Assembly (NCBI GenBank): GCA_026874595.1
Contig: CM049306.1
Coordinates: forward strand, 3,860,019 to 3,924,018
From: Sipunculus nudus
Taxonomy: Eukaryota > Annelida > Sipuncula > Golfingiida > Sipunculidae
Direction: 5' to 3'
Length of the DNA: 64,000 nucleotides
How positions within the stretch are numbered: position 1 is the stretch's first letter; each line of letters begins with the position of its first letter. Below, in pieces: positions 1 through 64,000 of the stretch. A program made the position numbers and the translations under genes. Below the pieces are notes generated by a model that worked only from the letters and a program-made list of their open reading frames with translations, had not been told where the DNA came from and searched no databases.

Positions 1-532
1 TTACGATATAGGTATTAGGTAAAGCGCTGTGTAAAGAGCGTAATCCTGGACCCGAAAGAAATGCTAGACCCGGCCATGTGTAGGTAAGGAGGGGGCACCA
101 TTGTGGGAGGGGTCTATCTTTCCTAGGATATATATAGGAAAGTGTCAATTATCATGGTATGAACAGATTAATTTAGACATATTGAAGCCTATAGCAGAAT
201 GGAACTTAGTAGCTTACAATTTTAGGATATATTCTGTATTAAAACACATCAGTATACCGAGGGTAACAGGCAGAGGATACAATAATGTCGGTGATATATC
301 ACTGAACTTTATCTGACTATTGAATTAATCTCAGTCAATGCATCCTATCTTAATTGTATCACCTGGCAGGTGTCCTGCCTACATTTAGTCTAACGTGTTA
401 TGTAAACAGACTGATGTTAATGCAGAGTCTAACTAGGTAGGTTTTTACATTGTGATGAAAAGAATTATTTGATTGGTTAAGTGTATTGTTTAGTTTTCAC
501 TATAGAATACTATGGCTGTGCATTTTTTGGGG

Positions 533-537
533 AAAAA
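533..537 (-). terminator. Pol III terminator of tRNA-Tyr
   Basis: A run of five T on the minus strand lies three bases past the tRNA-Tyr 3' end, as expected for RNA polymerase III termination. It is retained in copy 2 at 8620-8624. Confidence 0.75.
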
Positions 538-540
538 TGT

Positions 541-630
541 TCCCGCGAACCGGAATCGAACCGGTGACCTAAGGATATCTGTGTACGTCTCACTACAGTC
601 CTCCGCTCTACCAGCTGAGCTATCACGGGA
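541..630 (-). tRNA. tRNA-Tyr(GTA) with a 16-nt intron
   Basis: Read on the minus strand this folds as a complete tRNA. The acceptor stem starts TCCCGTG, the D arm is AGCTCAGCTGGTAGAGC, the anticodon loop is CTGTAGA and the T arm contains GGTTCGATTCC. The anticodon is GTA. Ninety bases is a normal ~74-base tRNA plus a 16-base intron placed directly 3' of anticodon position 37, the canonical site. Nuclear tRNA-Tyr genes in animals normally carry such an intron, which supports the identity. The copy at 8628 is identical. Confidence 0.97.
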
Positions 631-780
631 TGTGGGACAGGAAAGGAAACAACAATGAATCCTCCTAAAGTGGGTGTTCATATGCCTCGTCACGCATGTA
701 TTGATTGCACAGTCCTACTCTCGCGTACTTTGGACAACATTGATATGACTCTTCGCTACGAGAAGGCAATGTGTACAGCA

Positions 781-862
781 GACGAGGTGGCCGAGTGGTT
801 AAGGCGTTGGACTGCTAATCCAATGGGCTCTGCCCGCGTGGGTTCGAATCCCATCCTCGTCG
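781..862 (+). tRNA. tRNA-Ser(GCT)
   Basis: The 82-base class II tRNA has a 7-bp acceptor stem (GACGAGG with CCTCGTC, discriminator G), an A box TGGCCGAGTGG, anticodon GCT in the loop CTGCTAA, a long variable arm GGGCTCTGCCC and a B box GGTTCGAATCC. All arms pair, and it looks functional. Its 3' end is only five bases before tRNA-Ala with no T-run between them. It may therefore be co-transcribed with that gene. Confidence 0.97.
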
Positions 863-867
863 CTCGT

Positions 868-939
868 GGGGATGTAGCTCAGTGGTAGAGCGCACGCTTT
901 GCATGTGTGAGGCCCCGGGTTCAATCCCCGGCATCTCCA
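868..939 (+). tRNA. tRNA-Ala(TGC)
   Basis: This 72-base tRNA has an acceptor stem GGGGATG/CATCTCC that includes the G3:U70 wobble pair, the main identity element for alanyl-tRNA synthetase. The discriminator is A73. The anticodon is TGC in the loop TTTGCAT, the T arm is CCGGGTTCAATCCCCGG, and all stems pair. Five bases separate it from the upstream tRNA-Ser on the same strand. Confidence 0.97.
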
Positions 940-940
940 C

Positions 941-945
941 TTTTT
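941..945 (+). terminator. Pol III terminator of the Ser-Ala pair
   Basis: TTTTT starts two bases after the tRNA-Ala discriminator. It is the first T-run of four or more downstream of either tRNA, so it would end both a Ser-initiated and an Ala-initiated transcript. Copy 2 has the same run at 9028-9032. Confidence 0.75.
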
Positions 946-1755
946 GATCTTTGGGGGTGATTCATATGATTTCCTCAGATCCTGACCTTCAATGAAATAG
1001 CAACCGCAAATCATTATAATCAGTAAGAGTACTTGAGATTGGGCCACATTTTTGTAGTATGACAAACTTGGTCGGATTCAAGAAAAAATCGTTGGTACTA
1101 ACTTAGGCACGAACTACAAATACGAGCGATTATGCGAATATCATTTCAAAATATATGAGAAACATTATATAAAATATAATCTAGCTTTATCATGTTCAGC
1201 AACATAATGTGAACCAAGAACGGGAAGGTTCATGTTAGAATGAAAGTGGGCCATATAATACAAGTCTCCGAACGTAAAGAATCAAGGATAATCAAAATTT
1301 TAAGTAAAAAATGTACATCACATTACTTTATACCTATCCTTTATCACGTCTGGTCTATATCATTATTGGTCTTTATTATGTTTGTTAGAAAGATTCTATT
1401 TATACAAGATAGTACAGCATACAGTGATCATAAAGTGGATAAAGAGTATAAAGGGATTGAGCGCAAGCCTGAAGCTTAGGTTCGCTCGTTCCCATGACAT
1501 ACAGAATTATTGATTATTGACAGTATTGACAAAAGTTGACTTAATGACAGTTGTTTACACACTAATTATAATGGTTAAGGTTATGTAGAGAGAGGATTAG
1601 ATAAAAAAACTGATTGATATAATGGTAGAGTTTCTTGGTGGGATGCAGAGGAGAGAATTTTTATATCGGAAGAAGAGGGGATAATGGATTGTTGTTCTAA
1701 TTATGCAGATTAACCACAAACGGGAAAATGTTTACTAAATTAATGTAATTTATTA
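946..1755. other. Intergenic, no gene seen
   Basis: AT-rich sequence between the tRNA block and the dispersed repeat. The open frames here are short, start at non-ATG codons or run through tRNA sequence, and resemble nothing I know. Copy 2 (9033-9843) has scattered substitutions and an A-run length change, which looks like neutral drift. Confidence 0.6.
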
Positions 1756-4500
1756 TATCCCCAGATAAAGTCGGGATACTAGGGTTTAAGCACGGTCCCA
1801 CCGCTGCCGCCAAATAGATTTCGTTTGGACGCGATAACTCAAAATATATTTTACGGATCTTTACCAAACTAGACATGTGCATAAATATGGGCGAGAAGAC
1901 GATGCCTATTTAGAATGGGGTCATGACCTTTACTAGGAATGTGACCTTGATCTTGAATAGGTCCATTTTTGGGGAAAATCACACTAATTGTTAATTATCT
2001 CAAGAAATCTTGCATTGATTGATCTAAGATATCAACTGGACCAGAGATCTTGGATAGTGTTGTCATGGAGTGGAATCTGGTGGCGCCACCTGTTATCCTT
2101 TAATTGTTTTCGTGCCATTTAATACCCCATCATTTGCCACTTAACAGTACTGTGAGCATTATATGTAAAAAACTGATGGACATATTTCTTTCATTTCAGG
2201 CATATACATAGACATGAGTTATGCAATGATGTATATTTAAATTTGGGTCTTGACCTTTCCTATGAGAATGGCCTTGACCTTGAATATAGCCATATACGGT
2301 GAAAATCACACAAAATCATAAATATCTCAATAAGGGATGCACGGATTGGTCCAAAAATCAAATTGATCAAAGATCTTGGATAGCTTTGTCTTCGTTGGAA
2401 AACAGGTGTCGCCACCTTCTGTCCTTTTCTTGTTTTTAGCTCAGCTGACTGTAAGTCAACTGAAGTAAAGGGATGGCGTTTTGTCCGTCGTCCGTCCGGA
2501 GGTCCGGTCATCCGGCCGTCCGTTAGTGGGGCACAAATCGTTTCTGCTGGTCCCAGAAAATTCTTACTTAACATCCAAGGAGGTCAATAAAAAATCTACT
2601 TGGAAACCTGAAATTAGGTCACTGTGACCTATATACTCCGAGCTATTGGGCTTGAAATTACCTCCCAGAATAATCAAAAATATAATACGAAACCTCCAAT
2701 ATCTTGATAATTAATGCATGGATTGTCATGAATCTTGCCTTGAATATTGACCATGACTAATTTTGTCAGTTCCAGAAAAGTGGTGGCGCCACCTGTATTA
2801 TTTGTTATTTTAACGAATATTATTTTACTTTTTTAAACTATAAAATGACAACAATCATGTCAGTTTCTCAGCTGTGTTATTTTGTCACAAGTGGATGCCA
2901 TATAGCTATTGCCCCGACTGTCTGTCTGTTTGACTGTCTGTCTGTCCATCCGTCCATCAACACAAACTTGTTTTCAGATGATAACTCCAGGTTGTATTGA
3001 CACATGGATTTCAAACTTGATTTACGTATGGCCTACCACTAAAGCAAGAACCGATATGATTTTGGAGTCACGAGGTCAAAGGTCAAGGTCACAGGACTCA
3101 CTTATTTAAAAAGATTATGGCTGCATTATAAGCCAAGCTTTTCTTCCCAAACTTTCCATTTTGTGCATTTAGCTGACATGCCAGTATGGGGAGTGCATAA
3201 ATGAATTTTGGGTCACATGGTCAAAGGTCAAGGTCACAGGGGCCATATGTTCACAAATTAGTTTCCAGATGATAACTCCAGTTTAGTTTGACATATTGGT
3301 TTTAATCTTAACTTATATATGACTCACCACTAAAGTAAGAACCGTGTCGATTTTGGGGTCCAACGGTCAAAAGTCAAGATTACAGGACTCATTTCTTTAA
3401 AAATAAAACATATGCATTTGAAGCCAAGCTTTTCATCCCAAACTTTCCATCTTCAAGATATTGCTAACCTGCTAATAGGGAAAGATTCTGTTCAATTTTC
3501 GGATCATGAGGTCAGAGGTCAAGGTCACAGTACCCTCTTATTTAGAAAGATTGTCGATGCATTTTAAGCCAAATGTTTCATCCCAAACCTTTCATCTTGC
3601 ACATATAGCTGAGCTGTCAATAGGGGAAGAAGCGGATTGATTTGGGGGTCACATGGTCAAAGGTCATGGTCACAGGGGCCCATCTGTCCACATATTTATT
3701 TCTGGATGATAACTTCAGTTTGGATTGACATATTTGTTTCAATTTTGACTTATATATATGACCCACCAATAATGTAAGAACGCTTTTGATTTTTGGGTCA
3801 TAAGGCCAAAGGTCAAGGTCACAGGACCCACTTCTTTAAAAAGATTGTTAATGTATTTTTAGCCAAACTTTCTGTCCCAAACCGTCTATCTTCCAGATGT
3901 TGCTCACCTGCCAACAGTGGAAGTAACTTATGGATTTTAGGGTCTTAAGGTTAAAGGTCAAGGTCATGGGGCCATCAATCCACATATTAGTTTCCAGCTG
4001 ACATGACTTATATATGGCCCACCACTAAATGAAGAACTTTTGATTCTGGGGTCATGAGATCAAAGGTCAAGGTCACAGGACCCACTCCTTTAGAAAGATT
4101 GTGGATGCATTTTAAGCCAAACTTTTCATCTCAATCCTTCCATCATCAACATGTGGTGCACCTGCCAATAGGGTAAGTTTCCTTTTGATTTTGGGGTCAC
4201 AAGGTCAAGAGTTAAGGTCACAGGGCCCACCCATTCACAAATTAGTTTATGGGGGATAACTCCAGTTTGGATAGACAGGTTGGCTTCAAACTGATCACAA
4301 GACCAATATTTTGAAATACCTCATAAACATATATCCTTATAGACAAATGCAGCTGAGCGTCGAGACCCATGGGTCCCTAGTTGCGCCTATTAATACCCCA
4401 TCATTGCCACTTGACAGTACTGTGAAAATTGTAAGTCTAAAACTAATGGACAGATTGGGTTAAAATTATGCATGTACATTTTTTAGCCACTTTGTTGCTT
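1756..4500. repeat. Nested dispersed repeat, GGTCA-rich
   Basis: It begins with a TATCCCCAGA...GTCGGGATACTA module that recurs at 29465 and, truncated, at 9844-10093. A second hairpin-headed repeat starts at about 2438 (AGCTCAGCTGACTGTAAGTC). From about 2890 to 4385 there are roughly 150-350-bp units with the core TCAAAGGTCAAGGTCACAGG, followed by a tail containing the palindrome GACCCATGGGTC. Outer-repeat sequence resumes at about 4386 (TAATACCCCATCATTGCCAC, also near 2116 and 29826). I read this as repeat inserted into repeat. There is no coding signal. Confidence 0.75.
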
Positions 4501-4509
4501 AGATTTGAT

Positions 4510-5092
4510 TCCATATTCATCAGTGTTTATTCACATAGCCAGACAATCGAGCTCTTCCGTTCCTTTCAACGGAGAGCTGAGGGTGTTGTCTCATGGTTTT
4601 GTCGACTCGACAGCTTATGTGCCAAATAAGGAGATTGAACCTCAACCTAATGAGGCTGAACTTTGAAGAACAAAGTTCTTTTACTGGCTCACAGACATTG
4701 AGGTAAAAGAAGCCATACGACATAGATTTGATCAGTGTGAGTCTTTTGATCGGTTATTTGTCGCTGCTAGATCCGTTGAGTCTGAGGTTTTGTGTCATCT
4801 GCCCCTTCCATCTCAACAGAAAAAATTCCTTAAGCGACCGGTTCATTTGCAGCAAAGTACTGCTGTATCTGATGATGCTTTGTGGGAGATTAACGAGGAA
4901 TTCAGTCGATTACTAAGCTATTGTCCGCATTAGAGAGTAGGAACCAACACAGTCGTAGATCGAATGAAAAGCCCAGAAAGAATCAGAGTGATTCAGAATC
5001 CCCTGGTGCTAGTCAGAATTTTAAGTATTGTGAAAGATGTGGCCGTAAAAATCACTTCCGTAGTAAATGTAATGCTAAGAAAGCTGTGTAAG
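4510..5092 (+). pseudogene. Ty3/gypsy-type gag remnant with zinc knuckle
   Basis: The reading is broken by several frameshifts and stops. Its 3' end, about 5029-5080, encodes a clear CCHC zinc knuckle, CERCGRKNHFRSKC (C-x2-C-x4-H-x4-C), flanked by basic residues. This is the nucleocapsid signature of retrotransposon Gag, which binds element RNA in the particle. Upstream fragments in shifting frames are compatible with a capsid region. It lies just before a protease fragment in the usual gag-pol order. The inactive state is seen directly; the family call rests on the knuckle and the adjacent pol. Confidence 0.8.
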
Positions 5093-5149
5093 AAAATTCT
5101 TAAACATAATAAAAGCTGCACTGGCTAAAGAGGTAGTACAGGCTTGAAT

Positions 5150-5639
5150 GTAGATAATGCCCTAAACGAGTTTAAGACCACTAAACAGATACCCTTTGGT
5201 GGTAGTCCAAATCAAATTGAAATCATAGTAAATGAGGTCAGGACAAAAGGCTTGATTGACACTGGTGTTTAGATTTCAACATTAGCCAAATGGTTTTGTA
5301 AAAAAAAATTCCTTCCTGAAATACCTGATACATCCTCTTCAATAACAATTACACATACACGTTCCTCAGGGATATTTGCTTGGTTATGAGGGTGTTGTTG
5401 ATCTTGAAATTCAACTCCTTGGTTCTGGTAATAACGTTTTTCCACCTCCTGTGCTTGAAGTGCAAGACACCAGTTACAATAAACAAACGCCGTTACTGAT
5501 TGGTACCAATGTCATCAGCCCGTGCTTTGTCTCTTGTAAAGATGCACATGGGAAGGATTTCTATGGAACATTGAGTGTAGATGAGTCGTGGCGTCTTGCC
5601 CACCAGCGTATGCCTCCAAATGAAACTCAAATCCTGTAA
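5150..5639 (+). pseudogene. Retrotransposon aspartic protease remnant
   Basis: A GLIDTGV motif at about 5249-5269 contains the DTG triad of retroelement aspartic proteases. It is followed at once by an in-frame TAG (5270-5272). After a frameshift near 5370 the reading continues with LGYEGVVDLEIQL and ends in LLIGTNVI, which resembles the C-terminal hydrophobic segment of the fold. The protease would cleave the Gag-Pol polyprotein, but this copy is dead. It sits between the zinc knuckle and the reverse transcriptase. Confidence 0.75.
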
Positions 5640-5889
5640 ATAGTTTCGGAAGGGTGTATTATGCAAATGAGGTTGAACTTCCTGCAAACAGCAGCCATAG
5701 TGTGCAGGGCATACAAAACCTAAGTCAAATACTCTTGTGGTAACCGAGGTAAATGAAAACTCTTCCACATCTGCAGGCATTGTGGTGACACCAACTCTGA
5801 AACGGGCCTTCTCACAAAAGTCTATGTACAAGTCCATAATTGTCAAACCATTCTGAAACACTCCCAGCCAGGTCGAACCATTTTTGACT

Positions 5890-6555
5890 TCCTGTACAGT
5901 CCATGTCTACAACTTTTCCTGTAGAACCTGAATATTTTCCTAATCTGTTCTCATTTTGGGCTGATCTAAGCTCTGAGGAAAAATCGCAAATCGAACAATT
6001 ATTTCCTTAATGGAATCCTTTGTTTTCGACTGGTGACACAGACATCGGTAGAACGAATAGAATTGAGCATAAGATTAATCTTAGTAATCCTGCTTCATTC
6101 AAATAGCGTCACAGGAGGATTTCTCCACATCTGTATGATGAAGTCCGTAATCACATTCTGGACATGTTACATGCCAATGTTATTTGTAAAAGTGAGTTCC
6201 CTTTTGCCTCAAATGTTGAATTAGTTAGAAAGACGGGAAGTTGCGCTTTTGTGTGGACTATAAAAACTTAATAATCGCACTATCAAAGATTCGGACCAAC
6301 TTCCTCGCATAGACGAGACAAGATTCATTTGCCTTGATTAGATATTTCAGTTCCTTAGATCTAAAGGTAGGTTACTGGCAAATTGAAATTGCCGTATCAG
6401 ACAAACAGAAGACCGCCTTTACCGTAGGACCGTTCAACACCATGGCGTTCGGTCTTTCTAATGCACCAGCGATCTTTCAGGGGATAATGGAGGCGATCTC
6501 CACCTCAGTCAATGTTTTCTAACCTAGACGACACATCTTCTGATACATTTTTTAT
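5890..6555 (+). pseudogene. Ty3/gypsy reverse transcriptase, N-terminal half
   Basis: The typical Ty3 linker and RT blocks can be read in order across frameshifts. They are DIGRTNRIEHKI, RRISPHLYDEVRNHILDML, LVRKTG, a degraded FCVDYKNLNNRTIKD, then YFSSLDLKVGYWQI, KTAFTVGPF and MAFGLSNAPAIFQ. The catalytic Y-x-D-D block appears as LDD at about 6530 after a one-base frameshift, and recognisable coding stops near 6555. The continuation is at 10094, so the gene is split by a 3.5-kb insert. The family call is secure and the copy is inactive. Confidence 0.9.
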
Positions 6556-6684
6556 GCTGCCAATAAACCCCTTATCATAATAAACCAGTTCTTGTTTTCA
6601 TTCTGTCCTCTAGTTGCAAACTCTATTTTCTATATGAAGTTTTCTTCAGCATTTGTGTATATCATTAAGGGTAAAAAACAGTCC

Positions 6685-7662
6685 TTAAAACATGATGAGC
6701 CACATCTGCTGTGTGTTGAAAGGTAAATGCCTGTTATCTATAGGTGACAAAACTGTAAGGGGTGTTACTGTATTATTCGTTTGCTTCTGTCTTTTGTTAG
6801 TAAAAAATGTATCTAAGATACAAGCTTCTGGGCAACAAATCTGTATTCGCTTAAAAATGTCATCAGCAGAAGGTAAATTCACTCCCTCAGGTACAGGGTT
6901 GTACCTGTCTTCTGTGGCTGAGCTGGCATTCTTAGATTTTCTCCAACAGGGTCACATGCTCAGACTCTTCCTTTTTACCACCTTTTCTAGTCCACATCCT
7001 CGGGCCCGAGGTGACACTTGTGGTAGAATTATCATCCATACATCCAACAATGTCAAACAATGTAGCTACAGCGTGTCGGCAACCCCCATCTAGACCCCCC
7101 TTACAAGAACAGTACCCTGCATGAATGCGACTGGCATCAGAGACATTGCTTAGGATCACCCATACATTATAGTGGTTTAAATTAGTGACAGGGTCCTTCT
7201 CCCATGTCCTTGGCTTCACTTTACTCTTTACTGCAAAGTAAATATCCCTGTGATACTGATGTACCTCGATGTGTTTCACATACCCATCCTTTGCCATGGT
7301 GTACCCTTCCATGTTATAGTATTCCCTGCGGTTTCTCATATTGTACTCATCAAACAATATAAAATAATTGTAAATGTCAAACACTGACAGGATTGGTAAG
7401 ACATCCAGGTTTTGTGTGCCTCCTTCTGTGAGGTTTCCTGGATTTTCAAGCTGGATTCTGTCAGTTGTAATTAACTTATCACGAAGTACTTCCTCCCTGT
7501 CCACAATTAAGCCATCTGGGTCCACCTCTAATCCCCTTTTTATGGCTAGCATTACACAAGTCAATTAGCTCAGCTTTCTTTGCTTGTGCTGCTACAACCC
7601 CTCTTTCTTTCATATACGACTGTAACTCTTTAACAGATTTTTTGCTGAAATTTGTATCAATA
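6685..7662 (-). pseudogene. SAP/SWIM zinc-finger protein fragment, frameshifted
   Basis: The longest open part (6932-7564) contains a SWIM zinc finger, C-S-C-x7-C-R-H (CSCKGGLDGGCRH, codons at about 7073-7111), followed by AVATLF. Before it, in another frame, about 7565-7660 reads SVKELQSYMKERGV...KAELIDLC, like a SAP-type helix pair. After it, a frameshift near 6950 leads to RYNPVPEGVNLPSADDIF and on to 6685. SAP-SWIM order is known to me from animal proteins that end in a YqaJ-type exonuclease domain. No exonuclease part is visible here. At least two frameshifts make this a truncated pseudogene. The function is inferred from family resemblance only. Confidence 0.65.
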
Positions 7663-7689
7663 TTTGAAGATTAATCAATGATAGGACTG

Positions 7690-8087
7690 TAACCCCGAGT
7701 GGTCAGCTAGTGATACAGCCTGCATCTGACCGATGTCCAGATGCTGTGCTCCTAGCTTGTTTGCCCCTACATCAGCTTGCCCATGGCTTAAGTGCATACG
7801 CCCTTAATTATGTAGATTCCTTGTCGTATCAGTCGTGTGTCGCATATCGGGCATTGTTTATACACAGTCAAGAGTACCACTAATATTTATGGAATCAGTT
7901 TGTGGTACAGCTCATACACAGTGGCCTCTTCAACACAGATTTTGCCAACAGCATTAATATTTGCTATTTATTACTAATGTGACCATTTCAGCCTATCATA
8001 GAGGTCAGGTCTACCAGCAAGGGGTCTCATCTGATTGGACCAAAATACAGTGCTCCCATCAGGATAGGATGTCAAAACAAACAGCGC
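7690..8087. other. Unassigned stretch inside the insert
   Basis: This is about 400 bp between the SWIM fragment and tRNA block copy 2. Minus-strand reading gives short segments broken by stops and no motif I recognise. Because copy 1 starts at window base 1, this part cannot be compared here with the parental locus. Confidence 0.5.
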
Positions 8088-8627
8088 TTACGATATAGGT
8101 ATTAGGTAAAGCGCTGTGTAAAGAGCGTAATCCTGGACCCGAAAGAAATGCTAGACCCGGCCATGTGTAGGTAAGGAGTGGGCACCATTGTGGGAGGGGT
8201 CTATCTTTCCTAGGATATATATAGGAAAGTGTCAATTATCATGGTATGAACAGATTAATTTAGACATATTGAAGCCTATAGCAGAATGGAACTTAGTAGC
8301 TTACAATTTTAGGATATATTCTGTATTAAAACACATCAGTATACCGAGGGTAACAGGCAGAAGATGCAATAATGTCGGTGATATATCACTGAACTTTATC
8401 TGACTATTGAATTCATATCAGTCAATGCATCCTATCTTAATTGTATCACCTGGCAGGTGTCCTGCCTACATTTAGTCTAACGTGTTATGTAAACAGACTG
8501 ATGTTAATGCAGAGTCTAACTAGGTAGGTTTTTACATTGTGATGAAAAGAATTATTTGATTGGTTAAGTGTATTGTTTAGTTTTCACTATAGAATACTAT
8601 GGCTGTGCATTTGTTGGGGAAAAATGT

Positions 8628-8717
8628 TCCCGCGAACCGGAATCGAACCGGTGACCTAAGGATATCTGTGTACGTCTCACTACAGTCCTCCGCTCTACCA
8701 GCTGAGCTATCACGGGA
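8628..8717 (-). tRNA. tRNA-Tyr(GTA) with intron, copy 2
   Basis: Identical over 90 bases to the gene at 541-630, including the 16-base intron and the downstream T-run (8620-8624). Immediate 5' flanking bases differ (8718-8735 versus 631-648), while the gene body shows no change. It is probably still functional. Confidence 0.95.
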
Positions 8718-8867
8718 TGTAGGAGAGAAAATGAAACAACAATGAATCCTCCTAAAGTGGGTGTTCATATGCCTCGTCACGCATGTATTGATTGCACAGT
8801 CCTACTCTCGCGTACTTTGGACAACATTGATATGGCTCTTCGCTACGAGAAGGCAATGTGTACAGCA

Positions 8868-8949
8868 GACGAGGTGGCCGAGTGGTTAAGGCGTTGGACT
8901 GCTAATCCAATGGGCTCTGCCCGCGTGGGTTCGAATCCCATCCTCGTCG
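8868..8949 (+). tRNA. tRNA-Ser(GCT), copy 2
   Basis: Identical to 781-862, with all stems and both internal promoter boxes preserved. The five-base gap to tRNA-Ala is also kept. Confidence 0.95.
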
Positions 8950-8954
8950 CTCGT

Positions 8955-9026
8955 GGGGATGTAGCTCAGTGGTAGAGCGCACGCTTTGCATGTGTGAGGC
9001 CCCGGGTTCAATCCCCGGCATCTCCG
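8955..9026 (+). tRNA. tRNA-Ala(TGC), copy 2, discriminator A to G
   Basis: It matches 868-939 except for the last base. The discriminator is G instead of A, while G3:U70 and all arms are intact. A73 contributes to alanine charging in known systems, so this copy may be charged less well. A T-run follows at 9028-9032. Confidence 0.92.
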
Positions 9027-10093
9027 CTTTTTGATCTTTGGGGGTGATTCATATGATTTCCTCAGATCCTGACCTTCAATGAAATAGCAACCGCAAATCA
9101 TTATAATCAGTAAGAGTACTTGAGATTGGGCCACATTTTTGTAGTATGACAAACTTGGTCGGATTCAAGAAAAAATCGTTGGTACTAACTTAGGCACGAA
9201 CTACAAATACGAGCGATTATGCGAATATCATTTCAAAATATATGAGAAACATTATATAAAATATAATCTAGCTTTATCATGTTCAGCAACATAATGTGAA
9301 CCAAGAACGGGAAGGTTCATGTTAGAATGAAAGTGGGCCATATAATACAAGTCTCCGAACGTAAAGAATCAAGGATAATCAAAATTTTAAGTAAAAAATG
9401 TACATTACATTACTGTATACCTATCCCTTATCACGTCTGGTCTTTATCATTATTGGTCTTTATTATGTTTGTTAGAAAGATTCTATATATACAAGATAGT
9501 ACAGCATACAGTGATCATAAAGTGGATAAAGAGTATAAAGGGATTGAGCGCAAGCCTGAAGCTTAGGTTCGCTCGTTCCCATGACATACAGAATTATTGA
9601 TTATTGACAGTATTGACAAAAGTTCACTTAATGACAGTTGTTTACACACTAATTATAATGGTTAAGGTTATGTAGAGAGAGGATTAGATAAAAAAAACTG
9701 ATTGATATAATGGTAGAGTTTCTTGGTGGGATGCAGAGGAGAGAATTTTTATATCGGAAGAAGAGGGGATAATGGATTGTTGTTCTAATTATGCAGATTA
9801 ACCACAAACGGGAAAATGTTTACTAAATTAATGTAATTAATTATATCCCCAGATAAAGTCGGGATACTAGGGTTTAAGCACGGTCCCACCGCTGCCGCCA
9901 AATAGATTTCGTTTGGACGCGATAACTCAAAATATATTTTACGGATCTTTACCAAACTTGACATGTGCATAAATATGGGCAAGAAGACGATGCCTATTTA
10001 GAATGGGGTCATGACCTTTACTAGGAATGTGACCTTGATCTTGAATAGGTCCATTTTGGGGGAAATCACACGAATTGTTAATTATCTCAAGAA

Positions 10094-10905
10094 AATCTGG
10101 ATAGGGTGACTGAGGGACTGTCTCAGGCTAACCTCAAGCTAAATCCCAGTAAATGTACTTTCCTCCAAAAACAGGTCAAATACCTTTGACACTTGGTGTC
10201 CGAAGAAGGAATAAAACCAGATCCAGACAAATTAGTGCTCGGAAAAATTGGCCAGGTTCCATCATAAGTCAAGGAAATCCGAAGGTTCCTACTTGTTGCT
10301 GGGTTTTATAGGAAATTTGTTAAAGACTTAAGTAGGATAGCAAAGCCTCTACCAAATCTTACCCTGTAAAACTGTAGGTACAAAATTACCACGACCTACC
10401 AAAACTAAACTCTGTCTGAAAAAAAAGTGACTCTGAAAGCAACAATACTTTTCATTGGTCCGAAGAACATCACCTGGAATATGAAAAGCTTAAAGAACTA
10501 ATCTGTTCAACTCCTGTTCTTGCTGATGCCGATTTTTCTAGGACTTTCACATTACATACTGATGCTTCAAGAGCAGGTCTTGGTGTAGTTTTGTACCAGG
10601 AATTCGATGGACGGGAGAATCCAATCGCTTTTGCCAGTCGGTCGTTGACTCCATCTAATTTTAACTACCCCGTATATGAACTAGATTTTCTCCGTTTAAA
10701 ATCGGCCGTATGAACAAAGTTTAAAGATTATCATTATGGTTCCAAATTTGTCGTTAGAACGGACAACAATCCTCTGACCTACTTTTCTATACGGTGCTAA
10801 ACTTGACACTACTTTAAGAGGTGGGTTGCCCAATAAGTTGGATATGAGATTTCCATATTGTACCGTTCAAGGAAAAAAACTTGATTTTGGGTATGAGAGG
10901 GTAAT
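10094..10905 (+). pseudogene. Ty3/gypsy RT thumb and RNase H, 3' half
   Basis: It starts LDRVTEGLSQANLKLNPSKC, then VKYL, HLVSEEGIKPDPDK, FYRKFVKDLSRIAKPL, and the RNase H block FTLHTDASRAGLGVVLYQ (TDAS-type catalytic motif) with ENPIAFASRSLTP, YELDFL and VVRTDNNPLTYF. It ends at a degraded YRSRKK segment near 10870-10900. Several in-frame stops and frameshifts are present. Integrase and LTR sequence are absent, so the element is 3'-truncated where the tRNA-Ser units begin. It continues the RT broken at 6555. Confidence 0.9.
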
Positions 10906-10914
10906 TGTATGTCA

Positions 10915-11480
10915 TGAGGTGTATTCGAAATTACGCCTGTCGTGGCAGTCATTGTGAGACAGTGCTGGACACTTGTTCACGTACCTGCCTGATTCTTGGA
11001 GATACATCTGTCTGCGTGAATTTGACTACAGAATGGACATGGCTGAAGATGGACTTGTCTATCAGGTTGAAAGTTAGAGTGAAACATTTCCTTAAATTTT
11101 AAAACCAATTTTAATACCCGATTCTCAAATCTGTCATAATATGAACTACCGGTTATTGACGTCAACCCGTCAAAGTTTATCAGGGTCAAGTGGGTTTCCG
11201 CACAGTCGACAACTCTTGGATTTATAGAGCGTCAAAAGTTTGGTGTACGCAGCCTTCGAACCTGCGCGGGCATAGCCCATTGGATTTCGAGTCCAACGCC
11301 TTGACCACTCGGCCAAGACTGCACATCGTTTCACGGGAGACGTGATGTATATACATTCATATTTATCAAAAGTGAATTGTATCCATATATGTATAGACCT
11401 GTGCGTACATGGAGTCGACATATATAATATCAAACCTGCAGTTACTATATACAAGCATGGTTGAGAGTTAATACTGTTGA
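10915..11480. repeat. tRNA-Ser unit 1
   Basis: First of two diverged, similarly ordered units. Shared landmarks are CGCCTGTCGTGGCAGTC (10930 and 11567), GGAGATACATCT, the tRNA-Ser body (11248 and 11845), GTGAATTGT, and ATATCAAACCTGC followed by CATGGTTGAGAGTT (about 11427-11470 and 12797-12850). The second unit is interrupted by a repeat at 12000-12762. Divergence is far greater than between the two tRNA-Tyr blocks, so this duplication is older. Confidence 0.8.
11248..11322 (-). pseudogene. tRNA-Ser(CGA) pseudogene with T-arm deletion
   Basis: On the minus strand, acceptor GCAGTCT, A box TTGGCCGAGTGG, anticodon loop CTCGAAA with a perfect 5-bp stem and variable arm GGGCTATGCCC are intact. 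Seven bases (ATCCTGC on the minus strand), spanning the end of the T loop and the 3' side of the T stem, are missing compared with the copy at 11845. The B box and T arm are therefore broken. It is clearly derived from a serine tRNA with anticodon CGA. Confidence 0.88.
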
Positions 11481-11844
11481 TGTTCGAATTTATGTCACAC
11501 ATCGGTATATAAATGAAAAAGGTATAGGCGGAAAAACGCTGTCGAACACATGGTTATACAGAGACGTCGCCTGTCGTGGCAGTCGTTGTGAGGCAGAGCT
11601 GGACACTTGTACGTTTACCTGCTTAGTTCTTGGAGATACATCTTTCTGCGTGTATTTGACCACAGGATGGACATTGCTTGTCGATGTGATTGTAAGTTCG
11701 CGTAAAATATTTTTTTTAAAACCAATATTAATACCCGATTCTCAAATCTGTCATAATATAATCTACCGGTTATTGACGTCAACCCTTCAAAGTTTACCAG
11801 CGTCGACAACTCTTGGATTTATAGAGCATTAAAAGTTTGGTTCA

Positions 11845-11926
11845 TGCAGCCTGCAGGATTCGAACCTGCGCGGACATAAGCCCATGGATTTCGAGTCGAA
11901 CGCCTTAATCACTCTGCCAAGACTGC
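11845..11926 (-). pseudogene. tRNA-Ser(CGA)-like, decayed anticodon stem
   Basis: This 82-base sequence keeps the acceptor stem (GCAGTCT/AGGCTGC), anticodon CGA, the T arm GCAGGTTCGAATCCTGC and a B box. The anticodon stem TTCGA/TCCAT has two mispairs, and the A box reads TTGGCAGAGTGA. It is probably a pseudogene, although Pol III transcription cannot be excluded. It decayed differently from its partner at 11248. Confidence 0.8.
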
Positions 11927-11999
11927 ACATGATTTCGCGAGAGCCGTGATATAAAGGCCTAAGCATGCATATATATCAATGGTGAATTGTGTCCATCAG

Positions 12000-12762
12000 T
12001 TTTTTTAGCTCAGATGATTGAAAGTCATCTGAGCTTTAGCGATCAATCTTTGTCCGTTGTCCATCTAGCTGTCTATCTGTCCGTCCGTTAACCAGTCACA
12101 AATCGTAAATCTTCTTACTTGACATGCAAGGAGGTCAATGAAAATTCTCCTTGGAAACCTGAAATTAGGTCCATGTTACCCATTTTCTTTGAGCTTTTGG
12201 GCTTATAAATACCCCCCCCCCCCCCGGAATAATTGAAAATTTGATACCAAAGCACTGCACAAATGATAAACAGTGGACCTAGAATCTTCTATTTTGACAA
12301 CCAGGGCGATCCATGGGAAGTCTCGATGGAAACCTGAAATTAGTTCTCTGTTACCCATTTCTTTGAGCTATGGGGCTTATAAGCACCCTCGAATAATTGC
12401 AAATTTGATACCAAAGCAGGGAACAAATCACAACCACTAGACCTAGTATCTTCTAACTTAATATCCTGAGAGTTCCTTAAAAGTTCTCCTCAAAAACCTG
12501 AAATAAGGTCACTGTGATCTATATTCTCCAAGTAACGGGGCATAATTTCCAGAAATAATGCAAAATACAAACAAATTGCCAGATTACTTAGGAACGGCTG
12601 AATGGATTTTCATCAAATTTGGTGCACTTATGGGTCTTAATGAACTTAAGTTAATATGTATGAACGATGATGCCACCTACATTATCTTAATCAGTTGCCT
12701 GTGCAAGGACATTTTGTCATAATGTCAGTCGGCTGAGTGTCATGACACATGGGGCACTTGTT
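12000..12762 (+). mobile_element. Hairpin-headed dispersed repeat inserted in tRNA-Ser unit
   Basis: It starts with a T-run and a perfect 11-bp inverted repeat (AGCTCAGATGA at 12007-12017, TCATCTGAGCT at 12025-12035), followed by GTCCGTTGTCC-type CCGTCC-rich sequence. It ends near GGGGCACTTGTT. The same head occurs at 13581 and, decayed, at 2438. There is no coding capacity. Unit 1 of the tRNA-Ser duplication lacks it, so it inserted after that duplication. The class is unknown; a non-autonomous element is likely. Confidence 0.7.
12212..12225. repeat. Poly-C tract (14)
   Basis: Fourteen consecutive C at the position where related units carry a few C. It is the same site as the tracts at 13768, 14449 and 14793. 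Confidence 0.9.
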
Positions 12763-12931
12763 ATATATATAGGTCCGTTCGTACAAGGAGTCGACAAAAA
12801 TATCAAACCTGCGGTTACTATACACGGAACATACATGCATGGTTGAGAGTTTGTATTATAAATGTTACCATGATCGGGTCGCATCCCGTGAAACAGACTG
12901 TTGTGAATTTACAGAGTTGTTATCTTTAGTG

Positions 12932-12932
<1 letters not shown>

Positions 12933-12990
<58 letters not shown>
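12933..12990. repeat. (TA)n microsatellite
   Basis: About 29 perfect TA dinucleotides, a simple repeat probably variable in length between individuals. Confidence 0.95.
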
Positions 12991-12991
<1 letters not shown>

Positions 12992-13573
12992 TAGTAATTA
13001 CGTTTTATATATACTAGCGGTTTTGGGCGAGTAGTTAGTTCTGATAACAAATAGGGTTTCATAGTTGAATGTCTTGGTTGTACAATGTTGCCGTCATAAG
13101 ATCTCTTTGAAGACGACATTTGGTGTCAGTGTTCTGTCTTTGAGTTGACCTTGTGTCTGGATGATTTGGACGAATACGTTCCGGTACGAATCGTGGAATG
13201 TCATATTGATCTCGAAAATAATGGCAATCCGAACGATGTTAAATATATATTAAAATATATATCCATTTTATAAGGAAGCCAAGAGATTGGTCGGATTATT
13301 TTACGGAGAAGTTTAATTATAAATGAAATCATTTTCATATGAAAATATATTTTGTTGAACATCGATATTTAAAGTAGCCCTCTGAGTCCGTCAGTCCACC
13401 AGAAAAGGAACCTGTTATCTTGCATGATATAATACACCATCGCTGAGACGTGTTCTCAATAATTGCATTCCCTTTATTACGCATAAAAACTGAGCACTCA
13501 CATGGTCGGGCAATCCTGCTGCGCAGAAGTTGACGGAAGCATTAAAGTATGAAATATATTTAATGGCTGTATA
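12991..13573. other. Unique sequence, no gene seen
   Basis: No repeat homology to the rest of the window and no motif-bearing open frame are recognised. Confidence 0.5.
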
Positions 13574-15300
13574 TTTTTTTAGCTCAGCTGACTGTAAGTC
13601 ATCTGAGCTATAGCGATCATTCTTTGCCCGTCGTCCGTCCGGCCGTCTGTCCGTTAACAGGGCACAACTCGTAACCACTGGACTTTGAATCTTCTAACTT
13701 TACATCCAGAGAGGTTTATGAAAAATCTTATTTGAAACATGGAATTAGGTCTCTGTTACCCATAGTACCCCCCCCCCCCCCCAGAATAATAAAAAATTTG
13801 ATACAAAAGCTTAAGTATCTGAACAACTAATACATTGATCTCTATGATTCTTTGCATGGATATTGATCATGGTGTTTTTCATCAGTTTTTGCAGACTGGT
13901 GGCGCCACCTGTATTTTTTTCGATTTTTTTGTCTCTATTTTTGAGACCTTAAAAGATGCGGTCATGTGTTAACAGGGCACAAATTTTAACTGCTGGACCT
14001 AGAATCTGGAATCTTATAACTTTATGTCCAGAGAGATCCGTGCATGAAAAGTTTCCTTGAAAACCTTGAATTAGGTCCTGTTACCCATATTCTTCAAGCT
14101 GTGTGGCTCCGAAGTACCCCACAGAATGATGAAAAATTTGATACAAAAGCTCAAGTATCTGAACAACTAATGCATTGATCACCATGATATTTTGCATGAC
14201 TATTGATCATGGAGTGTTTCATCAGTTTTTACAGACTGGTGGCACCATCTGTATTCTTTAGATTTTTTACTCTATTTTCCAGACCTTAAAAGATGCGGTC
14301 ATCTGTTAACAGGGCACAAATTTTAACTATTGGACCTGGAATCTTGTAACTTTACATCAAGAGAGGTCCATGAAAAGTCTCCTTGTAAATATGGTATTAG
14401 GTCTCTGTTGCCCATATTGTTCAAGCTATGGGGCTCCGCAGTACCCCTCCCCCCCCCCCCCACCCAAGAATAATGAAAAATTTGATACAAAAGCTCAAGT
14501 ATCTGAACAACTAATGCATTGATCACCATGATTCTTTGCATAGATATTGGTAATGGAATGTTTCATCAGTATTTGCAGACTGGTGGAGCCACCTTTATTT
14601 TTTCGATTTTTTACTATTTTTTTCACTGTTTATGAGACCTTTGAAAATGTGGTCACCTGTTAACAGGGCACAAATTGTAATGACTGGACCTAGAATCTTG
14701 AATCTTGACATGCAGGAACGCCCATGAAAAAGTCTCCTTGGAACCATGAAATTCTGTCACCCATACTGTCCGAGCTGTGGGGCTCAGAAGTACCCCCCCC
14801 CCCCAGGATAACTAAAAAATTGATACAAAAGCTCTGGTGTCTGAACAACTAGCGCATTGACTGGCATGATTATTTGCATGCATATGAATCATGGAGTGAT
14901 TCATCAGTTCCTGCAGACTGGTGGCGCCTCCTGGACTTTTTCAAATTTTTACGCATTTTTTTCTATTTTTGAGACCTTCAAAGATGCGGTTGTCCGTAAA
15001 CAGGGCACAAATTGTAATCTTTGGTCCAAGAATCTTCTAACTTGACATCCAGGGGAAAAATATCCTTGGAAACTTGAATAAGTTTTCTGTTACCCATATT
15101 CTCTTAGCAATGGGTCTAATAACAGCATAATTAAAAATTTAATACCAAAGCAGGCCACACATCATAACCATTGCACCTGGAATCTGATAACTTTAAATCA
15201 AGGCAGGTCCATGAAAAGTCTCCTTGGAAACGTAAAATTAGGTCTAATTGTCACCCATATTTTCTGAGCTATGGGGCTTATAAGCACCCCTCGGAAAATC
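13574..15300 (+). repeat. ~340-bp tandem repeat with hairpin head and poly-C tracts
   Basis: It opens with a T-run and an imperfect hairpin (13581-13592 with 13598-13609, one mismatch). The unit marker GTTAACAGGGCAC (once GTAAACAGGGCAC) occurs at 13653, 13968, 14305, 14659 and 14996, giving spacings of 315, 337, 354 and 337. Each unit also has GTATCTGAACAACTA, CATCAGTTTTTGCAGACTGGTGG and GAGACCTT-type landmarks. Poly-C tracts sit at 13768-13782 (15), 14449-14461 (13) and 14793-14804 (12). It is non-coding and decays towards 15300. Confidence 0.85.
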
Positions 15301-17195
15301 CCCTTACGCTATTAATTTAAATAGCTTGCATCATTTAATCAGAAATTATGAAAACATATAATCAATAAACTAGCAAATACTCAGAGACCGCAAACTGTAC
15401 CTGCGCCTAATTCTTGATCACCAAATGGGGTAACATAAATGGATATTGATGACAATTTGACGTGTGGAAGCTGAGGGCAGGAAATTTATTTATCAAAATA
15501 GCGTGTATCACGGTTCAGAAACCCGATGGTTGTATCACAGATCAGCTTTGAACGATAGAACAAAGGCAACTCCAATTAGGACATATCTGTCCATATTGCA
15601 GGCGGAATCTCCCTTTGAAATTTCTAGAAAAAGATGGAGATCTCGACAAATTAAAATGTAAAGAACACTGTAAACATATATTATGGTGATCATGATTCCT
15701 TCCAAAATTATATATATTTATTCTATCGGCGCTTATTCCCGAATGTTATCATAGTCCACGTTCATAACTTATTAACTAAAATCGATAAAAGACAAATCAT
15801 GCAACTAGCGCACGAAAAACATTGTGCATATTGTGGTTAATACATATGGAATTTATTTCTGTAATACAAACGAAGATTAAGGCCCGCGGCCAACGAATGC
15901 TAATCAAGCGTAAGAATCCCCCGCTTTGTCCTTGAAATGAAATGAAGTAAACAAGAATGTCTTTTTCAGCATTTATATTTTGAATTTTGCCATTGTTCGT
16001 TTGGAGGCAAAGAGGCCATGATGTCTCGTATCAACGATTTGTTACATCCCTAGGTGACATTCAGCACAAGATAGATTTATTCACCATATAAGATAAAATA
16101 GATATGATTACTCCTATTTTGGAAGCTGTCAAAATTATGATATCAATAGGATAATTACAAATGAAATGTGTAAAAGGCTTCCCGTGAAAGGTAGCCTAAA
16201 ATTAATAAAAGTAGGCATTTAACAGCATATGTTAACAATTCCATCTGTTTAGAATGTTTTTTCAAGAATTAAGGAGAAAGAAATATTGATTTGAAATCAA
16301 AATATATGGAAGCAATATTTTTTTAAAAAACTTTACAAATTTAACCATCGTCATCCCCTCCCCTTGTAAAAAACCACATTGTAGAAACTAATTTTAGCTT
16401 TCAGAATATGTACATGTCGAGTGCCCCTACGGCATCAGTTTATGTTATATTAAGAAAAAAATGAAATAATATTTAATCAGACTCGAAAGACAGTTTTGAG
16501 ACCTTAACAGCCCTCGTACTTTGAGAGTTCATCCAGGATTAACTGCACCTTTTTACTCAGATGTTATTGAAACATTGTCCATTGTTTAATAATTTTCACA
16601 TCTATAGGCAAGTTGTACCAAAATGTTTACCCGTCACGGATCTCTTGTTGTATTTTCTATTAATATAAAAATAATTTAGACAGTTTACACTATTATATTA
16701 AAGCGCCACCTGTCGTATTTTGGATGAAACTAAGCAATATAATGAGCGCGTAGAATGAGCTAGTTGTTATAATGCCCATAATTATGACATATTAGACCTG
16801 GTTTTGGGAGACCGTTACCTTTGAATCAAAATACAAGCATTTTTTGATTCACCGTTTTTTCTTAGGCTCGGTATAGTTCAGCCTGTTATGTACAATAAAT
16901 AAGTTCAGCCTGTGTTGTACAATAAATTTAGGAATACACTTAAGACGATGCCCCATACATATTGACGATAGGATTATCATTCTTTGTGCATGATTTTCAG
17001 AATTAAAGCTCTGGATGCTTCAATTTTGTTAATACACAGCTTGACAATTTGATCGAACTTGTTTAAATGCACCTCGAGATATTGCTGTAATAAGTCTTGA
17101 AAGGCGATTAAAAAATAGCAAATATGAGGTATCTTTATCTTTATAAATGTTAAGGTTACTGAGTATAAGTTAGAATTGAAACCACATTTTTAATC
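15300..17195. other. About 1.9 kb without recognisable feature
   Basis: AT-rich sequence with many stops in all frames. A short frame at 15464-15661 starts at GTG and shows no motif. I see no tRNA, no long repeat and no conserved protein domain. Confidence 0.5.
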
Positions 17196-17335
17196 CTAGA
17201 CAGGAGAGTCAAGGTGGAAATTTCAAATAAATAGCCTCAGTTATAATCCTTGACAGGAGAGTCAAGGTGGAAACTTCAAAATCATTAGCCTCATTTATAA
17301 TCCTGGACAGGAGAGTCAAGGTGGAAACTTCAAAA
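17196..17335. repeat. 54-bp minisatellite, left block (about 3 copies)
   Basis: The unit contains GACAGGAGAGTCAAGGTGGAAA followed by CTTCAAAATCATTAGCCTC. It is the same unit as the larger block at 24777-25150, and the two bracket the composite repeat region. Confidence 0.9.
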
Positions 17336-17479
17336 CAAGATGACCAGAGGTCACGCGCTTGCCGGAAATGGAAATGATACAGACAGATAGACAGAGAGTG
17401 CATGTAGAAACAGTCATATGAATGAGCAACATTGTGGGGGCAGCAGAAACGGATAATATGTTTATTTATGCATGCTGAC

Positions 17480-18640
17480 CTTTAACAGCTGCATATCTTT
17501 CTAGTGTAAAAGGGACCAAGTTCAATTTTTTTTTCATGAAATCCCATTAATCTCGTTTGACAAGAAGCAGTGAGACGTTTTCAGGTTTGTCATGTCAAGC
17601 TGGCCAAATGATATGAAATGCCGAAAACTAGACCTGTCTAGCTATAAAAGCCGCTGAGTTATAAGCATTTGCATGAAATCTCGTGTTTTCTCGTTTGACG
17701 GGAAATGGTGCGAGCTTTGGCGAGATTTCCAGTTTTGTCATGTCAGGTTTGTCAAATATTACAAAATGCCGGAAACTAGACCTGTCTAGCTGCAAAAAAG
17801 TCGCCGTGTTATCAGCATTTACGTGAAATCATTTTTTTTCTCGCTTGACGAGATATAGTACGAGATTTGGCAAGACGAGCAGTTTTATTATGTCAAGACG
17901 GCCAAACGTTACGAAATGGCGACAACTAGATCCGTCTAGCTGTAAAAGTCGCCGAGTTATAAGCATTTCCGTGTACTCTCGTGTTTTCTCGTTTGACGAG
18001 ATATGGTGCAGGATTTGGCCAGTCTTGTAGATTTGTCATATCAAACTCTCTAAATGTTATGAAATGGCGAAAACTACATCTGTCTAGCTGTAAAAGTCGC
18101 CGATTTATTAGCATTTCTGTGAAATCTCCTTTTTTATCGTTTGACGAGATATGGTGCGAGATTTGTCCAGTCTTGCAGGTTTGTCATGTCAAGCCGTCCA
18201 AATGTTAATGAATGCCAAAAACTAGACCTGTCTAGCCGTGAAAGTCGCCGACTTATATGCATTTCTGTGAAATCTCGTTTTTCCACATTTGACCAGATAT
18301 AGTGCGAGATTTCGCCAAGTATCGCAGTTTTACTATGTCAAGTTGGCCAAATGTTACCAAATGCCAAAAACTGGACCTGAGTAGCTGTAAAAGTCGCCTA
18401 GTTATAAGCATTTCCATGATATCTCGTTTTTTTCTCGCTTGACGAGATATGGTGCGAGATTTGGCCTGATTTCTTTTCTGGCGTGTCAAGCTGGTCATAT
18501 GTTATGAAATGCCGAAAACTAGACCTGTGTAGCTGTAAAAGTCGCCGAGTTATAAGCATTTCCGTGAAATCTCGTTTTTTCTCGTTTGACGATAAACCGA
18601 GCGAAATTTGACGAGACTTGCAATTGAATGACTTAGAACC
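17480..18640. repeat. 148-bp tandem repeat with a dyad (8 units)
   Basis: The marker CGTTTGAC (or CGCTTGAC/CATTTGAC) occurs at 17554, 17692, 17842, 17990, 18138, 18286, 18436 and 18583. Spacings are 138, 150, 148, 148, 148, 150 and 147. Each unit has a short inverted repeat, CTCGTTTGACGAGA, then GGTGCGAGATTTGGC and AAAACTAGACCTGTCTAGCT. Isolated relatives lie at about 19037, 21742, 22200 and 24117. It is non-coding. Confidence 0.9.
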
Positions 18641-19520
18641 AAGGGGAAGCAGCCTTATGCAAAAAACTAGGCCCTTGAAACATAAATATTAACTGAGATA
18701 GAAGCCAAAAACTGCATATTTTCAGATCGTCAAGTTTAACCCACAAATTAGGTAACCATGGTAACGGCAGCACAAATCTACATGTGCGGAGGAATAAGCC
18801 AATGTTCCTAGTTTAAGATACAACGATAAAAATTGTGCCATGTTTAAAATTATTTTAGATATTGCAGAAAAATGATATGTTACAGTGTTTCAGGTACCAC
18901 GCCCCCTGGTGGCTATTTCCAAAAAATGAAAAACCGATTTCGAGATATTTATAAATAACACAAAATATATCAATTTCAAAGCCATTGTTAAAAAAATGCA
19001 ACCTGTAGGTCATATTTAATGAAATCTCGAAGACTCTCGTTTGACGAGAAATGGTGCGAGATTTGGCGAGACTTTTAGTTTTATCATGTCAAGCTGCCTA
19101 TAAGGTACATAATGACCAAAACCAGACGTCTGTAGCTTAAAAATTGACAAAGTTACAAAAAATGGTCGTGTTATTTCCAATTCCTATGATTTTTGCCCAA
19201 AAAATGTAACCATGGTAACGGCAAATTTAAGTAAGCTACATGTCAAAAGAAAGGCCAGGTGATGACGAAAAAAATGAGCTATTGCAGAAGTGGATAAGGC
19301 TATTTATGGCGAAGTTATAGTGCAAAAACCGTTAACCACACCTGTCGTGACCTTGACCCTTGACCTTGGAGCAATGTTGACCAAAAACAATAGGGTTCCA
19401 GGGTGTTCGGTTGTCAATCAACCCTGTAAGGGTCATGTCGATTGCTGCAAAATTGTGGCCAGGAGAGTGGTGACAAACAAACTAGACGACCAGAGGTCGA
19501 ACGCTTGCCGGAAATGGCCG
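18641..19520. repeat. Duplicated segment, copy A
   Basis: About 18850-19480 is nearly identical to 22013-22643, at an offset of 3,163 bp. Related but more diverged sequence lies on the left (18641-18850 versus about 21790-22013). It includes GTAACCATGGTAACGGCA and a CCTTGACCCTTGACCTTGGA block. It contains no gene. Confidence 0.9.
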
Positions 19521-21490
19521 GAAATAAGATAGCGAAACAAACAGGACAAACTGTCGGTTTCTATCAATTGAATGACTTTCAGAGCGATTGCTGGAAAGTT
19601 TTGCCTGTTGAATGACATATATCACACAAAAGATCATGAAAGCAGACATAGCTCACAACAGACAGATATACTGACACACCTGAGATAACAGACTACCAGA
19701 AAAAAGTTGGGAACGTAAAGAGAAGCAAAATGAGCTATAGTTTTAGTAGGTAGAGTTTATAGTGTCGGAGGTATGGCCAATATATGGTAGAGGCCACATC
19801 CCAAACATTAAAAATTTCTTTTGAGACTTTAATGTAAGGAATAAGAAGTTGTTCCAGTTCCAAAAGGATTCCCGCAAAACTGTGTTCTGAAAATTGCTAA
19901 CTGGAAGAAGCAAGTTCCAGCAAGCAGGCGAAATTTAGGATCACTGACAAACAGACAGACATACTCAAAAAATGACACAAGAATAAGACCAGATGACCTA
20001 CTCAGATTATCGAGTAGATTCAGAGGAAGAAAATAAATCATAGTTTTCAATTGGCTACACTGCTTTTTTTAAAGTTTTATTTACCCAATCCCTCGTTATA
20101 AAACTGGCAGAAACCTACCATAGAATAATTCTTGTAAAGTTTAAAACAATTAGCTAAACAGTTTCATCATAAAACAGAGTATAAGCTGGAGAGTCTAAAA
20201 TTACATTTTCCCTTGTAAAAAACAGATCAATATAAGTGCCGCCATCAATACCTGAATTTCAGATATGACATATGAGACAAACATAGGTATAAAATTTGGT
20301 AATGACAGCTCTAGCCGTTTCTGAGATTTTAATTTTAGTTTGCTTTTTTGGACAGATGACTAAGTTCAACCTCCTGTTCAATCTCCGAACTGAAACCATT
20401 CGAACAAACTTGAGATAGATTGTTCAAGAGTTCATTTCTTAGAAATATTGGACAATTTGGCTGGACTGTTTCGCAGAAGAAAATTTTAAAAGCTTTTGTA
20501 GCTTTTTCCCTATAAAATCTCAGTAAATGTAGAAAGCCAAAAAATAAACAAAATACGATAGAGCTTTTCAGATGACTGTTTATTTACAAAATAAAATTGG
20601 TAGTGCTAGTTCCTGCCGTTTTTGAGATAGCTATGGTTAACCTACAGACGACGGACGACGCTGCACCATAGCATAAGCTCACAGATTCGCTAATAATTTG
20701 TTTCGAGATATAACTGTAAGACATAAGATTTAATAGTTTAAAAAAGATTCTTTCAAAACTGTGGCCTGTAGAATTCTATTAGTGAGACGAAAGAACAAAG
20801 AAGCAGGCGAATTTGAGGACAACTGACAAACAAACAGGCATACTGACAAAGGGACACAAGATGAAGACAAGATGACTTAACCAGGTTATGGGGAAGACTC
20901 AGAGGAAGAAAAAAAAGGTATGGTTTATAAAATTGAGGTTTCTAGTTTTGGAGATATGGCCAAATAATGATATATTGGGGATGTTCGACTGCAGCGCCCT
21001 CTAGTGGACATATCCTGAAGACGACAAATGCGTTTCGTGATGTTAGTGAATGGCATGAGATGTAATCGTTTCAAAAGGATTCCTCCCAATATCTGGCTTG
21101 TTGATTGCTATATGTGAGATGCAAGAACCAGCAAGTAGGCGAATTCGAAGATAACTGACAAACAGACAGATATACTGACAAAGTAACACAAGATGGACAC
21201 CAGATGACGTTACCATGTTTTGCAGAAGGCTAAGAGAAAGAAAATAAGCTACAGTTTGTGTAATATAGGTTTACTCTTACGGAAATATGTCCAAAAGCTG
21301 ATTTGTTTGGACGGGTCTAGTGCAGCGCCCCCTAGCAGCCATATCCGGAAAATGAAAAATAAGTTTTGAGATATTAGTGTAAAACATAAGATGAAGGAAC
21401 AAACATACGCGGGTGACGAACATGCTCGCAAAAATCGAAGATTTCCGGCAAGCAATAAAGTCTGGACTGTGCCTCCAACATGTATGATCA
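19521..21490. repeat. ~325-bp repeat units, left group
   Basis: Units carry CAAAAGGATTCC, ACTGTGGCC, GCAAGCAGGCGAA, ACTGACAAACAGACA and GCAGCGCCCCCTAGCGGCC-type landmarks (20993 and 21313). Part of this stretch, about 20050-20640, is more diverged or unrelated. Open frames here are incidental. Confidence 0.75.
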
Positions 21491-21592
21491 TAGATGGGGC
21501 CCGGAGAGGCCGTCACGGACCGCTGCACACGCCGGCCGCCCACCGTAAGGACCCTGCCGCCACTTGCGGCGACGGCGAGTGTCTTCTTGGTA
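21490..21592. other. GC-rich patch of unknown origin
   Basis: About 100 bp of strongly GC-rich sequence (GGGGCCCGGAGAGGCCGTC, CACGCCGGCCGCCCACCG, GCGGCGACGGCGAG) in AT-rich surroundings. It is absent from the parallel repeat units and looks like foreign sequence captured in the array. Its source is not recognised. Confidence 0.7.
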
Positions 21593-21789
21593 TGGCGAAA
21601 AACGGCTCGAGATTTGACGAGACTAACAATGTGACCCCTGAATGTGACTGCGAGTGTCAGCCGCTATCCAGCGCTGCAAACCATGTGTCTGTAGCGTGAA
21701 AAATGACAGAATTATAGGCATTTCTTTGAATGGTCACTTGTTCTCGTTTCACGAGAAACGGTGCGAGATATGACGAGACTTCGATTGAA

Positions 21790-22690
21790 CGGCTTAGAAC
21801 TAGAGGGATGCTGTCTAACGCCAAAAACCAGACCTTTCTATCGCAAATATCAACAGAGATAGAATCTGGAAAACTCCGAATTTTCAGATTGTCAAGTTTT
21901 ACCCCAAAATTTGGTAACCATGGTAACGGCAGCACAAAGCAACATGTGCGAAGAGATAAGCCCATGTTCCTAGTTTCAGATACGACCAAAAAAAATGGTG
22001 TCACGTTTAATATTTTTTGAGATATTGCAGAAAAATGACATGTTACAGTGTTTCATGTACCACGCCCCCTGGTGGCTATTTAAAAAAAATGAAAAACTGA
22101 TTTCGAGATATTTATAAATAACACAAAATATATCAATTTCAAAGCCATTGTTAAAAAAATGCAACCTGTAGGTCATATTTAATGAAATCTCGAAGACTCT
22201 CGTTTGACGAGAAATGGTGCGAGATTTGGCGAGACTTTTAGTTTTATCATGTCAAGCTGCCCATAAGGTACATAATGACCAAAACCAGACGTCTGTAGCT
22301 TAAAAATTGACAAAGTTACAACAAATGGTCGTCTTATTTCCAATTTCCATGATTTTTGCCCAAAAAATGTAACCATGGTACGGGCAAATTTAAGTAAGCT
22401 ACATGTCAAAAGAAAGGCCAGGTGATGACGAAAAAAATGAGCTATTGCAGAAGTGGATAAGCCTATTTATGGCGAAGTTATAGTGCAAAAACCGTTAACC
22501 ATACCTGTCGTGACCTTGACCCTTGACCTTGGAGCAATGTTGACCAAAAACAATAGGGCACCTAGAAATTACGTTTTCGAACATCCCTGTAAGTTTCAAG
22601 GTTATTGTGGCAAAATTGTGGCCAGGAGAGTGGTGACAAACAAACTAGACGACCATAGGTCGAACGCTTGCCGGAATTCGGAAGTGAAAC
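21790..22690. repeat. Duplicated segment, copy B
   Basis: Partner of 18641-19520 at +3,163 bp. It diverges after about 22555, where it continues GCACCTAGAAATTACG, which matches 24476 instead. The unit has therefore been reshuffled between at least three places. Confidence 0.88.
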
Positions 22691-24090
22691 ACAGACGGAC
22701 AGACAGAACATATTGTCGGTTTTCTATTGATGGAATGACTCTCAGAGACATTGCTGAGAATATGTGGCCCGTAGAATGACATATGAGACAAAAGAACAGG
22801 CAAGCAGACAAAGCTGACAACAAAAGACGAACAGACAGACATACTGACTTTGTGAGACAAGATTGACACCAGATAACATAAGCTAGTTATTGAGAAGATT
22901 CAAAGGAAGAAAATGAGTTATAATTTATGTAATTTATATTTATAGTTTACGAGGTATGGCGAATTAATGATATACTTGGGAGGCTCGACTGTAGCGCCCT
23001 CTAGCAGACATATTCCGAAGACGACAAATGCGTTTCGTATTATTAGTGTATGACATGAGATGTCTCAGTTTCAAAAGGATTCCGTCAAAGCTGTGGCCTG
23101 TAGAATGCTCTATGTAAGGCGTAAGAACCAGCAAGCAGGCGACTTTGAGGATAACGGACAAACAGATGGACACACTGACAAAGTGACAGAAGATTGAAAC
23201 CAGATGCCTTAATCAGGCTATGGAGAAGACTCAAAGGAAGAAAATAAGCTATAGCTTATGTAACTGAGGCTTTGGGTGTAGAGTTATGGCCAATACAATG
23301 GTATGTGTGTGACAGTCATGTGCAGCGCCCACTAGTGGCCATATGCGGAAAATGAAAAATTTATTTCTAGATATTAGTGTAAGACATAAGATGTAATAGT
23401 TTCAAAAGGATTCCGTCAAAACTGTGGCCTACAGAATGCTTATATGTGAGACGCAAGAGCCAACAAGCAGGCGAATTTGAGGACAACTGACAAACAGACG
23501 AAAACACTGACAAAGTGACTCAAAATTGAGTCCAGATGACTTCTCCAGGTTATGGAGAAGACTCAAAGGAAGAAAAAAGCTACAGTTTATGTAACTGAGG
23601 TTTATAGTTTTGGAGATATTGCCAAAGCATGATATGTTGGGAGAGGTTCGAGTTCAGCGCCCCCTAGCGGCCATATCCGGAAAATGAAAAATTGGTTTCG
23701 AGATATTAGTGCAAGACTTAAGATGTAATAGTTTCAAAAGGATTCTTTCAAAACTGTGGCCTGTAGAATGCTATATGTGAGACGCAAGAGCAAGCAGGCG
23801 AATTTGAGGACAACTGACAAACGGACACAATGACAAAGTGACACAACATTGAGATCAGATGACATTATCAGTTTATGGAGAAGACTCAGAGGGAAAAAAT
23901 AAGCTATAGTTTATGTAATTGAGGCTTTGGGTTTTAGAGATATGGCCAATGTAATGATATCTGTGTGAGGGTCGTGTGCAGCGCCCCCTAGCAGCCATAT
24001 TCAAAAAATGAAAAAACAATTTCGAGATACTAGTGTAGGACTTATGATATGTCAGTTTCAAAAAGATTCCTGCAATAATGTGGCCTTTGG
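22690..24090. repeat. ~325-bp repeat units, right group (4)
   Basis: The AGCGCCC-CTAG marker is at about 22993, 23325, 23656 and 23979, with spacings of roughly 332, 331 and 323. The landmarks are the same as in the left group. No coding potential is seen. Confidence 0.88.
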
Positions 24091-24559
24091 CGCAAGATGA
24101 ATGAAATCTCGAAATATCTCTATTCACGAGAAATTTTACGAGATACTGCAAGACTTGTAATAAAATCTTGTAGTACTAGTTGAATGCTACCTGATGCAGA
24201 AAACTAGATCACTCTAGCTTTAAAACTGACAAAGTTAGAAAAATAAGATCCCTTATTTTCGAATATCATGACTTTTCCCCAAAAAATTGTAACCATGGTT
24301 ACGGCAAATTTGAGTCAGCTACACACCAGATGACAGGCCTTGGAATGACGATTAAAATGAGCTATTGTTGAAGTAGATACGACTAATAGTCACAAAGATA
24401 TGAAGAAAAAACCATTTTGAGAAGTTTTGACGACCTTGACCTTGACCTTTGACCTATTTTAACCAAAAACAATAGGGCACCTAGAAATTATATTTTCCAA
24501 CATCCCTGTAAGTTTCAAGGTTATTGTGGCAAAATTGTGGCCAGGAGAGTGGTGACAAA
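24091..24559. repeat. Degenerate 148-bp relative and shared tail
   Basis: Contains a weakened CACGAGAAATTTTACGAGATACTG dyad segment, GTAACCATGGTTACGGCAAA and the GCACCTAGAAATTA...GTGGCCAGGAGAGTGGTGAC tail shared with 22558-22640. Confidence 0.75.
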
Positions 24560-24776
24560 CAAACAAACAAACAGACAGACAAACAGACATACGCAACTGA
24601 CCAATATGCTTGCCGAAATCTTTGATTCCGGCAAGCAACAAACAAACAGACAAACAGACATACGCGACTGACCAATATGCTTGCGGAAATCGAAGATTTC
24701 CGGCAAGCAACAAACAAACAAACAGACATACGCAACTGAGTAATATGCTTGCCGAAATCTTTGATTCCGGCAAGCA
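24560..24776. repeat. ~70-bp tandem repeat with inverted repeat (3 copies)
   Basis: ACGC(A/G)ACTGA occurs at 24591, 24662 and 24730. Each unit holds a hairpin of the form CTTGCCGAAATC...GATTCCGGCAAG, preceded by AAACAAACAGACA runs. The 24679-24713 copy is the best-paired arm set. Confidence 0.85.
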
Positions 24777-25150
24777 ATAAATAGCCTCATTTATAATCCT
24801 GGGCAGGAGAGTCAAGTTGGAAACTTCAAAATCATTAGCCTCATTTTTAATCCTTGACAGGAGAGTCAAGGTGGAAACTTCAAAATCATTAGCCTCATTT
24901 ATTATCCTGGACAGGAGAGTCAAGGTGGAAACTTCAAAATCATTAGCCTCATGTATAATCCTGGACAGGAGAGTCAAGGTGGAAACTTCAAAATAAATAG
25001 CCTCATTTATAATCCTGGACAGGAGAGTCAAGGTGGAAAATTCAAAATAAATAGCCTCATTTATAATCTTGGACAGGAGAGTCAAGTATGAAACTTCAAA
25101 ATCATTAGCTTCATTTATAATCCTGGACAGGAGAGTCAAGGTGGAAACTC
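24777..25150. repeat. 54-bp minisatellite, right block (about 7 copies)
   Basis: The unit AGCCTCATTTATAATCCTGG + ACAGGAGAGTCAAGGTGG + AAACTTCAAAATCATT is 54 bp. Because 54 is a multiple of three it leaves a long open frame on the minus strand with an 18-residue period (TLLSRIINEA). This is a by-product of the repeat and not evidence for a gene. Confidence 0.93.
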
Positions 25151-25731
25151 CAGCGTAATTTATAACTCAAAATTATATACTGTTCAGAGGTATCAAGCTT
25201 CGGAAGAAAGGAACTGTATCATATGCCATGAACCCTTGCAATTCTTTCGTAGTTCATGTATACTATAATTACACCATTTTTGTTCATACAAACACGTCGT
25301 TTCTAGATCTCTGGGAGTCGAGCCGTGCCACTATCTGAATATTTGGGTATTTAGTGACTCGTCATTATCCCCTTCCATTAATTAAATGCATTTTAACCAG
25401 GAATTTGCGTGACGTCATCAGTGACAGGGAGAGGATCTGTCTAAACCAACTTAGCCAGCACTCAGGGGCGCCATTAACCGCACCGCCCAGTTTATTTGTG
25501 ATCATCCCTGGGAGGCCAGTCTCGATGATGCTTCAGTTATTCTACACGGCACATCTGGAGACATTTAAGTAGTTAGACGGATTGGGGTAAACCTAAATAC
25601 AGGACCCAAACCCAAAGGATTCGTCATGTGCTTGCCTACGTTGCACAACTTATACTCGCATAACAGACCAGTCGGTGCTTGTCTACTCTGATGTCATAAA
25701 ATCGGCCACAAAGGAAACATTCAAAGCGGCA
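25151..25731. other. Unique flank left of the LINE
   Basis: Non-repetitive sequence up to the LINE target site. It contains a perfect CRE-like palindrome TGACGTCA at 25410-25417. Bases 25681-25750 read in one plus-strand frame as VYSDVIKSATKETFKAAGIPYQ before a stop. The frame is too short to call a gene. Confidence 0.5.
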
Positions 25732-25763
25732 GGAATACCTTACCAATGATTGTGACTGCAGAT
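25732..25763. repeat. 32-bp target-site duplication, left
   Basis: GGAATACCTTACCAATGATT + GTGACTGCAGAT is repeated without a mismatch at 35118-35149. The bases outside the two copies differ. It borders the LINE tail, as expected from target-primed reverse transcription. Confidence 0.93.
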
Positions 25764-25784
25764 ATTTTTATTTTTTATTAAAAT

Positions 25785-25822
<38 letters not shown>

Positions 25823-25935
25823 ACACACACAACTCTATCAAGTCTGATAGCAGTCCATATTAACCTTCATATACAAAATTTCACGTGCAAGTATACAAAC
25901 AAATACTAAATTTAAACGAAACCGTCAACATTATA

Positions 25936-27258
25936 TCAACCAACATTTAACAGAAACGATCTCCGAAAGGGTAAAACATTAACATGCAACTCATAATCAT
26001 CGTCTACTGAACACAGTGCATTCTTATAACACCAAAAATCCACAAAAGCTCTTTTCTGTCCAAGGTCTTTAAACTTTAAGTGCTCTTCTTTTAACCTACT
26101 GGTGATTAATGTTTTAAACCGAATTACGTTATTCACATCATTATTGTACAGAGTCATATTTCTACATTTCCACAGTATGTATTTACCAGAAACAAGAAGG
26201 AAATCATAAAGCTTAATACATACCTCTGAAAATTCTCCCTGTCTTTGGTTAAATCCAAAACATATAGTAAATAGATTTAAAGTAACAGTTTCCTCAGCAA
26301 CTCCGTTAAATATGTAATTAATCTCTTTCCAAAATCTAAAAGCTACTGAACAGTCATAAGATATGTGCAAATTTGTTTCTCGTTTTAAACATACATCACA
26401 TAAATCATTCGATAATATTTTACATTTCTTTAAAAAAAAATCTTTGTTGGCAGAGCAAAATGTAAAGACTTCCAGTTAATATCCAAGTGTAATCTGTCAC
26501 TAAGTTTAAAATAATATCTGCTAAAGACGTATTGTTTCCAAATCGTTATTAAAAATGTTCCACAATTTCACCATACAAGCTGGAGAATTATTCATGAGCA
26601 ACATACCATACAGCAATTTGCCAAAAAAAATTGAAATAAATATTTCATCTTTCCCTTGATTAATCACAAAATCAGACGTATAATCGGAGTCCCTTCCACA
26701 CTTTAAAATATTAACCCAATCTGAATCAATACAGTTTATTAATTCCTCGTATATCTTTTCGATTATACCATCCGATTTAATTTTATACCGTGCGGATACC
26801 CCATCGAACCTGTGGAAATATCCGATACGCCTATTCCAAATGTGTTTTACTTTACAACATCCATTATCAATATTTTCTTAAAGTAAGAACTTTTCACCAG
26901 AATCATTAATTATCTCATTCAGAAACAAAAATTGATCAAACTTTGCAGTTTTGTTCATAGGTTGGATCATAAACGTTACTTTCAATTTATACCAAGCGTC
27001 CAACATTTCCCGAAACACAACTGGCCGCTCTCGACAATTCTTATAAGTAACATTATAACTACATCTTAATATGTTTTCCCCCAATGAGGTGCCTCTGTGC
27101 GAACCAATAAAATACTCCGCTAAAATGTGACATTTGTGATCCATGTTTAATACTTTAGATATCCATGTGATTCTCTGTGCAATAATCATGTTTTTAATGG
27201 ACACCAGATTTTGTCCACCATTATTCCTAGGTAGTATGATGATATCTTTGGCCACCAA
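25936..27258 (-). pseudogene. LINE ORF2 C-terminal region with zf-RVT motif
   Basis: The distal part reads CDVCLKRETNLHISYDC at about 26350-26400, a C-x2-C...H-x4-C arrangement like the zinc-binding region found after many LINE reverse transcriptases. It is followed by SVAFRFWKEIN and a long open stretch to 25936. The proximal part (26878-27258) contains IILPRNNGGQNLVSIKNM, a typical post-RT segment. Frameshifts separate the two between about 26400 and 26880. It would assist RNA or DNA binding in an intact element. Confidence 0.8.
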
Positions 27259-27283
27259 GTGTCTCTTATAGCTCTAGCAAAAG

Positions 27284-28366
27284 TCAATAAGAAGCTGTTT
27301 CTATCTTATCAGGCACCCATGATGGCATATGAATAATATTAGAAAAGTACCATATTACACTTCTAGCAATTGAATTAATAATAACCATCTTACCTGTAAA
27401 AGACAAATTCCGGTGATACCATATAGCCAAAACATTTTGCAACTTCTTAATTTTAACATCCCAATTTTCTTTACACACGTCAGTATTTCCAAGATAAAAC
27501 CTAATACCTTTACATGATTAGATGTCCACATAATATTACCTGGTGTTTCGTTCTTACAAACGTTACAACCCAGCCACAAACCTTCTGTTTTTTCCTTATT
27601 GATCTTTGCCCCAGAAGCTTGCTGAAAAATATTGAAAAGAGTTAGACAAGCAGTTATCGATTCAGTATCTGTAACAAATATAGAAGTATCATCTGCATAC
27701 CGTACGACTTTTAACTCTGTGTCGTCTGGTAACTTTATACCTTTAATATTATCATCACACCGAATGGCATTTGCCATTATCTCTGCAACTATAATATACA
27801 AAAGAGGACTTGAAGGACACCCTTGTCTAGTACCTCTTAAAAGAGTAAAAAAGGACGTCATGAAACCATTTATCTTAACACAACTCTGCACATCGGTGTA
27901 ACATAATTGTATCCAATTAATAAACGCTGGCCCAAATCCGAAAAATTTAAGACATTTAACCATAAATCTCCGATCAATTCTATCGAAAGCTTTTCCTGAT
28001 CTAAACATAACATAGCTCCAGGTATTTGTTTAAAGTTAACATAATCTATTACATCTCTTATTAAGGAAACAGACTGCATTATGGAACGACCTTAATAGAA
28101 CAAGTCTGATCATTTGCAATTATTTCATACAACACTTTTAACAAACGATTACTCAAACATTTAGTCAAGATCTTATAATCCACATTAAGTAAAGAAATCG
28201 GACGCCATTTTTTTAACAGTTCACGATCGCCTTTTTTAAATAACAATGATATTACACCCCGCCTCTGTGATATAGAGAGATTCCCAATTTTATACGCTGT
28301 ATTCACCACTTTAATGAAATCATTTCCCAAAATATCCCAAAAATGTAAATTAAATTCTGCTGTCAA
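27284..28366 (-). pseudogene. LINE reverse transcriptase
   Basis: RT blocks appear in order. They are RRGVISLLFKKGD and WRPISLLNVDYKILTK (about 28170-28270), MLCLDQEK then, after a frameshift, AFDRIDRRFMVKCL (about 27950-28010), TRQGCPSSPLLYIIVAEIMA (about 27770-27840), the catalytic YADD (27688-27699) and ASGAKINKEKTEGLWLG (about 27560-27610). The catalytic box is intact. At least three frame changes prevent translation as one protein. It would copy element RNA at the nicked target. Confidence 0.92.
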
Positions 28367-28369
28367 TCC

Positions 28370-29087
28370 ATCAAGCCCTGGACTTTTTTCCCTTTTAAAA
28401 CTCTTAAGGCCACTGTGGCTTTCTGTAAAGAAATTTCACCTTCACATTGTTCCATGTTTTCAATTGAAAGATTCTTAGAGACCTTGGCCAACAGTAAATC
28501 TTGGGCCCTGGAGTCAGTTTGTTCTGCAGAATAAAGACATGAATAAAAGGATTTCCCCGCTTCGAGCATGTCCTTTTTGTCGCATGAACAATGCCCTTCT
28601 CATCCTTCTACTTCTGCATGGTTCGGCGAGCACCTCTTTGTTTTTCAAGTCCAACAAAGAATTTTGTCAGGCGCTCACCTTGCTCCCTGAACTGGATTTT
28701 ACACCTAATGGCCGCAGCATTTGTTTCTTTCTCATTGAAATCCCGAAGTTTCTGTTCTATTTTTAAAAGTCGTTCTAAATAAACACACAAACCTTGCTCG
28801 CGCTCTGAAAGCAGGGAACTGTATTCTCTTTCCAAGCGAAACTTTAACCTTCTTTCAGCCTTGACCTTGTCTTTACAACAGCTTCTGGTAAGCTCTTTGA
28901 GTTTTTGTTTCTCCTGATCCCACCAGATCAAAATATTATTGTCCTTTTCCTCAAGAGTTTGCCAATGTTTCCAAAAGTCTGCCACTATTTCATTGTATAA
29001 AGTATCTTTTAAAACTGAACTATTAAAATGCCAGTAGCCCGGCCCCCGAGGTTTACAATTAAAACCGATGTTGCTGTGACCAATCAT
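28370..29087 (-). pseudogene. LINE ORF2 linker between endonuclease and RT
   Basis: A charged, helical-looking region (LKELTRSCCKDKVKAERRLK, FVGLEKQRGARRTMQK) followed in another frame by AGKSFYSCLYSAEQTD and ALRVLKGKKVQG. These are the standard spacer and pre-RT motifs of LINE ORF2. One or two frameshifts fall near 28570-28610. Confidence 0.8.
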
Positions 29088-29089
29088 GG

Positions 29090-29464
29090 TCAGACAAAAT
29101 ATTCCTTAAAATAGCACAATGTTTAATGAAAAGTTCACGTCCAGTATAAAATCTGTCAATCCTAGTATGTACTTCATACCTTTTCCAGTGATGACTGATT
29201 GCTTTTGTTTCAGGATTTAAATCTCTGAAGAATCTGTTAGAATGTATTTCCGTTTAAGATTATTAATTTCTTCTCTTCCAACAAGACAATCTTTATGTGA
29301 TATATAACCACATTGTTTATCGACATTGATATTTTCTTTGCAATTAAATTCCCCTGCTATTATAACCGGACACTTAACTGGGTCTGTTGATAGAGAAAAA
29401 ATTATTTAAGTTCGACAGAAAGGTACGTCTCTCGTTTGAACCATAAGGACAGTATACATTAATT
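29090..29464 (-). pseudogene. LINE endonuclease, C-terminal half
   Basis: Starts at the insert boundary with INVYCPYGSNERR. It continues with VIIAGEFNC (the usual catalytic GDFN aspartate is E here) and RIDRFYTGREL, and ends at ILSDH, the catalytic SDH histidine block. It joins the N-terminal half at 34262 if the insert is mentally removed. Stops and frameshifts are present. Confidence 0.85.
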
Positions 29465-29999
29465 GTATCCTAAGACAAAGTCGGGATACTATGGTTTCAC
29501 GACGGTCCCGCCGCCGCCCCGACAGAAAAATCTTGTGAGCGGGATAACTCAAAAAATATTTCACTGATTTTTTTCAAACTTTTTATTTTTATAGATATAG
29601 GTAAGAGGCCGAAGCTAAATGGGGTCATGACCTCTGCTAGGAGAGTGACCTTGACCTTGAATAGGTACATTTTTGCTGGAAAATAACACAAATTCTTAAA
29701 TATCTCAGGATAGCTTGCATGGACTGGTCCAAAAATCAAGGTGACCGAAGATCTTGGATAGCCTTGTGATATGCCGGAAACTTGTGGCGTAACCTATTAT
29801 CCTTTTCTTATTTTTACGCCTTTTAATACCCCATAGTTGCCACTTGACAGTACTGTGAGCATTAAAAGTCAAAAACTAATTGACAGATTTCTTTCATATT
29901 ACGAACATGTAGAGAGATGGGTTATGGGATGAGGTCTCTTTAAAATTGGGTCATGACCTTTACCATGGGAGTGGCCTTGACCTTTAATATTTCCATATT

Positions 30000-32900
30000 T
30001 GGTAAAAATCACACACCTCTTATGATATCTCCAGTGTTGATAGCCATATGGATTTAAAACGTGAATTATGTATGACCCACCACTAAAGTAAGAACCCTAT
30101 AGGTTCTAGGGTCAAAGGTCAAAGGTCAAGGTCACCAGACTCGCATCTTTAAAGATATTGTGGATGCATTTTAAGCCACATTTTTCATCCCAGATCTTCC
30201 ATCTTGAACATATAGCTCGCTTGCCATTACTGGATGATCCATATCAATTTTTGGGTCACAAGGTCAAAGGTCAAGGCCAAAGGAGCTATCTGTCAAAAAG
30301 TTAGTTTCCGGATGATAATTCCACTATTTTTTATGTATGGATTACAAACATGGCTTAAATATGTCCCATTAAAAAAGCAAGATTCCAATTGATTTTGGGG
30401 TCACGAGGTCAAAGGTCAAGGTTACAGGACACATCTTTAAAAAGATTGTTGATGCACTTTCAGCCAAACTTTTCATGTCAGACCTTTTATCTTGCACATA
30501 TAGTTCACCAGCCAATAGAGATAGAATCCTGTCCATTTTGAGGGCACAAGGTCAAAGGTGAAGGTCACAGGAGCCATCTGTCCAAAAATTAGGTTCCTGG
30601 ATAATAATTCCAGCTTGGACTGATATATATGGCCCATCAATAAAGCAAGACTTCCATTGATTTTGAGGTCATGAGGTCAAAGGTCAAGGTCACAGAACAC
30701 ACCTTTGAAAAGATTGTGGATTCATTTTCAGCCAAAATTTTCATTTCAGACCTTTTATCTTGAACATATAGTTCACCTGCCGATAGAGGAAGACCCCTAT
30801 CCATTTTAGGTCCGAAGGTCGAAAGTGAAGGTCACAGGAGCCATCTGTCAAAAAAATTCATTTCCTGATGATTACCCCAGCTTGGAATGATATATAGGGT
30901 ATCAAACTTGACTTATTAAAGGCCCATAAATAAAGCAAAACCTTTATTGATTTTGAGGTCATTAGGTCAAAGGTCAAGCTCACAGGACACACATCTTTGA
31001 AAAGATTTTGGATGCATTTTCAGCCAAACTTTTCATTTCAGACCTTTTATCTTGAACATAGTTCACCTGCTAATAGAGAAAGACCCCTCTCCATTTTTAG
31101 GTCACAAAGTCAAAGGTGACGGACACAGGAGCCATCTGTCCAAAAATTAGGTTCCTGGATGATATTTCCAGCTTTGACTGATATATGGATTTCAAACATG
31201 ATTTATAAATGGCCCATCAATAAAGCAAGACTTCAATTTATTTTGAGATCATGAGGTCAAAGGTCAAGGTCACAGAACACACCTTTGAAAAGATTGTGGA
31301 TTCATTTTCAGCCAAAATTTTTATTTCAGACCTTTTATCTTGAACATATAGTTCCCCTGCCGATAGAGGAAGACCCCTATCCATTTTTAGGTCCGAAGGT
31401 CGAAAGTGAAGGTCACAGGAGCCATCTGTCAAAAAAAAATTCATTTCCTGATGATTACCCCAGCTTGGAATGATATATAGGGTATCAAACTTGACTTATT
31501 TAAGGCCCATAAATATAGCAAAACCTCTATTGATTTTCAGGTCATTAGGTCAAAGGTCAAGGTCACAGGACACACAACTTTGAAAAGATTGTGGATGCAT
31601 TTTCAGCCAAACTTTTCATTTCAGACCTTTTATCTTGAACATATAGTTCACCTGCCGATATAGGAAGACCCCTATCCATTTTTAGGTCCGTAGGTCAAAA
31701 GTGTTTCATTTCCTGATGGTTACCCCAGCTTGGAATGATATATAGGGTATCAAACTTGACTTATTTAAGGCCCATTAATAAAGCAAAACCTCAATTAATT
31801 TGGGGTCATGAGGTCAAAGGTCAAGGTCACAAGACAAACATCTTTGAAAAGATTGTGGATTCATTTTCAGCCAAAATTTTCATTTCAGACCTTTTATCTT
31901 GAACATATAGTTCACCTGCCGATAGAGGAAGACCCCTATCCATTTTAGGTCCGAAGGTCGAAAGTGAAGGTCTCAGGAGCCATCTGTAAAAAAAAAATGC
32001 ATTTCCTGATGATTACCCAAGCTTGGAATGATATATAGGGTATCAAACTTGACTTATTAAAGGCCCATAAATAAAGCAAAACCTTTATTGATTTTGAGGT
32101 CATTAGGTCAAAGGTCAAGCTCACAGGACACACATCTTTGAAAAGATTTTGGATGCATTTTCAGCCAAACTTTTCATTTAAGACCTTTTATCTTGAACAT
32201 ATAGTTCACCTGCTAATAGAGAAAGACCCCTCTCCATTTTTAGGTCACCAAGTCAAAGGTGACGGACACAGGAGCCATCTGTCCAAAAATAAGGTTTCTG
32301 GATGATATTTCCAGCTTTGACTGATATATGGATTTCAAACATGATTTATATATGGCCCATCAATAAAGCAAGACTTCAATTTATTTTGAGATCATGAGGT
32401 CAAAGGTCAAGGTCACAGAACACACCTTTGAAAAGATTGTGGATTCATTTTCAGCCAAAATTTTCATTTCAGACCTTTTATCTTGAACATATAGTTCCCC
32501 TGCCGATAGAGGAAGACCCCTATCCATTTATAGGTCCGAAGGTCGAAAGTGAAGGTCACAGGAGCCATCTGTCAAAAACATTCATTTCCTGATGATTACC
32601 CCAGCTTGGAATGATATATAGGGTATCAAACTTGACTTATTTAAGGCCCATAAATAAAGCAAAACCTCTATTGATTTTGAGGTCATTAGGTCAAAGGTCA
32701 AGGTCACAGGACACACATCTTTGAAAAGATTGTGGATGCATTTTCAGCCAAACTTTTCATTTCAGACCTTTTATCTTGAACATATAGTTCACCTGTCGAT
32801 ATAGGAAGACCCCTATCCATTTTTAGGTCCGTAGGTCAAAAGTGTTTCATTTCCTGATGATTACCCCAGCTTGGAATGATATATAGGGTTTCAAACTTGA

Positions 32901-33800
32901 CTTATTTAAGGCCCATAAATAAAGCAAAACCTCAATTAATTTGGGGTCATGAGGTCAAAGGTCAAGGTCACAAGAAAAACATCTTTGAAAAGATTGTAGA
33001 TGCATTTCCAGCCAAACTTTTCATTTCAGACCTTTTATCTTGAACATATAGTTCACCTGCTAATAGAGGAAGAACCCTCTCCATTTTTAGGTCACAAAGT
33101 CAAAGGTGAAGGTCACAGGAGCCATCTGTCAAAAATTAGGTATCAGGATGATACTTCAAGCCTGACCTGATATTTGGAATTTAAACATGACTTATATATG
33201 GCCCATCAATAAAGCAAGACCTCTATTGATTTTTAGGTCATGAGATCAAAGGTCAAGATCACAGGACAAACATCTTTGAATAGATTGTGGATGCATTTCC
33301 AGCCAAATTTTTCATCTTAGACCTTTTATCCTGACATATAGTTCACCTGCCAAGAGAGGGAAACCCCTATCCTTTTTTAGGTCACAAGGTCAAAGGTGAA
33401 GGTCACAGGAGCCATCTGTCCAAAAATTAGGTTTCTGCATGATGCTTCCAGCCTGACCTGATATATGGAATTCAAACTTGACTTATATATGGCCCATCAA
33501 TAAAACAAGATTCCTATTGATTTTTATGTCATGAGGTCAAAGGTCAAGGTCACAGGACAACCATCTTTGAAAAGAATGTGGATGCATTTTCAGCCAAACT
33601 TTTCATCTCAGACCTTTTATTTTGACATATAGTTCACCTGCCAATAGAGGGAGACCCCTATCCATTTTTAGGTCACAAGGTCAATGGTGAAGGTCACAGG
33701 AGCCACCTGTTCAAAAATTCATTTCCTGTCGATAACTCCAGCTTGGATTGATATATAGGTTTAAAACTTGACTTATATGTCCATCCATCTTGGAAAGATT
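30000..33800. repeat. GGTCAAGGTCA tandem units with a 1.14-kb higher-order copy
   Basis: Each unit has a GGTCAAAGGTCAAGGTCACA core, then AAAGATTGTGGATGCATTTT, CAGCCAAACTTTTCAT, AGACCTTTTATCTTGAACATATAG and AGGAGCCATCTGTC. A four-unit block starting near 30868 recurs near 32008, about 1,140 bp away. It shares rare variants such as AAAGGTCAAGCTCACAGG (near 30970 and 32110). The arrangement indicates unequal exchange within the array. Open frames in this stretch are incidental. Confidence 0.9.
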
Positions 33801-34170
33801 TTTTCTCATAAACCATACAGGTGGCACCACTTACCTTCCTGTTTTTGTAGAATGAATTAATACCCTTTTCTGAGGATTGATTTGCCCTATTGGCCTGAAA
33901 ATGTGCATATCCATAGATCTGGGACTCCTACATGTTTCACTCAAGACTGGTGGCGCCATCTGCAATCGTTTTAGCGTGGCGTCCATCTGTACGTATGCCT
34001 TTGGTGAAAATTGCTCATATCTCCGGATTGGTTCAAGATATTGGTCTGAAATTTGGCATGTCCATCCATCTTGGAAAGTTTTCTCTTAAAATCAGACAGG
34101 TTGCGCCATCTACCTTCCCGTTTCAGTAAAATAAATTAATGCTCTTTTCTGAGCATATGCTGCTAAAGAT

Positions 34171-34209
34171 GGGGGGGGGGGGGGGCTATTCCTAAAGGGG
34201 GGGGGGGGG
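34171..34209. repeat. Two poly-G tracts (15 and 13)
   Basis: G15 at 34171-34185 and G13 at 34197-34209 are separated by CTATTCCTAAA, near the right end of the inserted element. The lengths may be unreliable in an assembly. Confidence 0.9.
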
Positions 34210-34261
34210 ATTAATTGTCTGGGGATACTATGGCACCTGCGGCGCCAAAAATATCTAGTTA

Positions 34262-34556
34262 AATTTGAGTTTGACCAAAATCAAAAATAATACTCACAAT
34301 GCGGCCTTCGATGTCTTTTTGCTGCTCTAGGACTTGCCCGTCACAAGCGGCGTATACCCATATCACAATTCCACAGTGACGATTTTCACAACCACTGGAA
34401 AAACATTACCTTACCAGGACTTTAAGATTTGAGAACTCTCATAGGACGATGAAAAGTTTCCTGCAAACAAAGAATATCAATTTTATGTTTCAAAACGTAG
34501 CTTCTTAATGACAGTTGTTTTTGCGTAACACAAAGTCCTCTGATGTTAAGACTAGC
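34262..34556 (-). pseudogene. LINE endonuclease, N-terminal half
   Basis: Minus-strand reading gives SLNIRGLCVTQKQLSLRSYV and KIDILCLQETF, which hold the conserved N and catalytic E of the apurinic-like endonuclease. After a frameshift, VIWVYAACDGQVLEQQKDIE and GRIVSIIFDFGQT follow. The next expected residues (INVYCPYG) are found across the insert at 29464. Confidence 0.87.
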
Positions 34557-34614
34557 TACAATTAAAGTTAATAAAAAGAATATGATAGGTAAATTCATGA
34601 AAGTTCATAATTTA

Positions 34615-35064
34615 AGATAGAAGGTCCTGTTCCTCGGAGGTCAGCTGGTCTTAAACTCTGGTAGAACTTGGGGTCTGAAGATTCGTGTTCCGGGGTCGGT
34701 CTTGTGGGTGTCGGCGAGTGTCTCCTTGAAGTTGGCTGGACGGCGATTCTGGTAATTTCCTCTCTCTGTGAGAATTATAGGCGACATCTACGGGTGTATC
34801 AACAATCTGCAGGGGCGGGAAGGGGTCGTCGTCGTCGTAGTCTGATAAAACAGCTGCTTGTTCTCTTGGAGGTTTTTCTGGCAGTTCTTATATTTCTTGA
34901 CCAATTCAATGACAGCTCTATTCAGATCATCGGTTGGAATTCGTGTCGGCAGACTAGTGATCGAGCAGCGTGGTGTAGACCGGTTTTACGCATCTGACGG
35001 GGAGGCCCATCCTCAATGGGTTGGTTGTCATTCTGTTGGAGTTCAATCTGCTGAAGTTGAGTAG
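34615..35064 (-). pseudogene. Possible LINE ORF1 remnant
   Basis: Upstream of the endonuclease, frame fragments include DDLNRAVIELVKKYKNCQK and NLQENKQLFYQ, a helical, coiled-coil-like stretch. After a (CGA)n tract come DPFPPLQIVDTPVDV and a polar tail. The position fits ORF1, the RNA-binding partner of ORF2. I recognise no domain, so this is mostly positional. Confidence 0.4.
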
Positions 35065-35117
35065 TGGGAAATCGAACACCAAAAAAAAAATATATAGCAA
35101 TGGCCTTTCGTCCGTCG

Positions 35118-35149
35118 GGAATACCTTACCAATGATTGTGACTGCAGAT
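35118..35149. repeat. 32-bp target-site duplication, right
   Basis: Perfect partner of 25732-25763, bordering the 5' end of the minus-strand LINE. Joining 25731 to 35118 gives the pre-insertion site, although the sequence around it is not a gene I recognise. Confidence 0.93.
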
Positions 35150-35286
35150 TTGTGGAGAAGATGTCTGCACCAAAAACACGACACAGGGCTGACCGTTACT
35201 ATTCAACACCTGTTATACTATAGATGGTTACGATGCTTAAAATGAACTAACACTATAAAAAGTTCTTTTCTTTTCTTCCTTTTCTT

Positions 35287-35287
35287 A

Positions 35288-35328
<41 letters not shown>

Positions 35329-35336
35329 TATTAAAT
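35287..35336. repeat. (ATT)n microsatellite
   Basis: About 15 near-perfect ATT units, simple-sequence repeat. Confidence 0.92.
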
Positions 35337-35968
35337 TATCAAAACGACTTTATACATCAAGTAAGGTCCACACGATGTCAACATGCTGAATCTCGGCCGT
35401 GTCACCAGATGGCGGCGCATGAAGCTTGCAGGAAAAGAACATGAATCGGTGATCCTCTCAGGGTACAAGTCACACTGCGCAGACTATCACTCAAACAAGT
35501 ACGATTGTGCTGATTAGTGATTGATGGAGTCAAAATCTGCCCTCCACAATGCACGGGGGCTTCGAAATACACTAATTATAAATGTAATGAAGATGACAAT
35601 ATTCCCTTCAAGTGTGTTGGTTAAGAATTGTTTTAAGGCAAATGACATAAACATGGCTGTTTTAGTGGAAAGGACTTCACGGAATAAATAAAATTTCCTG
35701 AGCATGTGTATGTGCAATGTAAACAGAATGCGTTTCCTTGAAATGTAACATATTTGAATTTAAATTTTGACAGTTGAAACAAGTAGTCCCGCCCTTCCCA
35801 CATTGCCCAAGCAGAAGAGATCCATTTCGAGTAGAGACAACCTCTTGCGGCATGGTGGGTAGTGGTATGTCGTGGACCAGGAAGGGTCTGGGATTTTGTA
35901 ACATTATATATTATTTTAATATCTAGAAGGAGGCCCAATTAATGAAACAACATGTGAACATTGATTAT

Positions 35969-36043
35969 TATATAAACACCACCATTAACGTCATTTAAAG
36001 ACAACTTTAACAACACTCGCAGACAGGTAGCACTGATGAGAAG
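35969..36043 (+). promoter_or_regulatory. Candidate TATA promoter and short first exon
   Basis: TATATAAA at 35969-35976 is followed about 25-30 bp later by a possible start region, and at 36043/36044 by AAG|GTAGGG, which resembles a splice donor. No downstream exon is identified before the minisatellite. Such motif pairs arise by chance in AT-rich DNA, so this is a weak candidate. Confidence 0.2.
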
Positions 36044-38699
36044 GTAGGGGTTTGTATATACTAATATTTTCCTTATTTTACTTATTTATTTAAAAAAAAA
36101 ACCTGCATTGAATTTGCATATAGCGGGAGATAAGATCTGATATAACAGAAGTACCAGATACAAAATACATGTATATACCTGTTAATTAAGCAGTTAATTA
36201 TTGTTCTATTCAAAATATTGGGTAAAGGGTTTTTTTGTCTGTGGACCTACTTACGTCCACAAAACAAAACGATATGACTTTATTTCTGTCTCGAGTCATT
36301 TTCTTTTTCATCTAGATCTCCCAAAAATAATATATGGGAACAGTATCTATTTTTATACACTCTATAGATTTCCGTGATCTGTTCCATTATTTCTCGAATC
36401 TGTTGGCAGAAAATATGAATATTTCACCATATCTGTAATGCATTACACACTCTTTATTATTTTTCAAAGTACCCTATGGATTGAAAGTGTATGAAGTGTC
36501 TTCTTTTCCATTTTTATATACTTGAGTTACAATGTGACCTATGCATATGAACTAATGTAAAGTAAGGAGTTGTCTTCCATAAAGATATATTAACTAGACG
36601 TATTATAATTTTGTGTCATCCTAAGTCTCGCAATTCAAAGCATAGCACATCAGGCGTTGGCTGTATGTACAAAGCAAACATTATGATAAACAGGTAGATG
36701 GCGCCGAGGTATAAAGAACGACCTAGCGTATCGCCGTTTCGGCTCTCTAACATTACAAAGTCTACAATCAGCGTACTGAGCGTTAGGGTGCCTTTATATC
36801 CTGTAACAAGGACCTTACTGTTAGGCGCTATGAGGACGCAAATATTTTGTCATTTTTGAAAACGCTTCAAGGCCTATAAGTACGCTGTCACTTTACAAAT
36901 ACTTGGTTAATCGATAGTTTTTAAAGTATACTTTCTAACAACACCTGCCAAATGCGAGAAAAGTCCTGTTTTAACGCAGCATATTCTTAAAGCCATCAGC
37001 ATGTTTGTTTAATTTCTGACCGCATGAATGCCAGCATAGCGCACGGGTTACATGTCGGTGGTCAACTTGGACGCAATCCAGAAATGACTCGTTACCATGG
37101 AGATGGTGTGTGACTTCATGTATTTTTTGTGTTAAATCATCATTTGTTGCCGGATGTTAAGATTTTCGGATCTTTAAAACGATATATATGTAAACAGGAT
37201 AGGTGAGCGGTGAAGTAAATTCCGGTAAGGCTTGTACCACGACTCAAGATAGGCTTACCACCCCATTATAAATGCCCACTGAGTCGTACATTCACTGATA
37301 GACCTTGCGCCACTTGAGAGAGATGGGTTTGTATATTTAGTTGCAGGTCGGTGGCGGATTGTAGAAGAGACACCTACCTCTTAATGCTTCAGTACTTAGT
37401 ACGTGGCCAAAGTAGATAAGACACCTACCTCTTAATACTTCAGTACTTAGTACGTGGCCAAAGTAGATAAGACACCTACCTCTTTATGCTTCAGTATTAG
37501 TTTGTGGCCAAAGTAGATAAGACACTTACCTCTTTATGCTTCAGTATTAGTTTGTGGCCAAAGTAGATAAGACACCTACCTCTTTATGCTTCAGTATTAG
37601 TTTGTGGCCAAAGTAGATAAGACACCTACCTCTTTATGCTTCAGTACTTAGTACGTGGCCAAAGTAGATAAGACACCTACCTCTTTATGCTTCAGTATTA
37701 GTTTGTGGCCAAAGTAGATAAGACACCTACCTCTTTATGCTTCAGTATTAGTTTGTGGCCAAAGTAGATAAGACACCTACCTCTTTATGCTTCAGTATTA
37801 GTTTGTGGCCAAAGTAGATAAGACACCTACCTCTTTATGCTTCAGTATTAGTTTGTGGCCAAAGTAGATAAGACACCTACCTCTTAATGCTTCAGTACTT
37901 AGTACGTGGCCAAAGTAGATAAGACACCTACCTCTTTATGCTTCAGTATTTAGTTTGTGGCCAAAGTAGATAAGACACCTACCTCTTAATGCTTCAGTAC
38001 TTAGTACGTGGCCAAAGTAGATAAGACACCTACCTGTTTATGCTTCAGTACTTAGTACGTGGCCAAAGTAGATAAGACACCTAACTATTTATGCTTCAGT
38101 CTTTGTTTGTGGCCAAAGTAGATAAGACACCTACCTCTTAATGCTTCAGTATTAGTTTGTGGCCAAAGTAGATAAGACACCTACCTCTTTATGCTTCAGT
38201 ATTAGTTTGTGGCCAAAGTAGATAAGACACCTACCTCTTAATGCTTCAGTATTAGTATGTGGCCAAAGTAGATAAGACACCTACCTCTTTATGCTTCAGT
38301 ATTAGTACGTGGCCAAAGTAGATAAGACACCTACCTCTTTATGCTTCAGTATTAGTTTGTGGCCAAAGCAGATAAGACACCTAGCTCTTTATGCTTCAGT
38401 ATTAGTTTGTGGCCAAAGTAGATAACACACCTACCTCTTTATGCTTCAGTATTAGTTTGTGGCCAAAGTAGATAAGACACCTACCTCTTTATGCTTCAGT
38501 ACTTAGTACGTGGCCAAAGTAGATAAGACACCTACCTCTTTATGCTTCAGTATTAGTTTGTGGCCAAAGTAGATAAGACACCTACCTCTTTATGCTTCAG
38601 TATTAGTTTGTGGCCAAAGTAGATAAGACACCTACCTCTTTATGCTTCAGTATTAGTTTGTGGCCAAAGTAGATAAGACACCTACCTCTTTATGCTTCA

Positions 38700-41600
38700 G
38701 TATTAGTTTGTGGCCAAAGTAGATAAGACACCTACCTCTTAATGCTTCAGTACTTAGTACGTGGCCAAAGTAGATAAGACACCTACCTCTTTATGCTTCA
38801 GTATTTAGTTTGTGGCCAAAGTAGATAAGACACCTACCTCTTAATGCTTCAGTACTTAGTACGTGGCCAAAGTAGATAAGACACCTACCTGTTTATGCTT
38901 CAGTACTTAGTACGTGGCCAAAGTAGATAAGACACCTAACTATTTATGCTTCAGTCTTTGTTTGTGGCCAAAGTAGATAAGACACCTACCTCTTAATGCT
39001 TCAGTATTAGTTTGTGGCCAAAGTAGATAAGACACCTACCTCTTTATGCTTCAGTATTAGTTTGTGGCCAAAGTAGATAAGACACCTACCTCTTAATGCT
39101 TCAGTATTAGTATGTGGCCAAAGTAGATAAGACACCTACCTCTTTATGCTTCAGTATTAGTACGTGGCCAAAGTAGATAAGACACCTACCTCTTTATGCT
39201 TCAGTATTAGTTTGTGGCCAAAGCAGATAAGACACCTAGCTCTTTATGCTTCAGTACTTAGTACGTGGCCAAAGTAGATAAGACACCTACCTATTTATGC
39301 TTCAGTATTAGTTTGTGGCCAAAGTAGATAAGACACCTACCTCTTTATGCTTCAGTATTAGTTTGTGGCCAAAGTAGATAAGACACCTACCTCTTTATGC
39401 TTCAGTATTAGTTTGTGGCCAAAGTAGATAAGACACCTACCTCTTAATGCTTCAGTACTTAGTACGTGGCCAAAGTAGATAAGACACCTACCTCTTTATG
39501 CTTCAGTATTAGTTTGTGGCCAAAGTAGATAAGACACCTACCTATTTATGCTTCAGTATTAGTTTGTGGCCAAAGTAGATAAGACACCTACCTATTTATG
39601 TTTCAGTATTAGTTTGTGGCCAAAGTAGATAAGACACCTACCTCTTAATGCTTCAGTACTTAGTACGTGGCCAAAGTAGATAAGACACCTACCTCTTTAT
39701 GCTTCAGTATTAGTTTGTGGCCAAAGTAGATAAGACGCCTACCTATTTATGCTTCAGTATTAGTTTGTGGCCAAAGTAGATAAGACACCTACCTATTTAT
39801 GCTTCAGTATTAGTTTGTGGCCAAAGTAGATAAGACACCTACCTCTTAATGCTTCAGTACTTAGTACGTGGCCAAAGTAGATAAGACACCTACCTCTTTA
39901 TGCTTCAGTATTAGTTTGTGGCCAAAGTAGATAAGACACCTACCTCTTAATGCTTCAGTATTAGTATGTGGCCAAAGTAGATAAGACACCTACCTCTTTA
40001 TGCTTCAGTATTAGTTTGTGGCCAAAGTAGATAAGACACCTACCTATTTATGCTTCAGTATTAGTTTGTGGCCAAAGTAGATAAGACACCTACCTATTTA
40101 TGCTTCAGTATTAGTTTGTGGCCAAAGTAGATAAGACACCTACCTCTTAATGCTTCAGTACTTAGTACGTGGCCAAAGTAGATAAGACACCTACCTGTTT
40201 ATGCTTCAGTACTTAGTACGTGGCCAAAGTAGATAAGACACCTAACTATTTATGCTTCAGTATTTGTTTGTGGCCAAAGTAGATAAGACACCTACCTCTT
40301 AATGCTTCAGTATTAGTTTGTGGCCAAAGTAGATAAGACACCTACCTCTTTATGCTTCAGTATTAGTTTGTGGCCAAAGTAGATAAGACACCTACCTCTT
40401 AATGCTTCAGTATTCGTATGTGGCCAAAGTAGATAAGACACCTACCTCTTTATGCTTCAGTATTAGTACGTGGCCAAAGTAGATAAGACACCTACCTCTT
40501 TATGCTTCAGTTTTAGTTTGTGGCCAAAGCAGATAAGACACCTACCTCTTTATGCTTCAGTACCTAGTACGTGGCCAAAGTAGATAAGACACCTACCTAT
40601 TTATGCTTCAGTATTAGTTTGTGGCCAAAGTAGATAAGACACCTACCTCTTTATGCTTCAGTATTAGTTTGTGGCCAAAGTAGATAAGACACCTACCTCT
40701 TTATGCTTCAGTATTAGTTTGTGGCCAAAGTAGATAAGACACCTACCACTTAATGCTTCAGTACTTAGTACGTGGCCAAAGTAGATAAGACACCTACCTC
40801 TTTATGCTTCAGTATTAGTTTGTGGCCAAAGTAGATAAGACACCTACCTATTTATGCTTCAGTATTAGTTTGTGGCCAAAGTAGATAAGACACCTACCTC
40901 TTTATGCTTCAGTATTAGTTTGTGGCCAAAGTAGATAAGACACCTACCTCTTAATGCTTCAGTACTTAGTACGTGGCCAAAGTAGATAAGACACCTACCT
41001 ATTTATGCTTCAGTATTAGTTTGTGGCCAAAGTAGATAAGACACCTACCTCTTAATGCTTCAGTACTTAGTACGTGGCCAAAGTAGATAAGACACCTACC
41101 TGTTTATGCTTCAGTACTTAGTACGTGGCCAAAGTAGATAAGACACCTAACTATTTATGCTTCAGTATTTGTTTGTGGCCAAAGTAGATAAGACACCTAC
41201 CTCTTAATGCTTCAGTATTAGTTTGTGGCCAAAGTAGATAAGACACCTACCTCTTTATGCTTCAGTATTAGTTTGTGGCCAAAGTAGATAAGACACCTAC
41301 CTCTTAATGCTTCAGTATTAGTATGTGGCCAAAGTAGATAAGACACCTACCTCTTTATGCTTCAGTATTAGTACGTGGCCAAAGTAGATAAGACACCTAC
41401 CTCTTAATGCTTCAGTATTAGTTTGTGGCCAAAGTAGATAAGACACCTACCTCTTTATGCTTCAGTATTAGTTTGTGGCCAAAGTAGATAAGACACCTAC
41501 CTCTTAATGCTTCAGTATTAGTATGTGGCCAAAGTAGATAAGACACCTACCTCTTTATGCTTCAGTATTAGTACGTGGCCAAAGTAGATAAGACACCTAC

Positions 41601-44600
41601 CTCTTTATGCTTCAGTATTAGTTTGTGGCCAAAGCAGATAAGACACCTAGCTCTTTATGCTTCAGTATTAGTTTGTGGCCAAAGTAGATAAGACACCTAC
41701 CTCTTTATGCTTCAGTATTAGTTTGTGGCCAAAGTAGATAAGACCCTACCTCTTTATGCTTCAGTACTTAGTACGTGGCCAAAGTAGATAAGACACCTAC
41801 CTCTTTATGCTTCAGTATTAGTTTGTGGCCAAAGTAGATAAGACACCTACCTCTTTATGCTTCAGTATTAGTTTGTGGCCAAAGTAGATAAGACACCTAC
41901 CTCTTTATGCTTCAGTATTAGTTTGTGGCCAAAGTAGATAAGACACCTACCTCTTTATGCTTCAGTATTAGTTTGTGGCCAAAGTAGATAAGACACCTAC
42001 CTCTTAATGCTTCAGTACTTAGTACGTGGCCAAAGTAGATAAGACACCTACCTCTTTATGCTTCAGTATTTAGTTTGTGGCCAAAGTAGATAAGACACCT
42101 ACCTCTTAATGCTTCAGTACTTAGTACGTGGCCAAAGTAGATAAGACACCTACCTGTTTATGCTTCAGTACTTAGTACGTGGCCAAAGTAGATAAGACAC
42201 CTAACTATTTATGCTTCAGTCTTTGTTTGTGGCCAAAGTAGATAAGACACCTACCTCTTAATGCTTCAGTATTAGTTTGTGGCCAAAGTAGATAAGACAC
42301 CTACCTCTTTATGCTTCAGTATTAGTTTGTGGCCAAAGTAGATAAGACACCTACCTCTTAATGCTTCAGTATTAGTATGTGGCCAAAGTAGATAAGACAC
42401 CTACCTCTTTATGCTTCAGTATTAGTACGTGGCCAAAGTAGATAAGACACCTACCTCTTTATGCTTCAGTATTAGTTTGTGGCCAAAGCAGATAAGACAC
42501 CTAGCTCTTTATGCTTCAGTACTTAGTACGTGGCCAAAGTAGATAAGACACCTACCTATTTATGCTTCAGTATTAGTTTGTGGCCAAAGTAGATAAGACA
42601 CCTACCTCTTTATGCTTCAGTATTAGTTTGTGGCCAAAGTAGATAAGACACCTACCTCTTTATGCTTCAGTATTAGTTTGTGGCCAAAGTAGATAAGACA
42701 CCTACCTCTTAATGCTTCAGTACTTAGTACGTGGCCAAAGTAGATAAGACACCTACCTCTTTATGCTTCAGTATTAGTTTGTGGCCAAAGTAGATAAGAC
42801 ACCTACCTATTTATGCTTCAGTATTAGTTTGTGGCCAAAGTAGATAAGACACCTACCTATTTATGTTTCAGTATTAGTTTGTGGCCAAAGTAGATAAGAC
42901 ACCTACCTCTTAATGCTTCAGTACTTAGTACGTGGCCAAAGTAGATAAGACACCTACCTCTTTATGCTTCAGTATTAGTTTGTGGCCAAAGTAGATAAGA
43001 CGCCTACCTATTTATGCTTCAGTATTAGTTTGTGGCCAAAGTAGATAAGACACCTACCTATTTATGCTTCAGTATTAGTTTGTGGCCAAAGTAGATAAGA
43101 CACCTACCTCTTAATGCTTCAGTACTTAGTACGTGGCCAAAGTAGATAAGACACCTACCTCTTTATGCTTCAGTATTAGTTTGTGGCCAAAGTAGATAAG
43201 ACACCTACCTCTTAATGCTTCAGTATTAGTATGTGGCCAAAGTAGATAAGACACCTACCTCTTTATGCTTCAGTATTAGTTTGTGGCCAAAGTAGATAAG
43301 ACACCTACCTATTTATGCTTCAGTATTAGTTTGTGGCCAAAGTAGATAAGACACCTACCTATTTATGCTTCAGTATTAGTTTGTGGCCAAAGTAGATAAG
43401 ACACCTACCTCTTAATGCTTCAGTACTTAGTACGTGGCCAAAGTAGATAAGACACCTACCTGTTTATGCTTCAGTACTTAGTACGTGGCCAAAGTAGATA
43501 AGACACCTAACTATTTATGCTTCAGTATTTGTTTGTGGCCAAAGTAGATAAGACACCTACCTCTTAATGCTTCAGTATTAGTTTGTGGCCAAAGTAGATA
43601 AGACACCTACCTCTTTATGCTTCAGTATTAGTTTGTGGCCAAAGTAGATAAGACACCTACCTCTTAATGCTTCAGTATTAGTATGTGGCCAAAGTAGATA
43701 AGACACCTACCTCTTTATGCTTCAGTATTAGTACGTGGCCAAAGTAGATAAGACACCTACCTCTTTATGCTTCAGTTTTAGTTTGTGGCCAAAGCAGATA
43801 AGACACCTACCTCTTTATGCTTCAGTACCTAGTACGTGGCCAAAGTAGATAAGACACCTACCTATTTATGCTTCAGTATTAGTTTGTGGCCAAAGTAGAT
43901 AAGACACCTACCTCTTTATGCTTCAGTATTAGTTTGTGGCCAAAGTAGATAAGACACCTACCTCTTTATGCTTCAGTATTAGTTTGTGGCCAAAGTAGAT
44001 AAGACACCTACCACTTAATGCTTCAGTACTTAGTACGTGGCCAAAGTAGATAAGACACCTACCTCTTTATGCTTCAGTATTAGTTTGTGGCCAAAGTAGA
44101 TAAGACACCTACCTATTTATGCTTCAGTATTAGTTTGTGGCCAAAGTAGATAAGACACCTACCTCTTTATGCTTCAGTATTAGTTTGTGGCCAAAGTAGA
44201 TAAGACACCTACCTCTTAATGCTTCAGTACTTAGTACGTGGCCAAAGTAGATAAGACACCTACCTATTTATGCTTCAGTATTAGTTTGTGGCCAAAGTAG
44301 ATAAGACACCTACCTCTTAATGCTTCAGTACTTAGTACGTGGCCAAAGTAGATAAGACACCTACCTGTTTATGCTTCAGTACTTAGTACGTGGCCAAAGT
44401 AGATAAGACACCTAACTATTTATGCTTCAGTATTTGTTTGTGGCCAAAGTAGATAAGACACCTACCTCTTAATGCTTCAGTATTAGTTTGTGGCCAAAGT
44501 AGATAAGACACCTACCTCTTTATGCTTCAGTATTAGTTTGTGGCCAAAGTAGATAAGACACCTACCTCTTAATGCTTCAGTATTAGTATGTGGCCAAAGT

Positions 44601-45600
44601 AGATAAGACACCTACCTCTTTATGCTTCAGTATTAGTACGTGGCCAAAGTAGATAAGACACCTACCTCTTTATGCTTCAGTTTTAGTTTGTGGCCAAAGC
44701 AGATAAGACACCTACCTCTTTATGCTTCAGTACCTAGTACGTGGCCAAAGTAGATAAGACACCTACCTATTTATGCTTCAGTATTAGTTTGTGGCCAAAG
44801 TAGATAAGACACCTACCTCTTTATGCTTCAGTATTAGTTTGTGGCCAAAGTAGATAAGACACCTACCTCTTTATGCTTCAGTATTAGTTTGTGGCCAAAG
44901 TAGATAAGACACCTACCACTTAATGCTTCAGTACTTAGTACGTGGCCAAAGTAGATAAGACACCTACCTCTTTATGCTTCAGTATTAGTTTGTGGCCAAA
45001 GTAGATAAGACACCTACCTATTTATGCTTCAGTATTAGTTTGTGGCCAAAGTAGATAAGACACCTACCTCTTTATGCTTCAGTATTAGTTTGTGGCCAAA
45101 GTAGATAAGACACCTACCTCTTAATGCTTCAGTACTTAGTACGTGGCCAAAGTAGATAAGACACCTACCTCTTTATGCTTCAGTATTAGTTTGTGGCCAA
45201 AGTAGATAAGACACCTACCTCTTAATGCTTCAGTATTAGTATGTGGCCAAAGTAGATAAGACACCTACCTCTTTATGCTTCAGTATTAGTTTGTGGCCAA
45301 AGTAGATAAGACACCTACCTATTTATGCTTCAGTATTAGTTTGTGGCCAAAGTAGATAAGACACCTACCTATTTATGCTTCAGTATTAGTTTGTGGCCAA
45401 AGTAGATAAGACACCTACCTCTTAATGCTTCAGTACTTAGTACGTGGCCAAAGTAAATAAGACACCTACCTGTTTATGCTTCAGTACTTAGTACGTGGCC
45501 AAAGTAGATAAGACACCTAACTATTTATGCTTCAGTCTTTGTTTGTGGCCAAAGTAGATAAGACACCTACCTCTTAATGCTTCAGTATTAGTTTGTGGCC
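38700..45600. repeat. Higher-order repeats in the left sub-array (3,265 bp)
   Basis: The rare variant CTAACTATTTATGCTTCAGT occurs at 38081, 38936, 40242, 41147, 42201, 43507, 44412 and 45517. Spacings are 855, 1306, 905, 1054, 1306, 905 and 1105. Thus 38936, 40242 and 41147 each have a partner exactly 3,265 bp later. Another variant, CACCTACCACTTAATG (near 40744 and 44006), agrees. This is a long tandem duplication of about 65 monomers with no net indel. Confidence 0.92.
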
Positions 45601-45699
45601 AAAGTAGATAAGACACCTACCTCTTTATGCTTCAGTATTAGTTTGTGGCCAAAGTAGATAAGACACCTACCTCTTAATGCTTCAGTATTAGTATGTGGC

Positions 45700-48600
45700 C
45701 AAAGTAGATAAGACACCTACCTCTTTATGCTTCAGTATTAGTACGTGGCCAAAGTAGATAAGACACCTACCTCTTAATACTTCAGTACTTAGTACGCGGC
45801 CAAAGGAGATAAGACACCTACCTCTTAATGCTTCAGTACTTTGTACGTGGCCAAAGTAGATAAGACACCTACCTCTTAATGCTTCAGTATTAGTTTGTGG
45901 CCAAAGTAGATAAGACACCTACCTATTTATGCTTCAGTATTAGTTTGTGGCCAAAGTAGATAAGACACCTACCTCTTAATGCTTCAGTATTAGTACGTGG
46001 CCAAAGTAGATAAGACACCTACCTCTTTATGCTTCAGTATTAGTTTGTGACCAAAGTAGATAAGACACCTATTTCTGTATGCTTCAGTATTAGTTTGTGG
46101 CCAAAGTAGATAAGACACCTACCTCTTTATGCTTCAGTATTAGTTTGTGGCCAAAGTAGATAAGACACCTACCTATTTATGCTTCAGTATTAGTATGTGG
46201 CCAAAGTAGATAAGACACCTACCTATTTATGCTTCAGTATTGGTATGTGGCCAAAGTAGATAAGACACCTACCTCTTAATGCTTCAGTATTAGTTTGTGA
46301 CCAAAGTAGATAAGACACCTACCTCTTAATGCTTCAGTACTTAGTACGTGGCCAAAGTAGATAAGACACCTACCTCTTAATGCTTCAGTACTTAGTACGT
46401 GGCCAAAGTAGATAAAACACCTACCTCTTTATGCTTCAGTACTTAGTTTGTGGCCAAAGTAGATAAGACACCTACCTATTTATGCTTCAGTATTAGTTTG
46501 TGGCCAAAGTAGATAAGACACCTACCTCTTAATGCTTCAGTACTTAGTACGTGGCCAAAGTAGATAAGACACCTACCTCTTAATGCATCAGTATTAGTTT
46601 GTGGCCAAAGTAGATAAGACACCTACCTATTTATGCTTCAGTATTAGTTTGTGGCCAAAGTAGATAAGACACCTACCTCTTTATGCTTCAGTATTAGTTT
46701 GTGGCCAAAGTAGATAAGACACCTACCTATTTATGCTTCAGTATTAGTTTGTGGCCAAAGTAGATAAGACACCTACCTATTTATGCTTCAGTATTAGTTT
46801 GTGGCCAAAGTAGATAAGACACCTACCTATTTATGCTTCAGTATTAGTTTGTGGCCAAAGTAGATAAGACACCTACCTCTTAATGCTTCAGTACTTAGTA
46901 CGTGGCCAAAGTAGATAAGACACCTACCTCTTAATGCTTCAGTATTAGTACGTGGCCAAAGTAGATAAGACACCTACCTCTTTATGCTTCAGTATTAGTT
47001 TGTGACCAAAGTAGATAAGACACCTATTTCTGTATGCTTCAGTATTAGTTTGTGGCCAAAGTAGATAAGACACCTACCTCTTTATGCTTCAGTATTAGTT
47101 TGTGGCCAAAGTAGATAAGACACCTACCTATTTATGCTTCAGTATTAGTATGTGGCCAAAGTAGATAAGACACCTACCTATTTATGCTTCAGTATTGGTA
47201 TGTGGCCAAAGTAGATAAGACACCTACCTCTTAATGCTTCAGTATTAGTTTGTGACCAAAGTAGATAAGACACCTACCTCTCAATGCTTCAGTACTTAGT
47301 ACGTGGCCAAAGTAGATAAGACACCTACCTCTTTATGCTTCAGTATTAGTTTGTGGCCAAAGTAGATAAGACACCTACCTATTTATGCTTCAGTATTAGT
47401 TTGTGGCCAAAGTAGATAAGACACCTACCTATTTATGCTTCAGTATTAGTTTGTGGCCAAAGTAGATAAGACACCTACCTATTTATGCTTCAGTATTAGT
47501 TTGTGGTCAAAGTAGATAAGACACCTACCTCTTAATGCTTCAGTACTTAGTACGTGGCCAAAGTAGATAAGACACCTACCTCTTTATGCTTCAGTATTAG
47601 TTTGTGGCCAAAGTAGATAAGACACCTACCTATTTATGCTTCAGTATTAGTTTGTGGCCAAAGTAGATAAGACACCTACCTCTTAATGCTTCAGTATTAG
47701 TTTATGACCAAAGTAGATAAGACACCTACCTCTTAATGCTTCAGTACTTAGTACGTGGCCAAAGTAGATAAGACACCTACCTCTTAATGCTTCAGTATTA
47801 GTTTGTGACCAAAGTAGATAAGACACCTACCTCTTAATGCTTCAGTACTTAGTACGTGGCCAAAGTAGATAAGACACCTACCTATTTATGCTTAAGTATT
47901 AGTTTGTGGCCAAAGTAGATAAGACACCTACCTATTTATGCTTCAGTATTAGTTTGTGGCCAAAGTAGATAAGACACCTACCTCTTAATGCTTCAGTATT
48001 AGTTTGTGGCCAAAGTAGATAAGACACCTACCTCTTAATGCTTCAGTATTAGTACGTGGCCAAAGTAGATAAGACACCTACCTCTTAATACTTCAGTACT
48101 TAGTACGCGGCCAAAGGAGATAAGACACCTACCTCTTAATGCTTCAGTACTTTGTACGTGGCCAAAGTAGATAAGACACCTACCTCTTAATGCTTCAGTA
48201 TTAGTTTGTGGCCAAAGTAGATAAGACACCTACCTATTTATGCTTCAGTATTAGTTTGTGGCCAAAGTAGATAAGACACCTACCTCTTAATGCTTCAGTA
48301 CTTAGTACGTGGCCAAAGTAGATAAGACACCTACCTCTTTATGCTTCAGTACTTAGTACGTGGCCAAAGTAGATAAGACACCTACCTATTTATGCTTCAG
48401 TACTTAGTACGTGGCCAAAGTAGATAAGACACCTACCTCTTTATGCTTCAGTACTTAGTACGTGGCCAAAGTAGATAAGACACCTACCTCTTTATGCTTC
48501 AGTATTAGTTTGTGGCCAAAGTAGATAAGACACCTACCTCTTAATGCTTCAGTATTAGTTTGTGGCCAAAGTAGATAAGACACCTACCTCTTAATGCTTC

Positions 48601-51600
48601 AGTATTAGTTTGTGACCAAAGTAGATAAGACACCTATTTCTGTATGCTTCAGTATTAGTTTGTGGCCAAAGTAGATAAGACACCTATTTCTGTATGCTTC
48701 AGTATTAGTTTGTGGCCAAAGTAGATAAGACACCTACCTCTTTATGCTTCAGTATTAGTTTGTGGCCAAAGTAGATAAGACACCTATTTCTGTATGCTTC
48801 AGTATTAGTTTGTGGCCAAAGTAGATAAGACACCTACCTCTTAATGCTTCAGTATTAGTTTGTGGCCAAAGTAGATAAGACACCTACCTCTTAATGCTTC
48901 AGTATTAGTACGTGGCCAAAGTAGATAAGACACCTACCTCTTTATGCTTCAGTATTAGTTTGTGACCAAAGTAGATAAGACACCTATTTCTGTATGCTTC
49001 AGTATTAGTTTGTGGCCAAAGTAGATAAGACACCTACCTCTTTATGCTTCAGTATTAGTTTGTGGCCAAAGTAGATAAGACACCTACCTATTTATGCTTC
49101 AGTATTAGTATGTGGCCAAAGTAGATAAGACACCTACCTATTTATGCTTCAGTATTGGTATGTGGCCAAAGTAGATAAGACACCTACCTCTTAATGCTTC
49201 AGTATTAGTTTGTGACCAAAGTAGATAAGACACCTACCTCTTAATGCTTCAGTACTTAGTACGTGGCCAAAGTAGATAAGACACCTACCTCTTTATGCTT
49301 CAGTATTAGTTTGTGGCCAAAGTAGATAAGACACCTACCTATTTATGCTTCAGTATTAGTTTGTGGCCAAAGTAGATAAGACACCTACCTCTTAATGCTT
49401 CAGTACTTAGTACGTGGCCAAAGTAGATAAGACACCTACCTCTTAATGCATCAGTATTAGTTTGTGGCCAAAGTAGATAAGACACCTACCTATTTATGCT
49501 TCAGTATTAGTTTGTGGCCAAAGTAGATAAGACACCTACCTCTTTATGCTTCAGTATTAGTTTGTGGCCAAAGTAGATAAGACACCTACCTATTTATGCT
49601 TCAGTATTAGTTTGTGGCCAAAGTAGATAAGACACCTACCTATTTATGCTTCAGTATTAGTTTGTGGCCAAAGTAGATAAGAAACCTACCTCTTAATGCT
49701 TCAGTACTTAGTACGTGGCCAAAGTAGATAAGACACATACCTCTTTATGCTTCAGTATTAGTTTGTGGCCAAAGTAGAAAAGACACCTACCTCTTAATGC
49801 TTCAGTACTTAGTACGTGGCCAAAGTAGATAAGACACCTACCTCTTAATGCTTCAGTATTAGTTTGTGGCCAAAGTAGATAAGACACCTACCTATTTATG
49901 CTTCAGTATTAGTTTGTGGCCAAAGTAGATAAGACACCTACCTCTTAATGCTTCAGTATTAGTTTGTGGCCAAAGTAGATAAGACACCTGTTTCTGTATG
50001 CTTCAGTATTAGTTTGTGGCCAAAGTAGATAAGACACCTACCTCTTAATGCTTCAGTATTAGTTTGTGGCCAAAGTAGATAAGACACCTATTTCTGTATG
50101 CTTCAGTATTAGTTTGTGGCCAAAGTAGATAAGACACCTATTTCTGTATGCTTCAGTATTAGTTTGTGGCCAAAGTAGATAAGACACCTACCTCTTAATG
50201 CTTCAGTATTAGTTTGTGGCCAAAGTAGATAAGACACCTACCTCTTAATGCTTCAGTATTAGTTTGTGACCAAAGTAGATAAGACACCTATTTCTGTATG
50301 CTTCAGTTTTAGTTTGTGGCCAAAGTAGATAAGACACCTATTTCTGTATGCTTCAGTATTAGTTTGTGGCCAAAGTAGATAAGACACCTACCTCTTTATG
50401 CTTCAGTATTAGTTTGTGACCAAAGTAGATAAGACACCTATTTCTGTATGCTTCAGTATTAGTTTGTGGCCAAAGTAGATAAGACACCTATTTCTGTATG
50501 CTTCAGTATTAGTTTTTGGCCAAAGTAGATAAGACACCTACCTCTTTATGCTTCAGTATTAGTTTGTGGCCAAAGTAGATAAGACACCTATTTCTGTATG
50601 CTTCAGTATTAGTTTGTGGCCAAAGTAGATAAGACACCTACCTCTTAATGCTTCAGTATTAGTTTGTGGCCAAAGTAGATAAGACACCTACCTCTTAATG
50701 CTTCAGTATTAGTACGTGGCCAAAGTAGATAAGACACCTACCTCTTTATGCTTCAGTATTAGTTTGTGACCAAAGTAGATAAGACACCTATTTCTGTATG
50801 CTTCAGTATTAGTTTGTGGCCAAAGTAGATAAGACACCTACCTCTTAATGCTTCAGTATTAGTTTGTGACCAAAGTAGATAAGACACCTACCTCTTAATG
50901 CTTCAGTACTTAGTACGTGGCCAAAGTAGATAAGACACCTACCTCTTTATGCTTCAGTATTAGTTTGTGGCCAAAGTAGATAAGACACCTACCTATTTAT
51001 GCTTCAGTATTAGTTAGTGGCCAAAGTAGATAAGACACCTACCTATTTATGCTTCAGTATTAGTTTGTGGCCAAAGTAGATAAGACACCTACCTATTTAT
51101 GCTTCAGTATTAGTTTGTGGCCAAAGTAGATAAGACACCTACCTATTTATGCTTCAGTATTAGTTTGTGGCCAAAGTAGATCAGACACCTACCTCTTAAT
51201 GCTTCAGTATTAGTACGTGGCCAAAGTAGATAAGACACCTACCTCTTTATGCTTCAGTATTAGTTTGTGACCAAAGTAGATAAGACACCTATTTCTGTAT
51301 GCTTCAGTATTAGTTTGTGGCCAAAGTAGATAAGACACCTACCTCTTTATGCTTCAGTATTAGTTTGTGGCCAAAGTAGATAAGACACCTACCTATTTAT
51401 GCTTCAGTATTAGTATGTGGCCAAAGTAGATAAGACACCTACCTATTTATGCTTCAGTATTGGTATGTGGCCAAAGTAGATAAGACACCTACCTCTTAAT
51501 GCTTCAGTATTAGTTTGTGACCAAAGTAGATAAGACACCTACCTCTTAATGCTTCAGTACTTAGTACGTGGCCAAAGTAGATAAGACACCTACCTCTTTA

Positions 51601-54600
51601 TGCTTCAGTATTAGTTTGTGGCCAAAGTAGATAAGACACCTACCTATTTATGCCCTATTAGTTTGTGGCCAAAGTAGATAAGACACCTACCTATTTATGC
51701 TTCAGTATTAGTTTGTGGCCAAAGTAGATAAGACACCTACCTATTTATGCTTCAGTATTAGTTTGTGGCCAAAGTAGATAAGACACCTACCTCTTAATGC
51801 TTCAGTACTTAGTACGTTGCCAAAGTAGATAAGACACCTACCTCTTTATGCTTCAGTATTAGTTTGTGGCCAAAGTAGATAAGACACCTACCTATTTATG
51901 CTTCAGTATTAGTTAGTGGCCAAAGTAGATAAGACACCTACCTATTTATGCTTCAGTATTAGTTTGTGGTCAAAGTAGATAAGACACCTACCTCTTAATG
52001 CTTCAGTACTTAGTACGTGGCCAAAGTAGATAAGACACCTACCTCTTTATGCTTCAGTATTAGTTTGTGGCCAAAGTAGATAAGACACCTACCTATTTAT
52101 GCTTCAGTATTAGTTTGTGGCCAAAGTAGATAAGACACCTACCTCTTAATGCTTCAGTATTAGTTTATGACCAAAGTAGATAAGACACCTACCTCTTAAT
52201 GCTTCAGTACTTAGTACGTGGCCAAAGTAGATAAGACACCTACCTCTTAATGCTTCAGTATTAGTTTGTGACCAAAGTAGATAAGACACCTACCTCTTAA
52301 TGCTTCAGTACTTAGTACGTGGCCAAAGTAGATAAGACACCTACCTATTTATGCTTAAGTATTAGTTTGTGGCCAAAGTAGATAAGACACCTACCTATTT
52401 ATGCTTCAGTATTAGTTTGTGGCCAAAGTAGATAAGACACCTACCTCTTAATGCTTCAGTATTAGTTTGTGGCCAAAGTAGATAAGACACCTACCTCTTA
52501 ATGCTTCAGTATTAGTACGTGGCCAAAGTAGATAAGACACCTACCTCTTAATACTTCAGTACTTAGTACGCGGCCAAAGGAGATAAGACACCTACCTCTT
52601 AATGCTTCAGTACTTTGTACGTGGCCAAAGTAGATAAGACACCTACCTCTTAATGCTTCAGTATTAGTTTGTGGCCAAAGTAGATAAGACACCTACCTAT
52701 TTATGCTTCAGTATTAGTTTGTGGCCAAAGTAGATAAGACACCTACCTCTTAATGCTTCAGTACTTAGTACGTGGCCAAAGTAGATAAGACACCTACCTC
52801 TTTATGCTTCAGTACTTAGTACGTGGCCAAAGTAGATAAGACACCTACCTATTTATGCTTCAGTACTTAGTACGTGGCCAAAGTAGATAAGACACCTATT
52901 TCTGTATGCTTCAGTATTCGTTTGTGGCCAAAGTAGATAAGACACCTACCTCTTTATGCTTCAGTATTAGTTTGTGGCCAAAGTAGATAAGACACCTACC
53001 TCTTAATGCTTCAGTATTAGTTTGTGGCCAAAGTAGATAAGACACCTACCTCTTAATGCTTCAGTATTAGTTTGTGACCAAAGTAGATAAGACACCTATT
53101 TCTGTATGCTTCAGTATTAGTTTGTGGCCAAAGTAGATAAGACACCTATTTCTGTATGCTTCAGTATTAGTTTGTGGCCAAAGTAGATAAGACACCTACC
53201 TCTTTATGCTTCAGTATTAGTTTGTGGCCAAAGTAGATAAGACACCTATTTCTGTATGCTTCAGTATTAGTTTGTGGCCAAAGTAGATAAGACACCTACC
53301 TCTTAATGCTTCAGTATTAGTTTGTGGCCAAAGTAGATAAGACACCTACCTCTTAATGCTTCAGTATTAGTACGTGGCCAAAGTAGATAAGACACCTACC
53401 TCTTTATGCATCAGTATTAGTTTGTGACCAAAGTAGATAAGACACCTATTTCTGTATGCTTCAGTATTAGTTTGTGGCCAAAGTAGATAAGACACCTACC
53501 TCTTTATGCTTCAGTATTAGTTTGTGGCCAAAGTAGATAAGACACCTACCTATTTATGCTTCAGTATTAGTATGTGGCCAAAGTAGATAAGACACCTACC
53601 TATTTATGCTTCAGTATTGGTATGTGGCCAAAGTAGATAAGACACCTACCTCTTAATGCTTCAGTATTAGTTTGTGACCAAAGTAGATAAGACACCTACC
53701 TCTTAATGCTTCAGTACTTAGTACGTGGCCAAAGTAGATAAGACACCTACCTCTTTATGCTTCAGTATTAGTTTGTGGCCAAAGTAGATCAGACACCTAC
53801 CTATTTATGCTTCAGTATTAGTTTGTGGCCAAAGTAGATAAGACACCTACCTATTTATGCTTCAGTATTAGTTTGTGGCCAAAGTAGATAAGACACCTAC
53901 CTCTTAATGCTTCAGTACTTAGTACGTGGCCAAAGTAGATAAGACACCTACCTCTTAATGCATCAGTATTAGTTTGTGGCCAAAGTAGATAAGACACCTA
54001 CCTATTTATGCTTCAGTATTAGTTTGTGGCCAAAGTAGATAAGACACCTACCTCTTTATGCTTCAGTATTAGTTTGTGGCCAAAGTAGATAAGACACCTA
54101 CCTCTTAATGCTTCAGTATTAGTTTGTGGCCAAAGTAGATAAGACACCTACCTCTTAATGCTTCAGTATTAGTACGTGGCCAAAGTAGATAAGACACCTA
54201 CCTCTTTATGCTTCAGTATTAGTTTGTGACCAAAGTAGATAAGACACCTATTTCTGTATGCTTCAGTATTAGTTTGTGGCCAAAGTAGATAAGACACCTA
54301 CCTCTTAATGCTTCAGTATTAGTTTGTGACCAAAGTAGATAAGACACCTACCTCTTAATGCTTCAGTACTTAGTACGTGGCCAAAGTAGATAAGACACCT
54401 ACCTCTTTATGCTTCAGTATTAGTTTGTGGCCAAAGTAGATAAGACACCTACCTATTTATGCTTCAGTATTAGTTTGTGGCCAAAGTAGATAAGACACCT
54501 ACCTATTTATGCTTCAGTATTAGTTTGTGGCCAAAGTAGATAAGACACCTACCTATTTATGCTTCAGTATTAGTTTGTGGCCAAAGTAGATAAGAAACCT

Positions 54601-57600
54601 ACCTCTTAATGCTTCAGTACTTAGTACGTGGCCAAAGTAGATAAGACACCGACCTCTTTATGCTTCAGTATTAGTTTGTGGCCAAAGTAGATAAGACACC
54701 TACCTATTTATGCTTCAGTATTAGTTTGTGGCCAAAGTAGATAAGACACCTACCTATTTATGCTTCAGTATTAGTTTGTGGCCAAAGTAGATCAGACACC
54801 TACCTCTTAATGCTTCAGTATTAGTACGTGGCCAAAGTAGATAAGACACCTACCTCTTTATGCTTCAGTATTAGTTTGTGACCAAAGTAGATAAGACACC
54901 TATTTCTGTATGCTTCAGTATTAGTTTGTGGCCAAAGTAGATAAGACACCTACCTCTTTATGCTTCAGTATTAGTTTGTGGCCAAAGTAGATAAGACACC
55001 TACCTATTTATGCTTCAGTATTAGTATGTGGCCAAAGTAGATAAGACACCTACCTATTTATGCTTCAGTATTGGTATGTGGCCAAAGTAGATAAGACACC
55101 TACCTCTTAATGCTTCAGTATTAGTTTGTGACCAAAGTAGATAAGACACCTACCTCTTAATGCTTCAGTACTTAGTACGTGGCCAAAGTAGATAAGACAC
55201 CTACCTCTTTATGCTTCAGTATTAGTTTGTGGCCAAAGTAGATAAGACACCTACCTATTTATGCTTCAGTATTAGTTTGTGGCCAAAGTAGATAAGACAC
55301 CTACCTATTTATGCTTCAGTATTAGTTTGTGGCCAAAGTAGATAAGACACCTACCTATTTATGCTTCAGTATTAGTTTGTGGCCAAAGTAGATAAGACAC
55401 CTACCTCTTAATGCTTCAGTACTTAGTACGTGGCCAAAGTAGATAAGACACCTACCTCTTTATGCTTCAGTATTAGTTTGTGGCCAAAGTAGATAAGACA
55501 CCTACCTATTTATGCTTCAGTATTAGTTAGTGGCCAAAGTAGATAAGACACCTACCTATTTATGCTTCAGTATTAGTTTGTGGTCAAAGTAGATAAGACA
55601 CCTACCTCTTAATGCTTCAGTACTTAGTACGTGGCCAAAGTAGATAAGACACCTACCTCTTTATGCTTCAGTATTAGTTTGTGGCCAAAGTAGATAAGAC
55701 ACCTACCTATTTATGCTTCAGTATTAGTTTGTGGCCAAAGTAGATAAGACACCTACCTCTTAATGCTTCAGTATTAGTTTATGACCAAAGTAGATAAGAC
55801 ACCTACCTCTTAATGCTTCAGTACTTAGTACGTGGCCAAAGTAGATAAGACACCTACCTCTTAATGCTTCAGTATTAGTTTGTGACCAAAGTAGATAAGA
55901 CACCTACCTCTTAATGCTTCAGTACTTAGTACGTGGCCAAAGTAGATAAGACACCTACCTATTTATGCTTAAGTATTAGTTTGTGGCCAAAGTAGATAAG
56001 ACACCTACCTATTTATGCTTCAGTATTAGTTTGTGGCCAAAGTAGATAAGACACCTACCTCTTAATGCTTCAGTATTAGTTTGTGGCCAAAGTAGATAAG
56101 ACACCTACCTCTTAATGCTTCAGTATTAGTACGTGGCCAAAGTAGATAAGACACCTACCTCTTAATACTTCAGTACTTAGTACGCGGCCAAAGGAGATAA
56201 GACACCTACCTCTTAATGCTTCAGTACTTTGTACGTGGCCAAAGTAGATAAGACACCTACCTCTTAATGCTTCAGTATTAGTTTGTGGCCAAAGTAGATA
56301 AGACACCTACCTATTTATGCTTCAGTATTAGTTTGTGGCCAAAGTAGATAAGACACCTACCTCTTAATGCTTCAGTACTTAGTACGTGGCCAAAGTAGAT
56401 AAGACACCTACCTCTTTATGCTTCAGTACTTAGTACGTGGCCAAAGTAGATAAGACACCTACCTATTTATGCTTCAGTACTTAGTACGTGGCCAAAGTAG
56501 ATAAGACACCTACCTCTTTATGCTTCAGTACTTAGTACGTGGCCAAAGTAGATAAGACACCTATTTCTGTATGCTTCAGTATTCGTTTGTGGCCAAAGTA
56601 GATAAGACACCTACCTCTTTATGCTTCAGTATTAGTTTGTGGCCAAAGTAGATAAGACACCTACCTCTTAATGCTTCAGTATTAGTTTGTGGCCAAAGTA
56701 GATAAGACACCTACCTCTTAATGCTTCAGTATTAGTTTGTGACCAAAGTAGATAAGACACCTATTTCTGTATGCTTCAGTATTAGTTTGTGGCCAAAGTA
56801 GATAAGACACCTATTTCTGTATGCTTCAGTATTAGTTTGTGGCCAAAGTAGATAAGACACCTACCTCTTTATGCTTCAGTATTAGTTTGTGGCCAAAGTA
56901 GATAAGACACCTATTTCTGTATGCTTCAGTATTAGTTTGTGGCCAAAGTAGATAAGACACCTACCTCTTAATGCTTCAGTATTAGTTTGTGGCCAAAGTA
57001 GATAAGACACCTACCTCTTAATGCTTCAGTATTAGTACGTGGCCAAAGTAGATAAGACACCTACCTCTTTATGCATCAGTATTAGTTTGTGACCAAAGTA
57101 GATAAGACACCTATTTCTGTATGCTTCAGTATTAGTTTGTGGCCAAAGTAGATAAGACACCTACCTCTTTATGCTTCAGTATTAGTTTGTGGCCAAAGTA
57201 GATAAGACACCTACCTATTTATGCTTCAGTATTAGTATGTGGCCAAAGTAGATAAGACACCTACCTATTTATGCTTCAGTATTGGTATGTGGCCAAAGTA
57301 GATAAGACACCTACCTCTTAATGCTTCAGTATTAGTTTGTGACCAAAGTAGATAAGACACCTACCTCTTAATGCTTCAGTACTTAGTACGTGGCCAAAGT
57401 AGATAAGACACCTACCTCTTTATGCTTCAGTATTAGTTTGTGGCCAAAGTAGATCAGACACCTACCTATTTATGCTTCAGTATTAGTTTGTGGCCAAAGT
57501 AGATAAGACACCTACCTATTTATGCTTCAGTATTAGTTTGTGGCCAAAGTAGATAAGACACCTACCTCTTAATGCTTCAGTACTTAGTACGTGGCCAAAG

Positions 57601-60600
57601 TAGATAAGACACCTACCTCTTAATGCATCAGTATTAGTTTGTGGCCAAAGTAGATAAGACACCTACCTATTTATGCTTCAGTATTAGTTTGTGGCCAAAG
57701 TAGATAAGACACCTACCTCTTTATGCTTCAGTATTAGTTTGTGGCCAAAGTAGATAAGACACCTACCTATTTATGCTTCAGTATTAGTTTGTGGCCAAAG
57801 TAGATAAGACACCTACCTATTTATGCTTCAGTATTAGTTTGTGGCCAAAGTAGATAAGACACCTACCTCTTAATGCTTCAGTATTAGTTTGTGGCCAAAG
57901 TAGATAAGACACCTATTTCTGTATGCTTCAGTATTAGTTTGTGGCCAAAGTAGATAAGACACCTACCTCTTAATGCTTCAGTATTAGTTTGTGGCCAAAG
58001 TAGATAAGACACCTACCTCTTAATGCTTCAGTATTACTTTGTGACCAAAGTAGATAAGACACCTATTTCTGTATGCTTCAGTATTAGTTTGTGGCCAAAG
58101 TAGATAAGACACCTATTTCTGTATGCTTCAGTATTAGTTTTTGGCCAAAGTAGATAAGACACCTACCTATTTATGCTTCAGTATTAGTTTGTGGCCAAAG
58201 TAGATAAGACACCTACCTCTTAATGCTTCAGTACTTAGTACGTGGCCAAAGTAGATAAGACACCTACCTCTTAATGCTTCAGTATTAGTACGTGGCCAAA
58301 GTAGATAAGACACCTACCTCTTTATGCTTCAGTATTAGTTTGTGACCAAAGTAGATAAGACACCTATTTCTGTATGCTTCAGTATTAGTTTGTGGCCAAA
58401 GTAGATAAGACACCTACCTCTTTATGCTTCAGTATTAGTTTGTGGCCAAAGTAGATAAGACACCTACCTATTTATGCTTCAGTATTAGTATGTGGCCAAA
58501 GTAGATAAGACACCTACCTATTTATGCTTCAGTATTGGTATGTGGCCAAAGTAGATAAGACACCTACCTCTTAATGCTTCAGTATTAGTTTGTGACCAAA
58601 GTAGATAAGACACCTACCTCTTAATGCTTCAGTACTTAGTACGTGGCCAAAGTAGATAAGACACCTACCTCTTTATGCTTCAGTATTAGTTTGTGGCCAA
58701 AGTAGATAAGACACCTACCTATTTATGCTTCAGTATTAGTTTGTGGCCAAAGTAGATAAGACACCTACCTATTTATGCTTCAGTATTAGTTTGTGGCCAA
58801 AGTAGATAAGACACCTACCTATTTATGCTTCAGTATTAGTTTGTGGTCAAAGTAGATAAGACACCTACCTCTTAATGCTTCAGTACTTAGTACGTGGCCA
58901 AAGTAGATAAGACACCTACCTCTTTATGCTTCAGTATTAGTTTGTGGCCAAAGTAGATAAGACACCTACCTATTTATGCTTCAGTATTAGTTTGTGGCCA
59001 AAGTAGATAAGACACCTACCTCTTAATGCTTCAGTATTAGTTTATGACCAAAGTAGATAAGACACCTACCTCTTAATGCTTCAGTACTTAGTACGTGGCC
59101 AAAGTAGATAAGACACCTACCTCTTAATGCTTCAGTATTAGTTTGTGACCAAAGTAGATAAGACACCTACCTCTTAATGCTTCAGTACTTAGTACGTGGC
59201 CAAAGTAGATAAGACACCTACCTATTTATGCTTAAGTATTAGTTTGTGGCCAAAGTAGATAAGACACCTACCTATTTATGCTTCAGTATTAGTTTGTGGC
59301 CAAAGTAGATAAGACACCTACCTCTTAATGCTTCAGTATTAGTTTGTGGCCAAAGTAGATAAGACACCTACCTCTTAATGCTTCAGTATTAGTACGTGGC
59401 CAAAGTAGATAAGACACCTACCTCTTAATACTTCAGTACTTAGTACGCGGCCAAAGGAGATAAGACACCTACCTCTTAATGCTTCAGTACTTTGTACGTG
59501 GCCAAAGTAGATAAGACACCTACCTCTTAATGCTTCAGTATTAGTTTGTGGCCAAAGTAGATAAGACACCTACCTATTAATGCTTCAGTATTAGTTTGTG
59601 GCCAAAGTAGATAAGACACCTACCTCTTAATGCTTCAGTACTTAGTACGTGGCCAAAGTAGATAAGACACCTACCTCTTTATGCTTCAGTACTTAGTACG
59701 TGGCCAAAGTAGATAAGACACCTACCTATTTATGCTTCAGTACTTAGTACGTGGCCAAAGTAGATAAGACACCTACCTCTTTATGCTTCAGTACTTAGTA
59801 CGTGGCCAAAGTAGATAAGACACCTATTTCTGTATGCTTCAGTATTAGTTTGTGGCCAAAGTAGATAAGACACCTACCTCTTTATGCTTCAGTATTAGTT
59901 TGTGGCCAAAGTAGATAAGACACCTACCTCTTAATGCTTCAGTATTAGTTTGTGGCCAAAGTAGATAAGACACCTACCTCTTAATGCTTCAGTATTAGTT
60001 TGTGACCAAAGTAGATAAGACACCTATTTCTGTATGCTTCAGTATTAGTTTGTGGCCAAAGTAGATAAGACACCTATTTCTGTATGCTTCAGTATTAGTT
60101 TGTGGCCAAAGTAGATAAGACACCTACCTCTTTATGCTTCAGTATTAGTTTGTGGCCAAAGTAGATAAGACACCTATTTCTGTATGCTTCAGTATTAGTT
60201 TGTGGCCAAAGTAGATAAGACACCTACCTCTTAATGCTTCAGTATTAGTTTGTGGCCAAAGTAGATAAGACACCTACCTCTTAATGCTTCAGTATTAGTA
60301 CGTGGCCAAAGCAGATAAGACACCTACCTCTTTATGCTTCAGTATTAGTTTGTGACCAAAGTAGATAAGACACCTATTTCTGTATGCTTCAGTATTAGTT
60401 TGTGGCCAAAGTAGATAAGACACCTACCTCTTTATGCTTCAGTATTAGTTTGTGGCCAAAGTAGATAAGACACCTACCTATTTATGCTTCAGTATTAGTA
60501 TGTGGCCAAAGTAGATAAGACACCTACCTATTTATGCTTCAGTATTGGTATGTGGCCAAAGTAGATAAGACACCTACCTCTTAATGCTTCAGTATTAGTT

Positions 60601-63600
60601 TGTGACCAAAGTAGATAAGACACCTACCTCTTAATGCTTCAGTACTTAGTACGTGGCCAAAGTAGATAAGACACCTACCTCTTTATGCTTCAGTATTAGT
60701 TTGTGGCCAAAGTAGATAAGACACCTACCTATTTATGCTTCAGTATTAGTTTGTGGCCAAAGTAGATAAGACACCTACCTATTTATGCTTCAGTATTAGT
60801 TTGTGGCCAAAGTAGATAAGACACCTACCTCTTAATGCTTCAGTACTTAGTACGTGGCCAAAGTAGATAAGACACCTACCTCTTAATGCATCAGTATTAG
60901 TTTGTGGCCAAAGTAGATAAGACACCTACCTATTTATGCTTCAGTATTAGTTTGTGGCCAAAGTAGATAAGACACCTACCTCTTTATGCTTCAGTATTAG
61001 TTTGTGGCCAAAGTAGATAAGACACCTATTTCTGTATGCTTCAGTATTAGTTTGTGGCCAAAGTAGATAAGACACCTACCTATTTATGCTTCAGTATTAG
61101 TTTGTGGCCAAAGTAGATAAGAAACCTACCTCTTAATGCTTCAGTACTTAGTACGTGGCCAAAGTAGATAAGACACATACCTCTTTATGCTTCAGTATTA
61201 GTTTGTGGCCAAAGTAGAAAAGACACCTACCTCTTAATGCTTCAGTACTTAGTACGTGGCCAAAGTAGATAAGACACCTACCTCTTAATGCTTCAGTATT
61301 AGTTTGTGGCCAAAGTAGATAAGACACCTACCTATTTATGCTTCAGTATTAGTTTGTGGCCAAAGTAGATAAGACACCTACCTCTTAATGCTTCAGTACT
61401 TAGTACGTGGCCAAAGTAGATAAGACACCTACCTCTTAATGCTTCAGTATTAGTTTGTGGCCAAAGTAGATAAGACACCTACCTATTTATGCTTCAGTAT
61501 TAGTTTGTGGCCAAAGTAGATAAGACACCTACCTCTTAATGCTTCAGTACTTAGTACGTGGCCAAAGTAGATAAGACACCTACCTCTTTATGCTTCAGTA
61601 CTTAGTACGTGGCCAAAGTAGATAAGACACCTACCTATTTATGCTTCAGTATTAGTTTTTGGCCAAAGTAGATAAGACACCTACCTCTTAATGCTTCAGT
61701 ATTAGTTTGTGGCCAAAGTAGATAAGACACCTACCTCTTAATGCTTCAGTATTAGTACGTGGCCAAAGTAGATAAGACACCTACCTCTTTATGCTTCAGT
61801 ATTAGTTTGTGACCAAAGTAGATAAGACACCTGTTTCTGTATGCTTCAGTATTAGTTTGTGGCCAAAGTAGATAAGACACCTACCTCTTAATGCTTCAGT
61901 ATTAGTTTGTGGCCAAAGTAGATAAGACACCTATTTCTGTATGCTTCAGTATTAGTTTGTGGCCAAAGTAGATAAGACACCTATTTCTGTATGCTTCAGT
62001 ATCAGTTTGTGGCCAAAGTAGATAAGACACCTACCTCTTAATGCTTCAGTATTAGTTTGTGGCCAAAGTAGATAAGACACCTACCTCTTAATGCTTCAGT
62101 ATTAGTTTGTGACCAAAGTAGATAAGACACCTATTTCTGTATGCTTCAGTTTTAGTTTGTGGCCAAAGTAGATAAGACACCTATTTCTGTATGCTTCAGT
62201 ATTAGTTTGTGGCCAAAGTAGATAAGACACCTACCTCTTTATGCTTCAGTATTAGTTTGTGGCCAAAGTAGATAAGACACCTATTTCTGTATGCTTCAGT
62301 ATTAGTTTGTGGCCAAAGTAGATAAGACACCTACCTCTTAATGCTTCAGTATTAGTACGTGGCCAAAGTAGATAAGACACCTACCTCTTTATGCTTCAGT
62401 ATTAGTTTGTGACCAAAGTAGATAAGACACCTATTTCTGTATGCTTCAGTATTAGTTTGTGGCCAAAGTAGATAAGACACATACCTCTTTATGCTTCAGT
62501 ATTAGTTTGTGGCCAAAGTAGATAAGACACCTACCTATTTATGCTTCAGTATTAGTATGTGGCCAAAGTAGATAAGACACCTACCTATTTATGCTTCAGT
62601 ATTGGTATGTGGCCAAAGTAGATAAGACACCTACCTCTTAATGCTTCAGTATTAGTTTGTGACCAAAGTAGATAAGACACCTACCTCTTAATGCTTCAGT
62701 ACTTAGTACGTGGCCAAAGTAGATAAGACACCTACCTCTTTATGCTTCAGTATTAGTTTGTGGCCAAAGTAGATAAGACACCTACCTATTTATGCTTCAG
62801 TATTAGTTTGTGGCCAAAGTAGATAAGACACCTACCTATTTATGCTTCAGTATTAGTTTGTGGCCAAAGTAGATAAGACACCTACCTCTTAATGCTTCAG
62901 TACTTAGTACGTGGCCAAAGTAGATAAGACACCTACCTCTTAATGCATCAGTATTAGTTTGTGGCCAAAGTAGATAAGACACCTACCTATTTATGCTTCA
63001 GTATTAGTTTGTGGCCAAAGTAGATAAGACACCTACCTATTTATGCTTCAGTATTAGTTTGTGGCCAAAGTAGATAAGACACCTACCTCTTAATGCTTCA
63101 GTATTAGTTTGTGGCCAAAGTAGATAAGACACCTACCTCTTAATGCTTCAGTATTAGTACGTGGCCAAAGTAGATAAGACACCTACCTCTTAATACTTCA
63201 GTACTTAGTACGCGGCCAAAGGAGATAAGACACCTACCTCTTAATGCTTCAGTACTTTGTACGTGGCCAAAGTAGATAAGACACCTACCTCTTAATGCTT
63301 CAGTATTAGTTTGTGGCCAAAGTAGATAAGACACCTACCTATTTATGCTTCAGTATTAGTTTGTGGCCAAAGTAGATAAGACACCTACCTCTTAATGCTT
63401 CAGTACTTAGTACGTGGCCAAAGTAGATAAGACACCTACCTCTTTATGCTTCAGTACTTAGTACGTGGCCAAAGAAGATAAGACACCTACCTATTTATGC
63501 TTCAGTACTTAGTACGTGGCCAAAGTAGATAAGACACCTACCTCTTTATGCTTCAGTACTTAGTACGTGGCCAAAGTAGATAAGACACCTATTTCTGTAT

Positions 63601-64000
63601 GCTTCAGTATTCGTTTGTGGCCAAAGTAGATAAGACACCTACCTCTTTATGCTTCAGTATTAGTTTGTGGCCAAAGTAGATAAGACACCTACCTCTTAAT
63701 GCTTCAGTATTAGTTTGTGGCCAAAGTAGATAAGACACCTACCTCTTAATGCTTCAGTATTAGTTTGTGACCAAAGTAGATAAGACACCTATTTCTGTAT
63801 GCTTCAGTATTAGTTTGTGGCCAAAGTAGATAAGACACCTATTTCTGTATGCTTCAGTATTAGTTTGTGGCCAAAGTAGATAAGACACCTACCTCTTTAT
63901 GCTTCAGTATTAGTTTGTGGCCAAAGTAGATAAGACACCTATTTCTGTATGCTTCAGTATTAGTTTGTGGCCAAAGTAGATAAGACACCTACCTCTTAAT
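45700..64000. repeat. Higher-order repeats in the right sub-array
   Basis: The marker monomer with CGCGGCCAAAGGAG occurs at 45795, 48106, 52569, 56183, 59446 and 63211 (spacings 2311, 4463, 3614, 3263 and 3765). TGGTATGTGG occurs at 46241, 47196, 49156, 51461, 53618, 55072, 57283, 58536, 60546 and 62603. Offsets shared between markers (3611-3614 for 51461 and 52569; 3263 for 56183 and 57283) show block duplications of different lengths. The CCTATTTCTGTATGC and GTGACC variants are confined to this half. Confidence 0.9.

What the first reader, a model, noticed from the sequence alone, without database searches (positions are those of the whole stretch)
37361..64000. A minisatellite array over 26.6 kb long with several levels of higher-order structure
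One 50/51-bp family fills 42% of the window without interruption and continues past its edge. Variant monomers form repeating strings: about 0.9-1.3 kb blocks inside a 3,265-bp block, then a second half with its own markers. Higher-order organisation is known for centromeric satellites. In a 50-bp minisatellite of this size it is unusual, and could mark a centromere-like, sex-linked or hypervariable locus.
Basis: seen in the sequence. Interest (0 to 1): 0.8.

Follow-up and report, generated by a model that had tools for sequence, protein, structure and literature searches.

The report
Giant single-locus 50-bp repeat array
A 50-base piece of DNA near transfer-RNA genes appears to have been copied in place thousands of times, in blocks within blocks, into a stretch of about 228,000 bases at what looks like one spot on one eukaryotic chromosome; it is a large case of a known kind of repeat growth, with no sign so far that it is a centromere.

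Summary
A 50/51-bp family runs unbroken from 37361 to the window edge; in the source genome (1.43 Gb, contig C1 of 110.9 Mb) it ends near C1:4,125,646, so the locus is ~228 kb (half read in full, the rest sampled). Two monomer patterns have 3397 and 2890 forward and 0 reverse matches genome-wide, as a single locus would. Nested blocks are real: 0.9 kb, 3.27 kb (99.9% alike), irregular 3.1-4.5-kb units, and shifts of 7.0 and 16.9 kb; one insert recurs 18 times at one junction, with spacings of 14.2 and 33.9 kb. A simple neutral model of block duplication, deletion and mutation comes close to the window's statistics. A likely source was found: a 50-bp box abutting the array has four relatives in the genome search that was answered, one inverted 4.3 kb past the far end, three near tRNA genes at 93 Mb, each beside one diverged monomer-like segment. 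Best reading: local amplification of a tRNA-cluster spacer segment by unequal exchange or repair. Centromere binding, sex-linkage and hypervariability could not be tested; apparent single-locus occurrence and irregular units argue against a general centromeric satellite. Human and plant precedents exist.

The parts
37361..64000 (+). 50/51-bp minisatellite array, window part; in the genome it runs C1:3,897,379 to about 4,125,646 (~228 kb with inserts)
37361..45751 (+). left-edge domain: 24 monomer types, 19 of them absent from the rest of the window array
38116..41381 (+). first copy of the 65-monomer, ~3,265-bp block
41382..44646 (+). second copy of the 65-monomer block, 99.9% identical to the first (2 mismatches, 1 gap)
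45752..48818 (+). right-domain unit R1, 61 monomers
48819..53280 (+). right-domain unit R2, 89 monomers
53281..56945 (+). right-domain unit R3, 73 monomers
56946..60208 (+). right-domain unit R4, 65 monomers
60209..63973 (+). right-domain unit R5, 75 monomers
37308..37357 (-). 50-bp box abutting the array; relatives at C1:4,129,979-4,130,159 and three at C1:93.175-93.209 Mb, where one monomer-like segment lies beside it; likely source family of the monomer
36669..36719 (-). second short piece (about 76% over 49-54 bp) of the same low-copy family, about 600 bp from the box

Best explanation
It is a non-coding minisatellite, apparently at a single locus, grown to satellite size. A 50-bp segment of a low-copy sequence family that lies near tRNA genes (one copy beside the box in each relative found) was amplified in tandem next to the box at 37308-37357. 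The array then grew and reshuffled by repeated, mostly in-register duplication and deletion of blocks from a few monomers up to tens of kilobases (unequal sister-chromatid exchange, or break-induced or strand-slippage repair), faster than point mutation, which gives irregular nested higher-order units. Shown: size (in part by samples), orientation, nesting, mostly in-register junctions, co-amplification of one insert, related segment at the other places. Inferred: single locus, which recombination route, that the source was spacer DNA, and that the growth is selectively neutral.
For: Whole-monomer gains and losses: 528 of 529 window monomers are 50 or 51 bp. Five right-domain units of 61/89/73/65/75 monomers share a core; identical aligned monomers range from 37 of 64 (R4-R5) to 52 of 58 (R1-R4). 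Left block pair 99.9% identical. Longer-range copying in the first 116.6 kb: 9,633 bp identical at shift 16,857; 13 successive 500-bp windows at 99.8-100% at shift 7,028. One insert (~0.57 kb) at the same junction 18 times, 9 exact and 9 with one mismatch (up to 2 allowed), all on +, C1:3,995,803-4,073,182, with spacings of 33,851 and 14,207 bp each shared by three pairs. Neutral model: of 24 settings, 5 runs each, the closest (blocks up to 100 monomers, 0.4 mutations per event) gives medians of 59 types, 21 singletons, 90%, 77% and 43% of monomers in repeated strings of 4, 8 and 15, longest 39; observed 59, 17, 90%, 74%, 51%, 37. Single locus: 3397 forward/0 reverse and 2890/0. Source: a whole-genome search with the right-hand relative finds 5 places, itself included, and one of them is the left box plus the first monomer, 74% over 97 bp, E 8.4e-7. 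The monomer-like segment beside the box scores above chance: 0 of 2000 shuffles reach it in one test of the right copy; 1, 7, 12 and 5 of 2000 for the four relatives in another.
Against: The model setting was picked by eye among 24 and tests only window statistics; it does not exclude selection. Settings with blocks of at most 20 monomers fitted worse (and those of at most 5 ran for a different number of events). Not every junction is in register: among 2285 intervals in the first 116.6 kb, 2265 are 50 or 51 bp, but five are 91 bp (one shortened monomer, copied), two hold the insert, and the other 13 are 47, 49 or 99-101 bp. The monomer-source match is modest, the shuffles keep base content only, and the 93-Mb copies are 90-100% alike in the stretches compared, so they count as about one witness. 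The search with the left box itself did not complete. Of the array, C1:4,014,019-4,124,199 (110 kb) was seen only in ten samples (5.3 kb). No reads, no second individual.
Confidence: 0.8

Rival explanations
1. The array is a chromosome-specific centromere (or part of one) of an acrocentric or telocentric chromosome C1, and its block structure is the homogenised core typical of centromeric satellites.
For: Long array with higher-order blocks; most of the 10-kb stretches between C1:3.907 and 3.987 Mb have few private monomer types, while the first 10 kb and the stretch from 3.987 Mb have more; position about 3.5% along a 110.9-Mb contig. Minisatellites can lie at centromeres, one of them on only two chromosome pairs (Nothobranchius, PMC2688266 passages; FabTR-2, PMC7004042 passages).
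Against: Apparently one locus; irregular units; tRNA genes 25-45 kb to the left. No CENP-B box in the window array (motif recalled), though that motif is not required. Whether the C1 start is a telomere is unknown: C1:1-600 shows no telomere repeat.
Confidence: 0.07
2. Assembly inflation: a shorter true array was extended by the assembler joining near-identical blocks or both haplotypes.
For: Exact repeats of 9,633 bp at 16,857 bp are the kind of thing that assemblers mis-resolve.
Against: Many block copies differ by point changes and whole-monomer indels; both flanks lie in one contig.
Confidence: 0.08
3. The array has a selected function as DNA or RNA, for example a repeat RNA or a chromatin boundary beside the tRNA genes.
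For: tRNA genes lie to its left, and degraded tRNA-like stretches to its right; all monomers found point the same way.
Against: No long open frame (longest stop-free run 39 codons on +, 76 on -), no Rfam hit in the window array, no unusual folding in the four pieces folded; a neutral model comes close for the window. No expression data were on hand.
Confidence: 0.05

Closest known systems
Human locus-specific VNTR arrays with higher-order repeats (PMC2588610; passages and Table 1 seen), e.g. the 61-bp VNTR of Xp22.33, 18.6 kb, irregular HORs of 1.6 and 2.4-2.5 kb
   Same: Locus-specific minisatellite with irregular higher-order repeats; the same paper describes an element inserted in a monomer and then expanded with the higher-order repeat
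   Different: Here ~228 kb; that survey gives classical VNTRs 'as large as 50 kb' (the 125-bp DYZ19 is 246 kb). Nesting here reaches tens of kb
FabTR-2, 49-bp satellite of Lathyrus sativus (PMC7004042; passages seen)
   Same: About the same monomer length, long arrays, several higher-order patterns that differ between arrays
   Different: FabTR-2 labels all chromosomes and matches the CenH3 pattern; this family appears to be at one locus
Human alpha-satellite HOR arrays (background passage in PMC2588610)
   Same: Block copies much more alike than monomers
   Different: Units here are irregular; monomers are 50 bp and on average about 6% apart; apparently one locus
Human minisatellites read as variant-repeat maps (MSY1, PMC2599865; MS1, PMC5408865; passages seen)
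   Same: A few base variants of one short unit, read as letter strings, in blocks or interspersed
   Different: Those alleles are about 1-5.5 kb in the passages seen; variability between individuals is untested here

Membership tests
Minisatellite (unit 11-60 bp, PMC12692304) | Tandem unit of 11-60 bp | tested here: met
   50/51 bp
Minisatellite / VNTR | Single locus | tested here: met
   Two patterns forward only, 3397/0 and 2890/0; the hits listed are all on C1. The lists were capped, so this is an inference from strand, density and listed places
Minisatellite / VNTR | Repeat number differs between individuals | not testable with these tools
   One assembly only
Satellite DNA by array length (tens of kb up to Mb, PMC7004042) | Array of tens of kb to Mb | tested here: met
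   116.6 kb read, ~228 kb in all by samples and end
Higher-order repeat array | Multi-monomer blocks more alike than monomers | tested here: met
   99.9% in register vs 94.4% one monomer off; 9,633 bp exact at shift 16,857
Alpha-satellite-type regular HOR array | Regular unit with fixed monomer number | tested here: not met
   Units of 61, 89, 73, 65, 75 monomers
General centromeric satellite | Present on many or all chromosomes | tested here: not met
   with the limits above
Centromere | Bound by centromeric histone | not testable with these tools
   needs ChIP
Coding repeat | Long open frame through the repeat | tested here: not met
   longest stop-free run 39 (+) and 76 (-) codons in the window array

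The most novel reading that the evidence does not exclude
A spacer segment of a tRNA-gene region, single copy beside its box elsewhere, has become a ~228-kb self-reorganising array on one chromosome that serves, or is on the way to serve, as a chromosome-specific centromere or heterochromatin block, so that the birth of a satellite from a known parent sequence can be read step by step.
Probability: 0.07. Interest if true: 0.7.

Novelty: new member of a known kind. Interest (0 to 1): 0.38.

Why it matters
It is uncommon (as I recall) for a satellite-size array to come with its parent sequence. Here one array, apparently at one locus, still abuts a box whose few relatives each keep a putative parent segment, and one insert has been copied at least 18 times inside it. 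That makes it a usable natural record of how a short segment grows into a satellite-size array and of block copying compared with point mutation. As a finding about function it is ordinary.

Tried and rejected
Coding array: rejected, stops in all frames. Structured repeat: two monomers and one trimer on both strands fold no better than shuffles. Known RNA: no Rfam hit in the window array at gathering scores. Monomer elsewhere in the window's left 37.36 kb: only chance 10-11-bp matches. Relatives by exact pattern in viral contigs and prokaryote genomes and by blastn in plasmids: none, as expected for a eukaryote. Monomer words in papers: six words, two unrelated papers by one 12-letter word, none for the others. 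Common ancestral 65-monomer order of left and right domains: weak (26 of 1000 shuffles reach the ungapped value; gapped score 5.8 against a maximum of 5.4 in 60 shuffles), left undecided. Genes beside the array: six-frame Pfam of 33700-37360 gave only a below-cut-off endonuclease hit, E 0.0011; right flank L039:200-9500 none; relative L043 none. The co-amplified insert reads to me like the 3' end of a LINE (recalled); Pfam found nothing at E 0.1 in three reverse frames, so the name is unproven. The box as a widespread transposon: not supported, 5 places in the answered DNA search and 2 by pattern with up to 2 mismatches; a looser pattern and the search with the left box did not complete.
Full report
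What was checked. TRF finds one array from 37361 to 63997, period 50, 530 copies. Monomer cutting gives 529 whole monomers, 528 of them 50 or 51 bp, in 59 exact types. The mean pairwise difference is 3.25 columns of 51, i.e. about 94% identity (the one 47-mer left out). The order is strongly non-random: 389 of 529 monomers lie in exactly repeated strings of at least 8 monomers (0 in 50 shuffles), and the longest repeat is 37 monomers (4-6 in 21 shuffles).

Anatomy in the window. The left domain (37361-45751) holds a 65-monomer block twice, 99.9% identical over 3,266 bp, and inner shifts of 855 and 905 bp. The right domain (45752 to the edge) holds five units that end in the same monomer string, of 61, 89, 73, 65 and 75 monomers. 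On a text alignment of the units, aligned monomers are identical in 37 of 64 (R4-R5) to 52 of 58 (R1-R4) cases; the units also differ by whole-monomer gains and losses. 5 types are shared by the two domains, against a mean of 31 in shuffles. So the higher-order units are real but irregular.

The whole locus. The window is C1:3,860,019-3,924,018 of a genome of 1.4265 Gb in 153 contigs; C1 is 110,913,107 bp. I fetched C1:3,924,019-4,014,018 whole; monomers run through it, broken by two copies of one insert and some irregular spacings. Ten samples from there to 4,124,300 all hold forward monomers, samples from 4,126,000 on hold none, and L039 puts the end at about 4,125,646, 228,268 bp from the start. 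So 110 kb (4,014,019-4,124,199) was seen only in samples of 5.3 kb in all. A monomer pattern has 3397 forward and 0 reverse matches in the whole genome, 2005 of them in C1:3,860,019-4,014,018. The other 1392 come to about 62 per 5 kb over the remaining ~112 kb, and the three full 5-kb bins from 3,995,019 hold 53-67. A second pattern with up to 3 mismatches has 2890 forward and 0 reverse. The tool listed only the first places, and one search scored 40 of 142 candidates, so single locus is an inference from strand, density and listed places.

Larger nesting. In the first 116.6 kb of array there are exact repeats of 9,633 bp at a shift of 16,857 and of 4,510, 3,562 and 3,266 bp at other shifts, and 13 successive windows of 500 bp at 99.8-100% at shift 7,028. 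By 10-kb bins, 29% of monomers in the first bin are of types private to it, 0-4% between 3.907 and 3.987 Mb, and 9-19% in the last three bins. From C1:3,995,803 to 4,073,182 one ~0.57-kb insert sits at the same junction 18 times (9 exact, 9 with one mismatch); spacings of 33,851 and 14,207 bp are each shared by three pairs. The two copies that I compared are 98.7% identical over 628 columns, 50 bp of monomer included. The simplest reading is that it landed once and was copied with the array.

How it works. Mostly in-register junctions (2265 of 2285 intervals in the first 116.6 kb are 50 or 51 bp) and whole-monomer indels point to homologous exchange or repair synthesis within the array; five 91-bp intervals show a shortened monomer that was itself copied. 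A minimal simulation (block duplication and deletion with log-uniform size, plus point mutation; 24 settings, 5 runs each) comes close to the window's numbers when blocks reach 100 monomers and about 0.4 mutations fall on the array per block event; it under-predicts the share in 15-strings (43% against 51%); smaller maximum block sizes fit worse. This shows that selection is not needed for such order; it does not show that there is none. The mutation-to-block ratio is a model number, not a measured rate.

Where the monomer came from. BLAST of flank against flank found a 50-bp box (37308-37357, 82%) with an inverted copy beyond the array's right end. A pattern of the box with up to 2 mismatches, N at the positions where the two differ in its middle, has exactly these two matches in the genome. 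A search with the right-hand copy (181 bp) finds 5 places: itself, three on C1 at 93.175-93.209 Mb (71-72% over ~170 bp) and the left box together with most of the first array monomer (74% over 97 bp, E 8.4e-7). The search with the left box did not complete, and this tool scores only its best candidates, so further relatives may exist. The right copy and a 93-Mb copy are alike over ~900 bp (66%), a stretch that at 93 Mb holds a tRNA (L043:1108-1197), with more tRNAs nearby; the right copy L042 itself has no tRNA at Rfam's cut-off, but two short stretches to the right of the array are 82-84% like tRNA genes of the window. Beside the box, on the array side, each relative has one diverged monomer-like segment: for the right copy 0 of 2000 shuffles reach the score in one test, and 1, 7, 12 and 5 of 2000 for the four relatives in another, in the same place and order. 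The 93-Mb copies are near-duplicates of one another in the stretches compared, so they are not independent. I conclude, at perhaps 75%, that the monomer is an amplified segment of this low-copy family; that the family is tRNA-cluster spacer is inferred from the neighbouring tRNAs.

Comparison with print. PMC2588610 (passages and a table seen) lists human VNTRs of 36-61 bp marked HOR, one in pseudoautosomal Xp22.33 with irregular 1.6- and 2.5-kb units, and describes an element inserted in a monomer and expanded with it. FabTR-2 of Lathyrus is a 49-bp satellite with several HOR patterns that matches the centromeric histone pattern (PMC7004042, passages). Nothobranchius has 24-, 49- and 77-bp minisatellites in centromeric regions (PMC2688266, passages). 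So neither the order nor the monomer length is without precedent; the size for an apparently single-locus ~50-bp family and the visible candidate parent are the notable points. The monomer was not found in print (six words). In the topic searches I read only the listings (searches list 20 of 21 and 20 of 29 papers), and no listed title names an array of this kind and size; most papers behind them I did not open.

Verdict. Observation confirmed and enlarged; interpretation as a special chromosomal locus not supported so far. A large, instructive member of a known kind.

Noticed in passing
window 1-2007 and 8088-10094: A 2-kb tRNA-bearing unit is repeated at 8,087 bp, 98.8% identical, with tRNA-Ser(GCT), tRNA-Ala(TGC) and a third tRNA on the other strand; the third reads to me like an intron-bearing tRNA-Tyr. 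L018 holds a further Ser-Ala pair.
   Followed up: partly
window 2961-4295 and 30022-33778: 145/290-bp tandem repeats that carry AGGTCAAAGGTCA, 14 forward and 1 reverse exact matches in the window (the reverse one lies at 24443); it resembles a DR1 nuclear-receptor site (recalled).
   Followed up: no
window 27355-28008 (-): Reverse transcriptase fragment, Pfam RVT_1, E 2.3e-20: probably a degraded retroelement.
   Followed up: no
window about 34251-34556 (-): Weak endonuclease match, E 0.0011, below Pfam's cut-off; perhaps another retroelement remnant.
   Followed up: no
window 37361-64000: CpG observed/expected is 0.16 in the array and 0.66 in the left flank; the common 51-mer has its one CpG at TACGTGG and a TATGTGG variant exists, as CpG decay would give.
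   Followed up: no
L016:1790-2362 (C1:3,995,808-3,996,380): Insert of ~0.57 kb with a GATAT-type short repeat at one end, found 18 times at the same junction in the array; type unproven.
   Followed up: partly
   Followed up: no
window 24782-25149 and 17185-17335: A second, different 54-bp minisatellite in two places.
   Followed up: no
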